From the NCBI RefSeq assembly GCF_019721995.1, contig NZ_BLYC01000020.1:1-62381 (forward strand): 62,381 nucleotides of DNA. The letters run 5' to 3'. The notes beneath the pieces were generated by a model, which saw only the letters and a list, made by a program, of their open reading frames with translations, had not been told where the DNA came from and did not search any database. Below are positions 1-62,381 of this stretch, in pieces; the stretch's first letter is position 1, and every line of letters starts with the position of its first letter. This DNA is from Bathymodiolus japonicus methanotrophic gill symbiont. Lineage in GTDB: Bacteria; Pseudomonadota; Gammaproteobacteria; Methylococcales; Methylomonadaceae. Made by a program: the position numbers and the translations under genes.

Positions 1-33
1 GCTAAATATCCGCAAATCGCAGGCAAAGAATAT

Positions 34-1356
34 ATGAGCCTTAATATCCAGCCTACAGTCGCCATTATTGGTGGCGGCTTTACCGGTCTTGCTGCCGCCT
101 ACGAACTCACGAAACAAGGCATTGTGGTAACTGTACACGAAGGTGAAGCTGAAATCGGGGGGCTAGCCTCCGCATTTGATGTGCAAGGGGAAAAACTAGA
201 CCGCTTCTACCATCACTGGTTTACCAATGATCAGCATGTGATGCAACTTATTGATGAACTAGATCTAAACGACAAAGTCAGCATCAACCCTACAAATACC
301 GGCGTTTATTATGCCAATAATTTTTTTCAATTATCCACCCCGTGGGATTTACTGAATTTTACCCCACTGCCTTTTCTGGATCGTATTCGGCTGGGCTTGC
401 TTGCACTGCGTGCCAGGCGAGTAAAAAACTGGCAAGAACTGGAAGATAAAACAGCGGCTGAGTGGCTGAAAGAGCTCGGCGGCGAAACAGTATATCGAAT
501 AGTCTGGGAGCCACTACTTACAGGCAAATTTGGCCCTGTTGCCGAGCAGATTTCAGCCGTCTGGTTCTGGAATAAATTAAAATTAAGAGGTGGCAGTCGC
601 GGTAAAGGCGGAGAAGAACGCCTGGCCTATTTCAGAGGCGGCTTTGTCGCGCTTGCCGAAGCATTGGTCAAGCGCATACAGGTTCAAGGGGGGGAGATAA
701 TTACAAGCTCCAAAGTTTCTGCGCTACGACCTATCGAAAATCGCTGGCAAATCAGTGCATCTACGGGCGAATCTACTGTAAATCATGTTATCGTTACCAC
801 CGCGCTACCCATAGTCGCCGATATGATTCAGGGCTGGGCAAGCACGGATTACCTGGCTAGTTTACGACGCATCACCTACCTGGCAAATGTCTGCCTGGTT
901 CTGCAACTCAAGCAATCGCTATCAGACACCTATTGGCTTAATATTAATGATCCGGGATTTCCCTTTGTCGGCGTGATTGAGCATACTAATTTTGCAGGAT
1001 CTGAAAACTATGCTGGACGGCATATCGTCTACCTATCAAAATACCTGCCACATACCGACGCACTATATCAAATGAATGCCGATGAAATGCTGGATTATGC
1101 ATTACCTTATTTGCAAGAAATGTTTCCTGCGCTGCAGCGCGACTGGATATTAGCTCATCATCTCTGGAAAGCCCGCTGGTCACAGCCTGTAGTGGAAAAA
1201 CATTACAGCCGCTTAATTCCTGCTGAGCAGGGACCAAAACCCGGCCTGCATTTATGTACCATGGCACAGATATATCCTGAAGATCGCGGCACTAATTATG
1301 CGATACGTGAAGGACGGAGTATAGGTAAGCGCCTGACTGAAAAAGCCATCTTATAG
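34..1356 (+). CDS. FAD-dependent oxidoreductase, amine-oxidase/phytoene-dehydrogenase-like
   Basis: The 440-residue protein opens with a Rossmann dinucleotide-binding segment (residues 9-30, GGGFTGLAAAYEL), followed by an acidic residue and a GG-L-A motif typical of flavin amine oxidases, protoporphyrinogen-oxidase-like enzymes and UDP-galactopyranose-mutase relatives. It should bind FAD and oxidise a lipid or sugar-nucleotide type substrate; the substrate cannot be told from sequence. The ATG overlaps a TGA in another frame (35-37), so an upstream gene may end here with ATGA coupling, but the same frame is also open to the window edge. Such enzymes often sit beside glycosyltransferases in polysaccharide loci, and a GT2 stub lies at 19.0 kb. 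No frameshifts are seen. Confidence 0.8.
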   Translation: MSLNIQPTVAIIGGGFTGLAAAYELTKQGIVVTVHEGEAEIGGLASAFDVQGEKLDRFYHHWFTNDQHVMQLIDELDLNDKVSINPTNTGVYYANNFFQLSTPWDLLNFTPLPFLDRIRLGLLALRARRVKNWQELEDKTAAEWLKELGGETVYRIVWEPLLTGKFGPVAEQISAVWFWNKLKLRGGSRGKGGEERLAYFRGGFVALAEALVKRIQVQGGEIITSSKVSALRPIENRWQISASTGESTVNHVIVTTALPIVADMIQGWASTDYLASLRRITYLANVCLVLQLKQSLSDTYWLNINDPGFPFVGVIEHTNFAGSENYAGRHIVYLSKYLPHTDALYQMNADEMLDYALPYLQEMFPALQRDWILAHHLWKARWSQPVVEKHYSRLIPAEQGPKPGLHLCTMAQIYPEDRGTNYAIREGRSIGKRLTEKAIL

Positions 1357-1455
1357 TTCCCACGGTCTCCGTGGGAATTTATGCAGGAACGCTCTGCGTT
1401 CCGTGACGCAGAGCGTCACAACAGGCATTCCCACGCAGAGCATGGGAACGATATA
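1357..1455. repeat. GTTCCCACG-type palindromic intergenic repeat
   Basis: Two hairpin units follow the oxidoreductase: GTTCCCACGGTCTCCGTGGGAA at its 3' side, then GGAACGCTCTGCGTTCC, GACGCAGAGCGTC and CATTCCCACGCAGAGCATGGGAACG. Dispersed repeats of this kind are common between genes in gammaproteobacteria. The first hairpin could also act as a terminator, although no T-run follows. Confidence 0.75.
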
Positions 1456-1480
1456 TTTGTTATTCGATACGAAATAATAT

Positions 1481-1822
1481 TTAATCAATACCTTCGATTT
1501 TAGTTGCATAAACTCTAATTAACTTAAATTCTTCACTCACTTTACAAGCATCATTCCAAATATTGGTTAATAGCTGGTGAAATTCTTTCATTTTCATATT
1601 ACCAACCTTTATATGTATCACTCTTGGCGGAGGGTTATTCATCAAAATCAAATCAGAAAAATCGGTGTCTTTAGTAACTATCGTAAGGTCATGTTCTTTT
1701 GCATACGCCCAAATTTCACTATCTTTTAATTCATCATTAATATGAACCACATGCTCATATTCATCACCAGCCCACAAAGAGAACCGACTTGGAAGATTTA
1801 CATCTATCAAGTATTTCTTCAT
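1481..1822 (-). CDS. DUF5615-type PIN-like protein (putative toxin)
   Basis: The 113-residue protein begins MKKYLIDVNLP, the short N-terminal Asp-bearing strand of DUF5615/PIN-like proteins, and later has VTKDTDFSD, which carries the second acidic cluster. PIN-like folds are usually metal-dependent RNases. The start ATG directly follows the stop codon of the upstream DUF433 gene, so the two are translationally coupled. This layout is the usual one for DUF433-DUF5615 pairs, predicted to be type II toxin-antitoxin systems. RNase activity is inferred, not shown. Confidence 0.8.
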   Translation of the reverse strand: MKKYLIDVNLPSRFSLWAGDEYEHVVHINDELKDSEIWAYAKEHDLTIVTKDTDFSDLILMNNPPPRVIHIKVGNMKMKEFHQLLTNIWNDACKVSEEFKLIRVYATKIEGID

Positions 1823-2071
1823 TTATGCTATTTCTTGAAGAGTATATCTGTGCCCCATCATTTTACTAGCAAAAACTAAACAGGCATGAATATCATTGCT
1901 CTCCAGAGTAGGGTACTGCTTCAAGATTTCTTCTTCTGTCTCACCCATACTAAGAAACTCAACCACTGTTTGCACTGTTATTCTTTTTCCTCGAATTGTT
2001 GGTTTGCCATTACAGAGATCAGGATCTATTGTAATTATGCCATCTAAATAACTGATTTTTTTGGGTTTCAT
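1823..2071 (-). CDS. DUF433 domain protein (putative antitoxin)
   Basis: The 82-residue protein has the DUF433 signature: D-P-x-x-C-x-G-K-P-x-I-x-G at residues 16-28, then an RITV segment and a helix-turn-helix-like region (SMGETEEEILKQYP). Family members are predicted DNA-binding antitoxins paired with DUF5615 proteins. It is first in a two-gene operon with the PIN-like gene at 1481-1822. Confidence 0.8.
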   Translation of the reverse strand: MKPKKISYLDGIITIDPDLCNGKPTIRGKRITVQTVVEFLSMGETEEEILKQYPTLESNDIHACLVFASKMMGHRYTLQEIA

Positions 2072-2173
2072 AATTTATTCTCGTTATATATCTGTTTATG
2101 CTTACATTCATCATAGCTGAGTTGCCCTATTTTTGCTCATTTGATTTCATCTATACCGCATTGACAACAAAAA

Positions 2174-2433
2174 CAGGCGCGCCATGCTACCTCACGAAAT
2201 TCCGGGACTCCTGTCGCCGTAATTCGTTCACCTACGCAGCGAATAGGAGATGCTCCAGCCGCCCTGCGTCCGCCACAGACTGAGCACAAAGCAGCTCAGT
2301 CATGGCTACCACAAATGGCTCTACGGCTATTCGGGATAAAATTTTAGCCTCCCTCGCGCGCTATCGCGCACTTCGGATTGGCAAATTTCCCTGCGCCTTC
2401 TGGAGACTATCAGCCCGTCCGGGGCTGACAGCG
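2174..2433 (+). repeat. Repeat A' (260-bp variant), copy 1
   Basis: Begins CAGGCGCGCCATGCTACC and ends GGGGCTGACAGCG. It is nearly identical to the copy at 17887-18146 and homologous to repeat A over the first ~90 bp. It lacks the TGATTTTCAGCG module of A and B and instead ends in a GC-rich hairpin (CAGCCC-GTCC-GGGGCTG). The next four bases are AAGG. It sits 3 bp outside the left IS66 terminus. Short ORFs inside it are not credible genes. Confidence 0.85.
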
Positions 2434-2608
2434 AAGGTAACTACTCAGCGTACGCTTAAAATCAGGGAAACGGAGCCTAAGCGGAGTGATGATTTTTAGT
2501 CTCTGGTAGGCGACAGGGCAATTCGCTGATCCGAAGTGCGCTAGTAGCGCGCGAGGGAGGCAAGAATTGCATTCCGAATAGCCGTCCAGCCATTTGAGGT
2601 AGACTTAA

Positions 2609-3152
2609 CCCATCTTCGTCACTTTCATCTTTCTAAGCCATTGATTCATCGGTTTAAGCGATTTTTTGTCGATAAATTCATTGACTTTTGTCAAAAAAAT
2701 CATCATTATTTGAGTGTAATTTACATGCGACAAAAATACTCTAAAAAATCCAACGTTTTATACAAAAACACAAAATCTGTAGTGCCAACGCTGAAAATCA
2801 GGGAAACGGAGCCTAAGCGAAGTGATGATTTTTAGTCCGCGATAGCCGTAGGGCCGTTATTTTGTCGGAGTCTGAGCGTTAGCGAAGGTGGAGACAAAAT
2901 AAAAGGCCATCCGACACGGCGTCAAGTCATTTGGAGCCTATGTTCCGACCCCTTGTTGGGTCGGGACGAGGTGACGAGGACGAATCGGGGCCGCCGGAGG
3001 CATAAGTGGTCGCGTTAAGTTTTTGCTGCTTGCTTGGGCTGGGATGCCCAAAACAAGCTTTCGCAAAAATAGCGACTCCCCAACTGGCTACCTTTTAAAA
3101 TTTCAACCAATTGATTTATAACAACTACATCATCAATAGTGACGAAGATGGG
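2609..3152 (+). mobile_element. MITE (repeat C) copy 1, with nested repeat B1
   Basis: Terminal inverted repeats CCCATCTTCGTCAC/GTGACGAAGATGGG, flanked by TTAA on both sides (2605-2608 and 3153-3156). It carries repeat B1 at 2789-3083. Compared with the 319-bp full copies it lacks about 70 bp between two short TTTTTGTCGA direct repeats, which suggests slippage deletion. Confidence 0.9.
2789..3083 (-). repeat. Repeat B copy 1 (295 bp)
   Basis: Runs CGCTGAAAATCAGGG to ACTCCCCAA. Inserted in MITE C1 so that GTGCC...CTGGC is restored exactly once the 295 bp are removed, with no target duplication. In canonical orientation the terminus CAGCG is followed by TTGG. Internal hairpins include AAAATCA/TGATTTT, TTTTGTC/GACAAAA and CCGACCC/GGGTCGG. 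Confidence 0.9.
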
Positions 3153-3536
3153 TTAACTGAGCAGGGTTTTGTGCGTAGTTGAGTAGTTGAGACGGACGCA
3201 GGGCGACCAGGGCATCTCCCATTCGCTGCGTAGGCGAATGAATGTTGGTGACAGGAGTCCCAGAATGTTGTGAGGTAGCATGGAGCGCCTGAATAATTAA
3301 AAAAGTTCTTGACAGGGTTTTAGTCTGGTTTTTGTGATTTTTAGTAAACTGCCCAACAGTCGATTAATCCACGCTTTATTGCTTCTATCGCTATAGTCAT
3401 CACAAAATGTCCCCTTAAACATCTACGACCTCGAAGAACTTTTTTACTCGCCTTACAATCGCTTAAAACAAGGAAAATTCGGGATTTAAAACCCATGAGA
3501 TAATAAGCCTGTCCTTAAAGCAATACAGGTTACCCT

Positions 3537-4056
3537 TTGAAAATAGACTTCATCGATGTTGATTCCGCAATCAGTCATGCCAAACAGTTACTTGAAACTG
3601 AGCGTGATATATCGCCTGCGCTAAAATCAGCACTGGAAGTGATTCTATTATTAGTCACGGTATTACTCAATCGAGTGACACTGAACAGCAAAAATAGCAG
3701 TAAACCACCTGCAAGTGATCCCAACCGTAAAAAAGGGAATCGAAAAAAATCAGATAAGCCTTCTGGCGGACAAAAATCGCATGTCGGCACGACACTTCAA
3801 AAAATAGATGACCCGGATGAAATCGAGATCATTACCATTGATCGCCGTACCTTGCCAAAAGGGCGATACACGGCAGATGGCTTTGAAACACGCCAGGTAT
3901 TCGATATTGATATCTCAAGGGTAGTGACAGAATACCAGGCGCAACGGTTGATAAATGAAAAAGGGCAGTGTTTTATCGCTCCTTTTCCAGATGAGGTTAC
4001 TAAGGCTGCGCAATATGGTAATGGGATAAAAGCCCACGTGGTTTATCTTTCGCAAT
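3537..4056 (+). pseudogene. IS66 transposase, N-terminal part
   Basis: A TTG start opens about 173 residues of an IS66 TnpC-type transposase: an N-terminal coiled region, a lysine-rich stretch with NSKNSSKPPASD (typical of IS66 N-termini), then the zinc-finger-like domain region up to HVVYLSQ. IS-X copy 1 cuts it at 4057; the remainder resumes at 8078. A 68-bp segment at the break (3989-4056) is present again at 8078-8145 with one visible mismatch (cacgtgg versus catgtgg). Confidence 0.85.
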
Positions 4057-5590
4057 CATCAGTGTTCCCATTGAAAGAAGAAGTACCTAAACAAAGCAGC
4101 CTATAACCTACCTGAAGGTAGCACCACTCGAATATTTCCATCTTTTTGATTTTAATCACTTATAACAGAAAATAGACACTCTGTAGGCACCGTAAAAAAA
4201 CAACAAATAATTTCAAATAAAGCTTGCAATTGCCGAAAAAATTTTTCTAAAAATTTCCGTTTTAATCACCTCATAAACGGATATCACCCATGCTTAAAGA
4301 CCTACCACTCTCTGAACATATTCACCAACACTGCAATGAAAGTATGGAACGTTCCCTGTTAGCAGAGCGTCATCCTTTGTGGGCTCGTTCATGCCCAGAG
4401 TTGAAGGATATCGACTTTATTCGCCTTGGGTTATTACGCTGTATCAGTGTAGTCGATAGTGGTCGCCATTTCCTCCAAACCAATGAACAGATTTATGGCC
4501 AGCTGCTTCCCCACTCAACGTATTTTAAATCACTGAAGTCGCATAGACGAACAAGTATGCTTGAGGCATTTGAACAGCAGAGCTATCATCTTCACGCTGA
4601 AACACTGCTGTCGCAAGGCATTGATTATCTTAAAGCATTCCCGGAACTTGACGAATACACCATAGAAGCAGCGGATGGACATTTTATTGATCATGCCTGC
4701 CATACTGAAAAAAACAGCAAGGGGAAAGTTTATGCGGCTGGGGGGATTTACGCGTTGAATCTCAGAAGTGGGTTGCTCAGATTTCTTTGTCTGGTGACAA
4801 ACGGAACTCAGAGGCATCAAGAAATACCTGTGTTACGAGATCATATTGAAAAGCAAAACAAGGGAAATAACAGCTCTCAGAAACATCTCTATGTCTACGA
4901 TAAAGCCGTCACCGACTTTGTCTGGTGGGATCGGCAGAAACGACATGCTAATTACATGATTTCAATGCTAAAAGAAAATTCAATTGCGACTCTGGTTGAG
5001 TCTATCCCTTTTGACTCCCGCCATGAGATCAATACAGGGGTTGAAGCATACAGTGTGTACGAAAACAAGGGCATCAAATTTAACGTGGTGGATTACCGTG
5101 ATCCAGAAACCGGAAAACTTCACCGGTTTGTGACAACCTTGCCAATGACTATTAACCCTGGAACCATTGCCATGCTGTATTTCAAGCGATGGACGATTGA
5201 AAAGACATTCAATAACACTAAAAGTAATTTCAAGGAAACTAAAGCTTGGTCTTCCAATACCCGCTCACTTGAAAATCAAATGCGCCTGACTGCAATGAGC
5301 TATAATTTAATGCGCGTGTTTGAAGAGAGTTCAAAAACACAACAGCCAGAATTGATTCATCCATCGGATAAAAAATATAGCGAGGCTCTGGAGATAAGGC
5401 AGCAACAGGCTCAAAAACGAGATCGTTTTGTGAATCCATTATTTTTCCAGGCAAGAATATCTCGTATCAGCTCGTATACCATTCGGGCAGTTCAAAACGC
5501 AATAATAACAGGAATGTCTTTACAGTGCTTTATGAGCTCTCTTGTGGCGAGGTTAGTTTCACGGCATCAATTGATAGGGGAACACTGATG
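4057..5590 (+). mobile_element. IS-X copy 1 (IS4 group, complete)
   Basis: 1534 bp from CATCAGTGTTCCC to GGGAACACTGATG. Inserted in the IS66 transposase. The right side abuts a repeat B copy that lacks its first bases, so no target duplication can be read. Confidence 0.9.
4290..5588 (+). CDS. IS-X transposase (IS4 family)
   Basis: 432 residues. The C-terminal half carries the IS4 signature Y-(2)-R-(3)-E-(6)-K in YFKRWTIEKTFNNTK (about residues 296-310). Upstream acidic residues fitting the DDE triad lie in EAADGHFID (about 129) and VYDKAVTD (about 209). It should catalyse cut-and-paste movement of IS-X. Its translation is identical to that of the copy at 6777-8075, so the two copies separated recently. 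The start is the ATG after a run of A/T-rich leader shared by all copies. Confidence 0.92.
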   Translation: MLKDLPLSEHIHQHCNESMERSLLAERHPLWARSCPELKDIDFIRLGLLRCISVVDSGRHFLQTNEQIYGQLLPHSTYFKSLKSHRRTSMLEAFEQQSYHLHAETLLSQGIDYLKAFPELDEYTIEAADGHFIDHACHTEKNSKGKVYAAGGIYALNLRSGLLRFLCLVTNGTQRHQEIPVLRDHIEKQNKGNNSSQKHLYVYDKAVTDFVWWDRQKRHANYMISMLKENSIATLVESIPFDSRHEINTGVEAYSVYENKGIKFNVVDYRDPETGKLHRFVTTLPMTINPGTIAMLYFKRWTIEKTFNNTKSNFKETKAWSSNTRSLENQMRLTAMSYNLMRVFEESSKTQQPELIHPSDKKYSEALEIRQQQAQKRDRFVNPLFFQARISRISSYTIRAVQNAIITGMSLQCFMSSLVARLVSRHQLIGEH

Positions 5591-5881
5591 GAAAATCAGG
5601 GAAACGTAGCCTAAGCGAAGTGATGATTTTTAGTCCGCGATAGCCGTAGGGCCGTTGTTTTGTCGGAGTCTGAGCGTTAGCGAAGGTGGAGACAAAATAA
5701 AAGGCCATCCGACACGGCGTCAAGTCATTTGGAGCCTATGTTCCGACCCCTTGTTGGGTCGGAACGAGGTGACGAGGACGAATCGGGGCCGCCGGAGGCA
5801 TAAGTGGTCGCGTTAAGTTTTTGCTGCTTGCTTGGGCTGGGATGCCCAAAACAAGCTTTCGCAAAAATAGCGACTCCCCGA
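5591..5881 (-). repeat. Repeat B copy 2, terminus lost
   Basis: Starts GAAAATCAGGG directly at the IS-X end, so the terminal CGCT is missing, and runs to ACTCCCCGA. The other side abuts an internal IS-Y sequence (AGTGATAATGG). Confidence 0.88.
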
Positions 5882-6404
5882 AGTGATAATGGAGTCATCC
5901 AGTGCAACCAATATGCGCCCATCTGTTTCAGGAGACGGAATCAGCTCCCAGATAGTTTTCCACAGCCCAGCCCACGGAAAAGTTGAAGAAGCCATGAAAG
6001 TGTAAAAGCGCTTATTCTTGATCTCAAACCCAAACAACGTATCAAGGCAACGCCAAAGATTAGATGTCATCGACGACGTAAAGGGAACGATAATAGACAG
6101 GATCGTGTAAACAAACAGAGAGGCTCGTTCGCGGCCTAAAGTGGTTTTGGAAAAATGATCTTGAAGCGGAAGTAAAGTATCGCGTAAAATGAACATGAAT
6201 GAGGCTGGTTTGTTTGTATAATCAATGTGTTAGAAACTTTCATTATACAGTAAAACTAGGCCTCATTCAAGATTAACCTGTTGTTTTTAAAAAGAATTCA
6301 AGGCTTTTAGTCAACGGAATGCCATTAATGTTAGTAATATCTAATATTTCAGAAAAATAAGCATTAGCTGATGTTCTTATGCTTTAAAAACTAGGAAACT
6401 TCAG
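5882..6404 (-). mobile_element. IS-Y fragment (IS4 group), 5' half of transposase
   Basis: The sequence matches 49255-49776 almost base for base, including the terminus CTAGGAAACTTCAG at 6404. On the minus strand it encodes the first ~110 residues of the IS-Y transposase (MFILRDTLLPLQDHF... from 6196) and is cut after DDSIIT by repeat B2. The catalytic C-terminal half is absent. Confidence 0.88.
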
Positions 6405-6530
6405 TTATGTGTGATTGCGGGGACTTTATTTTCTTTAAGTGACGCAATTGCCTATGTGATGCTGGCAACCATGCTGGCTGCGGCAGTGATTCTTTATCTG
6501 GGGCGCTATGTTGCCAGAGAAAAAGCATAA
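6405..6530 (+). pseudogene. C-terminal stub of a membrane protein
   Basis: The frame from the IS-Y end reads LCVIAGTLFSLSDAIAYVML, a further hydrophobic helix, then GRYVAREKA and TAA at 6528-6530. This looks like the last transmembrane segments and basic tail of a transporter, possibly MFS-type. The rest of the gene is not in the window. It lies between IS-Y and IS-X copy 2. Confidence 0.55.
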
Positions 6531-6543
6531 AGGCTATTAGAGC

Positions 6544-8077
6544 CATCAGTGTTCCCATTGAAAGAAGAAGTACCTAAACAAAGCAGCCTATAACCTACCT
6601 GAAGGTAGCACCACTCGAATATTTCCATCTTTTTGATTTTAATCACTTATAACAGAAAATAGACACTCTGTAGGCACCGTAAAAAAACAACAAATAATTT
6701 CAAATAAAGCTTGCAATTGCCGAAAAAATTTTTCTAAAAATTTCCGTTTTAATCACCTCATAAACGGATATCACCCATGCTTAAAGACCTACCACTCTCT
6801 GAACATATTCACCAACACTGCAATGAAAGTATGGAACGTTCCCTGTTAGCAGAGCGTCATCCTTTGTGGGCTCGTTCATGCCCAGAGTTGAAGGATATCG
6901 ACTTTATTCGCCTTGGGTTATTACGCTGTATCAGTGTAGTCGATAGTGGTCGCCATTTCCTCCAAACCAATGAACAGATTTATGGCCAGCTGCTTCCCCA
7001 CTCAACGTATTTTAAATCACTGAAGTCGCATAGACGAACAAGTATGCTTGAGGCATTTGAACAGCAGAGCTATCATCTTCACGCTGAAACACTGCTGTCG
7101 CAAGGCATTGATTATCTTAAAGCATTCCCGGAACTTGACGAATACACCATAGAAGCAGCGGATGGACATTTTATTGATCATGCCTGCCATACTGAAAAAA
7201 ACAGCAAGGGGAAAGTTTATGCGGCTGGGGGGATTTACGCGTTGAATCTCAGAAGTGGGTTGCTCAGATTTCTTTGTCTGGTGACAAACGGAACTCAGAG
7301 GCATCAAGAAATACCTGTGTTACGAGATCATATTGAAAAGCAAAACAAGGGAAATAACAGCTCTCAGAAACATCTCTATGTCTACGATAAAGCCGTCACC
7401 GACTTTGTCTGGTGGGATCGGCAGAAACGACATGCTAATTACATGATTTCAATGCTAAAAGAAAATTCAATTGCGACTCTGGTTGAGTCTATCCCTTTTG
7501 ACTCCCGCCATGAGATCAATACAGGGGTTGAAGCATACAGTGTGTACGAAAACAAGGGCATCAAATTTAACGTGGTGGATTACCGTGATCCAGAAACCGG
7601 AAAACTTCACCGGTTTGTGACAACCTTGCCAATGACTATTAACCCTGGAACCATTGCCATGCTGTATTTCAAGCGATGGACGATTGAAAAGACATTCAAT
7701 AACACTAAAAGTAATTTCAAGGAAACTAAAGCTTGGTCTTCCAATACCCGCTCACTTGAAAATCAAATGCGCCTGACTGCAATGAGCTATAATTTAATGC
7801 GCGTGTTTGAAGAGAGTTCAAAAACACAACAGCCAGAATTGATTCATCCATCGGATAAAAAATATAGCGAGGCTCTGGAGATAAGGCAGCAACAGGCTCA
7901 AAAACGAGATCGTTTTGTGAATCCATTATTTTTCCAGGCAAGAATATCTCGTATCAGCTCGTATACCATTCGGGCAGTTCAAAACGCAATAATAACAGGA
8001 ATGTCTTTACAGTGCTTTATGAGCTCTCTTGTGGCGAGGTTAGTCTCACGGCATCAATTGATAGGGGAACACTGATG
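6544..8077 (+). mobile_element. IS-X copy 2 (IS4 group, complete)
   Basis: 1534 bp with the same ends as copy 1 and almost identical to it; one visible difference is ggttagtttc versus ggttagtctc near the 3' end. The left flank is unrelated sequence (attagagc) and the right flank is the IS66 transposase, so this copy likely joined its neighbours by recombination between IS-X copies. Confidence 0.9.
6777..8075 (+). CDS. IS-X transposase (IS4 family)
   Basis: 432 residues, the same translation as the protein at 4290-5588, with the full Y-(2)-R-(3)-E-(6)-K signature. A second frame through the right end of the element (from 8012) fuses 22 codons to the IS66 remainder. The terminal bases of IS-X supply an in-frame ATG (8075-8077) preceded by AGGGG. 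Confidence 0.92.
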   Translation: MLKDLPLSEHIHQHCNESMERSLLAERHPLWARSCPELKDIDFIRLGLLRCISVVDSGRHFLQTNEQIYGQLLPHSTYFKSLKSHRRTSMLEAFEQQSYHLHAETLLSQGIDYLKAFPELDEYTIEAADGHFIDHACHTEKNSKGKVYAAGGIYALNLRSGLLRFLCLVTNGTQRHQEIPVLRDHIEKQNKGNNSSQKHLYVYDKAVTDFVWWDRQKRHANYMISMLKENSIATLVESIPFDSRHEINTGVEAYSVYENKGIKFNVVDYRDPETGKLHRFVTTLPMTINPGTIAMLYFKRWTIEKTFNNTKSNFKETKAWSSNTRSLENQMRLTAMSYNLMRVFEESSKTQQPELIHPSDKKYSEALEIRQQQAQKRDRFVNPLFFQARISRISSYTIRAVQNAIITGMSLQCFMSSLVARLVSRHQLIGEH

Positions 8078-9329
8078 GATGAGGTTACTAAGGCTGCGCA
8101 ATATGGTAATGGGATAAAAGCCCATGTGGTTTATCTTTCGCAATATCAGTTATTGCCCTACAACCGAATACAGGAGTATTTCGCTGATCAATTAGGTATG
8201 CCGATTAGTGAAGGCTCTATCTATAATTTCAATGAACTGGCCTATGAGAAGTTGGCTGGGTTTGAAACTATCAGTAAAGAACACTTAGTCGAATCAGCGT
8301 GCATTCATGCGGATGAAACAGGCATTAATATTAATGGTAAGCGCCATTGGCTACATGGGGCCTCCAATGTTCAGTGGACACACTTCTTTCCCCATGCCAA
8401 ACGTGGCACAGAGGCAATGAATGACATTGGTATTTTACCCCATTTTCATGGGATTTTATGTCATGATCATTGGAAGCCCTACTATAAATATGATTGTACT
8501 CATTCGCTTTGTAATGCACATCATTTGAGGGAATTAACGCGCGCCTGGGAGCAGGATAAACAGGAGTGGGCGCTTGAAATGAAACGACTACTTGAAAAAA
8601 TGAATGATGCCGTCAATGAAGCAGGTGGCATGCTACTACATAAAGAAGCAGAAAATCGGGGAGTCGCTATTTTTGCGAAAGCTTGTTTTGGGCATCCCAG
8701 CCCAAGCAAGCAGCAAAAACTTAACGCGACCACTTATGCCTCCGGCGGCCCCGATTCGTCCTCGTCACCTCGTCCCGACCCAACAAGGGGTCGGAACATA
8801 GGCTCCAAATGACTTGACGCCGTGTCGGATGGCCTTTTATTTTGTCTCCACCTTCGCTAACGCTCAGACTCCGACAAAACAACGGCCCTACGGCTATCGC
8901 GGACTAAAAATCATCACTTCGCTTAGGCTACGTTTCCCTGATTTTCAGCGATGGAAGGTACAATACAGAGAATTACTTGGCAAAGCGGAGATCGAATGCC
9001 CACCACCCGATAAGCCTAAAGAAGTAAAACGGGAGCGAATAAAACGCAGTAAAGCTAGAAACTTACTGGAAAGGCTGATTAATTATGAAGAGGATGTCTT
9101 GCGCTTCATGACAAATACCTGGGTGCCATTTACCAATAATGCCGCAGAAAATTCGATTCGGATGACCAAGGTTCAACAGAAAATATCCGGCTGCTTTCGT
9201 AGCACCAAGGGTGCAGAGATATTTTGTCGTGTCAGAGGGTATTTATCAACGTGCCGTAAACAAGGTCTAAGTGCAACTCAGGCAATGACCTTGGTCTTTG
9301 AGGGAAAGTTACCTGAATTTGCTTTATAA
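8078..9329 (+). pseudogene. IS66 transposase, C-terminal part, interrupted by repeat B3
   Basis: From DEVTKAAQYGNG the frame runs through the IS66 catalytic core: HADETGININGK (first Asp), CHDHWKPYYKYD (second Asp), CNAHHLREL, then repeat B3 at 8656-8950, then WKVQYRELLGK, PFTNNAAENSIRM (catalytic Glu region) and the end PEFAL. Removing B3 keeps the frame exactly (gca gaa aaa tgg aag). The insertion introduces a stop, so no full-length transposase can be made. Confidence 0.88.
8656..8950 (+). repeat. Repeat B copy 3 (295 bp)
   Basis: TCGGGGAGTCGC at the left and TGATTTTCAGCG at the right, next bases ATGG. Precise insertion inside the IS66 transposase with no target duplication. Confidence 0.92.
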
Positions 9330-9364
9330 TTTCATTGAACTACTCAGCTTCGCTGAGTAGTTAC

Positions 9365-9472
9365 ATTAATTCTAGCTATACTTTCAGTTTGAACATCATT
9401 AAATAGCGCTACATAATCAGTGATTTCTGCTGCATGGGCACCGGCGCCAATTAAAATTACATTTTTATTCAT
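9365..9472 (-). pseudogene. NeuD/PglD-like acetyltransferase, N-terminal stub
   Basis: From the ATG at 9472 the minus strand reads MNKNVILIGAGAHAAEITDY and about 16 more residues before meeting the IS66 terminus. I(L)IGAGxHAxEI is the N-terminal nucleotide-sugar-binding motif of sialic-acid O-acetyltransferase NeuD and PglD-type acyltransferases; the left-handed beta-helix domain is lost. The start lies 1 bp past the stop of the SDR gene, so it was the third gene of the KAS III-SDR-NeuD operon. Confidence 0.65.
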
Positions 9473-9934
9473 CTTATCTGGCTGTATAGCCTCCATCTAC
9501 AATTAAATTACTTCCAGTCACCCATTTTGATGCATCTGAAAGCAAATAAGCACAGGCATTTACAACATCTTCAGGCTCTCCTAATCCTAAGGGGTGCAAT
9601 GCTTTAATTTTATTAAATCTATGTTCATCATGACTATAAAAAGAAGCTGACGACATTGGCGTAACGACAACGCCCGGGGAGATAGCATTTACTCTGATTT
9701 TTTTCATCGCCAGCTCGAGTGATAATGATTTTACGCCGGCAATTATGGCTCCTTTAGTCATTGCATAAGCTGTTTTCCCAACCTCCCCGACCACACCCAT
9801 AACGGAACTGATAAAAATGATACTCGCTCCTGCATTAACTAAAGCACTCTTCTTTGATAACAGGTGTCTGGTCAATATAAAGCCGGCATTTACATTAATA
9901 TTAAAATGTGCATTTAACTTTGCTGCATTAAGCG

Positions 9935-11353
9935 CACCTCCTTACACACAAGTCCTAAAATACGCCTTTTAGCTTTCTGGCCATTTGAATACCATATACG
10001 CAGTCCTGAATCCTCTGAAAACCGATCCAAATACTTTTCGCACCAGGGTCACCATCTGATTTACGCCCTAAAAAACCACCCAATGTCGCTAAATTTCTTA
10101 ACACGGCATTCAGTGTAGGCACTTTTTTGGGTATCTTTTTGTCCAATAAACCATAAGATGATTTCCATTCTAAAGGATCAAAGATTAATTCAGCAGGCAA
10201 GTCAGGACAGATGCGACCTAAGCGCATAAGATACATCACCCGCCAAGCAATAACCATGGCCATGACTAAGGCTTTTTCAATGCGCTCTTTACTGGATAAT
10301 TGAAGCTTTTCAACCTTGCAGCCCACTTTCAAAATATCAAAAAACATTTCTATTTCCCAGCGACAGCGATACCAGTCAATCAACTCACAGGCTTGATCTT
10401 CACTTTCTACCCTTCGATTGCTTAATAAGCGCCATATGAGCGGTGACTTCCCTTTAGGCGGGTTGATTTCTTTTGCCTGAACCAAAGTTACTTCAATACC
10501 TTCTTTCCCTTTTACGGGGAAAGTGCAGCGTAACACTTTAATTTCTTGCTGAACTTGTCGCGATTTTTCGCCTTTTTTTCGTGGCTTAATAAAACTAACG
10601 CGACTCATAACCTCTTGCTTATCGACGCTATCCCACAGTGTTTCATCCGCTGATAATTTACGGTTATGCCTGGCTCTTACTAGCCAGTCAGCAGGCGTAT
10701 TTAACGCCTTACTTCTCTGCATAAGACTTAAAATATCACCTTCTCTATCGGCCACATAAACGAGCCGACTTTTAGGGCAACGTTCGGCCATTTCAGCGAC
10801 ACGTTCATAACCTTCTATCCAGCGATCACTTTCTTTTATCGTGGGATTATTTTGATCTTCTGCTTTGCTTTTTCCTCTTGCCCACATCCACGCATCACTA
10901 ACCCCTAAAGGGAGCCGGTCTGGTGTAATGCAGAGTGTCGGATGCAAGTACATGCCTCTTTGGGCATCGTAAGATAAGCGACCTAAATCCTCAGTTTCTT
11001 GTCCATTAAAATCTAATTCTGTCGTATCTTGTAAGCATAAAATAACGGGCTCTTCACTGACTATAATGCGCTGTTCAACTTGATCTGTATGGGCGACTAA
11101 CAACTTTTCCCATGTCACATTTTCATTTGCATAAAATCGATAAGTCGCTTGTGTTTCAGCCCAGCCTTGGCAAGCCTGAGGAATGCTTAGTTTAGGCGCT
11201 TTTACAAAAGTTTCTATCAATTTAACTGCTCTTTTATTAAGCCGTGAATCACCTAAATCTAAATTACAAAATTCCATTTCTGCCCAAGTCTCAGTCATCG
11301 TTACTAAAATAATGAGATTTTACACTCTTATATCAGACTTGTGTGTAAGGAGA
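9935..11353 (-). mobile_element. IS50/Tn5-like IS (IS4 superfamily)
   Basis: Inverted ends CTCCTTACACACAAGTC and GACTTGTGTGTAAGGAG. The target GCATTAAGCG occurs on both sides (9925-9934 and 11355-11364), a 9-11 bp duplication like the 9 bp made by Tn5. It is a clean single insertion in the SDR gene and the only copy in the window. Confidence 0.92.
9955..11298 (-). CDS. IS50/Tn5-like transposase
   Basis: 447 residues, intact. The N-terminal LGDSRLNKR motif is the Tn5-type end-binding start. Catalytic residues fit LQDTTELDF (first Asp), YVADREGDI (second Asp) and the Y-(2)-R-(3)-E-(6)-K signature in YRCRWEIEMFFDILK. Length matches the roughly 450-480 residues of the family. Confidence 0.92.
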   Translation of the reverse strand: MTETWAEMEFCNLDLGDSRLNKRAVKLIETFVKAPKLSIPQACQGWAETQATYRFYANENVTWEKLLVAHTDQVEQRIIVSEEPVILCLQDTTELDFNGQETEDLGRLSYDAQRGMYLHPTLCITPDRLPLGVSDAWMWARGKSKAEDQNNPTIKESDRWIEGYERVAEMAERCPKSRLVYVADREGDILSLMQRSKALNTPADWLVRARHNRKLSADETLWDSVDKQEVMSRVSFIKPRKKGEKSRQVQQEIKVLRCTFPVKGKEGIEVTLVQAKEINPPKGKSPLIWRLLSNRRVESEDQACELIDWYRCRWEIEMFFDILKVGCKVEKLQLSSKERIEKALVMAMVIAWRVMYLMRLGRICPDLPAELIFDPLEWKSSYGLLDKKIPKKVPTLNAVLRNLATLGGFLGRKSDGDPGAKSIWIGFQRIQDCVYGIQMARKLKGVF

Positions 11354-11675
11354 TGCATTAAGCGACCGCAGTGCGAGAGTAGATGATATTCCGGCACAAT
11401 GAACTATGCCATCAATTTTGTTGACAGATTGTTTAATCTCTTCAATCTTTGCATCAAATAAATCATATTCAGTCAGCTCTAAAGAAATAATTAAATGCTC
11501 CCCCGAATTTATTAAAGCGACTCTTGTTGCTTCTAGTCGCTGCAAGTCCCTAGCCACTAAGATGATTTTGGCACCAAGCTTACTTAAAGTGATAGCGGCC
11601 TGTCTACCTATTCCAGAAGAAGCGCCAGTCACTAAAATCGTTTTATTATTTAAACTAAAGGGTTTATAATCCATA

Positions 11676-12725
11676 TTATATTTCTACAATATCAGAAATA
11701 TGCGTACCCTTAAATTTTATGATACTCGTTGCCCAGGACAAACCAACGCCAAATCCACATAATAGCAATTCCTTTTCTTCTTTTAAGCTATCCTTTAATT
11801 CACTGATAATTGTTAAAGGTATAGAAACTGATGAAGTATTACCAAATTTACAAATAGTTGAAGGGATTTTATCTTTATCAAACTTCACCTTTTTTCCTAA
11901 GTATGAATTGATATAATTATTAGCCTGATGAAAAACATAATAATCTAACTCAGCCTTGTGTTTATCAGAATATTTCAACATTTCTTTAATATCTTTGGGT
12001 ATTTCTCTAATAACAAAATTAAAGACATCAGCACCATTCATATACCCCTGTTCATCAGACCTGATATTACCATGTTCATCTACGACTTTTTCCTTAATCG
12101 TTTCCATTGAGCTTGGAGTTCTATAGCCACCGCCGTTTATTTTAATCAGTGCCTCTCTGGAGCCATCAGAATTTAATGAAAAATAACTTTCACCATATTT
12201 TTCATCCCTCTCAATTAATGCTGCGATACCAGCATCACCAAATATAAAGGCTGTCATTCTATCCTTTGCAGAATACACTTTGGAACGAGTTTCACCATTT
12301 AATAACAGGGCTTTTTTTAAGCCACTTTTTTCCATATAGGCATACACCACAGACAAACCATAAACACAGGCGCGCCATGCTACCTCACGAAATTCCGGGA
12401 CTCCTGTCGCCATAATTCGTTCACCTACGCAGCGGATGGGAGATACCCTGAACGCCCTGCGTCCGCAACGACTACGCACAAAAAAGCCGCTTCGTCATTA
12501 CTACCTCACTGGCTGGACGGCTATTCGGAATGCAATTCTTGCTCCTCTCGCGTGCTGCTAGCACACGTCGAATCAGCGAATTGCCCTGTCGCCTATCAGG
12601 GACTAGAAATCACCACTTCGCTAAGCTCCGCTTCCATGATTTTCAGCGAAGGCAGAGCAACCTAAGCTTAGATCAAACGCTAAGGTTTTAGTTGATAAGC
12701 CCAACCTATCTTGTAATATTACCAT
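11676..12725 (-). pseudogene. 3-oxoacyl-ACP synthase III (KAS III)-like, interrupted
   Basis: Piece 1 (12725-12649) reads ILQDRLGLSTKTLAFDL then LGCSAF, containing the catalytic Cys. Repeat A3 (12367-12648) intervenes. Piece 2 (12366-11676) resumes VYGLSVVYAYM and continues to the stop, with the His of FHQANNYIN and the Asn of FGNTSSVS completing the Cys-His-Asn triad. Removing A3 restores the frame exactly (GCSA-F-VYGL). The first ~90 residues are missing because IS-X copy 3 truncates the gene, yet the last bases of IS-X give an in-frame ATG. It heads a KAS III-SDR-NeuD operon, suggesting acyl-chain synthesis for a surface glycan or lipid. Confidence 0.85.
12367..12648 (+). repeat. Repeat A copy 3
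   Basis: CAGGCGCGCCATGC to ATGATTTTCAGCG, with small indels relative to the 280-bp consensus. Precise insertion in the KAS III gene without target duplication; the next bases are AAGG. Confidence 0.92.
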
Positions 12726-13178
12726 CAGTGTTCCCCTATCAATTGAGGCCGTGAAACTAACCTCGCCACAAGAGAGCTCATAAAGCACTGTAAAGACATT
12801 CCTGTTATTATTGCGTTTTGAACTGCCCGAATGGTATACGAGCTGATACGAGATATTCTTGCCTGGAAAAATAATGGATTCACAAAACGATCTCGTTTTT
12901 GAGCCTGTTGCTGCCTTATCTCCAGAGCCTCGCTATATTTTTTATCCGATGGATGAATCAATTCTGGCTGTTGTGTTTTTGAAATCTCTTCAAACACGCG
13001 CATTAAATTATAGCTCATTGCAGTCAGGCGCATTTGATTTTCAAGTGAGCGGGTATTGGAAGACCAAGCTTTAGTTTCCTTGAAATTACTTTTAGTGTTA
13101 CTCGATGTTCAAGTTTTTGATATTGAGAAGGTAAAATCAGGTATTCTGAGGTTGTTGTAATTTTATCGGTGTAAGCCC

Positions 13179-14820
13179 ATGTTAATGAATGCCCCAGCCA
13201 CCTTTATCCAAAGCTATATTGACGATTTAAATGATGCGCTCAATCAGCTAAAACCCGGAGCCGCTTTGACACGGATTCAAGCCGCTTGGTTGGGCACTTG
13301 TTTAACGGGCATACTGCTAATGAACTCTGTTTGCTGGGCTAAGTTTGAGCGAGCAAGCCTTGGAGATTGCAAAGTAGCCGCATTATCCTGGGTGTTTCGT
13401 AAAGCAAGTATACCCTGGGACTGGTTGCTACGGGTGAGTGTGGTCTTAATTTTAAAACGTTATGGCATTACTGAAGGTGTGTTGGCCTTTGATGAATCAG
13501 ACCGAGCACGATCTAAGGTATTTATAAGGTTTACAAGCAGAAACACAAAGGCTCCGGCGGGTATGTTAATGGACAAACGATAGTATTATTGCTGCTAGTT
13601 ACCTCATCCATTACAGTGCCTGTCGGTTTTTTCTTTTATATGCCGGATCCAGCCTTAAAGCAGTGGGATAAAGAAGATAAACGGTTGAAAAAGAGCGGTA
13701 TAGCAAAAAAAGATCGGCCTATTAAGCCTGAACGTGACAGTGCCTACCCGACCAAAACAGAGATTGCATTAGGCTTATTAAATAGAGTTTAAAGTTGCGC
13801 ATAGCCTGATTAAAATTAAAGGCGTACTGGCTTGATGCGCTGTATGGTGAAAAAGCCTTTATGGACGAAGCCGCTAAAGAATCTGGAGGCTCGCAGGTGA
13901 TTAGCCAATTACGTAAAAACCAAAATATTGAATATAGAGGTAAAATAAGGTCAGTCGAGAGCTACTTTAATTCGATTAACAAAGGCATTGATCAGATAAT
14001 ACGTGTACGTGGCGGCAAAGAGATTAAAGTGACTGTCAGCAGTGCACGATTGAAGGTGAGTTCTCACAGTAAAAAACGCTTTGTCATTGCCTTAAAATAT
14101 GACGGTGAAAACGACTATCGCTATTTAGTGGCGACAGACCTGACTTGGCGCACACAAGATATTATTCAAGCCTATACGTTGAGATGGCTGATTGAGGTTT
14201 TCTTTGAGGACTGGAAGCTTTATGAAGGATGGGGGCGTGAGGCCAAACAATTAGATGAAGAGGGATCAAGCCGTGGCCTGATTCTGAGTCTTTTGTTTGA
14301 CCATTGCCTTCTCCTTCACCCAGAGCAAATAGCCCGCATTGAAAGCAAACTACCTGCGTATACCGTAGGAAGCTTACAGCGCAAGTCTCAAATGGATGTA
14401 CTGCTTGAGTTCATCACGTCATTGCTAGCCCATATTCGTCACTATTGATGATGTAGTTGTTATAAATCAATTGGTTGAAATTTTAAAAAGTAGCCAGTTG
14501 GCACTACAGATTTTGTGTTTTTGTATAAAACGTTGGATTTTTTAGAGTATTTTTGTCGCATGTAAATTACACTCAAATAATGATGATTTTTTTGACAAAA
14601 GTCAATGAATTTATCGACAAAAATAATATAAATGGCACTATAAAACTTTCAAAAAAAACACCATTGATTTTAAAGAGAATTTTTCGACAAAAAATCGCTT
14701 AAACCCATGAATCAATGGCTTAGAAAGATGAAAGTGACGAAGATGGGCTAGAGTTTCCAGATCCTGGTGATAAGCTGAAAGAGTTAGGTGAATTAATAAA
14801 GGATGTGTTTCAACTGATGC
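13179..14820 (+). pseudogene. IS-Z transposase, frameshifted and MITE-interrupted
   Basis: Fragments match the 34831-36238 homologue: start MLMNAPATFIQSYIDDLNDA, DESDRARSK region, then after frameshifts DALYGEKAF, and the IS4 signature Y-(2)-R-(3)-E-(6)-K in YTLRWLIEVFFEDWK. MITE C2 interrupts the last ~60 codons. Confidence 0.85.
14429..14747 (-). mobile_element. MITE (repeat C) copy 2
   Basis: 319 bp, inverted relative to copies 4 and 5, flanked by CTAG on both sides (14425-14428, 14748-14751). The uninterrupted target GTCATTGCTAGAGTTTCC is present in IS-Z copy 2 at about 36079, which proves the 4-bp duplication. Confidence 0.95.
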
Positions 14821-15641
14821 CATCAGGAAAACATATGATTGGCAGAGATTTAGGGCGCTTAGGGCCAACAGCATCATTAAAGTATTGTTCTGCTGGGTGA
14901 AGGTAAGAGTTTGATGGCAATGGGATGGAAAAACTTGAACATCGAGTGTTATTGAATGTCTTTTCAATCGTCCGTCGTTTGAAATATAGCATGGCAATGG
15001 CTCCAGGGTTAATAGTCATTGGCAAGGTTGTCACAAACCGGTGAAGTTTTCCGGTTTCTGGATCACGGTAATCCACCACGTTAAATTTGATGCCCTTGTT
15101 TTCGTACAGACTGTATGCTTCAACTCCTGTATTGATCTCATGCTGGGAGTCAAAAGGGATAGACTCAACCAGAGTCCCAATTGAATTTTCTTTTAGCATT
15201 GAAATCATGTAATTAGCATGTCGTTTCTGCCGATCCCACCAGACAAAGTCGGTGACGGCTTTATCGTAGACATAGAGATGTTTCTGAGAGCTGTTATTTC
15301 CCTTGTTTTGCTTTTCAATATGATCTCGTAACACAGGTATTTCTTGATGTCTCTGAGTTCCGTTTGTCACCAGACAAAGAAATCAGAGAGTGGTAGGTCT
15401 TTAAGCATGGGTGATATCCGTTTATGAGGTGATTAAAACGGAAATTTTTAGAAAAATTTTTTCGGCAATTGCAAGCTTTATTTGAAATTATTTGTTGTTT
15501 CTTTACGGTGCCTACAGAGTGTCTATTTGCTGTTATAAGTGATTAAAATCAAAAAGATGGAAATATTCGAGTGGTGCTACCTTCAGGTAGGTTATAGGCT
15601 GCTTTGTTTAGGTACTTCTTCTTTCAATGGGAACACTGATG

Positions 15642-16027
15642 GTCAGCATAGAAGATGGTGGGCAAGCCTGCATCTGACGGGTAACCGTTGGCAGCAGATC
15701 GCCTTAAACTATACGCTTACTGCTAATACCGTGATCGAGTTTGACTTTAGTAGCAATACTGAGGGAGAAATTCACGCATTTGGTTTTGACACTGACCTAA
15801 GGCAAGATAAAAACTTTGCTTTCCAGCTTTTTGGTACACAAAACTGGGGCATAGGGAGCTTCAATAATTACAGTAGCGCGAACGGAACACAGCATTATGT
15901 GACTCCTGTTGGGCAATTTTATATCGGGCAAATGCAGTACTTATTTTTTGTAAATGATCACGATGTAGTTCCTGCTACGGCAGAAAGCCTGTTTAGCAAT
16001 ATTATGGTTTATGAAAACACCCCGTAA
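15642..16027 (+). pseudogene. C-terminal fragment of a secreted beta-sandwich protein
   Basis: About 127 residues follow the IS-X end in an open frame: WASLHLTGNRWQQIALN, then FDFSSNTEGEIHAFGFDTD, and a tail ending IMVYENTP. The alternating aromatic/polar strands resemble carbohydrate-binding-like C-terminal domains found on large secreted enzymes. I cannot name the family. The true N-terminus is lost at the IS-X border; the first ~34 codons of the long frame come from IS-X. Confidence 0.5.
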
Positions 16028-16048
16028 CACCATCACGAACCATTGATC

Positions 16049-16101
16049 CTAAGAAGCTGCAGTTGAGTGCGAACCTTGTGGAGCAACTGCAGTTTTCTTA
16101 G
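16049..16101. terminator. Bidirectional hairpin terminator
   Basis: CTAAGAAGCTGCAGTTG pairs with CAACTGCAGTTTTCTTAG around a ~20-nt loop, between two genes that converge here. A/T-rich flanks on both sides suit termination in either direction. Confidence 0.6.
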
Positions 16102-16119
16102 CTTGAAGTAAAATAGCCC

Positions 16120-16825
16120 TCAATCAGATAGGTAATACTCTACCGTCGAGACGACTCTGACCTTTTTTATATACGGGCTGTTTTTATCTCGGGCGTTGAT
16201 ACTAAATTGCCCCTGAGCAGCGCGTTTTATTTTACCCAGTTTACTATTAGAATCAGCAGCAAATTTCTCTGCCACTTCTCTGGCATTACGCGTTGCTTCT
16301 TCAATCATCTCTGGTTTAACTTCATTCAGCTGGGTAAAAATATAATCCGTCTGGCCTTGATAATCCCCCCCCTGTAAACGCTATTCCCGTTTTTCCTAGT
16401 TCCGGTAGTAATTTCATAACACTCCGAACAATCTGAATATTTTTAGAGTAAACAGTAACGACTTGCTGTGCAGTATAGCGAAATTCAGCCTTGGCATTAC
16501 CATATTGCTGAGCGGATCTGTCAGTAATATGCGGTGCAGAAATGGATATTTCATTGCTGTTAATTTTGTTTTTTTCTAGGAAGCTCTTGATCTTTAGATT
16601 GCTGGTTTCAATTGAGCTATAGAGTTGCGCAAGGTCATTACTGGATTCAGTAAATTGTATAGGCCAGATGACAATATCGGCAGGATATTCGCGTTCTGAC
16701 AGGCCTTTTTCCGTCACCGTGCGCTCGTACTCTTTATACTTTATAGCTGCATTAGCTAACGGGTAACCGACAGCGGCCAGGCCTAAAAATATAAAACCGC
16801 CTAGAATAAAGGCATTTAATTTCAT
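16120..16825 (-). pseudogene. SIMPL-domain (DUF541) periplasmic protein, frameshifted
   Basis: The first ~155 residues have a signal-like hydrophobic N-terminus (MKLNAFILGGFIFLGLAAV) followed by a SIMPL-type sequence (GLSEREYPADIVIWPIQF, ... NAKAEFRYTAQQVV). The frame is lost at a run of eight C (16366-16373), after which DYQGQTDYIFTQLNEVKPEM and IEEATRNAREVAEKFA continue in another frame to YYLSD. One extra C explains the break; it could be a real mutation, phase variation or a sequencing error. The start ATG is the terminal ATG of IS-X copy 4, with AGGGG upstream. Confidence 0.8.
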
Positions 16826-17783
16826 CAGTGTTCCCCTATCAATTGAGGCTGTGAAACTAACCTCGCCACAAGAGAGCTCATAAAGCACTGTAAAGACATT
16901 CCTGTTATTATTGCGTTTTGAACTGCCCGAATGGTATACGAGCTGATACGAGATATTCTTGCCTGGAAAAATAATGGATTCACAAAACGATCTCGTTTTT
17001 GAGCCTGTTGCTGCCTAATCTCCAGAGCCTCGCTATATTTTTTATCCGATGGATGAATCAATTCTGGCTGTTGTGTTTTTGAAATCTCTTCAAACACGCG
17101 CATTAAATTATAGCTCATTGCAGTCAGGCGCATTTGATTTTCAAGTGAGCGGGTATTGGAAGACCAAGCTTTAGTTTCCTTGAAATTACTTTTAGTGTTA
17201 TTGAATGTCTTTTCAATCGTCCATCGCTTGAAATACAGCATGGCAATGGTTCCAGGGTTAATAGTCATTGGCAAGGTTGTCACAAACCGGTGAAGTTTTC
17301 CGGTTTCTGGGTCACGGTAATCCACCACGTTAAATTTGATGCCCTTGTTTCCGTACACACTGTATGCTTCAACCCCTGTATTGATCTCATGGCGGGAGTC
17401 AAAAGGGATAGACTCAACCAGAGTCGCAATTGAATTCTCTTTTAGCATTGAAATCATGCAATTAGCATGTCGTTTCTGCCGATCCCACCAGACAAAGTCG
17501 GTGACGGCTTTATCGTAGACATAGAGATGTTTCTGAGAGCTGTTATTTCCCTTGTTTTGCTTTTCAATATGATCTCGTAACACAGGTATTTCTTGATGCC
17601 TCTGAGTTCCGTTTGTCACCAGACAAAGAAATCTGAGCAACCCACTTCTGAGATTCAACGCGTAAATCCCCCCGGCCGCATAAACTTTCCCCTTGCTGTT
17701 TTTTTCAGTATGGCAGGCATGATCAATAAAATGTCCATCCGCCGCTTCTATGGTGTATTCGTCAAGTTCCGGGAATGCTTTAA

Positions 17784-18362
17784 CCCATCTTCGTCACTTT
17801 CATCTTTCTAAGCCATTGATTCATCGGTTTAAGCGATTTTTTGTCGAAAAATTCTCTTTAAAATCAATGGTGTTTTTTTTGAAAGTCAGGCGCGCCATGC
17901 TACCTCACGAAATTCCGGGACTCCTGTCGCCGTAATTCGTTCACCTACGCAGCGAATAGGAGATGCTCCAGCCGCCCTGCGTCCGCCACAGACTGAGCAC
18001 AAAGCAGCTCAGTCATGGCTACCACAAATGGCTCTACGGCTATTCGGGATAAAATTTTAGCCTCCCTCGCGCGCTATCGCGCACTTCGGATTGGCAAATT
18101 TCCCTGCGCCTTCTGGAGACTATCAGCCCGTCCGGGGCTGACAGCGTTTGTAGTGCCATTTATATTATTTTTGTCGATAAATTCATTGACTTTTGTCAAA
18201 AAAATCATCATTATTTGAGTGTAATTTACATGCGACAAAAATACTCTAAAAAATCCAACGTTTTATACAAAAACACAAAATCTGTAGTGCCAACTGGCTA
18301 CTTTTTAAAATTTCAACCAATTGATTTATAACAACTACATCATCAATAGTGACGAAGATGGG
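17784..18362 (+). mobile_element. MITE (repeat C) copy 3, with nested repeat A'
   Basis: 319 bp once the 260-bp A' insertion is removed. Ends CCCATCTTCGTCAC/GTGACGAAGATGGG, flanked by TTAA (17780-17783, 18363-18366). The uninterrupted target is visible in other IS-X copies. Confidence 0.95.
17887..18146 (+). repeat. Repeat A' (260-bp variant), copy 2
   Basis: CAGGCGCGCC to GGCTGACAGCG, inserted in MITE C3. The flanks GAAAGT and TTTGTAG rejoin to the undisturbed MITE sequence, so there is no target duplication. Confidence 0.92.
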
Positions 18363-19030
18363 TTAAGATAATCAATGCCTTGCGATAGCAGTGTTTCAGA
18401 GTGAAGATGATAGCTCTGCTGTTCAAATGTCTCAAGCATACTTGTTCGTCTATGCGACTTCAGTGATTTAAAATACGTTGAGTGGGGAAGCAGCTGGCCA
18501 TAAATCTGTTCATTGGTTTGGAGGAAATGGCGACCACTATCGACTACACTGATACAGCGTAATAACCCAAGGCGAATAAAGTCGATATCCTTCAACTCTG
18601 GGCATGAACGAGCCCACAAAGGATGACGCTCTGCTAACAGGGCACGTTCCATACTTTCATTGCAGTGTTGGTGAATATGTTCAGAGAGTGGTAGGTCTTT
18701 AAGCATGGGTGATATCCGTTTATGAAGTGATTAAAACGGAAATTTTTAGAAAATTTTTTTCGGCAATTGCAAGCTTTATTTGAAATTATTTGTTGTTTTT
18801 TTACGGTGCCTACAGAGTGTCTATTTGCTGTTATAAGTGATTAAAATCAAAAAGATGGAAATATTCGAGTGGTGCTACCTTCAGATAGGTTATAGGCTGC
18901 TTTGTTTAGGTACTTCTTCTTTCAATGGGAACACTGATGAGATATACTGCATACCGGCCTGAATGTATAACCTAACTCTAACAATTCTGCACATCGCACA
19001 GCAGCTTTTACTCTGAGCTATAAATAATTA

Positions 19031-19130
19031 ATGAAACTTTCAATCGTACTTCCTGCAAAAAACGAAGCAAAAAATATCACCGCTGTATTACAGAACATAC
19101 AAGCGCAGAAACTTAATGCGGAAATATTCA
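19031..19130 (+). pseudogene. GT2-family glycosyltransferase, N-terminal stub
   Basis: ATG at 19031 opens MKLSIVLPAKNEAKNITAVL and about 12 more residues before IS-X copy 5. SIVLPAxNEAxNI is the classic start of family-2 glycosyltransferases (nucleotide-sugar binding strand). The rest is gone. It supports the idea that this region was a glycan locus. Confidence 0.7.
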
Positions 19131-20663
19131 TCAGTGTTCCCATTGAAAGAAGAAGTACCTAAACAAAGCAGCCTATAACCTACCTGAAGGTAGCACCACT
19201 CGAATATTTCCATCTTTTTGATTTTAATCACTTATAACAGCAAATAGACACTCTGTAGGCACCGTAAAAAAACAACAAATAATTTCAAATAAAGCTTGCA
19301 ATTGCCGAAAAAATTTTTCTAAAAATTTCCGTTTTAATCACCTCATAAACGGATATCACCCATGCTTAAAGACCTACCACTCTCTGAACATATTCACCAA
19401 CACTGCAATGAAAGTATGGAACGTGCCCTGTTAGCAGAGCGTCATCCTTTGTGGGCTCGTTCATGCCCAGAGTTGAAGGATATCGACTTTATTCGCCTTG
19501 GGTTATTACGCTGTATCAGTGTAGTCGATAGTGGTCGCCATTTCCTCCAAACCAATGAACAGATTTATGGCCAGCTGCTTCCCCACTCAACGTATTTTAA
19601 ATCACTGAAGTCGCATAGACGAACAAGTATGCTTGAGGCATTTGAACAGCAGAGCTACCATCTTCACTCTGAAACACTGCTATCGCAAGGCATTGATTAT
19701 CTTAAAGCATTCCCAGAACTTGACGAATACACCATAGAAGCAGCGGATGGACATTTTATTGATCATGCCTGCCATACTGAAAAAAACAGCAAGGGGAAAG
19801 TTTATGCGGCCGGGGGGATTTACGCGTTGAATCTCAGAAGTGGGTTGCTCAGATTTCTTTGTCTGGTGACAAACGGAACTCAGAGGCATCAAGAAATACC
19901 TGTGTTACGAGATCATATTGAAAAGCAAAACAAGGGAAATAACAGCTCTCAGAAACATCTCTATGTCTACGATAAAGCCGTCACCGACTTTGTCTGGTGG
20001 GATCGGCAGAAACGACATGCTAATTACATGATTTCAATGCTAAAAGAAAATTCAATTGCGACTCTGGTTGAGTCTATCCCTTTTGACTCCCGCCATGAGA
20101 TCAATACAGGGGTTGAAGCATACAGTGTGTACGAAAACAAGGGCATCAAATTTAACGTGGTGGATTACCGTGATCCAGAAACCGGAAAACTTCACCGGTT
20201 TGTGACAACCTTGCCAATGACTATTAACCCTGGAACCATTGCCATGCTGTATTTCAAGCGATGGACGATTGAAAAGACATTCAATAACACTAAAAGTAAT
20301 TTCAAGGAAACTAAAGCTTGGTCTTCCAATACCCGCTCACTTGAAAATCAAATGCGCCTGACTGCAATGAGCTATAATTTAATGCGCGTGTTTGAAGAGA
20401 TTTCCAAAAACACAACAGCCAGAATTGATTCATCCATCGGATAAAAAATATAGCGAGGCTCTGGAGATAAGGCAGCAACAGGCTCAAAAACGAGATCGTT
20501 TTGTGAATCCATTATTTTTCCAGGCAAGAATATCTCGTATCAGCTCGTATACCATTCGGGCAGTTCAAAACGCAATAATAACAGGAATGTCTTTACAGTG
20601 CTTTATGAGCTCTCTTGTGGCGAGGTTAGTTTCACGGCCTCAATTGATAGGGGAACACTGATG
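19129..20663 (+). mobile_element. IS-X copy 5 (IS4 group, complete but frameshifted)
   Basis: 1535 bp with intact ends; one base longer than copies 1 and 2. The left flank is the GT2 stub, the right flank is the intergenic region beyond tadA. Confidence 0.92.
19362..20661 (+). pseudogene. IS-X transposase with 1-bp insertion
   Basis: The frame matches the 432-residue transposase to about codon 347, then a one-base insertion (gaagagatttcc versus gaagagatttc, near 20402) shifts it; the last 85 residues continue in the next frame from about 20410. The IS4 Y-R-E-K signature lies upstream of the shift, so only the C-terminal tail is affected. Confidence 0.88.
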
Positions 20664-20727
20664 TTTAATTTACTATTTTCCTGCATCTGTCCCTCCTATA
20701 AATTTATGGTCAATACTAGTGCTGCTC

Positions 20728-20760
20728 TAGCTTTGCGGACTGAAGTCCGCTCTACGGCCT
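20728..20760. repeat. GCGGACTnnAGTCCGC palindromic repeat
   Basis: TTGCGGACTGAAGTCCGCTCTACGG is a short palindrome just past the tadA stop. Related imperfect palindromes lie at 25170-25240, 38996-39075 and 59362-59378 plus 59659-59670. Confidence 0.7.
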
Positions 20761-21222
20761 GTTTCGCCTAGCCTTAAAAAAATCACGTAATAAATTACCA
20801 CAGCTTTGTGCAAGCACTTCACCCTGCCATTCTATCTGATGATTCAAAAAATCGGCATTAGCCAGGTGCAATACACTACAGACTGCGCCACGCTTTGCAT
20901 CTATGGCACCAAATACCAGTCGCTTTACACGCGCATGTGCAATTGCTCCCATGCACATTACGCAGGGTTCCAGGGTGACATACAACGTAGTGTCAATTAA
21001 ACGATAATTCTCTATGCTTTGCCCAGCCTTACGTATGGCTGCTATTTCCGCGTGCGCGCTAGGGTCATGGTCTGCAATCGGTGTATTCCAGCCTTCGGCA
21101 ATGCACTGGTTATCCCGCACCAGTACCGCACCTACCGGAACTTCTCCTTGCGCTTCAGCTCCTTGCGCTAACCTAATTGCATGGCGCATCCAGGCTTCGT
21201 CTTGTGCTGCATCTACTCCCAC
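20752..21222 (-). CDS. tadA: tRNA adenosine(34) deaminase
   Basis: 156 residues of the cytidine/deoxycytidylate deaminase fold. HAEIAAI supplies the zinc His and catalytic Glu, and PCVMCMGAI supplies the two zinc Cys. It converts A34 to inosine in tRNA-Arg(ACG), letting it read CGN codons. The start overlaps the end of guaA by 10 bp, so the two are co-transcribed and probably translationally coupled. Confidence 0.93.
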
Positions 21223-22799
21223 TCTATAGTTGCGGGTGGTTTTCCAGAGATATCATAAGTCACACGCGAGATACCATCGACTTCATTAATAATGCGGGTA
21301 GAGACATGGCCTAAAAAGTCGTATGGCAGGTGCGCCCAACGTGCGGTCATAAAGTCTATAGTTTCCACCGCACGTAAGGCAATCACATAATCATAACGGC
21401 GCCCATCGCCCATCACTCCAACGGATTTAATTGGTAAGAATACGGCAAAGGCCTGACTTACTGTTTGATATAGGTCCTGCTTATATAATTCATCCATAAA
21501 AATAGCATCAGCCTGACGCAATAAATTCGCATATTGTTTTTTGACTTCGCCTAAAATGCGTACACCTAGCCCAGGCCCCGGGAAAGGGTGGCGGTAAACC
21601 ATATCGTAAGGCAAGCCCAACTCGGTGCCCAGTTTACGTACTTCATCTTTAAATAACTCACGCAAGGGTTCTAGCAGCTTTAAGGTCATATCTTCCGGCA
21701 ACCCACCGACATTATGATGCGACTTAATTAAGTGCGCTTTGCCACTTGCAGCGCCTGCTGATTCAATCACATCAGGATAAATCGTTCCTTGCGCGAGCCA
21801 TTTGGCGTCAGTTAATTTACCTGCCTCTTCATCAAATATCTCTACAAACAGATTACCGATAATTTTGCGCTTCTGTTCCGGGTCGGTTATTCCTGCCAGA
21901 GCCGATAAATACCGCTGCTCGGCATCCACCCGAATCACTCTTACGCCCATATGTTGCGCAAAAGTTGCCATGACCTGATCGCCTTCATGCAAGCGCAATA
22001 AGCCTGTATCGACAAACACGCAAGTGAGTTGCGTGCCTATCGCTTTATGCAATAAGGCTGCAACCACGGATGAGTCCACGCCCCCTGAAAGCCCAAGAAT
22101 CACCTGATCATTACCCACTTTTTTCTTAATGCTTTGTAGGTTTTCGCTGATAATATGCGCCGAATCCCATAACGCTTCACATGCACAAATATCCAGTACA
22201 AAGCGGCTTAATATGCGTCCACCCTGTTTTGTATGTGTGACTTCTGGATGGAATTGCAGCCCATAAAAGTGCTTGTCTTCATTCGCTATTCCTGCGATTG
22301 GTGCGCCATCCGAGCTAGCAATCAGTTTGAAGCCCTCAGGCAACTCAACCACCCGGTCGCCATGGCTCATCCAGACATCCAGCAAGCCATACCCCTCGGG
22401 TGAGGTATGATCTTCTATATCGGTTAATAACTGTGAATGTCCACGCGCACGGATTTGCGCATAGCCAAACTCTCTATGATCTGAAGATTCTACTTTGCCA
22501 TTCAGTTGCTCGGTCATGGCCTGCATGCCGTAGCAGATACCTAAGACAGGCACTCCCGCATTAAACACTGCTTGCGGTGCGCGTGGCGTATCACCCGTTG
22601 TAACAGACTCAGGTCCTCCGGATAAAATAATCCCCTTTGCACCAAATGCGCTAATTTCTTTGTCTGTACAGTCACAAGAATAGATTTCGCAATATACGCC
22701 TATTTCACGTATGCGCCGCGCTATAAGCTGGGTATATTGTGAGCCAAAATCTAAAATCAGGATTTTGTGTGCATGAATATCAGTTGTTTGCTGGGTCAC
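21213..22799 (-). CDS. guaA: GMP synthase (glutamine-hydrolysing)
   Basis: 528 residues. The N-terminal class I amidotransferase domain has GICYGMQ with the nucleophilic Cys and FHPEVTHT with the His. The ATP-pyrophosphatase domain has [12 protein letters not shown] (P-loop), and the C-terminal dimerisation domain ends KPPATIEWE. It converts XMP to GMP using ATP and glutamine. It is downstream of guaB, the enzyme that makes XMP, in the same direction, separated by 205 bp containing a long palindrome and repeat D. Confidence 0.97.
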
Positions 22800-22834
22800 G
22801 GTATTCTCTTAGTATAAAAATCAGGGCTATAAAT

Positions 22835-22875
22835 AAGTCGAGGCTCCCTAGTGCTGCACTAGGGAGCCTCGACTT
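22835..22875. repeat. Perfect 20-bp inverted repeat with 1-nt centre
   Basis: AAGTCGAGGCTCCCTAGTGC, one T, then its exact reverse complement. The hairpin lies between guaB and guaA. It has no T-tract of terminator length, so it may be a repeat element, a processing site or an attenuator. Confidence 0.8.
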
Positions 22876-22992
22876 AGGAACGCGCACGGAATAAGTTGAG
22901 CATCTGGCGTAGAAACTGGCGCATAGCCGGCTACGTTACAGTTTCTACACCGCTGAAGACGGATAAAAAGGCAAGCAAGTTGCTTAATATGA
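22873..22992 (-). repeat. Repeat D copy 1
   Basis: Intergenic repeat with the motifs GTAGAAACTG...CGCATAGCCGGCTACG...CAGTTTCTAC and GGCAAGCAAGTTGC. The same pattern, inverted, is seen at 29640-29800 and 43612-43765, always between genes. Confidence 0.7.
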
Positions 22993-23004
22993 ACAAAGCA
23001 CCGT

Positions 23005-24513
<1,509 letters not shown>

Positions 24514-24545
24514 CTATGATTTCATCATTACTTTATAGTACAAAT

Positions 24546-25148
24546 CAGGCGCGCCATGCTACCTCACGAAATTCCGGGACTCCTGTCGCCATAATTCGTT
24601 CACCTACGCAGCGGATGGGAGATGCCCTGAACGCCCTGCGTCCGCAACGACTACGCATAAAAGCCGCGTAGTCATTACTACCTCACTGGCTGGACGGCTA
24701 TTCGGAATGCAATTCTTGCTCCTCTCGCGTGCTGCTAGCACACGTCGAATCAGCGAATTGCCCTGTCCCCTATCAGTGACTAAAAATCACCACTTCGCTA
24801 ACCCATCTTCGTCACTTTCATCTTTCTAAGCCATTGATTCATCGGTTTAAGCGATTTTTTGTCGAAAAATTCTCTTTAAAATCAATGGTGTTTTTTTTGA
24901 AAGTTTTGTAGTGCCATTTATATTATTTTTGTCGATAAATTCATTGACTTTTGTCAAAAAAATCATCATTATTTGAGTGTAATTTACATGCGACAAAAAT
25001 ACTCTAAAAAATCCAACGTTTTATACAAAAACACAAAATCTGTAGTGCCAACTGGCTACTTTTTAAAATTTCAACCAATTGATTTATAACAACTACATCA
25101 TCAATAGTGACGAAGATGGGCTAAGCTCCGTTTCCATGATTTTCAGCG
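24546..25148 (+). repeat. Repeat A copy 4, split by MITE C4
   Basis: 280 bp after removal of MITE C4 and one CTAA. Starts CAGGCGCGCC, ends TGATTTTCAGCG, next bases AAAG. Located upstream of guaB and downstream of the rubredoxin gene. Confidence 0.93.
24802..25120 (+). mobile_element. MITE (repeat C) copy 4
   Basis: 319 bp, flanked by CTAA (24798-24801, 25121-25124). The target TTCGCTAAGCTCC is the conserved terminal module of repeat A. Confidence 0.95.
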
Positions 25149-25252
25149 AAAGATACATGCAAAAACACGTGTAGAGCGTGGCTTCAGCCCGCCTTTTAAA
25201 AACGTGTGAAGATTCGCGGACTAAGGACCTGCTCTACCCCCCCCCCTAAGTC
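25149..25252. repeat. Imperfect GTAGAGCG...GCTCTAC palindrome and C-run
   Basis: GTAGAGCGTGGCTTCAGCCCGC and GCGGACTAAGGACCTGCTCTAC form the arms of an imperfect repeat like that at 38996-39075, followed by a run of ten C. Confidence 0.6.
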
Positions 25253-25547
25253 TTGGGGAGTCGCTATTTTTGCGAAAGCTTGTTTTGGGCATCCCAGCCC
25301 AAGCAAGCAGCAAAAACTTAACGCGACCACTTATGCCTCCGGCGGCCCCGATTCGTCCTCGTCACCTCGTCCCGACCCAACAAGGGGTCGGAACATAGGC
25401 TCCAAATGACTTGACGCCGTGTCGGATGGCCTTTTATTTTGTCTCCACCTTCGCTAACGCTCAGACTCCGACAAAACAACGGCCCTACGGCTATCGCGGA
25501 CTAAAAATCTTCACTTCGCTAAAGCTCCGTTTCCCTGATTTTCAGCG
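25253..25547 (+). repeat. Repeat B copy 4 (295 bp)
   Basis: TTGGGGAGTCGC to TGATTTTCAGCG, next bases AGTG. Ends 9 bp before the stop of the rubredoxin gene. Confidence 0.92.
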
Positions 25548-25555
25548 AGTGAGTT

Positions 25556-25726
25556 TTATTCCATTAGTTTGAAAAAACTTTTCGGCGCTCCACATACAGG
25601 ACAGGCCCAGTCTTCCGGAATATCTTCCCATAAGGTTCCCGGCGCAAGGCCGCTATCTGGGTCGCCCTTTTCTTCATCATAGATATGCTCACATTCGAGA
25701 CAATGATATTTTTTATATTCCGCCAT
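25556..25726 (-). CDS. Rubredoxin
   Basis: 56 residues from MAEYKKYHC, with the two iron-binding CxxC motifs CLEC and [11 protein letters not shown]. It is a one-electron carrier with Fe(Cys)4, acting in the cytoplasm. This start is preferred over the longer frame because AGAGGTGG lies 5-12 bp upstream and rubredoxins are about 55 residues long. The gene begins 10 bp after the stop of the TSUP permease, so they are probably an operon. Confidence 0.95.
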
Positions 25727-25736
25727 ATTCCACCTC

Positions 25737-26537
25737 TTATTTAAAAATAGCCCACAATAATTTAACTGCCACAATGAATAAAAGCAGAGAAAAATACCGC
25801 TTTAATTGCGCGGTAGGCAGCTTATTTGCCAATTTGGCACCTATAGGTGCAGTTAACATACTACTCATTACCACGCCCAAAAAAGCTGGAAAATAAATAT
25901 AGCCAACACTGCCTTCAGGTAATCCAGTTTTATGCCAGCCCAGCATTGCATAGCTTAACGTGCCAGCAATCGCAATAGGCAAGCCGCAGGCACTGGAAAT
26001 AGCGACTGCATTACGCATCGGCACTTGATGTCGAGCCAGCAAAGGCACGGTTAGTGTTCCCCCACCTATACCCAGTATGGCGGAGACAAAGCCAATGACA
26101 GTACCTGCCATGGTCATCGCCAATGTGCTTAATGACTTAAACCGGGCTTTTATCTTGCTGGACACTGCCATCTCGATAGCCACATACAACATATAGATAG
26201 CAAAGATCAGGCGTAAATTATCTGATGAAATTGCATCCGCTGCCAGAGCGCCGGCAACTACGCCAAATATAATGCCGGTGGATAAACCAAACACACTCAT
26301 CCAGATAACCGCAGATAAACGCTGCTGCATAATCGTAGCCGCAATAGAAGTGATAATAATAGTAGCCAATGAAGTTGCTACTGCCATAAGCATTAGCAGT
26401 TCATTAGCGATGCCACGTGACTCCAGTAAAAACAGGAAAAATGGCACGAGCACTAGGCCACCGCCAATGCCAAAAAGGCCGGCTAATATACCCGAAAAGC
26501 AGCCGAAAGCTAGACTAATAAGCAGTATTTCTAACAT
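25737..26537 (-). CDS. TSUP-family (TauE/SafE, DUF81) permease
   Basis: Multi-pass membrane protein of about 266 residues from [14 protein letters not shown]. The N-terminal half has [14 protein letters not shown] and the C-terminal half [15 protein letters not shown], the two glycine-rich inverted repeats of the family. TSUP proteins move sulfite, sulfoacetate, taurine or similar organosulfur anions; the substrate here is unknown. An upstream in-frame ATG at 26570 would add 11 residues. Confidence 0.9.
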
Positions 26538-26648
26538 TATATGCCTATAACTATAGTTATAAAAAATCACTTGCGAACACTATACACTAAGCTGCGTTTT
26601 TAAAAGTGCCGATTCTGGTTAAGAGGCCAAGGAAATGAAAATAAAGGA

Positions 26649-28931
26649 TTATTTATTTAACGCCTTGTCAAATGCATCGGCCATAGATCCTTGTGCTGAA
26701 GTAGGCGTACTGAGTTTGTTGGCTTTTCTAGTGTGCGCCTTATCAGATTTTCCGCTTTTACTTTCAGCTGTCGCCTGTTTCTTCATTGATAAGGCAATAC
26801 GCTTACGCGCGACATCGATCTCAATTACTTTAACTTTAACCATCTGCCCGGTTTTTACTACATCACGCGGGTCTTTCACAAACACATCAGCTAAATGCGA
26901 GATATGCACCAGGCCATCCTGATGTACGCCGATATCGATAAACGCGCCAAAATTGGCAACATTAGTCACAACGCCTTCTAAGCTCATACCTTCTTTCAGG
27001 TCGGTGATTTTTTCTATGCCGTCTTTAAAGGTGACGCTTTTAAATTCAGGGCGTGGGTCACGGCCTGGTTTTTCAAGTTCTTGCAAAATATCAGTAACCG
27101 TGGGTAAACCAAAATGTTCATTGGTGTAATCCGCTGCTTTTAAGCTACGCAGAAAACTTTGCTTGCCTATAAGCTGGCCTACCGGTGTGCCAGTTTTTTT
27201 GACGATATCTTCAATGACTGGATAGGCTTCTGGGTGGACGGATGAGGCATCGAGAGGGTTATCACCATGCATAATACGTAAAAATCCCGCCGCTTGTTCA
27301 TAGGCTTTATCACCTAAGCGCGGTACCTTTTTGAGTTGCTTGCGGTTGGTAAATGCACCTTGCGCATCGCGAAAAGCGACAATATTCTGGCTGATAGTAT
27401 TGGAAATACCGGAAACCTGTTTAAGTAATGCGGCAGAAGCGGTATTTATATCCACGCCTACTGCATTCACACAATCTTCAACTACGGCATCCAGGCCCCG
27501 GGCAAGTTGAAGCTGATTAACATCATGCTGATACTGTCCAACGCCAATGGATTTTGGCTCGATTTTAACCAGTTCCGCGAGTGGGTCTTGCAGGCGACGG
27601 GCAATAGACGCCGCGCCCCGCAAGGAAACATCAATATCCGGGAATTCTTTAGAGGCAAGTTCCGAGGCGGAATAAACCGAAGCACCTGCCTCTGAAACTG
27701 TGATTTTGCTAAATTTCAGATCTTTATGTTGCTTCATTAAGTCAGCAACGAGCTGATCGGTTTCTCGCGAGCCTGTACCATTACCGATGCTGACTAGCTC
27801 AACCTGATGTTGAGCAATCAGCTTAGCCAATGTATCAATTGAAGCCTCCCATTGATTTCTAGGCGCGTGAGGATAAATAGTCTCTGTCGCAATTAATTTC
27901 CCTGTTACATCGACTACGGCTACTTTTACCCCGGTACGGATGCCAGGGTCTAAACCCAGAGTAGCTTTTGGCCCAGCGGGCGCTGCGAGTAATAGGTCTT
28001 TTAGGTTATTGGCAAAAACACGAATAGCTTCTAATTCAGCGGCTTCGCGTAATTTCTGCTTTAAATCCAGGTCGATACGGGTGAATAATTTAACTTTCCA
28101 GGTAAAGCGCGCGGTTTCTGCTAACCAGGCATCAGCCGCTTTGCTGGTATCGGTAACTTGAATATGTCGCGCAACGATTTGCGCACAGAACTGGTGCTCA
28201 TTTTTTTCATCAACCCCCGGTAATAAAGTCAGGTTAAGCAGACCTTCATTACGCCCGCGAAATAAGGCTAGCGCCCTATGTGATGGAATTTTATTAATCG
28301 CTTCCTGAAAATCAAAATAGTCCTTGAATTTTGTAGCCTCTGCTTCTTTATTCTTGGCAACAACTGAATGCAGGATACCTTTTTGCCAGATGCGCTCACG
28401 CAGAGTGCTGACCAGTTCGGCATCTTCAGCAATACGTTCCATAATAATCTGGCGTGCGCCGTCGAGAGCAGCAGCAACATCGGGTACTATTTTTTCGGTA
28501 TTGATATAAGCAGCGGCTAGATTCTCCGGTATGCAGCTTCTATCCTCTATAATAGCATCAGCCAAAGGCTCCAGACCGGCTTCACGCGCTATTTGCGCTT
28601 TGGTACGGCGCTTTGGCTTGTAAGGTAAATACAAATCTTCCAGGCGGGTTTTGGTCTCGGCTGCTTTAATGGATTGTTCTAAGGCAGGCGTGAGTTTTCC
28701 CTGTGCTTCGATACTTTCTAAAATGGTTTCGCGCCGTGCGTTCAGTTCGCGTAAATAGATTAAGCGCTCATCTAATAAACGCAACTGGATATCATCTAGC
28801 CCACCGGTTACTTCTTTACGGTAACGTGCGATAAATGGCACTGTCGCGCCTTCATCTAAGAGGGTAACTGCGGCATTGACTTTTTGCTGGCTGACGGATA
28901 ATTCTTCAGCGATTTTCAGGATGACGTCCAT
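26649..28931 (-). CDS. tex: Tex-type S1 RNA-binding transcription factor
   Basis: 760 residues: N-terminal helical Tex domain, YqgF/RNase H-like fold around [17 protein letters not shown] (about residue 325), helix-hairpin-helix repeats ([34 protein letters not shown]), and an S1 domain ([17 protein letters not shown], about residue 650) with a lysine-rich tail. Tex binds nucleic acids and affects transcription and stress tolerance. Length matches the usual 760-780 residues. It is transcribed alone, away from the TerB gene. Confidence 0.96.
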
Positions 28932-29114
28932 TGAATATTAATCTGGGTAATAGCTTAAAAGCTGTGTATTGTAGCAAAAGTATACGTTGCATAAATAGAG
29001 CCTGCCTTTTCCAATACGAAATGAGTTTAAATCAGCTTAATAATAAAGTCGTGAAATAGAGAAAATAACATTAGAATTAAGTGCTCCTACAGTAACTCTT
29101 GTCTTTATTGCATT

Positions 29115-29528
29115 ATGCTCAATCAAATTAGACTGTTCTTCGATGAACATATAAAACTTCCAGCACCAGAAGAAACTTCAGCAGAACAACTGCAAATTGC
29201 TAGTGCCGCTCTGTTATTAGAAATGGTGACTATGGACGATAAAATTGAAGCGATAGAGCAGGAAGCTGTTTCATCATTGGTGCAACAACGCTTTTCTTTA
29301 ACGCCAGAGCAAGCCTCCACATTATCTGAGATGGCCGAACAGCAAAGAAAAGAGTCGGTTGATTATTATCAGTTTACCTCGCTGATTAATAAGTCATACA
29401 ATCTTGATCAGAAAATTGAATTAATTGAGTCACTGAGGGAGATTGCTTTTGTTGATGGTGATCTGGATATGCATGAAGAATACTTGGTACGCAAAATTGC
29501 AGACCTTTTATATGTTCCGCATGCTTAG
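29115..29528 (+). CDS. TerB-family protein
   Basis: 137 residues, all helical. LLEMVTMDDKIEAIEQEAV and EIAFVDGDLDMHEEYLVRKIAD are the paired acidic helices of the TerB/DjlA N-terminal domain, thought to bind metal. The cellular role of stand-alone TerB proteins is not settled. The gene is divergent from tex. Confidence 0.85.
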   Translation: MLNQIRLFFDEHIKLPAPEETSAEQLQIASAALLLEMVTMDDKIEAIEQEAVSSLVQQRFSLTPEQASTLSEMAEQQRKESVDYYQFTSLINKSYNLDQKIELIESLREIAFVDGDLDMHEEYLVRKIADLLYVPHA

Positions 29529-29639
29529 CTAATGAAGACAAAGCATCGAGTGAAAACTGCATTAAAGTCTTAGGCTTATTGTTTGCAGCTTACTATGATT
29601 GGCAGAACATTAAGGAGCATGCACCGAATAACATAAACA

Positions 29640-29815
29640 ACTGGCTTGTCTTTTTATCCGCCTTCTGCGTTATAGAAACACTTACGTAGCAGGCTATGCG
29701 CCTGTTTCTACGCCTTGAATACGAATAAAAAATCCTGCGCCAGATGCGCAACTTATTCCGCGCGCACTCCTAACGAGTTGTGTGAGCAAATAAGTTCTTT
29801 CTTAAAATTAGGAGT
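29640..29815 (+). repeat. Repeat D copy 2
   Basis: AACTGGCTTGTCTTTTTATCCG, then GTAGCAGGCTATGCGCCTGTTTCTACGCC and CCAGATGCGCAACTTATTCCGCGCGC. It is homologous to 22873-22992 (inverted) and 43612-43765. A long frame (from 29715) runs through it into the next gene, but the gene's own start is at 29823. Confidence 0.7.
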
Positions 29816-29822
29816 CATTAAC

Positions 29823-30657
29823 ATGCCTTTATTAAGTCCGCTAACACTGATTGACCGGGAAATCCTTGAGCAATCGATTGTATTCAGAGGGATTTCAGCA
29901 ACTGAGATGGATCCCTTCTTTAATACTTGTCAGGCTAAAACTTATCATCCGGGAAAAGCCATTATATCGGCGGGTGAAGAGGGTGACGGGCTATATGTAA
30001 TTTTAGAGGGAAAAGTTGGAGTCTCCATTCCGCAGCGAGGCAGTGATGGAGAAGCTGAGGCCAATGGCGTTTTTAACTTACGGATTGATACGCTTGAATC
30101 CGGGATATGTTTTGGCGAATATTCGCTATTTGATAAAAAAAAGGTTTCAGCCACAGTGAGCGCATTAGTTGAAACCAGGCTGTTCTATCTAGCAACTGAA
30201 GACTTTTACCGGATTATTGGCACTGACTTGCGCATAGAAAATATTATTTATAAAAATATTCTGCAGCTCTTAACCCATCTTCGTCACTTTCATCTTTCTA
30301 AGCCATTGATTCATCGGTTTAAGCGATTTTTTGTCGAAAAATTCTCTTTAAAATCAATGGTGTTTTTTTTGAAAGTTTTGTAGTGCCATTTATATTATTT
30401 TTGTCGATAAATTCATTGACTTTTGTCAAAAAAATCATCATTATTTGAGTGTAATTTACATGCGACAAAAATACTCTAAAAAATCCAACGTTTTATACAA
30501 AAACACAAAATCTGTAGTCCAACTGGCTACTTTTTAAAATTTCAACCAATTGATTTATAACAACTACATCATCAATAGTGACGAAGATGGGTTAATTACG
30601 CGTTGCCGAGATGTCAATAAAGAGCTGGAAAATGATGCCTTTTTGATTTATTAGCAT
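29823..30657 (+). pseudogene. Cyclic-nucleotide-binding domain protein, tail replaced by a MITE
   Basis: From ATG 29823 (AGGAG 9 bp upstream) the protein has a CRP/CAP-type cNMP-binding beta-roll: PGKAIISAGEEGDGLYVILEGKVGV and ESGICFGEYSLFDKKKVSATVSAL. No helix-turn-helix follows, so it is a regulatory or scaffold protein rather than a CRP. MITE C5 enters after KNILQLL; the original tail ITRCRDVNKELENDAFLIY and TAG lie beyond it. As it stands, the frame runs 37 codons into the MITE and stops at 30383, giving a protein with an altered C-terminus that may still fold. Confidence 0.8.
30274..30591 (+). mobile_element. MITE (repeat C) copy 5
   Basis: 318 bp (one base deleted), flanked by TTAA (30270-30273, 30592-30595). 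Removing it and one TTAA restores the host reading frame exactly. In this orientation it provides a coding tail of 37 codons. Confidence 0.95.
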
Positions 30658-31682
30658 ACCTGATATTTATATGGATATTGGAGATAACTAGAGCACACAA
30701 GCTTTATCAGTCATAAAAAAGCGACAGATTAAGCTGTGACCAACAAAGACTTAACTTGTTGCCGCATATTTTGATCAAGAGTACACTAATATCACCATTT
30801 TAAGCTGGGTTTAGTAATATGTGCTTACTGCAAAATATTCGCCTTGTGCTACTAATTATGCTGTTATTCAATACAGCAGCGGTTTATGCTGAAGAAGAGA
30901 CAGAGCATTCCTCGCGCGCAACATCAATTATTCTACAACTGGAAATTGAAGAAGATGCTGATAATGAGACAGCGCCTGTACCATTAAGCAACCCTATGGC
31001 TCATAAAGTGGTGAATGATGCTGCAGCCTATATTCGTGGATTAGCAAAAATACATGACAGAAACGAGCACTGGGCCGAACAAGCTGTTCGTGCTGCGGCC
31101 AGTCTTTCTGCGGCAGAAGCATTAGAACTAAACGTGATTGACATTGTTGCTCGTGATGTCGAGGATTTATTCAGCCAGCTTCAGGGGCGGAAGCTTAATG
31201 TCGCGGGTAAAGAACTGATATTCAGCACTGCCTCACTTGAGATTCAAAATATACAGCCCGATTGGCGCAGTGAGTTCCTGGCGGTTATTACCAACCCTAG
31301 TATTGCCTATATTTTGCTAATGGTAGGCATGTACGGACTGGTACTGGAATTCAGTAATCCAGGCAGCATTATCCCAGGAACTGTTGTTGCAATTTGCTTG
31401 TTGCTGGCTTTATACGCATTACAGTTATTGCCGGTTAATTATGCAGGCATGGGCTTGATTGTTCTAGGGATTGCGCTGATGACCGCAGAAGCCTTTGCGC
31501 CTAGTTTCGGTATATTGGGCCTGGGTGGGATCGTCTCTTTTGTGATTGGGTCGGTGATCTTGATAGACACCCATGTTCCTGGCTTTGGCATAAATTCAGG
31601 TCTGGTGGCTGGCTTTGCTTTAAGTAGTGCTGCATTTTTTATTATCGCTATAAGTTTGTTATTAAAGTCAAGACACAGCCCG

Positions 31683-31977
31683 TCGGGGAGTCGCTATTTT
31701 TGCGAAAGCTTGTTTTGGGCATCCCAGCCCAAGCAAGCAGCAAAAACTTAACGCGACCACTTATGCCTCCGGCGGCCCCGATTCGTCCTCGTCACCTCGT
31801 CCCGACCCAACAAGGGGTCGGAACATAGGCTCCAAATGACTTGACGCCGTGTCGGATGGCCTTTTATTTTGTCTCCACCTTCGCTAACGCTCAGACTCCG
31901 ACAAAATAACGGCCCTACGGCTATCGCGGACTAAAAATCATCACTTCGCTTAGGCTCCGTTTCCCTGATTTTCAGCG
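31683..31977 (+). repeat. Repeat B copy 5 (295 bp)
   Basis: TCGGGGAGTCGC to TGATTTTCAGCG, next bases AATG. It lies in the nfeD gene, immediately followed by the last 120 bp of a repeat A; it may have inserted in that A copy before the A 5' part was lost. Confidence 0.92.
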
Positions 31978-32097
31978 AATGCAATTCTTGCTCCTCTCGC
32001 GTGCTGCTAGCACACGTCGAATCAGCGAATTGCCCTGTCGCCTATCAGGGACTAAAAATCACCACTTCGCTAAGCTACGTTTCCATGATTTTCAGCG
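31978..32097 (+). repeat. Repeat A copy 5, 3' 120 bp only
   Basis: Starts AATGCAATTCTTGCTCC, an internal A position, and ends TGATTTTCAGCG, next bases AAGG. Confidence 0.9.
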
Positions 32098-32175
32098 AAG
32101 GATGAAAAAGTAAGAGTGACAGCAATGGAAGGTTTGCTATTACAGGTTATACCAATTAAATTAAGAGGGTGAGAG

Positions 32176-32910
32176 ATGATCTTTAATTTTAGTTATATTT
32201 TTATTGGTACTTTATTATTATTGCTGATTAGTGCGTTCAGAATTCTTCGCGAGTATGAGCGCGGTGTTATTTTTATGCTGGGCCGGTTTTATAAGGTTAA
32301 AGGCCCCGGCTTTATAATTGTTATCCCATTGATTCAGCAAATGGAGCTAGTTGATTTACGTACTATCGTAATGGATGTGCCCACCCAGGATGTAATTTCC
32401 CGAGATAATGTTTCTGTAAAGGTTAATGCAGTAGTGTATTTTCGTGTACTGGAACCAGACAAGGCGATTATACAAGTGGAAAATTTTTATGATGCGACCA
32501 GCCAGTTAGCACAAACAACTTTGCGTTCGGTGCTGGGGCAACATGAACTGGATGAAATGCTGGCCGAACGCGATCGCTTAAATATTGATATTCAAACCAG
32601 CCTGGATAAACAAACTGATGCCTGGGGAATCAAGGTATCGAATGTAGAGATCAAGCATGTTGATCTGGATGAAAGCATGATTCGAGCCATTGCCAAGCAG
32701 GCAGAAGCCGAGCGTACCCGGCGTGCTAAAGTGATTCATCCCGAAGGGGAAATGCAGGCCTCTGAAAAATTATTGCAAGCGGCAAAGACACTCTCGCAAC
32801 AGCCAGAAGCCATTCAGCTAAGATATTTACAGACCCTGACTGAAATTGCAGGAGATAAATCTTCCACCATTGTCTTTCCAGTCGAGTTATTGAAAAACCT
32901 AGGCCGATAA
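32176..32910 (+). CDS. Slipin-family SPFH (stomatin/prohibitin) membrane protein
   Basis: 244 residues. One N-terminal membrane anchor ([14 protein letters not shown]) precedes the SPFH domain ([20 protein letters not shown]...), which ends in a helical oligomerisation segment ([15 protein letters not shown]). SPFH proteins form ring-like membrane microdomain scaffolds and pair with NfeD; the ATG overlaps the NfeD stop region (GGGTGAGAGATG), showing coupling. The slipin itself is intact even though its NfeD partner is degraded. Confidence 0.93.
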
Positions 32911-32991
32911 TAGTCGTCGCCAGAAGTATTTTCCAATAGCCTGCGAATCATTTATCATATTGCTTGTATTCAATAAAATATTCTTTACATA

Positions 32992-34221
32992 ATGAAAGCC
33001 TATTTAGTCGGCGGTGCAGTCCGCGACACACTGCTAAAACTTCCGGTTCGCGAGCGAGACTGGGTGGTGATTGGCGAGACACCAGCGGCCATGATTGCGC
33101 GTGGCTTTACCGAGGTTGGTAAGGACTTTCCCGTATTTCTACATCCTGAAACTAAAGATGAGTATGCGCTGGCACGCATAGAAAGGAAAACCAGCCACGG
33201 TTACAAAGGTTTTGCAGTGCATGCCACACCTGACGTCAATCTGGAAGACGACCTTATCCGCAGAGACCTGACCATTAACGCCATGGCCATTATGGACAAT
33301 GGCGACATATTCGACCCCTACGGTGGTCAAGAAGACCTTAAAAACAAAGTGTTTCGCCATATCTCACCTGCTTTTTGTGAAGACCCTGTGCGGGTTTTAC
33401 GTATCGCAAGATTTTGCGCCCGCTATCAACACCTGGGCTTCAGCATCGCACCCGAAACCCGGGAACTGATGCAGGAAATGGTTGTCCAGGGCGAAATTGA
33501 CCACCTGGTACCAGAACGTGTCTGGGCAGAAACAGCCAAGGCTCTGGGCGAACAGTCTCCTGCCGCTTACTTTCAGGCATTACGCGATGATTGTGGCGCC
33601 TTAGCACGAATTTTTCCTGAGCTAGACGTACTATTCGGTATTCCCCAGCCTGCGCAACATCATCCTGAAATTGATACCGGTGTACATATATTAATGGTGT
33701 TGGAACAAGCCGCCTTATTAAGCACTAACCCCACGGTGCGCTTTGCAGCTTTGATGCACGATTTGGGTAAAGCACTGACACCGGCTGAAAAGTGGCCCAG
33801 CCATCACGGACATGAAACCCTTGGTATCAATACATTAAAAACTCTATGTCAGCGCCTGCGCGTGCCTAATAATTATCAAAAACTGGCCTTACAAGTGATG
33901 CAATATCATACCCATTGCCACCGGGCTTTTGAGCTGCGACCAGGCACAGTATGTGACATGTTTGCCAGTATCGGCGCCTATAAAGCGGAAAATCAACTCG
34001 ATAATTTCTTATTCGCCTGCGAAGCAGACGCCAGAGGTCGCTTAGGACTGGAAGACAAGCCCTACCCCCAGGCTGATTACCTTCGAGCGGCGCAAAAAGC
34101 AGCGAAGCGCATAGACAGTTCAGCTATTACCGATGAAAGTATTCAAGGCAAAGAAATTGGCCTGGCTATCCATAGATTACGCACCCAGGAAATTAGTAAA
34201 ATAAAAAAATATTTCACTTAA
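32992..34221 (+). CDS. cca: Multifunctional CCA protein (tRNA nucleotidyltransferase with HD domain)
   Basis: 409 residues. The class II nucleotidyltransferase head has GGAVRDTLL and the catalytic ERDWVVIG acidic pair, then RRDLTINAMA and the flexible neck. A C-terminal HD phosphohydrolase domain has HDLGKA (about residue 255). It adds or repairs the 3' CCA of tRNAs using CTP and ATP; the HD domain gives phosphatase and phosphodiesterase activity. Length fits gammaproteobacterial enzymes (about 410). Confidence 0.96.
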   Translation: MKAYLVGGAVRDTLLKLPVRERDWVVIGETPAAMIARGFTEVGKDFPVFLHPETKDEYALARIERKTSHGYKGFAVHATPDVNLEDDLIRRDLTINAMAIMDNGDIFDPYGGQEDLKNKVFRHISPAFCEDPVRVLRIARFCARYQHLGFSIAPETRELMQEMVVQGEIDHLVPERVWAETAKALGEQSPAAYFQALRDDCGALARIFPELDVLFGIPQPAQHHPEIDTGVHILMVLEQAALLSTNPTVRFAALMHDLGKALTPAEKWPSHHGHETLGINTLKTLCQRLRVPNNYQKLALQVMQYHTHCHRAFELRPGTVCDMFASIGAYKAENQLDNFLFACEADARGRLGLEDKPYPQADYLRAAQKAAKRIDSSAITDESIQGKEIGLAIHRLRTQEISKIKKYFT

Positions 34222-34239
34222 CACTTTTACATAACAGGA

Positions 34240-34728
34240 TTGAACATGCCCTCATTTGATATTGTTTCAGAATTTGATATGCACGAAGCTCAAAATGCCC
34301 TGGCTCAGGCTAATAAAGAAGTAGGCGCACGCTTTGACTTTAAGGGATCAAATGCTGAATTTGAGCTTAACGGTAATTCGATACTAATGAAAGCCGAATC
34401 ACCTTTCCAGCTACAGCAAATGCTGCCTATTCTGTTTTCCAAATTAACCAAGCGCGGCATTGATATTGCTTGCCTGGAAACTGGCGAAGTGAAAGAAGCC
34501 GCAAAGACAGCACAACAGCCGATAGAATTGAAAGAGGGAATCGATAAACCTTTGGCGAAAAAAATTGTCAAGCTGATTAAAGATAAGAAATTAAAGGTTC
34601 AAGCGGCTATTGAAGGCGAGAAAATTCGCGTGTTCAGAAAAAAGCGCGATGATCTGCAGCAAACCATGCTAATGTTGCGTGCTGAAGATTCAGAACAGCC
34701 TTTACAATTTAATAATTTTAGAGATTAA
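34240..34728 (+). CDS. yajQ: YajQ-family nucleotide-binding protein
   Basis: 162 residues with the typical start PSFDIVSEFDMHEAQNA, the motif RFDFKGS, and the end ALQFNNFRD-like (QFNNFRD). Two ferredoxin-like domains. Homologues bind nucleotides, cyclic di-GMP in some species. It follows cca by 18 bp and is likely co-transcribed. Confidence 0.95.
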   Translation: MNMPSFDIVSEFDMHEAQNALAQANKEVGARFDFKGSNAEFELNGNSILMKAESPFQLQQMLPILFSKLTKRGIDIACLETGEVKEAAKTAQQPIELKEGIDKPLAKKIVKLIKDKKLKVQAAIEGEKIRVFRKKRDDLQQTMLMLRAEDSEQPLQFNNFRD

Positions 34729-34751
34729 AAACCCGTTCGTATTTCTCTTTT

Positions 34752-36285
34752 ACTCGATGTTCAAGTTTTTGATATTGAGAAGGTAAAATCAGGTATTCTG
34801 AGGTTGTTGTAATTTTATCGGTGTAAGCCCATGTTAATGAATGCCCCAGCCACCTTTATCCAAAGCTATATTGACGATTTAAATGATGCGCTCAATCAGC
34901 TAAAACCCGGAGCCGCTTTGACACGGATTCAAGCCGCTTGGTTGGGCACTTGTTTAACGTGCATACTGCTAATGAACTCTGTTTGCTGGGCTAAGTTTGA
35001 GCGAGCAAGCCTTGGAGATTGCAAAGTAGCCGCATTATCCTGGGTGTTTCGTAAAGCAAGTATACCCTGGGACTGGTTGCTACGGGTGAGTGTGGTCTTA
35101 ATTTTAAAACGTTATGGCATTACTGAAGGTGTGTTGGCCTTTGATGAATCAGACCGAGCACGATCTAAGTCTACAAAACGTATTTATAAGGTTTACAAGC
35201 AGAAACACAAAGGCTCCGGCGGGTATGTTAATGGACAAACGATAGTATTATTGCTGCTAGTTACCTCATCCATTACAGTGCCTGTCGGTTTTTTCTTTTA
35301 TATGCCGGATCCAGCCTTAAAGCAGTGGGATAAAGAAGATAAAGGGTTGAAAAAGAGCGGTATAGCAAAAAAAGATCGGCCTATTAAGCCTGAACGTGAC
35401 AGTGCCTACCCGACCAAAACAGAGATTGCATTAGGCTTATTAAAAGAGTTTAAAGTTGCGCATAGCCTGATTAAAATTAAAGGCGTACTGGCTGATGCGC
35501 TGTATGGTGAAAAAGCCTTTATGGACGAAGCCGCTAAAGAATCTGGAGGCTCGCAGGTGATTAGCCAATTACGTAAAAACCAAAATATTGAATATAGAGG
35601 TAGAATAAGGTCAGTCGAGAGCTACTTTAATTCGATTAACAAAGGCATTGATCAGATAATACGTGTACGTGGCGGAAAAGAGATTAAAGTGACTGTCAGC
35701 AGTGCACGATTAAAGGTGAGTTCTCACAGTAAAAAACGCTTTGTCATTGCCTTAAAATATGACGGTGAAAACGACTATCGCTATTTAGTGGCGACAGACC
35801 TGACTTGGCGCACACAAGATATTATTCAAGCCTATACGTTGAGATGGCTGATTGAGGTTTTCTTTGAGGACTGGAAGCTTTAATGAAGGATGGGGGCGTG
35901 AGGCCAAACAATCAGATGAAGAGGGATCAAGCCGTGGCCTGATTCTGAGTCTTTTGTTTGACCATTGCCTTCTCCTTCACCCAGAGCAAATAGCCCGCAT
36001 TGAAAGCAAACTACCTGCGTATACCGTAGGAAGCTTACAGCGCAAGTCTCAAATGGATGTACTGCTTGAGTTCATCACGTCATTGCTAGAGTTTCCAGAT
36101 CCTGGTGATAAGCTGAAAGAGTTAGGTGAATTAATAAAGGATGTGTTTCAACTGATGCCATCAGGAAAACATATGATTGGCAGAGATTTAGGGCGCTTAA
36201 AGCCAACACCATCATTAAAGTATTGTTCTGCTGGGTGAAGGTAAGAGTTTGATGGCAATGGGATGGAAAAACTTGAACATCGAGT
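34752..36285 (+). mobile_element. IS-Z copy 2 (IS4 group)
   Basis: 1534 bp, ends ACTCGATGTTCAAGTTTTT/AAAAACTTGAACATCGAGT, flanked by TTT on both sides. It lies just past yajQ and contains a single near-complete transposase gene with one frameshift. Confidence 0.93.
34831..36238 (+). pseudogene. IS-Z transposase with 1-bp insertion
   Basis: 350 residues are open to the IS4 signature (YTLRWLIEVFFEDWK) and stop at 35881-35883 because of an extra A (CTTTAATG versus CTTTATG in copy 1). The tail GWGREAKQSDEEGSSRG... continues in the next frame to about 36236. First acidic motif FDESDRARS, second LADALYGE. Possibly inactive, unless slippage on the A/T run restores the frame. Confidence 0.88.
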
Positions 36286-36383
36286 TTTGGCCTCTCCCTT
36301 TTGAAGAAAAAAAAAGGGGGGGGGTCGAATCTACTGAATACTTTGACAGTCTGTTTTAAGCTATATATACCGCAACATGTAGG
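36286..36383. other. Intergenic tract with long A and G homopolymers
   Basis: Just beyond IS-Z, GAAGAAAAAAAAAGGGGGGGGG holds a run of nine A and nine G. No gene is visible. Such runs are prone to slippage and to sequencing error. Confidence 0.6.
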
Positions 36384-37268
36384 CTAAAGCTTATGTTTAA
36401 CAATCCGCTGATAGCCAAAATAAACACATAAAACCAGCATCAACCATAGCGCAACCATCGGCCCTATTACCCCATCATAAGGACTGATTAAATACAGTAA
36501 ATCCGAGTCCCAGTTTATGTCTGTGATTTTATGCGCCATTTTAATCTGCCATACCCATGCAGCATGGCAGCCAATCACCCAGGCCAGACTGGGTTTTAAA
36601 TGCGTGCGCATCACCGCCAGGAAAATACCTACCATCAACAAGGCCCAAAAAGCTCCTAAGTGTTCCGGGTTTAGTAAATTTTCAAATGCCTCCAGTAAAA
36701 GTACGAAGCTATCTGAAAACTCAGCCTGCTCAACAGGTATCGAGGTTTTTGTTTTAATAAAATGTAGCAGTGCATAGTAAAAAGAACTGACAAAAATAGT
36801 CGCTGTTATGCCTAGGCGCTTTGCATAAGCAGAAATCAAAATTCCGCGAAACATCGGCTCTTCTAATAAGGAAATTAACACAGCCAGTAAAAAAGCTACT
36901 AATAAACTGACTAGCAGCTTATCTAAAGTCCAGACTTTACCCACATCCAGCTCGGTAATTCCCAGCGTATAACTCAGTAAAAACACCGGTAGCAAGGTAA
37001 ACAAACCCAACACCATGCCGCCTGCCATTTGCTTAATAAATGCTTTAAAGGGCACAAAGCCTATGCCTGCTGCACTAATATCTAGCCAGCGCATAATCGG
37101 GTAAATACTTAAAACCAACAGAATCTGGGTTACTCTACTGATTATCTTGCTTAATTCTGCCGCGCCATCAAGCAGGATAAATATCCCGTAACCCAAAAAA
37201 CAGGCAACGATAGAAAAGAGCAACAACATTAGCAATGGGATCAAGCTTATCAGTATTTTACTTAGCAT
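36384..37268 (-). CDS. CPBP-family intramembrane metalloprotease
   Basis: 294 residues with about eight hydrophobic segments. The CPBP/Rce1 motifs are EEPMFRG (EExxxR, about residue 135), a following FxxxH-type YALLHF, and a later CHAAW His. These bind the catalytic zinc within the membrane. Substrates of bacterial members are mostly unknown. The start overlaps the end of rsmE by 11 bp, so the pair are coupled. Confidence 0.88.
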   Translation of the reverse strand: MLSKILISLIPLLMLLLFSIVACFLGYGIFILLDGAAELSKIISRVTQILLVLSIYPIMRWLDISAAGIGFVPFKAFIKQMAGGMVLGLFTLLPVFLLSYTLGITELDVGKVWTLDKLLVSLLVAFLLAVLISLLEEPMFRGILISAYAKRLGITATIFVSSFYYALLHFIKTKTSIPVEQAEFSDSFVLLLEAFENLLNPEHLGAFWALLMVGIFLAVMRTHLKPSLAWVIGCHAAWVWQIKMAHKITDINWDSDLLYLISPYDGVIGPMVALWLMLVLCVYFGYQRIVKHKL

Positions 37269-38001
37269 CGACGACTCCTAAATCCCCCCATAAAACCTGT
37301 ACTGCTGTTAACGCGGCTAACGCAGCAGTCTCGGTACGTAACACCCGAGGGCCTAATTTTACGGGAATAAATCCCGCCTGCTTTGCCAGTCCCCGTTCCT
37401 GTATAGAAAAGCCTCCCTCAGGCCCAGCTAATAAGGTGACTCGATTATCTTCAGGCTGCAATTGTTTTAAAGTTTGCGTTGCAAAAGGGTCTAAAAAAAT
37501 CTTCAGCCCTGCTTGCTGCTTTAGCCATGATTCTAGGTGTTCAGCATTGTCAACATCAGGCCTGATGGTACGACCACTTTGTTCTGCAGCATGTTGTGCA
37601 ATTTTTTGCCAGTGGCGCACTTTATTCTGAGATTTTTCTGCTTTTAACTGCACCACACAGCGTTCTGTCATAAGAGGCGTAAGTTGTGTTACTCCTAATT
37701 CTACTGACTTTTGTATAGCAAAATCCATGCGCTCACCGCGCGATACACCCAAGCCCATAATTACTCGCAAATCAGACTCAACACTACGGTCTAAGTATGA
37801 GTGCAACTCAATTACTATTCTTTTTCGTGACACCTCGGTAGTCTGCCCCAGAAACTCCCCACCTTCACCATTAAATAAACTAATTGCCTGCCCTTTCTTC
37901 ATCCTTAAAACAGCCCGCATATAATGCGCACTATCTTCATCCAGTTCAACTTTCTCGTGCAATCTCAAAGGCATTGCAACATAGAGCCTTGATATTCTCA
38001 T
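37258..38001 (-). CDS. rsmE: 16S rRNA (uracil1498-N3)-methyltransferase
   Basis: 247 residues with an N-terminal PUA-like domain (HYMRAVLRMKKGQAISLFNG) and a C-terminal SPOUT domain with the knot motif LLAGPEGGFSIQE and LGPRVLRTETAAL. It methylates U1498 of 16S rRNA with S-adenosylmethionine. Confidence 0.95.
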   Translation of the reverse strand: MRISRLYVAMPLRLHEKVELDEDSAHYMRAVLRMKKGQAISLFNGEGGEFLGQTTEVSRKRIVIELHSYLDRSVESDLRVIMGLGVSRGERMDFAIQKSVELGVTQLTPLMTERCVVQLKAEKSQNKVRHWQKIAQHAAEQSGRTIRPDVDNAEHLESWLKQQAGLKIFLDPFATQTLKQLQPEDNRVTLLAGPEGGFSIQERGLAKQAGFIPVKLGPRVLRTETAALAALTAVQVLWGDLGVVDAK

Positions 38002-38047
38002 GACTTTTACCTGTTAGAATTAAGAGTAGGGCTTTTAATCTTGCAAT

Positions 38048-38091
38048 AAAAAAGGCAGGCAAAACACTAATGCCTTGCCTGCCTTTTTAGT
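38048..38091. terminator. Rho-independent terminator (bidirectional)
   Basis: AAAAAAGGCAGGCA...TGCCTGCCTTTTTAG forms a GC-rich stem with A-run and T-run on its two sides, between metF and rsmE. Confidence 0.85.
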
Positions 38092-38120
38092 ATAACCAGA
38101 GCCCAGCCTAGCTGAATCTC

Positions 38121-38966
38121 TTATGCAAAATTCAAATTATTCCAGACCGCCAAAGTCGGCTTTGATTGGTTCATGGTATAAAAATGTAGTCCTGGTACGC
38201 CATTATCCAGCAATTCCTGACATAATTTAGAGACGATATCTTCACCAAAAGCCAGAATCGAAGCTTTATCATCGCCAAAACATTCCAGTGTTTTACGCAT
38301 CCAGCGAGGAATATCGGCACCGCACATATCTGAAAAGCGGAATAATTGCGCATAATTAGTGATCGGCATTATTCCGGGCACGATAGGGATATCGATACCA
38401 CTTTTCTCACATTTATCCATAAAATAAAAATACGCTTCAGCATTATAAAAATACTGAGTAATCACGGCATCAGCACCGGCATCCACTTTACGCTTAAAAT
38501 TATTAAAGTCCTCAGTGGCATTATTTGCTTGCGGGTGAATTTCCGGGTAGCCAGCCACATGAATTTGAAAATGTTCCCCCGTTTCGGCGCGAATAAATTC
38601 CACCAGTTCATTGGCAAAACTAAACTCACCTGCGGACATCATGCCTGATGGCAGGTCACCGCGCAAAGCAACAATTCTAGACACGCCATGCTCACGATAA
38701 TTAGCTAAAATCTCGCGAATATTTTTTTTTGTAGAAGCAACACAGGATAAGTGCGGAGCGGCCGATACGCCATTTTTCTGGATTTTAACTACAGTATCAT
38801 AGGTCTTATCTCGTGTTGAACCACCCGCACCAAATGTAACCGAGAAAAAATCAGGATTCAATTTTGCCAGGTCACGGTGAACTTGTTCTAAATTTAACTC
38901 CCCCTGTTCCGTTTTAGGAGGATAAAATTCAAAACTAAATAAATCAGCTTTATTTTTATTAGTCAT
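38121..38966 (-). CDS. metF: Methylenetetrahydrofolate reductase
   Basis: 281 residues, a TIM barrel. FSFEFYPPKTEQGE at the N-terminus holds the catalytic Glu, and TFGAGGSTRDKTYDTV and ALRGDLP contribute to FAD and folate binding. It reduces 5,10-methylene-THF to 5-methyl-THF for methionine synthesis. Downstream of metK and ahcY on the same strand, fitting a methyl-cycle operon, although a palindromic repeat lies before it. Confidence 0.96.
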   Translation of the reverse strand: MTNKNKADLFSFEFYPPKTEQGELNLEQVHRDLAKLNPDFFSVTFGAGGSTRDKTYDTVVKIQKNGVSAAPHLSCVASTKKNIREILANYREHGVSRIVALRGDLPSGMMSAGEFSFANELVEFIRAETGEHFQIHVAGYPEIHPQANNATEDFNNFKRKVDAGADAVITQYFYNAEAYFYFMDKCEKSGIDIPIVPGIMPITNYAQLFRFSDMCGADIPRWMRKTLECFGDDKASILAFGEDIVSKLCQELLDNGVPGLHFYTMNQSKPTLAVWNNLNFA

Positions 38967-38995
38967 GATAATACGTTTAATAATCTGTTTTTTTG

Positions 38996-39075
38996 TAGAG
39001 CGGCCTTCAGTCCGCTATAAACATCATAATCAATCATGCGGCGGGGCATTGCGGACTAAAGCCCGCTCTACATCT
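38996..39075. repeat. Palindromic GTAGAGCGG...CCGCTCTAC repeat
   Basis: Left arm GTAGAGCGGCCTTCAGTCCGC, right arm GCGGACTAAAGCCCGCTCTAC, between metF and ahcY. It forms a long imperfect hairpin and could attenuate read-through. Confidence 0.7.
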
Positions 39076-39076
39076 A

Positions 39077-40369
39077 TTAATAACGGTAATGATCGGGCTT
39101 ATAAGGGCCATCAACTGGCACATTAATATAATCAGCTTGTTCAGCTGTTAATTGCGTCAATTGCACACCTAGCTGAGCCAGGTGTGAGCGGGCTACTTTT
39201 TCGTCCAGCTTTTTCGGCAAGATATACACTTCATTATTATAGTCAGCAGCGTTTGCCCATAATTCCATCTGAGCGAGAACCTGGTTACAGAACGAGTTGG
39301 ACATAACGAAACTTGGATGCCCGGTAGCACAACCCAGATTCACTAGACGGCCTTCTGCCAGAACAATGATTTTTTTACCATCAGGAAAAGTCACATGATC
39401 TACTTGCGGCTTGATAGTATCCCACTGATATTGACGTAACGCAGCAATTTCAATTTCCGAATCAAAATGGCCTATATTACACACAATGGCATTGTTCTTC
39501 ATCGCCAGCATATGTCCATGATTGATAATATGGTAATTACCTGTTGCAGTAACAAAGATATTTGCCTGGGGAGCAGCTTCTTCCATAGTCACCACACGGA
39601 AGCCTTCCATAGAAGCCTGTAATGCACAAATTGGATCAATTTCAGTAATCCATACTGTCGCGCCTAAGCCACGTAATGATTGTGCACAACCTTTACCCAC
39701 GTCCCCGTAACCACAAACAACTGCTATCTTACCGGCAATCATCACGTCTGTCGCACGTTTGATACCATCAACCAATGACTCACGACAACCATACAGGTTA
39801 TCAAATTTTGACTTAGTCACCGAATCGTTGACATTAAACGCAGGCACTTTAAGCGCACCTTTCTCCATCATTTCATACAGACGCAATACACCCGTCGTTG
39901 TTTCTTCAGACAGACCTTTGACATCAGCCATTAATTCCGGGAATTTCTCGTGCATCATCACGGTTAAATCACCGCCATCATCCAGAATCATATTTGGGCG
40001 CCAGCCATTAGGCCCGATAATGGTTTGCTCTATACACCACTCTGCCTCTTCCTCAGTTTCACCTTTCCAGGCAAATACTGGAATACCCGCCGCTGCCATT
40101 GCTGCTGCCGCGTGATCCTGGGTAGAGAAAATATTGCAAGAAGACCAGCGCACGTCAGCGCCTAAAGCGGTCAAAGTTTCTATTAATACCGCCGTTTGAA
40201 TAGTCATATGCAAACAACCTGCAATGCGCGCTCCTGCTAGGGGCTGTGCTGAGCCAAATTCTTCACGCAGTGCCATCAATCCCGGCATTTCAGTTTCTGC
40301 AATAGATGTTTCTTTACGACCCCATTCGGCCAAAGCCATATCTGCTACTTTATAATCTTGTTCACTCAT
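39077..40369 (-). CDS. ahcY: S-adenosylhomocysteine hydrolase
   Basis: 430 residues. The NAD-binding Rossmann motif is [12 protein letters not shown] (about residue 215); substrate residues are in [13 protein letters not shown], with the Lys and Asp of the active site. The C-terminal [11 protein letters not shown] closes the neighbouring NAD site and is diagnostic. It splits S-adenosylhomocysteine into adenosine and homocysteine, relieving methyltransferase inhibition. Starts 20 bp after metK. Confidence 0.97.
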
Positions 40370-40389
40370 GTGTAATATCCAGTTTTTTG

Positions 40390-41550
40390 TTAAAGACCAG
40401 CCGCGCTTTTTAAAGCATCAACTTTATCTGTTTTTTCCCAGCTAAAGGTGGCTTCGGTACGTCCAAAATGACCATACGCTGCAGTCGCCTGATAAATAGG
40501 TTTTAATAAATCCAGCATGGCGATCAGCCCTTTAGGTCTTAAATCAAACACATCCCGAATGATTTTCACCAACCGCTCTTCGCTAATGGTGCCCGTGCCA
40601 AAAGTTTCCACGCTGATCGATGTAGGCTCAGCCACTCCGATCGCGTATGAAACCTGAATTTCACAGCGCTCTGCCAGTCCTGCGGCAACTAAATTTTTAG
40701 CAACATAACGACACATGTACGCGGCTGAACGATCAACTTTTGATGGATCTTTACCTGAAAACGCGCCACCGCCATGTCGCGCCATACCACCATAGGTATC
40801 CACAATAATCTTGCGTCCGGTTAAGCCACAGTCGCCGACAGGGCCGCCAATAATAAACTGACCTGTAGGATTGATAAAATATTTTGTACCCGCATGTAGC
40901 CATTCTTTCGGCAGAGTGGGCAGAATAATTTCATCCATCACCGCTTCTTCCAGCTGCTTACCGCCCATATCAGGCGAGTGCTGAGTCGACAACACCACCG
41001 CATCAATAGCGACTGGCTTGTTATTTTCATAGCGGAAAGTAATCTGGCTCTTTGCATCCGGGCGCAACCACGGCAAAGTGCCATTTTTACGTACTTCTGC
41101 CTGGCGCTTTACTAGTAAATGAGAATAAGTAATGGGCGCTGGCATTAGCACATCCGTTTCATTACTCGCATAACCAAACATCAAGCCCTGATCACCCGCT
41201 CCTTGTTCATGATCTTCACTATCATCCACACCTTGTGAAATATCAGCAGATTGCTTGCCGATTGCATTAAGTACCGCACAGCTTTCATAATCAAAGCCAA
41301 TCTCTGAACTGTTATAACCAATTCCCTTAATCACCCCGCGCACTACCTCTTCGGTATCTACCCAGGCATCGGTGGTTATTTCACCGGCAATAATGACCAT
41401 CCCGGTCTTAACCAGAGTTTCACATGCCACTCGGGACTTTGGATCCTGGGCAAGCAGAGAATCTAAAATTGCATCAGAGATCTGATCTGCAACTTTATCT
41501 GGATGGCCTTCCGAGACCGACTCGGAAGTGAAAATATAGTTATTGCTCAT
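40390..41550 (-). CDS. metK: S-adenosylmethionine synthetase
   Basis: 386 residues from [36 protein letters not shown] binds ATP and Mg, and [19 protein letters not shown] is the glycine-rich P-loop-like signature. It makes S-adenosylmethionine from methionine and ATP. This ATG is preferred over the one 17 codons upstream because it matches the family start and has GAAGGA just upstream. It heads metK-ahcY-metF. Confidence 0.97.
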
Positions 41551-41615
41551 TTTATGGTCCTTCTTTAACAAGGGATAAATACGATCCTGAACTCCACACA
41601 ATAAGTTCAGGTATA

Positions 41616-41641
41616 AAAAAAGGCCGCAAATGCAGCCTTTC
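41616..41641 (-). terminator. Terminator of the tRNA gene
   Basis: On the minus strand AAGGCTGCATTTGCGGCCTTTTTTT follows the CCA end of the tRNA by a few bases: a GC-rich stem with a seven-T tail. Confidence 0.85.
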
Positions 41642-41647
41642 TATGGA

Positions 41648-41724
41648 TGGTGGGCCCTCCCAGACTCGAACTGGGGACCTGCCGATTATGAGTCGGATGC
41701 TCTAACCAACTGAGCTAAGGGCCC
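41648..41724 (-). tRNA. tRNA with CAU anticodon, probably tRNA-Ile2 (k2C-modified)
   Basis: 77 nt with encoded CCA. The acceptor GGGCCCT pairs with AGGGCCC, the D-arm is AGCTCAGTTGGTTAGAGC, the anticodon loop CTCATAA and the T-arm GTTCGAGTC. The CAU anticodon could be Met or the lysidine-modified Ile that reads AUA. The G-rich acceptor and placement beside rpoD resemble ileX-type genes, so Ile is favoured; elongator Met is the alternative. Confidence 0.85.
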
Positions 41725-41747
41725 TAAACTACTAAACTGGAAGAGCC

Positions 41748-43562
41748 TTATTCTGCATCCAGAAAGCATCTAAGCTGATCTGAACGCGAGGGATGGCGCA
41801 ACTTACGCAGTGCTTTTGCCTCAATCTGTCTAATGCGCTCACGCGTTACATCAAACTGCTTGCCTACTTCTTCCAGCGTATGATCGGTATTCATATTGAT
41901 ACCAAAGCGCATACACAATACTTTCGACTCACGCGCCGTTAGTCCTGCCAAAACACCTTGTGTCGATTCTTTCAAGCCCTGTATTGTAGCAGACTCTACT
42001 GGTGAAAGCATCTTTGAATCTTCAATAAAATCCCCTAAATGCGAGTCTTCATCGTCACCTATCGGCGTTTCCATCGAAATTGGCTCTTTGGCGATTTTTA
42101 GCACTTTACGTACCTTATCTTCCGGCATTTCCATTTGCACAGCTAACTCTTCTGGCGTTGCTTCGCGGCCTTTTTCCTGCATAATCTGCCTGGAGATACG
42201 ATTTAACTTATTAATCGTTTCTATCATATGCACTGGAATACGGATTGTTCTAGCCTGATCCGCTATAGAGCGGGTAATTGCCTGACGTATCCACCAGGTA
42301 GCATAGGTGGAAAATTTATAACCTCGGCGGTACTCAAATTTATCTACTGCTTTCATTAAGCCAATATTGCCTTCCTGAATCAAATCCAGAAACTGCAGAC
42401 CACGATTGGTATATTTTTTTGCAATTGAAATCACCAGCCTTAAGTTGGCTTCAATCATATCTTTTTTGGCACGTCGCGCCTTAGCCTCTCCTATTGACAC
42501 CCGACGACTAATATCTTTAAGCTCGGTAATGACCATACCGTTGCTATTTTGTATTGCAGTAAAATGCGCCTCAACTCTTTTAATTTCCTTTTCTTTTTCC
42601 TTTAATACTCGCGCTATATCTTCATTCTTCTCGGCAAAACGGGAAAGCCATTTTAAATTAGCTTCATTACCAATAAAGTTATCAATAAACTCTTTACGGT
42701 TTATTTTTGCCTGCTTAACGCAAAGATCCAGAATATTTCTTTCTTGCTCACGAATATTTTTGGTAATACCCGCAACCATTGCAAGCTGTTTTTTAAAGTA
42801 ATGAGGAGACCATTTGATTTCTAGAAAGCGCTCTGCTAGCTTATCAAATGCCTGATTGGTTTTTTCATGCTGGTAACCATTCTTTTTCAATGACGCTTCC
42901 ACTCGCTTATAGGCCAGTTTAATTTCGTCAACTTTTTCCTGCGCTTCTTCTAAAGTCGCACCGGCAGGCTCAGGAACTTCGTCTTCTTTATCGTCTGCTT
43001 TTGCATCGGCAGGCGTTGGGGCGACTCTTGAGTCATCATAATCTGGCTCATTCAGGTCGATAAAATCGCTTAATATACCTGTTAAGCGCAAGCCATTTTC
43101 TTCGCCTATTGTTGCAAAATCAGCAAACAAGGATTCAACAACAAACCTGGAGCGCGATATAGCACGTATAATCTGGCGCTGACCTTCTTCAATTCTGCGC
43201 GCAATTTTTAGCTCTTCAGGCCGGGTTAATAGACCAACCGAGCCCATTTCGCGCATATACATTCTCACTGGATCAGTCGTACGTCCGAATTCACTATCAA
43301 CAGATGCGAGTGCTGCAACCTCCTCTGCATCATCATCATCGTCATCAGCGGCCACTTCCTCGGATAAATCTTCATCGTCTGGCGCAGACTCATGCACCTT
43401 AATGCCCAGGCCATTAATCATGCCGATAATGTCTTCTATTTGCTCTGGATCAACAATTTCACTAGGCAAGTGATCATTAACCTCAGAATAAGTTAAATAC
43501 CCTTGTGCTTTTCCTTTGGCAATTAATTGTTTAAGTTGGGACTGTTGCTGTTCTTGATTCAT
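41748..43562 (-). CDS. rpoD: RNA polymerase sigma-70 factor
   Basis: 604 residues. Region 1.1 lies at the N-terminus, followed by an acidic stretch (about 60-80), region 1.2 ([19 protein letters not shown]) and a long non-conserved insert. Region 2 has [12 protein letters not shown] and the promoter-melting [10 protein letters not shown], region 3 follows, and region 4 has the helix-turn-helix [20 protein letters not shown]. It is the housekeeping sigma, recognising TTGACA/TATAAT promoters. Downstream of dnaG as in the classical macromolecular synthesis operon. Confidence 0.98.
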
Positions 43563-43611
43563 TTTTTACTCTTAAAATGCTATATCAAGCTAATGATAAT
43601 AGAAAATTACT

Positions 43612-43765
43612 TAGGAGCGTGCACAAAATAACTTCGACAACTTGCTCGTCTTTATGCTCGTCTTCTGCGCTGTAAAAACAGTAGCGTAGCTGGCTATGCG
43701 CCTTTTTCTACGCCTTGAATACGAACATAAATCCTGTGCTAATTAGCAAACTTATTCAATGAGCG
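43612..43765 (+). repeat. Repeat D copy 3
   Basis: GGAGCGTGCACAAAATAACTTCG, CAACTTGCTCGTC, GTAGCTGGCTATGCGCC, TTTCTACGCCTTGAATACGAA and ATGAGCGCTCCTTA. The outer GGAGCG/CGCTCC ends are inverted. It lies between rpoD and dnaG and so probably in their transcript. Confidence 0.7.
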
Positions 43766-43769
43766 CTCC

Positions 43770-45491
43770 TTATTTACGGCTAGCCAACATGTTTAACAAC
43801 TCCTTTTGCTCATACTCTGCCAATCCTCTTGCCCTCTCCTTTGCGATCAACTCATCTAGGCGATGCTCTCTACCCTGATCAATCAATCGATCGATTGCAC
43901 CTGAAAACTCGTCATTTATTTCTTCCCCTGAAATAAAAAAATCATGGTTCATCATAATATGTATATACTTCTCTTCGTCCTTCCCTCTAAAGAGCTCCAT
44001 TAGCCTAGGCAAATTAATATCGGGGTGCTGCTCGATTATTTCAACTATTTTTTTTAGCAAAGCGATACCAGGAAAATTCAGCGCCTGCCAATGTATCTCT
44101 TTTTGCTCAACGACTTCAATTAAACCGGGGTTTTGCAGCAATAGTGAAATAGCAATTCGTACCGGAGATAAATTTGTATCTTCCTGTTTTTGCTTATGAC
44201 TTGCTTGCTTAAGTGTAGTAGGATTTTGAAAAAAATCTAGCTTATCTGTCCTAGATAATGCTTTTAATTTTTCCAGCATCAACTCTTGGAACACGCCATT
44301 AGGCAAAATTTGCAAATACGCTTCGGCCTTGTTCACTAGACTTGCCCGACCTTCCATATCATCCAGGCTTAAGCCACGCGCCAAACGCTCAAAAAAGAAA
44401 TCAGATAAGGCCTGCGCCTCAATCACATCACACTCAAAATCCTCCAGCCCAGATTCTCTGATTAGCGTATCAGGGTCGTTGCCCAAAGGTAATTGCATTA
44501 TTTTTACCTGCCTACCATCTCTCAGGCAGGGAAATGCAGCTAAAACAGCACGCCAGCTAGCTTCTCTCCCAGCTTTATCGCCATCAAAACAAAACACAAT
44601 TTCTGAGCTAAAGCGAAATAATAATTCCAGATGTTCTTTTGATGTTGCCGTACCCAGAGTTGCCACCGCAAAACTAATACCAAACTGGCTTAGCGCGATC
44701 ACATCCATATAGCCTTCAACCACAATAATCCGCTCTGGCTTTGAGTTTCTTGCCAGCAACTCATACAAACCATAAACTTCACGACCTTTATGAAAAACGG
44801 CTGTCTCGGGCGAGTTAAGATACTTCGGCAAGGAGTCACCCAGAACCCTGCCACCAAAAGCTATCACACGCCCCCGCCTATCACGAATAGGGAAAACTAC
44901 GCGTCCGCGAAAACGATCATAAACACCGCCACCGTCTTTGCGTATCACCAGCCCCGCATCAACTAATAGCTGTTCTTTAAACTGCTTTATCAAGGCATCC
45001 CAGCTATCCGGCGCAAAGCCTAACTGAAATTCACGTGCCACCTCACCACTTAAACCCCGTGACTTTAGGTAGTCTACCGCCGCTTTAGCTGACTCATTTT
45101 CACGTAATTGCTGCATATAAAAACCTGCAACCTGCTCAAGCAGTAGATAAATTTCACCGAGGTTATTTTTCTTTACCAGCGTGCTATGCGACTCTCTCGG
45201 CACTTGCACGCCGACAAAATCAGCTAGATCTTCCACAGCCTCAACAAAATCAAGGTGACTGTAATCCATCAAAAAACTGATGGCATTACCACCTGCGCCA
45301 CAGCCAAAGCAATGATAAAGCTGCTTATTACGGGTTACCGCAAAGCTAGGCGTTTTTTCAGTATGAAAAGGACAACGAGCAACATAACTGCTACCCGATT
45401 TTTTCAGCGGCACATAACTATCAATCAGGTCAACAATATCAGTCCTGACCAAAAGGTCATCTATAAAAGATCGAGGAATTCTGCCTGCCAT
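43770..45491 (-). CDS. dnaG: DNA primase
   Basis: 573 residues. The N-terminal zinc ribbon has CPFHTEKTPSF and HCFGCGAGGNAI, then the RNA polymerase domain with the TOPRIM motif VEGYMDVIAL and FCFDGDKAGREA, and a C-terminal helical helicase-binding domain. It synthesises RNA primers at the replication fork. Follows yqeY by 11 bp. Confidence 0.97.
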   Translation of the reverse strand: MAGRIPRSFIDDLLVRTDIVDLIDSYVPLKKSGSSYVARCPFHTEKTPSFAVTRNKQLYHCFGCGAGGNAISFLMDYSHLDFVEAVEDLADFVGVQVPRESHSTLVKKNNLGEIYLLLEQVAGFYMQQLRENESAKAAVDYLKSRGLSGEVAREFQLGFAPDSWDALIKQFKEQLLVDAGLVIRKDGGGVYDRFRGRVVFPIRDRRGRVIAFGGRVLGDSLPKYLNSPETAVFHKGREVYGLYELLARNSKPERIIVVEGYMDVIALSQFGISFAVATLGTATSKEHLELLFRFSSEIVFCFDGDKAGREASWRAVLAAFPCLRDGRQVKIMQLPLGNDPDTLIRESGLEDFECDVIEAQALSDFFFERLARGLSLDDMEGRASLVNKAEAYLQILPNGVFQELMLEKLKALSRTDKLDFFQNPTTLKQASHKQKQEDTNLSPVRIAISLLLQNPGLIEVVEQKEIHWQALNFPGIALLKKIVEIIEQHPDINLPRLMELFRGKDEEKYIHIMMNHDFFISGEEINDEFSGAIDRLIDQGREHRLDELIAKERARGLAEYEQKELLNMLASRK

Positions 45492-45502
45492 TTAGCTAAG
45501 CG

Positions 45503-45952
45503 CTATGTTGCAAGCATCGCCTTTATTTTAACGCTGACCATAGCCATATCCGCACGACCCTGCATTGCTGGTTTTAAAATCCCCATAACCTTGCCCATAT
45601 CCTTAATAGAGCTGGCAGAGCTCTCTGCTATAGCTGACTTAATCATATCGCCAATTTCTGCTTCGCTCAAAGCCTGCGGCAAGAACTCCTGTATAATTAG
45701 TATTTCTGTTTCTTCCACCTCAGCTAGCTCTTCCCTGCCTGCATCGCGATATTGTCTGATTGACTCGCGGCGCTGCTTAAGCATTTTATCGAGCACCGCA
45801 ATCACTTGCGGGTCGTCTAAAACAATACGCTCATCCACTTGCTTTTGTTTGATCGCCGCCTGCATCAAACGGATAGTGGCCAGGCGAACTTTCTCCCGGC
45901 TTCTCATCGCTTGCTTCATTTCGTCTTTAAGACGATCCTGCATAGTCGTCAT
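45503..45952 (-). CDS. yqeY: GatB/YqeY domain protein
   Basis: 149 residues with the YqeY pattern: DRLKDEMKQAMRSREKVRL, LDKMLKQRRESIRQY and the C-terminal GKVMGILKPAMQGRADM. Related to the tRNA-binding tail of GatB; the exact role is unclear. Part of rpsU-yqeY-dnaG, 6 bp after rpsU. Confidence 0.94.
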   Translation of the reverse strand: MTTMQDRLKDEMKQAMRSREKVRLATIRLMQAAIKQKQVDERIVLDDPQVIAVLDKMLKQRRESIRQYRDAGREELAEVEETEILIIQEFLPQALSEAEIGDMIKSAIAESSASSIKDMGKVMGILKPAMQGRADMAMVSVKIKAMLAT

Positions 45953-45958
45953 CTGCGT

Positions 45959-46192
45959 TTACAGCTGTGGACGGCCGCGACGTAGGTTTTTCAACGCATA
46001 ACGCTCGCGCGACAATTTTTTAAGGTGACGCTTTACCGCTGCTGCAGCTTTACGTTTGCGCTCTGCGGTTGGTTTTTCATAAAACTCACGACGACGCACT
46101 TCAGACAGAACGCCTGCTTTTTCACAAGAACGCTTAAAACGACGTAGCGCGATATCAAATGGTTCGTTTTCTTTAACTTTAATTGCGGGCAT
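45959..46192 (-). CDS. rpsU: 30S ribosomal protein bS21
   Basis: 77 residues, basic. [18 protein letters not shown] and [17 protein letters not shown] are diagnostic. It binds near the platform of the 30S subunit and helps mRNA base-pair with 16S rRNA. It heads rpsU-yqeY-dnaG-rpoD and is divergent from tsaD, as in many gammaproteobacteria. The tail is slightly longer than in E. coli (71). Confidence 0.97.
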
Positions 46193-46302
46193 AAATTATT
46201 CCAGTTTGCTAAAATTCTTAAGTCATTGGGCTAATGGACGCTTACACATGTCAACTAGCGAACCGTCAATTATAGCAGTAATTTTTTTAAAATCAAAAAT
46301 CA

Positions 46303-47313
46303 ATGTATATTTTAGGGATTGAAACCTCTTGCGATGAAACCGGCGTAGCACTATACCATAGTGATAAAGGCCTGATACAGCACAGCTTATATAGTCAGAT
46401 AGCGATGCATAATGAATATGGCGGCATAGTCCCAGAACTTGCATCACGCGATCATATTCTTAAATTGATCCCACTGATCGACGAATGTCTGCAACGTAGC
46501 CAGCTAACTAAATCCGCCATTCATGGCGTTGCCTACACCGCAGGTCCTGGGTTAATCGGTGCGCTGCTGGTCGGAGCAGCGACCGCCAAGAGTCTCGCCT
46601 GGTCACTGGGCATCCCGGCGATAGGTGTACATCACATGGAAGGCCATTTGCTTGCGCCTATGCTAGAAGCGCAACCACCAGAATTCCCCTTTGTTGCCCT
46701 GCTGGTCTCAGGCGGACATACGCTGCTGGTGGAAGTCAAAGATATTGGCCACTATCAACTGCTAGGCGAGTCGCTTGATGACGCAGCAGGCGAAGCCTTT
46801 GATAAGGCTGCCAAAATGCTCGGCCTTGCCTATCCTGGTGGTCCACTACTCGCAAAGCTTGCCGAGCAAGGCCAGGCAGCCCGATTTAAATTCCCCCGCC
46901 CGATGACCGATCGCCCCGGACTGGATTTCAGCTTTAGCGGACTAAAAACCTATACCATGAATACGCTAAATCAAACCGAAAAGACACCGCAAGACAAAGC
47001 TGATGTTGCGTATGCCTTTCAACAAGCAACAGCTGAAACACTGGCTATTAAATGCAAACGTGCGCTAAAACAAACTGGACTAAAGCGCCTCGTGGTCGCG
47101 GGAGGTGTTAGCGCCAATACCCGAATTAGACAGACGTTAACCACAATGACTGACAAAGAAGGAGCTGAAATATTTTTCCCCAGAGCTGAATTCTGCACTG
47201 ATAATGGCGCCATGATTGCTTATGCTGGCTGTCAGCACTTACTTGCCGGACAACAAGAATCTTTAAGTATTAGCGCCCGGCCACGCTGGCCAATTGATGA
47301 GCTCTATGCCTAA
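46303..47313 (+). CDS. tsaD: tRNA N6-threonylcarbamoyladenosine transferase subunit
   Basis: 336 residues of the ASKHA fold. [16 protein letters not shown] and the metal-binding [10 protein letters not shown] (His-x3-His) are the family signatures, with [11 protein letters not shown] and [13 protein letters not shown] forming the ATP site. With TsaB and TsaE it transfers threonylcarbamoyl to A37 of ANN-decoding tRNAs. Confidence 0.97.
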
Positions 47314-47550
47314 CTGGCTTTCCGGACAAGACCCCAGCGTAATGAAACAACACCTTTAAGGCAGCTTGACGGAATAAAGCTACCAAGATTGCGAAGAATT
47401 TTTGATTCTGGCCAAACTATCTCAAGAGGAGCATAGTCATTCTACGTAACGATTGAGATCGTTTGCTCAGGAGCAAAAAGGCAAGTAAGGTTGGTCGTTG
47501 TTTTTCGTTAGACTACCTAAGACTTTCATAGCGAGGATACCTGGCAAGCA
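47314..47550. other. tsaD-plsY intergenic region
   Basis: 237 bp between convergent genes. GCTCAGGAGCAAAAAGGCAAGTAAGGTTGG weakly resembles the GGCAAGCAAGTTGC part of repeat D. No gene, RNA or clear terminator is recognised. Confidence 0.5.
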
Positions 47551-48123
47551 CTAACTCTCCTCACCTGCCAATAGACGCTGAATATTAGTTTTATGTCGCC
47601 AGATTAAAATAATAGCTATTAATGCTGCAACATATACCAATGCTTGCATACCCATAATTAAATACACATACAGAGGCGCCAGAACTGCAGCAACTAAAGC
47701 AGATAATGACGAAATCTTAAATAGCTTATAAACCGTGATCCAGGTAAAAAACACGGCAAGACCAACCATCCAGTTTGCACCCAACAGCACACCAAAAGAA
47801 GTCGCAACCCCTTTACCACCAGCAAAACCAAAAAAAACCGGATATAAATGTCCCAAAAAAGCAGCCAGGACCACTGCGGATAAAATAACTGAGCCTACAC
47901 CCAAAATCTGTGCGCATAAAACCGGGATTAGACCCTTAAGCATATCGCCTAACAAGGTAATGGCTGCCGCTTTTTTGCCGCCTAAGCGCATGACATTAGT
48001 TGCCCCAGGATTTCCAGAGCCTTCCGCACGCGGGTCAGGCAAGCCCAAAACCTGGCATACGATAATCGCACTGGATATAGAGCCTAATAAATACGCAGCA
48101 GGAACTAAAAGCCATTCAATCAT
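47551..48123 (-). CDS. plsY: Glycerol-3-phosphate acyltransferase (acyl-phosphate dependent)
   Basis: 190 residues, five membrane segments. The three cytoplasmic motifs are visible: GSGNPGATNVMR (motif 1), the following GGKKAAA, and GHLYPVFFGFAGGKGVAT (motif 2 with His). It acylates glycerol-3-phosphate to start phospholipid synthesis. Confidence 0.95.
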   Translation of the reverse strand: MIEWLLVPAAYLLGSISSAIIVCQVLGLPDPRAEGSGNPGATNVMRLGGKKAAAITLLGDMLKGLIPVLCAQILGVGSVILSAVVLAAFLGHLYPVFFGFAGGKGVATSFGVLLGANWMVGLAVFFTWITVYKLFKISSLSALVAAVLAPLYVYLIMGMQALVYVAALIAIILIWRHKTNIQRLLAGEES

Positions 48124-48148
48124 TTTTCTATCCTATTTTTAAAATCAT

Positions 48149-48352
48149 CTGAAGTTTCCCAATTATTGAGTAGCTGAAATACACAATGCTGGTGTATCGA
48201 GGTTTATTTTAGGAGGTTTTGCCATGTTTATAGCAAACCCCTACTTAATTCCCCTTAGGCAATAGCATTTGAAACGAATGAAAAGACTGTTTTTTTCATA
48301 TAGTTGTAGCATAGTTTCAATTTTACCATAAATAATTATTGGGAAACTTCAG
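48149..48352. mobile_element. 204-bp MITE with IS-Y-type ends
   Basis: Ends CTGAAGTTTCCCAATTATT and AATAATTATTGGGAAACTTCAG, flanked by a perfect 9-bp duplication TAAAATCAT (48140-48148, 48353-48361). The outer CTGAAGTTTC is identical to the IS-Y terminus, so IS-Y transposase probably moves it. No coding capacity. Confidence 0.88.
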
Positions 48353-48413
48353 TAAAATCATCAGTTCACTACACTATATAACAGGGCTATTTCCCTACGA
48401 CAATTATCTCTAG

Positions 48414-49776
48414 CTGAAGTTTCTTAGAAATTCATCAAGCAACCATTCGCAATAAAACGGCTACCACCGAATTTACAGGGGAGCTGCTGTATTTGGGGCA
48501 AACCCTCTCAAAATCCGGATCCAAAGCCGCTTCGGCAATGATGCGGCGGATATCTGAAAAGGCGAAACTGGCTCGCCCCTCCACTTTCTGCCGACGTTCC
48601 GGATCGGTTTTTAAACGATCCGCGTAAATCCACGTCAGCGTTGTTGCCATCATACAGAAGTTCAAATGGCTGGTCACTGCCTGCGCATTTCGACACTGAC
48701 TTTTCTGACTCCCTATGTCTTGCTTGAGCGCTTTGAACCCGGATTCGATTTTCCACCGCGCACCATAATACTCAATAATCTGTGTGACGGATAAACTTAG
48801 ATCGGTCGTAAACAAAGCAATCCACTGTGTGCGACGAAACCCCCAGACAACCTGAACGGGTCGTTTCAATGTTTTCAGCATGACAACGCGACTATAAGCC
48901 CTGACTTCACGCTGTTTTCCATAGAGATTCACGGTATACGATCGGGCCTTTTGTTGTACTGTTTTTGCCATGTCTGTGGCTGACCCCAGACGCTGCCCGT
49001 ACTTTTTATTCCGCCCCCTCTTGGTCTGGAAAGGAACGACATCACCTCTTATCGTGGCGGTTTCTTTTTTTGCCTGAATTGTTTTTAAGGGGAGATAAAA
49101 TCGGAAATCTAAAAATAAGCACGCCCAGCGACCTTTGACCTATTTCATCAACCCTACCGATACAATGTTTTGTGCCCATGGATATTTGCTTTGATTCGAT
49201 TTGGCCGCGTGGTCAAAAATGGCTTCACAGCCGAAGATATTTTTGCCCACTTTAGTGATAATGGAGTCATCCAGTGCAACCAATATGCGCCCATCTGTTT
49301 CAGGAGACGGAATCAGCTCCCAGATAGTTTTCCACAGCCCAGCCCACGGCAAAGTTGAAGAAGCCATGAAAGTGTAAAAGCGCTTATTCTTGATCTCAAA
49401 CCCAAACAACGTATCAAGGCAACGCCAAAGATTAGATGTCATCGACGACGTAAAGGGAACGATAATAAACAGGATCGTGTAAACAAACAGAGAGGCTCGT
49501 TCGCGGCCTAAAGTGGTTTTGGAAAAATGATCTTGAAGCGGAAGTAAAGTATCGCGTAAAATGAACATGAATGAGGCCGGTTTGTTTGTATAATCAATGT
49601 GTTAGAAACTTTCATTATACAGTAAAACTAGGCCTAATTCACGATTAACCTGTTGTTTTTAAAAAGAATTCAAGGCTTTTAGTCAACGGAACGCTATTAA
49701 TATTAGCAATATCTAATATTCCAGAAAAATAAGCATTAGCTGATATTCTTATACTTTAAAAACTAGGAAACTTCAG
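48414..49776 (-). mobile_element. IS-Y (IS4 group), internally deleted copy
   Basis: Ends CTGAAGTTTCTTAG and CTAGGAAACTTCAG. No perfect target duplication is seen. Compared with the partial copy at 54164-54900 it lacks the region encoding GNNGPWKPVYKAIG...RPEKRKPKQ, so it is a deletion derivative. Confidence 0.85.
48435..49568 (-). pseudogene. IS-Y transposase with amber stop and deletion
   Basis: From 49568 (MFILRDTLLPLQDHF) the frame runs 142 codons through ALDDSIITKVGK to an in-frame TAG at 49140-49142. It then continues in the same frame (VKGRWACLFLDFRFYLPL) to the C-terminal half, which has TTDLSLSVTQIIEYYGARWK with the Y-(2)-R-(3)-E-(6)-K signature in YYGARWKIESGFKALK. Reading through the amber codon would give one protein of about 377 residues, but the internal deletion argues it is inactive. 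Confidence 0.85.
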
Positions 49777-49813
49777 TACAATTATTACTACGCCTTGAAT
49801 ACCAACAAAAATC

Positions 49814-50090
49814 GTAACTACTCAGCGAAACTGAGTAGTTCAATGAAACTATAAAGCAAACTCAGGCAACTTTCCTTCAAAAACCAGCGTCATTGCCTGA
49901 GTTGCACTTAGACCTTGTTTACGGCACGTTGATAAATACCCTCGGACACGACAAAATATCTCGGCGCCCTTGGTACTACGAAAACAGCCCGATATTTTCT
50001 GATGAACCTTGGTCATCCGAATCGAATTTTCTGCGGCATTATTGGTAAACGGTACGCAGGCCTGTGTCATGAAGCGTAACACAGGTTCTG
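49814..50090 (-). pseudogene. IS66 right-end fragment with transposase tail
   Basis: Starts at the IS66 terminus GTAACTACTCAGCG. On the minus strand it encodes VLRFMTQACVPFTNNAAENS and the tail to PEFAL, about 80 residues closely similar to the copy ending at 9329. A CCTGTGT/ACACAGG hairpin marks its inner border. Confidence 0.82.
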
Positions 50091-50097
50091 TCGCAAT

Positions 50098-50259
50098 AAT
50101 TATCAAAATAGATATACAGAAAGGAATGAAGCAATGGCAAGAGCCTATCTATCTGGGGCTTATACTATGATTGAAGTAGGCTTAAATTTTAAAGTTCACT
50201 ATATGACAGTCAGCAGAGCAGTAAAAAATATGAAAAATTCATATCGTAGGAAGGTTTGA
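50098..50259 (+). pseudogene. C-terminal tail of a REP-associated (Y1/RAYT) transposase
   Basis: The frame reads RNEAMARAYLSGAYTMIEVG, then VHYMTVSRAVKNMK and ends at TGA (50257-50259). The pattern AMAxAYxSGAYTMxxIxxxFxVHYxTVSRAV is the C-terminal helix-turn-helix usually found on RAYT transposases, HUH tyrosine enzymes related to IS200. The catalytic domain is not present. The annotation rests on one motif. Confidence 0.55.
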
Positions 50260-50289
50260 ATTCCTTCATAAGCCGACCACCCCCTGAGC

Positions 50290-51723
50290 TATAGACTTTC
50301 AGAAAGTTAATTTCCGAACAAACAAAAACGACAGAGGGGAAACTGGCTTATAATTTTCGTCCCAACACTAACGGAAACAGTCAAAAATGGTATCCCTCAC
50401 TTTTTCAAAGTCAATTGTAGACCGACTAAAAAAAAATATGGCGACAGCTCTCAAGCTAAGTAATATTTGTTTATATCGATTAACTCAAGCTCTACTCTGG
50501 TTCAGTGAATGCATGGGAATCAAAGAAATAGCACGCCTAATGGGAGTCTGTGAAAAAACCATTATAAATTGGCTGAAAACATTCATGCATAAAGGTGTCG
50601 GTTGGTTAATAGGGCAACACTATCAAGGACGTGGTCGGAAGTCAAAGTTAACTAAAGACCAGAAAAATAAATTGGTTGAGTTGATAAAGAAAGGCCCAGA
50701 AGACAATGGATTTCATTGTGGAATATGGAATACTGCGATGATTGCCGAGCTTATTTGGTTAAAATTTGAAGTTCGTTATAACTTGAACTATTTATCAAGC
50801 CTAATGAAAAAACTGGGCTTCAGTTATCAAAAAGCTCGTTTTGTGACTGATCGCCAAGAAGAAGAAAAGTACGAGCTTGAAAGAAAAACGTGGCTGGAAG
50901 AAACATTGCCTGCCATTATGGAAAAGGCGGTAGAAGAAAAGAGTGTCGTTTTATTCGGTGATGAGGTGTCATTTGCTATGTGGGGTTCATTGGCACGAAC
51001 CTGGGCTCCAATAGGAGAGCAACCCACAGTGAAAACATCAGGGATTCGAAAAGGGTTGAAAATGTTTGGTACGATCGAACTCGAAGGAGGGAGTTTTCAA
51101 TACCGAGAATCATTGGCTTATGAGATAAAACCAAAGTCACTTAGACTTTTAAAAGAAGCTGGGCTGCCTCAAGAATTTTTAGCTATTCTTAAAAGCTTAA
51201 AAAATGAGAAATATCCAACACAGAAGCTTTTTATGGAAGCGATATATTCTATTGCCGACAACGTCTTAATCGAGAGTTATAAGCCAATGATATTACAACA
51301 CGCTGAAACATCTGGGCGTTTTAATGGTGAAAGCTATGTTGAGTTTTTAACACAATTGCTGGCTTATTATAAAGGCAAGATTATTCTAATTGAAGATGGT
51401 GCCCCGTATCATGGAAGCGGTGTTATTAAGGAATTTAAGTTAGCTAATGTAGATCGTTTGACAGTAGAACGTCTCCCTGCGTTCTCGCCGGATTTTAATC
51501 CGATTGAGAAATTATGGAAAAATACGAAACGCGATTCGACTCATATGAAGTATTTTAAAACTTTTGAAGATCTTCATGATTCAGTTGTGCAAACTTTTAA
51601 CACTTATATGCATGATGCCAGTAAAGTGATTTGTGTTATGCAAAAATTGCGGGAAGATTTCGTTGTTACCGCCTAAGTTTAAGCGCTCCAAATTTGGAAA
51701 TTATTTATCTGAGAAACTATATA
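50290..51723 (+). mobile_element. IS630-family IS, copy 1
   Basis: Left end TATAGACTTTCAG..., right end ...CTGAGAAACTATA with imperfect inverted repeats of about 26 bp (both contain TTAATTTCC or TAATTTCC inward). TA at each border fits the TA target of IS630. It directly precedes the ZIP transporter gene. Confidence 0.82.
50387..51676 (+). CDS. IS630-family transposase
   Basis: 429 residues. An N-terminal helix-turn-helix (ECMGIKEIARLMGVCEKTIINWLKTF) precedes the DDE_3 domain: VVLFGDEVSFAMWG (first Asp), KIILIEDGAPYHGS (second Asp), SPDFNPIEKLWKNTK (Glu). Intact. Identical over the shared part to the inverted copy at 52741, apart from rare changes (QKNK versus QKNR). Confidence 0.93.
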   Translation: MVSLTFSKSIVDRLKKNMATALKLSNICLYRLTQALLWFSECMGIKEIARLMGVCEKTIINWLKTFMHKGVGWLIGQHYQGRGRKSKLTKDQKNKLVELIKKGPEDNGFHCGIWNTAMIAELIWLKFEVRYNLNYLSSLMKKLGFSYQKARFVTDRQEEEKYELERKTWLEETLPAIMEKAVEEKSVVLFGDEVSFAMWGSLARTWAPIGEQPTVKTSGIRKGLKMFGTIELEGGSFQYRESLAYEIKPKSLRLLKEAGLPQEFLAILKSLKNEKYPTQKLFMEAIYSIADNVLIESYKPMILQHAETSGRFNGESYVEFLTQLLAYYKGKIILIEDGAPYHGSGVIKEFKLANVDRLTVERLPAFSPDFNPIEKLWKNTKRDSTHMKYFKTFEDLHDSVVQTFNTYMHDASKVICVMQKLREDFVVTA

Positions 51724-51747
51724 CTAGATTTCTTTAATCCTAAAAAC

Positions 51748-52560
51748 ATGAACTTACTATTTTTAATTATTATTTTTACTGCCTTAGGTGGTGTCTTAAG
51801 CGTCTTGGCAGCCTCTGTATTTTTATTATTATCTGATAATATGCGCGCTAAAGTATTACCCCACGGCGTGAGCTTTGCCACCGGTGCCTTGCTAGCTGTT
51901 GCCTTTTGGGGCTTGATCCCTCATGCCTTTGAAGAAGTCGGTGCTGAGCAGATACAGTCCTTATCAGGCTTTATTATGCTGGGTTTGTTAATGTTTTTTA
52001 TTCTGGAAAAACTACTCATTTGGCGACATTGCCATTCAGGCAACTGTGAAGTACATGGAGAGTTTGATGAACACGATCATGGACATGCGCATAGCTCACA
52101 CAAGTCAGCCGGCACGATGATTATTATCGGTGATGGCATCCATAACTTTGTTGACGGAGTGCTGATTGCTGCTGCATTTTTAACCGATGTACAATTGGGC
52201 ATTGTTACCAGTCTAGCGGTAGCTGCTCATGAGATACCGCAGGAAGTCGGTGATTTTGCTATTTTATTACATAGCGGATACTCTAAAGCTAAAGCCCTAC
52301 TTTACAATATTCTGGCTAGCTTAACTACCATCATCGGAGGTGTTTTAGCCTATTACAGCCTGGATGGTTTGCAGGATAGCCTACCTTATTTTCTTGCACT
52401 GGCATCTTCAAGCTTCATATATATTGCAGTCGCCGACCTGATTCCAACCCTGCATAAAAAAACCGACATTAAGTCTTCCCTCCAACAAATTACTTTAATT
52501 CTCTCTGGCGTAGGATTGATTATGTTGTTGCATGGTGTTGCCCACGATATTCATCTCTGA
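51748..52560 (+). CDS. ZIP-family divalent metal transporter
   Basis: 270 residues, about eight membrane segments. The ZIP metal site is present: IGDGIHNFVDGVLIAA (HNFxDG) and SLAVAAHEIPQEVGDFAI (HEIPQE). A His-rich loop (EHDHGHAHSSH, about residue 112) binds metal in the cytoplasm. It likely imports Zn2+ or Fe2+. The ATG at 51748 is chosen because the longer frame begins inside IS630. Any native promoter upstream has been displaced by the IS, which ends 24 bp before the ATG. Confidence 0.93.
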   Translation: MNLLFLIIIFTALGGVLSVLAASVFLLLSDNMRAKVLPHGVSFATGALLAVAFWGLIPHAFEEVGAEQIQSLSGFIMLGLLMFFILEKLLIWRHCHSGNCEVHGEFDEHDHGHAHSSHKSAGTMIIIGDGIHNFVDGVLIAAAFLTDVQLGIVTSLAVAAHEIPQEVGDFAILLHSGYSKAKALLYNILASLTTIIGGVLAYYSLDGLQDSLPYFLALASSSFIYIAVADLIPTLHKKTDIKSSLQQITLILSGVGLIMLLHGVAHDIHL

Positions 52561-52692
52561 GGAATATTGAACCTAAAAACATCAGTTAAGATTCAAGGGG
52601 GACAGAGTTCAATACCGCTACCAGTGAGGAATCAAGCAAATGAATAATAAGGACTTATAGTAAATCAAAGTTAAGCTTTAACTCCATAATGG

Positions 52693-53868
52693 ATATATAG
52701 TTTCTCAGATAAATAATTTCCAAATTTGGAGCGCTTAAACTTAGGCGGTAACAACGAAATCTTCCCGCAATTTTTGCATAACACAAATCACTTTACTGGC
52801 ATCATGCATATAAGTGTTAAAAGTTTGCACAACTGAATCATGAAGATCTTCAAAAGTTTTAAAATACTTCATATGAGTCGAATCGCGTTTCGTATTTTTC
52901 CATAATTTCTCAATCGGATTAAAATCCGGCGAGAACGCAGGGAGACGTTCTACTGTCAAACGATCTACATTAGCTAACTTAAATTCCTTAATAACACCGC
53001 TTCCATGATACGGGGCACCATCTTCAATTAGAATAATCTTGCCTTTATAATAAGCCAGCAATTGTGTTAAAAACTCAACATAGCTTTCACCATTAAAACG
53101 CCCAGATGTTTCAGCGTGTTGTAATATCATTGGCTTATAACTCTCGATTAAGACGTTGTCGGCAATAGAATATATCGCTTCCATAAAAAGCTTCTGTGTT
53201 GGATATTTCTCATTTTTTAAGCTTTTAAGAATAGCTAAAAATTCTTGAGGCAGCCCAGCTTCTTTTAAAAGTCTAAGTGACTTTGGTTTTATCTCATAAG
53301 CCAATGATTCTCGGTATTGAAAACTCCCTCCTTCGAGTTCGATCGTACCAAACATTTTCAACCCTTTTCGAATCCCTGATGTTTTCACTGTGGGTTGCTC
53401 TCCTATTGGAGCCCAGGTTCGTGCCAATGAACCCCACATAGCAAATGACACCTCATCACCGAATAAAACGACACTCTTTTCTTCTACCGCCTTTTCCATA
53501 ATGGCAGGCAATGTTTCTTCCAGCCACGTTTTTCTTTCAAGCTCGTACTTTTCTTCTTCTTGGCGATCAGTCACAAAACGAGCTTTTTGATAACTGAAGC
53601 CCAGTTTTTTCATTAGGCTTGATAAATAGTTCAAGTTATAACGAACTTCAAATTTTAACCAAATAAGCTCGGCAATCATCGCAGTATTCCATATTCCACA
53701 ATGAAATCCATTGTCTTCTGGGCCTTTCTTTATCAACTCAACCAATCTATTTTTCTGGTCTTTAGTTAACTTTGACTTCCGACCACGTCCTTGATAGTGT
53801 TGCCCTATTAACCAACCGACACCTTTATGCATGAATGTTTTCAGCCAATTTATAATGGTTTTTTCACA
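52693..53868 (-). mobile_element. IS630-family IS, copy 2, truncated by repeat B6
   Basis: Inverted relative to copy 1, with the same end (TATATAGTTTCTCAG). It runs through the transposase to codon ~57 (V-CEKTIINWLK) and stops at repeat B6 at 53869. The left end of the IS is absent. Confidence 0.88.
52741..53868 (-). pseudogene. IS630 transposase lacking its N-terminus
   Basis: Retains the DDE domain (363 residues from the first internal Met) but lacks the first ~57 residues including much of the DNA-binding helix-turn-helix, so it is expected to be inactive. Confidence 0.87.
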
Positions 53869-54163
53869 CGCTGAAAATCAGGGAAACGTAGCCTAAGCGA
53901 AGTGATGATTTTTAGTCCGCGATAGCCGTAGGGCCGTTGTTTTGTCGGAGTCTGAGCGTTAGCGAAGGTGGAGACAAAATAAAAGGCCATTCGACACGGC
54001 GTCAAGTCATTTGGAGCCTATGTTCCGACCCCTTGTTGGGTCGGGACGAGGTGACGAGGACGAATCGGGGCCGCCGGAGGCATAAGTGGTCGCGTTAAGT
54101 TTTTGCTGCTTGCTTGGGCTGGGATGCCCAAAACAAGCTTTCGCAAAAATAGCGACTCCCCGA
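53869..54163 (-). repeat. Repeat B copy 6 (295 bp)
   Basis: CGCTGAAAATCAGGG to GACTCCCCGA. In canonical orientation CAGCG is followed by TGTG, the IS630 codons. The other side is IS-Y, so a deletion accompanied or followed insertion. Confidence 0.92.
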
Positions 54164-54900
54164 GATAGCTGGTTTGGCAACAATGGCCCATGGAAGCCTG
54201 TTTACAAAGCTATCGGAAGCCGGTTTAATATTCTCTCTAGGTTAAGGTGCAATAATGTACTGTACGATCGTCCAGAAAAAAGAAAACCCAAGCAGAGGGG
54301 GCGGAATAAAAAGTACGGGCAGCGTCTGAGGTCAGCCACAGACATGGCAAAAACAGTACAACAAAAGGCCGATCGTATACCGTGAATCTCTATGGAAAAC
54401 AGCGTGAAGTCAGGGCTTATAGTCGCGTTGTCATGCTGAAAACATTGAAACGACCCGTTCAGGTTGTCTGGGTGTTTCGTCGCACACAGTGGATTGCTTT
54501 GTTTACGACCGATCTAAGTTTATCCGTCACACAGATTATTGAGTATTATGGTGCGCGATGGAAAATCGAATCCGGGCTCAAAGAGCTCAAGCAAGACATA
54601 GGGAGTCAGAAAAGTCAGTGTCGAAATGCGCAGGCAGTGACCAACCATTTGAACTTCTGTATGATGGCAACAACGCTGACGTGGATTTACGCGGATCGTT
54701 TAAAAACCGATCCGGAACGTCGGCACAAAGTGAAGGGGCGAGCCAGTTTCGCCTTTTCAGATATCCGCCGCATCATTGCCGAAGCGGCTTTGGATCCGGA
54801 TTTTGAAAGGGTTTGCCCCAAATACAGCAGCTCCCCTGTAAATTCGGTGGTAGCCGTTTTATTGCGAATGGTTCCTTGATGAATTTCTAAGAAACTTCAG
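54164..54900 (+). pseudogene. IS-Y fragment, C-terminal half of transposase
   Basis: Encodes SWFGNNGPWKPVYKAIGSRF, ...RPEKRKPKQRGRNKKYGQRL and, after a frame change near 54370, VNLYGKQREVRAYSRVV to the Y-R-E-K signature (YYGARWKIESGLKELK) and the end. Terminus GAAACTTCAG at 54900. The N-terminal half is missing. Confidence 0.85.
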
Positions 54901-54914
54901 TTAAAAAATTTTTA

Positions 54915-55190
54915 GACGATTAAGCCTCCGTTTACAAATTAGATCTTTTAAAAATACCTTTTTTCAACTCAATGACCTTCCTTTTAAAGGGCTATTACCT
55001 GATAGATTAATTGAGGCTATTCATCATTCCGGGGATGTTCTTAGCACAGTTTTCACTCCCTTAGTGACACTGAGAGCCTTTTTGTTTCAGGTGCTATGCT
55101 CTCAGAGGGCTTGTAAAGAAGCGGTTGCACATATATTGATAGAACGAATCATGCCTATCCGGCTGACACAGGTTAAGGGTTTAAAGTATA
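54915..55190 (+). pseudogene. N-terminal fragment of another IS4-type transposase
   Basis: The frame reads IRSFKNTFFQLNDLPFKGLL, PDRLIEAIHHSGDV, FTPLVTLRAFLFQVLCSQRAC and KEAVAHILIERI. FTPxxTLxAFLxQVL followed by a Cys-x-x-AV stretch is the N-terminal pattern of a second IS4 subgroup. No catalytic domain follows. Confidence 0.65.
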
Positions 55191-55199
55191 GCCAGACAA

Positions 55200-55720
55200 A
55201 TGCCAGGTTACCCTCAAACTTTGCTAGAGTTTCAACATCTTTTTCCTGATGAGGCAGCTTGGTATCAAACGTTACGACACCGCGTTCCTTATGCTACACA
55301 AGCTACGTCCAGCGATGGTTCGAGGTGGACGAAACCTTCATTGGTGGTGCAACACAGGGAGAGGGGCGTGGGAAACACCACAAAACGCTTGTTGCAGGCG
55401 CGCCATGCTACCTCACGAAATTCCGGGACTCCTGTCGCCATAATTCGTTCACCTACGCAGCGGATGGGAGATGCCCTGAGCGCCCTGCGTCCGCAACGAC
55501 TACGCACAAAAGCCGCTTCGTCATTACTTCCTCACTGGCTGGACGGCTATTCGGAATGCAATTCTTGCTCCTCTCGCGTGCTGCTAGCACACGTCGAATC
55601 AGCGAATTGCCCTGTCGCCTATCAGGGACTAAAAATCACCACTTCGCTAAGCTCCGTTTCCATGATTTTCAGCGTCGGCATGGTAGAAATCCTTCTACGT
55701 AAAAAGCACTTGGCTCTGAC
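55200..55720 (+). pseudogene. IS1595-family (ISXO2-like) transposase remnant with repeat A6
   Basis: YPQTLLEFQHLFPDEAAWYQ is the typical N-terminus and, in another frame, VQRWFEVDETFIGGATQGEGRGKHHKTLV is the DxE-containing IS1595 core start. After removal of repeat A6 the frame continues VGMVEILLRKK. The zinc-finger region between the two parts is deleted and the C-terminus is missing. Confidence 0.75.
55395..55674 (+). repeat. Repeat A copy 6 (280 bp)
   Basis: CAGGCGCGCC to TGATTTTCAGCG, next bases TCGG. Inserted precisely in the IS1595 remnant (KTLV-VGMVE rejoins in frame), no target duplication. Confidence 0.92.
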
Positions 55721-55836
55721 CCTAATTTACCGTCTGGTCAGCGTCCACAACACCGCGGAGGACATGGGCGCAGTTTTATTGAAGGCAGTATATGTTTTTT
55801 TAACTAAAAAGCCAACAACAAGTGAGTTCAAACTAG
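55721..55836. other. Unassigned sequence between IS1595 remnant and pgeF
   Basis: About 115 bp. A frame (TLIYRLVSVHNTAEDMGAVLL...) is open but resembles nothing I recognise. Confidence 0.4.
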
Positions 55837-56562
55837 CTAGGCCTTCCAGACCATAGTTGCCATTCGCCCGGTCAGACCATCGCGCCGATAGGAAAAAAAC
55901 CGCTCAGACTCTCGCACCGTACAATATTGGCCGCCATAAATCTGCTGGATGCCGGCATTGTTTAACAGTATCCGTGCAAGCTGATAAATATCGGCTAAAT
56001 ATTTACCATCGGCATGATCTGTAAAGGCGGCTGTAAATTGCCCGGATTTATTGATAAAAGCATTGCGCACATCATCACCCACCTCAAAACTTTGCGCGCT
56101 GATGGCTGGCCCTAACCATGCCATAAATTCACCGCCCGGCATTTTACACAGCGTTCTTCCAATTATGCCATTTAAAAGTCCTCGCCAGCCGCCATGAATC
56201 GCGGCGATACTTGTTCTTTGCAGGCCACACAATAAGATAGGCAGGCAGTCAGCAGTCAGTACGGTGCAAACGATATTACTTTGCATGGTATAACTGGCAT
56301 CGGCTTCTGGAATTCCCGTTACCTGATCTGCACAGACAGCTTGAATACTATGCGTTTGTCGCAACCAGACGTGCTCAGCCGGCAGCGACAGCATGGCGTT
56401 GATCTTTTGCCGGTTGGCTAAAACATGTTGCACCTTATCATTAACATGGTCTGCCGGGTTTAAGCTGCTAAACTCCCCCTGACTGATACCGCCTGTTCTT
56501 AATGTAGTGACTGCATTAATATTAGCCGGAGCTGGCCAATCAGCTGTGATCCAGTGTGTCAT
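55837..56562 (-). CDS. pgeF: PgeF/YfiH-type purine nucleoside phosphorylase (laccase domain)
   Basis: 241 residues. Metal-binding and catalytic motifs are VLTADCLPILL and AIHGGWRGLLNGI, with the N-terminal TTLRTGGISQGEFSSLN. Family members act on purine nucleosides and have been tied to peptidoglycan editing. It overlaps rluD by 23 bp (ATG inside the rluD end), indicating coupling. Confidence 0.94.
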   Translation of the reverse strand: MTHWITADWPAPANINAVTTLRTGGISQGEFSSLNPADHVNDKVQHVLANRQKINAMLSLPAEHVWLRQTHSIQAVCADQVTGIPEADASYTMQSNIVCTVLTADCLPILLCGLQRTSIAAIHGGWRGLLNGIIGRTLCKMPGGEFMAWLGPAISAQSFEVGDDVRNAFINKSGQFTAAFTDHADGKYLADIYQLARILLNNAGIQQIYGGQYCTVRESERFFSYRRDGLTGRMATMVWKA

Positions 56563-57493
56563 TAACTCGGAGCGCGCTTAATAATTCCTGCATATCATCG
56601 GGTACGGGTAACTGCCATTCGCAATACTCACCCGTACGCGGATGAATTAAACCCAGTTTTTCAGCATGTAAGGCCTGATGCTTAAAATTGCGCAGTACTT
56701 TTTCTAATTCAGTACCACAGTCTTTGGGCATTTGAAATCGGCCACTGTACATTGGGTCGCCCACTAGGGGCAGGCGCAAATGAGCCATATGAACCCTGAT
56801 CTGATGGGTACGCCCGGTTTCCAGTTTGACCTGTATTAAGGTATTGCGTAAAAACCGCTCTAGCACCCGGTAGTGCGTTATTGCAGGCTTGCCATTATCC
56901 CGCACGGCAAATTTTTTACGGTCACTAGGATGCCGGCCTATAGGCTCATCAAGTGTTCCGCCGCCGGTCATGCGGCCTATGGTAATGGCCAGATATTCAC
57001 GATGAATTGTTCTTGCTTGCAACTGTTCAACCAGGCTGTGATGCGCGGCTAGGGTCTTGGCAACCATTAATAAGCCGCTGGTGTCTTTATCTATACGATG
57101 CACGATACCAGAGCGCGGGATAGTAACTGCATCTGGCAAGTGGAACAATAAGGCATTCTGTAATGTACCGCTCCAGTTGCCTGCGCCAGGATGTACAACA
57201 AAACCAGCGGGCTTATTTACGATTAAGATATCATCATCTTCGTAAATAATATCCAGAGGAATGTTTTCTGCCAGATATTCAGTCACTTCTTCGGCTTCAG
57301 CATCGAGTATCAGCTCTTCTCCACCGACCAGGCGATCTTTTGCCTTTAGCTGCTCGGCATCAACGGTGACGCGCCCGGCTTTAATCCAGGACTGTAATTT
57401 ATTTCGAGAATAGTCAGGGAAAATTTCCACCAGAATCTGGTCTAATCGCTTGCCTGCTAATTCTAAAGGGACTTCGGCTGTTAATATCGCCAT
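56540..57493 (-). CDS. rluD: 23S rRNA pseudouridine(1911/1915/1917) synthase
   Basis: 317 residues. An N-terminal S4 RNA-binding domain (RLDQILVEIFPDYSRNKLQSWIKAG) is followed by the RluA-type catalytic core with HRIDKDTSGLLMVAKT, where the Asp is catalytic, and GRTHQIRVHMAHL. It modifies helix 69 of 23S rRNA. Divergent from bamD, as in many gammaproteobacteria. Confidence 0.96.
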   Translation of the reverse strand: MAILTAEVPLELAGKRLDQILVEIFPDYSRNKLQSWIKAGRVTVDAEQLKAKDRLVGGEELILDAEAEEVTEYLAENIPLDIIYEDDDILIVNKPAGFVVHPGAGNWSGTLQNALLFHLPDAVTIPRSGIVHRIDKDTSGLLMVAKTLAAHHSLVEQLQARTIHREYLAITIGRMTGGGTLDEPIGRHPSDRKKFAVRDNGKPAITHYRVLERFLRNTLIQVKLETGRTHQIRVHMAHLRLPLVGDPMYSGRFQMPKDCGTELEKVLRNFKHQALHAEKLGLIHPRTGEYCEWQLPVPDDMQELLSALRVNDTLDHS

Positions 57494-57595
57494 ATAATAA
57501 TTCTTTCCTAATTTTGTACTTATCTACACCAAATTCTTTTACAATAATGCTTATTTTTTAAAACGCAGTAAATCTTACAACGTGTTGTTGCAACT

Positions 57596-58426
57596 ATGCC
57601 ATCATTTTTCCATAAATTAGCATTTATCCTTTGTTTATCTCTGCTTCTACAGGCGTGCAGTTTTTTTACTAATGAAACAAAAGAAGATGAATATGTCGGT
57701 TGGACAGTAGAGCAATTTATTGCTGCAAGTAAGCTAGAGCTTGAAAATGAGAATTATAAAAAAGCAATTGTCACTCTAGAGCAGCTTGACTCGCGTTATC
57801 CATTTGGCGCACATTCAGCGCAAACACAGTTAAATCTGACTTTTGCTTATTATAAAAATGGTGATGCCGAAGCGGCACTAGCATCTGCCGATCGCTTTAT
57901 TAAAACGCATCCGCGTCATCCGGATGTTGATTATGCTTACTATTTAAAGGCGCTAGTTAATTTTAACCGCGAGCTGGGCTTTATTGATCGCTATATTCCC
58001 TCAGATGCAACCCAGCGCGATTCATTATTTACCCAGACATCTTATCTGAATTTTGAAGAACTCTTACGTCGCTTTCCGTATAGTCAATATGCCCCCGATG
58101 TAAAGCAACGCATGGTGTACCTGAAAAATGCACTGGCCAGACATGAGTTGCATGTTGCGCGTTTCTATATGGGCCGCGAGGCCTATGTTGCTGCGGCAAA
58201 TCGAACTAACTATATTTTACAGCATTATCAGGGTACGCCGGCAGTTCCTTATGCGCTGGAAATTCAGATTAAGGCCTATAAAATTTTAGTACTTCATGGC
58301 CTTGCCGATGAGAGCACAGAAATTTATACCTATAATTACCCTGACGGTCCTGTGCTCCCTGAAGCAGATTCCAGCGATGTTGTTGTCGTCCCTTTTATCT
58401 GGAGCATTTTTGCGTTCGATAGATAA
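57596..58426 (+). CDS. bamD: Outer-membrane assembly lipoprotein BamD
   Basis: 276 residues. The lipoprotein signal ends LSLLLQAC (lipobox), with Cys at about residue 21. TPR-like helical repeats follow: KAIVTLEQLDSRYPFGAHSAQTQLN, ADRFIKTHPRHPDVDYAYY, FEELLRRFPYSQYAPDVKQRM. It is the essential partner of BamA in inserting beta-barrel proteins. Confidence 0.96.
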   Translation: MPSFFHKLAFILCLSLLLQACSFFTNETKEDEYVGWTVEQFIAASKLELENENYKKAIVTLEQLDSRYPFGAHSAQTQLNLTFAYYKNGDAEAALASADRFIKTHPRHPDVDYAYYLKALVNFNRELGFIDRYIPSDATQRDSLFTQTSYLNFEELLRRFPYSQYAPDVKQRMVYLKNALARHELHVARFYMGREAYVAAANRTNYILQHYQGTPAVPYALEIQIKAYKILVLHGLADESTEIYTYNYPDGPVLPEADSSDVVVVPFIWSIFAFDR

Positions 58427-58450
58427 CTTAAATCTTTAATCAATTTTACT

Positions 58451-59173
58451 ATGTATTTTCGTCAAATTTTCTTGATTTCCTGTTTGAGTGCGATTGCTGC
58501 AAGTGTCGGCTTTAGTATTTATCAATGGTACCTGGTCAATCCGATCATTTTTTCTGCTGAACTGTATGAGATAGCCGAGCCGATAGATTCAGGTATGCTA
58601 GAGCAGCTTGAACCCTGGGAGCCAGAGGATGGTATTGAGCGCAGTGTGTATACTCTGCTGGCGAATTTCCTGATGGCGCTGGCCTACAGCCTAATACTCG
58701 CTAGCGCCATGGTTTTCCGTGGCTCCAGTTCGACATTAAAAGGAATTGCCTGGGGGATGGCGGCTTATTTATCGGTGTTTGTTGCCCCTGGCTTAGGCTT
58801 GCCACCTGAAATTCCGGGTATGGACGCTGCAGAGTTAGCACAGCGCCAGAACTGGTGGCTGCTGACAGTCAGCCTCACTGTAATTGGCCTGGCGGTGCTT
58901 GCATTTAGTTCGCGATACTATAAAGGCGCGGGGCTGATACTGATAATATTGCCGCATTTAATCGGTGCTCCGACAGCTGAAATTCATAGCTTTAATCACC
59001 CAGACCCAGGTACGATAGCGGTCTTAACCGAGTTATGGCACCAGTTTGTTCTGCAAACCAGTATCGCCAATGCTTTACTATGGTTTATAATCGGTGCTAG
59101 CACCGGCTTTTTAAACCACAAATTTATTGATGCTGTGCCGTCCTTACAATCTTCAAAATTTACTAAGGCTTAG
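58451..59173 (+). CDS. cbtA: CbtA-family predicted cobalt transporter subunit
   Basis: 240 residues, about five membrane segments (FLISCLSAIAASVGFSIYQW; ANFLMALAYSLILASAMVF; GMAAYLSVFVAPGLGLPPEIPG; VSLTVIGLAVLAF; SIANALLWFIIGASTGF). APGLGLPPEIPGMDA and HPDPG are conserved in CbtA. The family is predicted to import cobalt for cobalamin, mainly from its association with B12 regulation; there is no room for a cobalamin riboswitch in the 24 bp upstream. Confidence 0.85.
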   Translation: MYFRQIFLISCLSAIAASVGFSIYQWYLVNPIIFSAELYEIAEPIDSGMLEQLEPWEPEDGIERSVYTLLANFLMALAYSLILASAMVFRGSSSTLKGIAWGMAAYLSVFVAPGLGLPPEIPGMDAAELAQRQNWWLLTVSLTVIGLAVLAFSSRYYKGAGLILIILPHLIGAPTAEIHSFNHPDPGTIAVLTELWHQFVLQTSIANALLWFIIGASTGFLNHKFIDAVPSLQSSKFTKA

Positions 59174-59175
59174 AT

Positions 59176-59361
59176 ATGCATACTAATAACTCTGCTTCAC
59201 TGGAACATAGCGCTCCAGTTGTTGCTACAAAGAGTCTGCAGCTGTTTGCTGCGGCAGCTCTTGGACTTGTTATTCTATTTAGCGTGGGATTTGCGCCTAT
59301 GGATATAGCGCATAATGCTGCACATGATACCCGCCATAGCGTTGCATTTCCCTGTCATTAA
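59176..59361 (+). CDS. cbtB: CbtB-family small membrane protein
   Basis: 61 residues, one membrane segment (LQLFAAAALGLVILFSVGFA) and a His-bearing tail (DIAHNAAHDTRHSVAFPCH). CbtB accompanies CbtA; the histidines may bind cobalt. Starts 2 bp after cbtA. Confidence 0.87.
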   Translation: MHTNNSASLEHSAPVVATKSLQLFAAAALGLVILFSVGFAPMDIAHNAAHDTRHSVAFPCH

Positions 59362-59378
59362 TGTAGAGCGGACTTCAG

Positions 59379-59658
59379 CAGGCGCGCCATGCTACCTCAC
59401 GAAATTCCGGGACTCCTGTCGCCATAATTCGTTCACCTACGCAGCGGATAGGAGATGCCCTGAACGCCCTGCGTCCGCAACGACTACGCACAAAAGCCGC
59501 TTCGTCATTACTACCTCACTGGCTGGACGGCTATTCGGAATGCAATTCTTGCTCCTCTCGCGTGCTGCTAGCACACGTCGAATCAGCGAATTGCCCTGTC
59601 GCCTATCAGGGACTAAAAATCACCACTTCGCTAAGCTCCGTTTCCATGATTTTCAGCG
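59379..59658 (+). repeat. Repeat A copy 7 (280 bp)
   Basis: Inserted in a short palindrome: GCGGACTTCAG and TCCGCTATAA rejoin to a sequence like that at 38999-39018. CAGCG is followed by TCCG. No target duplication. Confidence 0.93.
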
Positions 59659-59689
59659 TCCGCTATAATTGCGCGCCAGCAATTAAGAC

Positions 59690-60523
59690 TTAATCGTATA
59701 GAGTCGGAATAGGCTGGCGCTTATGTTGCGTATGCTGAAAGGTCTGAATGATTAATCGACTTACGTTTTCAACAACCGGCTTCCCTTCCAGAAAATCATC
59801 CAGCTGATCATAACTTAATCCCAGTGCATGTTCATCGGTTTTACCTGGCGCCAGATCCTCAAGGTCTGCAGTAGGTGCTTTTGTTATCAATAGTTCAGGG
59901 GCACCCAAAGTTTTAGCGAGTAATCTTACCTGACGTTTATTCAAGCCAAACAACGGCGCGAGGTCACAAGCACCATCGCCCCATTTAGTAAAAAACCCCG
60001 TGATATTTTCAGCCGAATGATCGGTGCCAATAACTAGCGCGTCTACTAAGCAAGCTATCTCATACTGAGCAATCATGCGAGCGCGGGCCTTGACATTGCC
60101 TTTACTAAAATCCAGTTTTTCAGCGGATGCGATCTGCAGTCCTGTAGCATTTATTGCCCGACATGTTTCTGCGTGAATAGTATCAACACCAGCATGCACA
60201 TTTATTGTCATATTTTGCCCAGGTTGAATAAATTCTATGGCCAGTTGCGCATCACTTTCATCGGCTTGAATATTGTAAGGCAGGCGTACTGCGATAAACT
60301 GGTATTCACTACTATGTGCTTCTTTATTTAACTGTTCAATCGCTAATTGTGCCAGGCGGCCACAAGTTGCTGAATCTATGCCGCCGCTGATACCTAATAA
60401 TAATTTTTTCAGGCCGGAGCTTTTCAGTTGCTGCTTGATAAAATCAATACGTCGCTGAACTTCAAACTCAGGCTCTATCTGCGGAAGCACTTTCATTTCT
60501 TCTATGATGTCTTTTTGATTCAT
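59690..60523 (-). CDS. nadE: NAD+ synthase, ammonia-dependent type
   Basis: 277 residues, a stand-alone synthetase without the glutaminase domain. The ATP pyrophosphatase P-loop is [12 protein letters not shown] (about residue 44), followed by [20 protein letters not shown] and [14 protein letters not shown]. It converts nicotinate adenine dinucleotide, ATP and ammonia to NAD+. Confidence 0.96.
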
Positions 60524-60875
60524 GGGGTCTATTAACGAGGCTAGTGGGTCTGGTAGCTTGGAAGCGTTATTATATTTTACGATTAATTGTATCTGAGTTA
60601 GCGGGCATAAGTGCTAAAATATTCATCAGTGTTCCCATTGAAAGAAGAAGTACCTAAACAAAGCAGCCTATAACCTACCTGAAGGTAGCACCACTCGAAT
60701 ATTTCCATATTTTTGATTTTAATCACTTATAACAGCAAATAGACACTCTGTAGGCACCGTAAAAAAACAACAAATAATTTCAAATAAAGCTTGCAATTGC
60801 CGAAAAAGGTTTTCTAAAAATTTCCGTTTTAATCACCTCATAAACGGATATCACCCATGCTTAAAGACCTACCAC

Positions 60876-61170
60876 CGCTGAAAATCCTGGAAACGGAGCT
60901 TTAGCGAAGTGAAGATTTTTAGTCCGCGATAGCCGTAGGGCCGTTGTTTTGTCGGAGTCTGAGCGTTAGCGAAGGTGGAGACAAAATAAAAGGCCATCCG
61001 ACACGGCGTCAAGTCATTTGGAGCCTATGTTCCGACCCCTTGTTGGGTCGGGACGAGGTGACGAGGACGAATCGGGGCCGCCGGAGGCATAAGTGGTCGC
61101 GTTAAGTTTTTGCTGCTTGCTTGGGCTGGGATGCCCAAAACAAGCTTTCGCAAAAATAGCGACTCCCCGA
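60876..61170 (-). repeat. Repeat B copy 7 (295 bp)
   Basis: CGCTGAAAATCCTGG to GACTCCCCGA. Flanks CTACCAC and TCTCTGAAC are contiguous in other IS-X copies, proving a 295-bp insertion without duplication. In canonical orientation CAGCG is followed by GTGG. Confidence 0.95.
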
Positions 61171-62057
61171 TCTCTGAACATATTCACCAACACTGCAATG
61201 AAAGTATGGAACGTGCCCTGTTAGCAGAGCGTCATCCTTTGTGGGCTCGTTCATGCCCAGAGTTGAAGGATATCGACTTTATTCGCCTTGGGTTATTACG
61301 CTGTATCAGTGTAGTCGATAGTGGTCGCCATTTCCTCCAAACCAATGAACAGATTTATGGCCAGCTGCTTCCCCACTCAACGTATTTTAAATCACTGAAG
61401 TCGCATAGACGAACAAGTATGCTTGAGGCATTTGAACAGCAGAGCTATCATCTTCACGCTGAAACACTGCTATCGCAAGGCATTGATTATCTTAAAGCAT
61501 TCCCAGAACTTGACGAATACACCATAGAAGCAGCGGATGGACATTTTATTGATCATGCCTGCCATACTGAAAAAAACAGCAAGGGGAAAGTTTATGCGGC
61601 CGGGGGGATTTACGCGTTGAATCTCAGAAGTGGGTTGCTCAGATTTCTTTGTCTGGTGACAAACGGAACTCAGAGGCATCAAGAAATACCTGTGTTACGA
61701 GATCATATTGAAAAGCAAAACAAGGGAAATAACAGCTCTCAGAAACATCTCTATGTCTACGATAAAGCCGTCACCGACTTTGTCTGGTGGGATCGGCAGA
61801 AACGACATGCTAATTGCATGATTTCAATGCTAAAAGAGAATTCAATTGCGACTCTGGTTGAGTCTATCCCTTTTGACTCCCGCCATGAGATCAATACAGG
61901 GGTTGAAGCATACAGTGTGTACGAAAACAAGGGCATCAAATTTAACGTGGTGGATTACCGTGATCCAGAAACCGGAAAACTTCACCGGTTTGTGACAACC
62001 TTGCCAATGACTATTAACCCTGGAACCATTGCCATGCTGTATTTCAAGCGATGGACG

Positions 62058-62337
62058 CAGGCGCGCCATGCTACCTCACGAAATTCCGGGACTCCTGTCG
62101 CCATAATTCGTTCACCTACGCAGCGGATGTGAGATGCCCTGAGCGCCCTGCGTCCGCAACGACTACGCACAAAAGCCGCTTCGTCATTACTACCTCACTG
62201 GCTGGACGGCTATTCGGAATGCAATTCTTGCTCCTCTCGCGTGCTGCTAGCACACGTCGAATCAGCGAATTGCCCTGTCGCCTATCAGGGACTAAAAATC
62301 ACCACTTCGCTAAGCTACGTTTCCATGATTTTCAGCG
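62058..62337 (+). repeat. Repeat A copy 8 (280 bp)
   Basis: CAGGCGCGCC to TGATTTTCAGCG. Flanks GATGGACG and ATTGAAAAG are contiguous in other IS-X copies, proving a 280-bp insertion without duplication. Confidence 0.95.
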
Positions 62338-62381
62338 ATTGAAAAGACATTCAATAACACTAAAAGTAATTTCAAGGAAAC

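Follow-up and report, generated by a model that had tools for sequence, protein, structure and literature searches.

Insertion sequences of the IS200/IS605 type use targets of four to five fixed bases, a tetra- or pentanucleotide that abuts the transferred strand at its 5′ end. Rolling-circle elements of the IS91/Helitron type insert without duplication and carry a hairpin at one end and a conserved flank at one end, while group II introns insert exactly and without duplication, with a bias towards the lagging-strand template. HEARO or omega-RNA-only elements are ORF-less, mobile, structured RNAs known in many copies from other bacteria, and RNAs of the IscB type have their target motif at the RNA's 3′ side. 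The part of PMC6006769 drawn on here describes IS200/IS605 enzymes as using subterminal hairpins and the lagging-strand template, and gives GT[AG]G as the foot of the REP hairpin. In the genome of the Bathymodiolus japonicus methanotrophic gill symbiont we find a repeat that shares features with each of these systems, and in the part of the literature covered by our search no description of it was found.

The repeat occurs throughout a 62,381-nt stretch of DNA (the window). Its families A, A′, B and D are non-autonomous mobile elements of one ORF-less type, the body of which is a structured RNA of approximately 260–310 nt. This RNA is encoded on the strand complementary to that read in the preliminary description, which had aligned the copies on their CAGCG end. 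In RNA sense the layout is target C-N-N-N ^ CGCUG-[hairpin]-UAGUC-...-[3′ hairpin] ^ target, in DNA form C-N-N-N^CGCTG-hairpin-TAGTC, and what appears as a G four bases beyond CAGCG (+4) is the complement of a near-obligatory C in the target, four bases upstream of the start in RNA sense, hereafter C(-4). At up to two mismatches TTTCCNTGATTTTCAGCG matches 1009 times genome-wide, representing the ends of the A and B families alone in this one genome, and the reversed pattern used as a control matches 0 times. Identity among copies is about 98.6%, and they lie outside long ORFs more often than random positions do. The last two bases are invariably CA in A and A′ (43/43) and variable in B (n=79: TC 46, TT 18, GC 8, AC 3, CG 2, AT 1, AG 1), with little linkage of this variation to subfamily sites. 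Two A′ copies are joined to B ends.

Table 1. Copies of the element in the window, with the termini counted for the +4 rule; a further match at 46581 is a chance one and is excluded from all counts.
Copy	Positions	Strand	Counted terminus	3′ flank	Remarks
A′, 260 nt	2174..2433	+	2433	AAGG	
older A-like	2453..2608 (end approximate)	-		TACG	terminus mutated to AAGCG; other end cut by MITE
B, 295 nt	2789..3083	-	2789	TTGG	inserted in MITE
B	~5592..5881	-			CAGCG end lost beside transposase-bearing repeat; left out of counts
B, 295 nt	8656..8950	+	8950	ATGG	
A, 282 nt	12367..12648	+	12648	AAGG	
A′, 260 nt	17887..18146	+	18146	TTTG	in MITE; element-free relative GAAAGT^TTTGTAGTG
A	24546..25148	+	25148	AAAG	interrupted by MITE (~24802-25120)
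B, 295 nt	25253..25547	+	25547	AGTG	
B	31683..31977	+	31977	AATG	adjoins 5′-truncated A copy
A, 3′ remnant	31978..32097	+	32097	AAGG	
B, 295 nt	53869..54163	-	53869	TGTG	
A, 280 nt	55395..55674	+	55674	TCGG	
A, 280 nt	59379..59658	+	59658	TCCG	
B, 295 nt	60876..61170	-	60876	GTGG	element-free relative known
A, 280 nt	62058..62337	+	62337	ATTG	

The observation that started this work, a G at +4 of 15 out of 15 junctions in the window, holds for the 14 true family termini listed in Table 1. On the plus strand the fifteenth junction (TACG, near 2450) does not mark an A terminus: its sequence GTAACTACTCAGCG recurs at 9351 on the minus and at 49823 on the plus strand with C at +4. What is present near 2450 is a minus-strand element with a terminus mutated to AAGCG, and it too is flanked by TACG. 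Genome-wide pattern counts left the rule standing, with G at +4 in 712 of 721 exact termini (712 matches of the pattern followed by NNNG, 9 by NNNH). A sampled set of 862 kb, consisting of the stretches C1, C2 and C3 and the window, contained 162 ends with 157 distinct flanks, 154 of which have the G, compared to 24.6% of the 1678 other occurrences of CAGCG. The rule is common to A, B and A′ (54/55 A′ copies) and extends to other genomes, where C(-4) precedes 45 of 46 loci, one per genome; as the model that finds these loci begins at CGCTG, C(-4) lies outside it. Within three other genomes, C(-4) is present in 20/21, 11/11 and 11/11 copies. The further claim that +1 is A or T amounts, in the sampled set (A 52%, G 24%, T 22%, C 3%), to a position that is rarely C. 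Weaker biases concern C at +3 (8%) and G at +5 (5%), the remaining positions being nearly flat. One-sidedness of the preference was borne out, as the first bases of the element itself are all that is conserved at the 5′ side (A n=61, B n=83). Hairpins in the flanks are no more frequent than at random.

A relative of the insertion site was available for 89 copies, of which 79 match it with no base duplicated or lost, while for the other 10 the best relative (rows 79–92% identical) gave no gap-free junction; B insertions exact in length number 36. The G is already present in 75 of the 79 exact empty sites and missing from 4. Because element-free relatives carry it, the G belongs to the target and not to the element, which agrees with the proposed insertion-site preference and refutes a reading of the G as the end of a longer element. 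Terminal inverted repeats combined with target duplication, as in MITE/DDE elements, were not found. Judged by local GC skew, the RNA-sense strand of 145 out of 180 copies lies on the lagging-strand template, i.e. it is the leading-strand sequence. Together, duplication-free exact insertion and this replication-strand bias lend indirect support, short of proof, to the earlier suggestion of single-strand integration.

The RNA fold comprises 39 helix pairs, 25 of which show two-sided changes. Paired cells amount to 93.1% versus 75.6 (sd 1.2) in shuffles and two-sided cells to 96 versus 32, whereas slid versions of the fold are only 36–46% paired. The sense of the RNA is apparent from 19 B-type copies, whose consensus energy is −44.3 on the RNA-sense strand and −21.5 on the opposite one, and which contain 128 G-U cells versus 12 A-C cells on the RNA-sense strand. 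The first hairpin displays a C-NNN-GA pattern in 43 of 46 loci, which looks like a kink-turn, and the foot of the element reads CGCT[GA] in 45 of the 46 loci and GGCTG in one. At the gathering score, Rfam matched nothing in the window except a tRNA; permissive thresholds yielded chance hits only, with no ribozyme, HEARO or group II match to the element. The element is present in 57 of 121 Methylococcales genomes and, at class level, in 35 of 369 genomes and 28 of the 272 genera sampled. A contig pattern scan returned at least 63 stretches including many chance matches, so only its Bathymodiolus-symbiont and Methylococcaceae rows were used. Six stretches of viral contigs match the element, phages showed no match, and four plasmid records do (two from Methylomonas, one each from Methylobacter and Methyloprofundus), with no annotated feature under the match and one of the records unannotated.

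We consider it most likely, with about even confidence, that an enzyme acting in trans inserts the element single-stranded at replication forks, reading the 5′ hairpin and C(-4). Such an enzyme would recognise both of these features, the element would be inserted at the fork as a single strand, and subsequent replication would render the insertion double-stranded, which would explain why no target duplication arises. The enzyme would require no base other than C(-4), and the avoidance of C at +1, C at +3 and G at +5 would reflect weaker preferences. Since all 12 element-rich genomes examined have Y1_Tnp matches, the mover may be a Y1 enzyme of a different subclass. This genome contains 22 Y1 matches, only two of which span nearly the whole domain: an IS200-like ORF of 113 aa within a repeated element, whose ends by eye bear no likeness to CGCTG-hairpin-TAGTC, and a RAYT-like gene of 222 aa. 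No Y1 element with the same ends was recognised in the 22 own loci, which were read by eye and lie amid many element copies, or in 30 loci of the 12 genomes (30 among the matches listed), where element matches below E 0.001 are limited to a single copy that sits within a Y1 gene. Elements of the own genome do occur near Y1 fragments, with one D copy directly abutting such a fragment at C29:14420, a proximity that we read as chance given the copy density. In other genomes, the ORFs beside copies (8 and 14 loci) showed nothing recurrent by eye, and the searches made (TnpB, IscB, RVT_1, Y1, RAYT) found no mover enzyme. As counterpoints to single-strand DNA insertion, an element moving purely as DNA would have no use for the entire RNA fold, the strand bias equally fits reverse splicing of an RNA, and there are the 10/89 copies without a gap-free junction and the 4/79 empty sites without the G.

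Rather unlikely, but the most probable of the rivals, is movement of the folded RNA itself, either as a bacterial SINE-like element or as a ribozyme reverse-splicing into the single-stranded lagging-strand template, with a reverse transcriptase (RT) in trans copying it into DNA. It would fit an element that is a covarying RNA in its entirety, with the kink-turn-like pattern, as we read it, in its first hairpin, and the duplication-free exact insertion and lagging-template bias that group II introns also show. Variable end bases in B combined with its 36 insertions of exact length are what untemplated ends might produce; the ends of A and A′, however, are constant, and a precise 5′ end would require processing. 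No ribozyme was matched in Rfam. Of the genome's five RVT_1 matches, four belong to RTs of defence systems or retrons (UG17, Drt3a/Drt3b and retron types), and the fifth is, by our reading, a group II RT-like fragment with an in-frame stop, so that no functional maturase RT was found that could act in trans, and a group II or other mobile RT was rejected as the mover. Introns were rejected as well, as there is no signature of them in the reading frames: ORFs of at least 150 aa run across 61 of 135 exact joins compared to 50 mismatched joins and 47–48 joins shifted by one base (both strands).

Guided integration, also raised at the outset, would take the form of an OMEGA-type RNA guiding an IscB-, IsrB- or TnpB-like nuclease whose gene is not included, the C/G at position 4 serving as target-adjacent motif. 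A degenerate one-sided flank motif is typical of such systems and HEARO/omega-RNA-only copies occur in other bacteria, but we obtained no evidence for it and regard it as improbable. TnpB (PF07282) is absent here, with the control matching in 6 of 14 genomes, and no RRXRR (IscB) match was found, a result that does not show absence as its control matched nowhere. An IscB-type motif would moreover be expected beyond the 3′ end of the RNA, a flank that shows no features, and no HEARO match was found in Rfam. Spread of the hairpins by a host TnpA-REP (Y1) protein, as in REP/RAYT systems, seems quite improbable too. In its favour, the copies are many and, relative to random positions, more frequent outside long ORFs, their hairpin has a conserved foot, and the genome holds the 222-aa RAYT-like gene besides the Y1_Tnp matches of all 12 element-rich genomes. 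The foot CGCT[GA], however, is not the GT[AG]G given for REPs in the part of PMC6006769 consulted, the element measures 260–310 nt, no copy flanks the RAYT gene in the stretch read, and for 16 genomes with the element the matches listed include none to that gene. We thus rejected the own genome's RAYT as the mover for want of co-occurrence, a result that covers this one RAYT, while another subclass might differ. Hardly credible is that the G, like fixed bases close to some element ends, belongs to the terminus of a longer element, or reflects mere survivorship of copies that only with G move again or stay intact, which is possible for old copies: the 75/79 empty sites show that the element did not bring it, and survivorship hardly explains 98–99% among copies as similar as these.

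An ORF-less RNA element of 260–310 nt, of which two families alone contribute 1,009 ends to this genome and for which no Rfam family and no mover were found, may, in a tentative assessment that falls somewhat short of even odds, represent a class of mobile elements in bacteria that consist from end to end of a conserved structured RNA. This class, widespread in Gammaproteobacteria and with about 1,000 A/B ends here, would move by an undescribed mechanism, possibly with the RNA as intermediate or enzyme cofactor, as a prokaryotic SINE counterpart whose target is recognised through one base, three bases away from the cut. Should an RNA intermediate or cofactor be confirmed, non-coding RNA would have a new way of spreading in bacteria. 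The one-base rule, represented by hundreds of natural insertions and dozens of empty sites, makes the chemistry directly testable.

Compared with known systems, the element shares with IS200/IS605 and PATEs the near-end hairpin, the one-sided target flank, the exact insertion without target duplication (79/89) and the bias for the lagging-strand template (145/180). In place of their fixed tetra- or pentanucleotide abutting the 5′ end, however, it has one obligatory base three bases from the junction, with positions −3 to −1 varying; no partner Y1 gene with its ends was found among the Y1 loci examined, and its body is a covarying RNA. With REP/REPINs it has in common hundreds of copies, a hairpin with conserved foot and no transposase inside, but it lacks the GT[AG]G foot, exceeds them several-fold in length and does not co-occur with the genome's own RAYT. 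Like HEARO/IscB omega-RNA-only elements it is an ORF-less mobile structured RNA in many copies, from which it differs by the lack of an Rfam match and a flank motif on the opposite side, with TnpB absent and IscB not found with a silent control. ORF-less group II introns resemble it as RNA elements with exact insertion and lagging-template bias, whereas it has no Rfam match, a one-base target and no splicing signature, and the sole group II-like RT of the genome is a broken fragment. IS91/Helitron elements, finally, equally combine the absence of a duplication with a hairpin at one end and a conserved flank at one end, but the conserved flank of the element described here is one base at distance four.

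The preliminary description had placed a G at the fourth base past the CAGCG terminus (+4) at all 15 junctions of the window. Fourteen of these proved to be true ends of A, A′ or B, all with the G, and the junction listed as TACG had to be corrected, being a minus-strand copy with its terminus mutated to AAGCG and likewise followed by TACG. The rule held in 154 of 157 distinct termini within 862 kb of the symbiont's own genome and survived the count over the whole of that genome, where NNNG comes after 712 occurrences of the exact pattern and NNNH after nine. Allowing up to two mismatches gave 1009 ends (reversed-pattern control: 0), and past other CAGCG sites G occupies +4 in 24.6 % of cases (n=1678). 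C is avoided at +1 and +3 and G at +5 in the 862 kb, all more weakly than +4 is conserved. The position is common to the families, as had been proposed: read on the opposite, RNA-sense strand as a C four bases 5′ of CGCTG, it is present in 151/154 A and B copies and 54/55 A′ copies, as well as in 3/3 copies of the rarer D and in one of two further single matches, the other being chance-like. The preference is also one-sided: the other flank, compared over 61 copies of A and 83 of B, shows no motif except the element's own first bases. Another CAGCG repeat of the window, the palindromic GTAACTACT-CAGCG-AAR-CTGAGTAG, has C at +4.

That this G belongs to the target was seen from empty sites. For 50 A, 79 B and 51 A′ copies of full length (180 in all) the two flanks were joined and an element-free relative was sought in own-genome sequence; 89 of the copies had such a relative. 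In 79 of these relatives, 74 of them at ≥95 % identity, the junction is crossed straight with no base duplicated or lost, and the +4 G is already present in 75 (the others have T three times and A once), so that the suggested insertion-site preference is confirmed. The remaining ten, 79–92 % identical, have gaps close to the junction. Several elements are hosted by a MITE with the ends CCCATCTTCGTCACT...AGTGACGAAGATGGG and a CTAA duplication, which is a source of empty sites. Elsewhere in the window, a B element adjoins the outer end of a DDE_3 pair whose placement around a ZIP gene resembles a composite transposon in its sequence layout.

Features in the window, the own genome and compared genomes
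Feature	Location	Remark
DDE_3 inverted identical pair	window 50549–51723 and 52694–53868	1175 nt, 100 %; DDE_3 transposase in each
ZIP-family metal transporter gene	window 51631–52560	flanked by DDE_3 inverted pair
B element adjoining DDE_3 pair	window 53869	
MITE copies	window about 24802–25120, from 2609 on, and others	
Palindromic CAGCG repeat	window 9351 (−), 49823 (+)	
Variable B bases	window, e.g. 8656, 25253	first two of top strand
B–A′ abutments	own-genome contig C1:23374, C1:24851	within L012
Defence-type RTs	L173, L175, L176, L177	small own-genome contigs; UG17, Drt3a/Drt3b pair, type VI-like retron RT
RAYT-like gene	L158:1150–1920	
Element present, RAYT not among matches listed	G024, G028, G036, G040, G048, G060, G063, G066, G072, G076, G078, G082, G086, G090, G096, G100	

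A (280 nt), A′ (260 nt), B (295 nt) and D are built to one plan, which reads most clearly on the RNA-sense strand as C-N-N-N ^ CGCTG-[hairpin]-TAGTC-...; we did not find the element described in the literature searched. A covariance model built on the first 136 nt matched 57/121 Methylococcales genomes, own genome counted, and 35/369 genomes of the class in 28/272 genera; three of the 35 are Methylococcales, one of them the own genome. Although the model starts at CGCTG and leaves base −4 outside, this base is C at 45 and T at one of 46 loci from other genomes (one per genome, best matches first), and C in 20/21, 11/11 and 11/11 copies within single genomes. The same families also occur in Bathymodiolus methanotroph symbionts, and a match on plasmid record AP023241 shares its end coordinate with one on the second contig of a same-genus genome (G114), which is therefore probably a Methyloprofundus sp. 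No copy read holds an ORF-bearing body, though the model could detect only relatives with this 5′ domain. At two places an A′ element joins a B element precisely at its CCCC end, which would stem either from successive insertions at a single position or from a B–A′ pair moving as a unit. Open frames entering the opposite strand of the element at three loci (L318, L320, L323) gain ends such as SLRSPWR, which may give rise to spurious protein termini.

By its covariation, the element body is an RNA. The consensus structure from 13 divergent copies has 39 pairs, 25 of them changed on both sides. Paired cells reach 93.1 % versus 75.6 % (sd 1.2) in shuffles and 36–46 % with the partner slid one to three columns, two-sided cells number 96 versus 32, and further pair types 49 versus 43.7 (reached by 19/500 shuffles), all biased in the structure's favour by its derivation from the same alignment. 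The RNA-sense strand of 19 B-type copies folds at −44.3 kcal/mol with 128 G-U versus 12 A-C cells, compared with −21.5 for the opposite strand. Folding of single sequences gives weaker support: B falls below shuffles on both strands (z −3.9 and −3.2), A on neither (z −0.35 and +1.7). The first hairpin carries a C-NNN-GA pattern at 43/46 loci that looks like a kink-turn; Rfam gave no match above chance.

Judged by local GC skew, the RNA-sense strand is the leading-strand sequence, i.e. the lagging-strand template, in 145/180 copies (A 40/50, B 63/79, A′ 42/51). This bias, the exact insertion, the one-sided target and the hairpin next to the conserved flank together point to single-strand insertion; our preferred reading is such insertion by a trans-acting nickase, held at about even odds. 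The B end away from the conserved base varies in its last two bases (TC 46, TT 18, GC 8, AC 3, CG 2, AT 1, AG 1; n=79), with 36 insertions exact in length comprising five different dinucleotides and with little linkage to subfamily sites, themselves tightly linked (strongest p=0.008, next 0.028, uncorrected for multiple tests). The two bases are thus neither target-derived nor simply inherited, one reading being untemplated addition. For A and A′ the end is CA in all 43 exact cases.

Y1_Tnp matches in 12/12 element-rich genomes make a Y1 mover possible; no Y1 gene with the element's ends was recognised by eye in the own genome, nor at 30 of the Y1 loci listed for these twelve. CGCTG-AGTAGTTAC hairpins, similar to the palindromic CAGCG repeat, occur at some loci with IS200-like gene pieces. 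An RNA intermediate, which if true would make this a new class, we consider unlikely but worth keeping in view; the RTs of the own genome are defence or retron types and one broken fragment. TnpB is absent from the own genome, and an IscB search there gave no match, as did its positive control. The own-genome RAYT-like gene was rejected as mover for want of co-occurrence, 16 element-bearing genomes having no match to it among those listed. This gene, at L158, is flanked by GGGGACG-[CT]TACCC repeats, a pattern without occurrence in the 862 kb searched.

Among known systems, IS200/IS605 is defined by a fixed tetranucleotide target, in which the element differs, and the element fails a tested defining feature of every named family open to testing. 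It shares its bias with IS200/IS605, whose enzymes act on the lagging-strand template (PMC6006769). As it works like the non-autonomous, single-strand-type mobile elements, we file it as a new variant among them.
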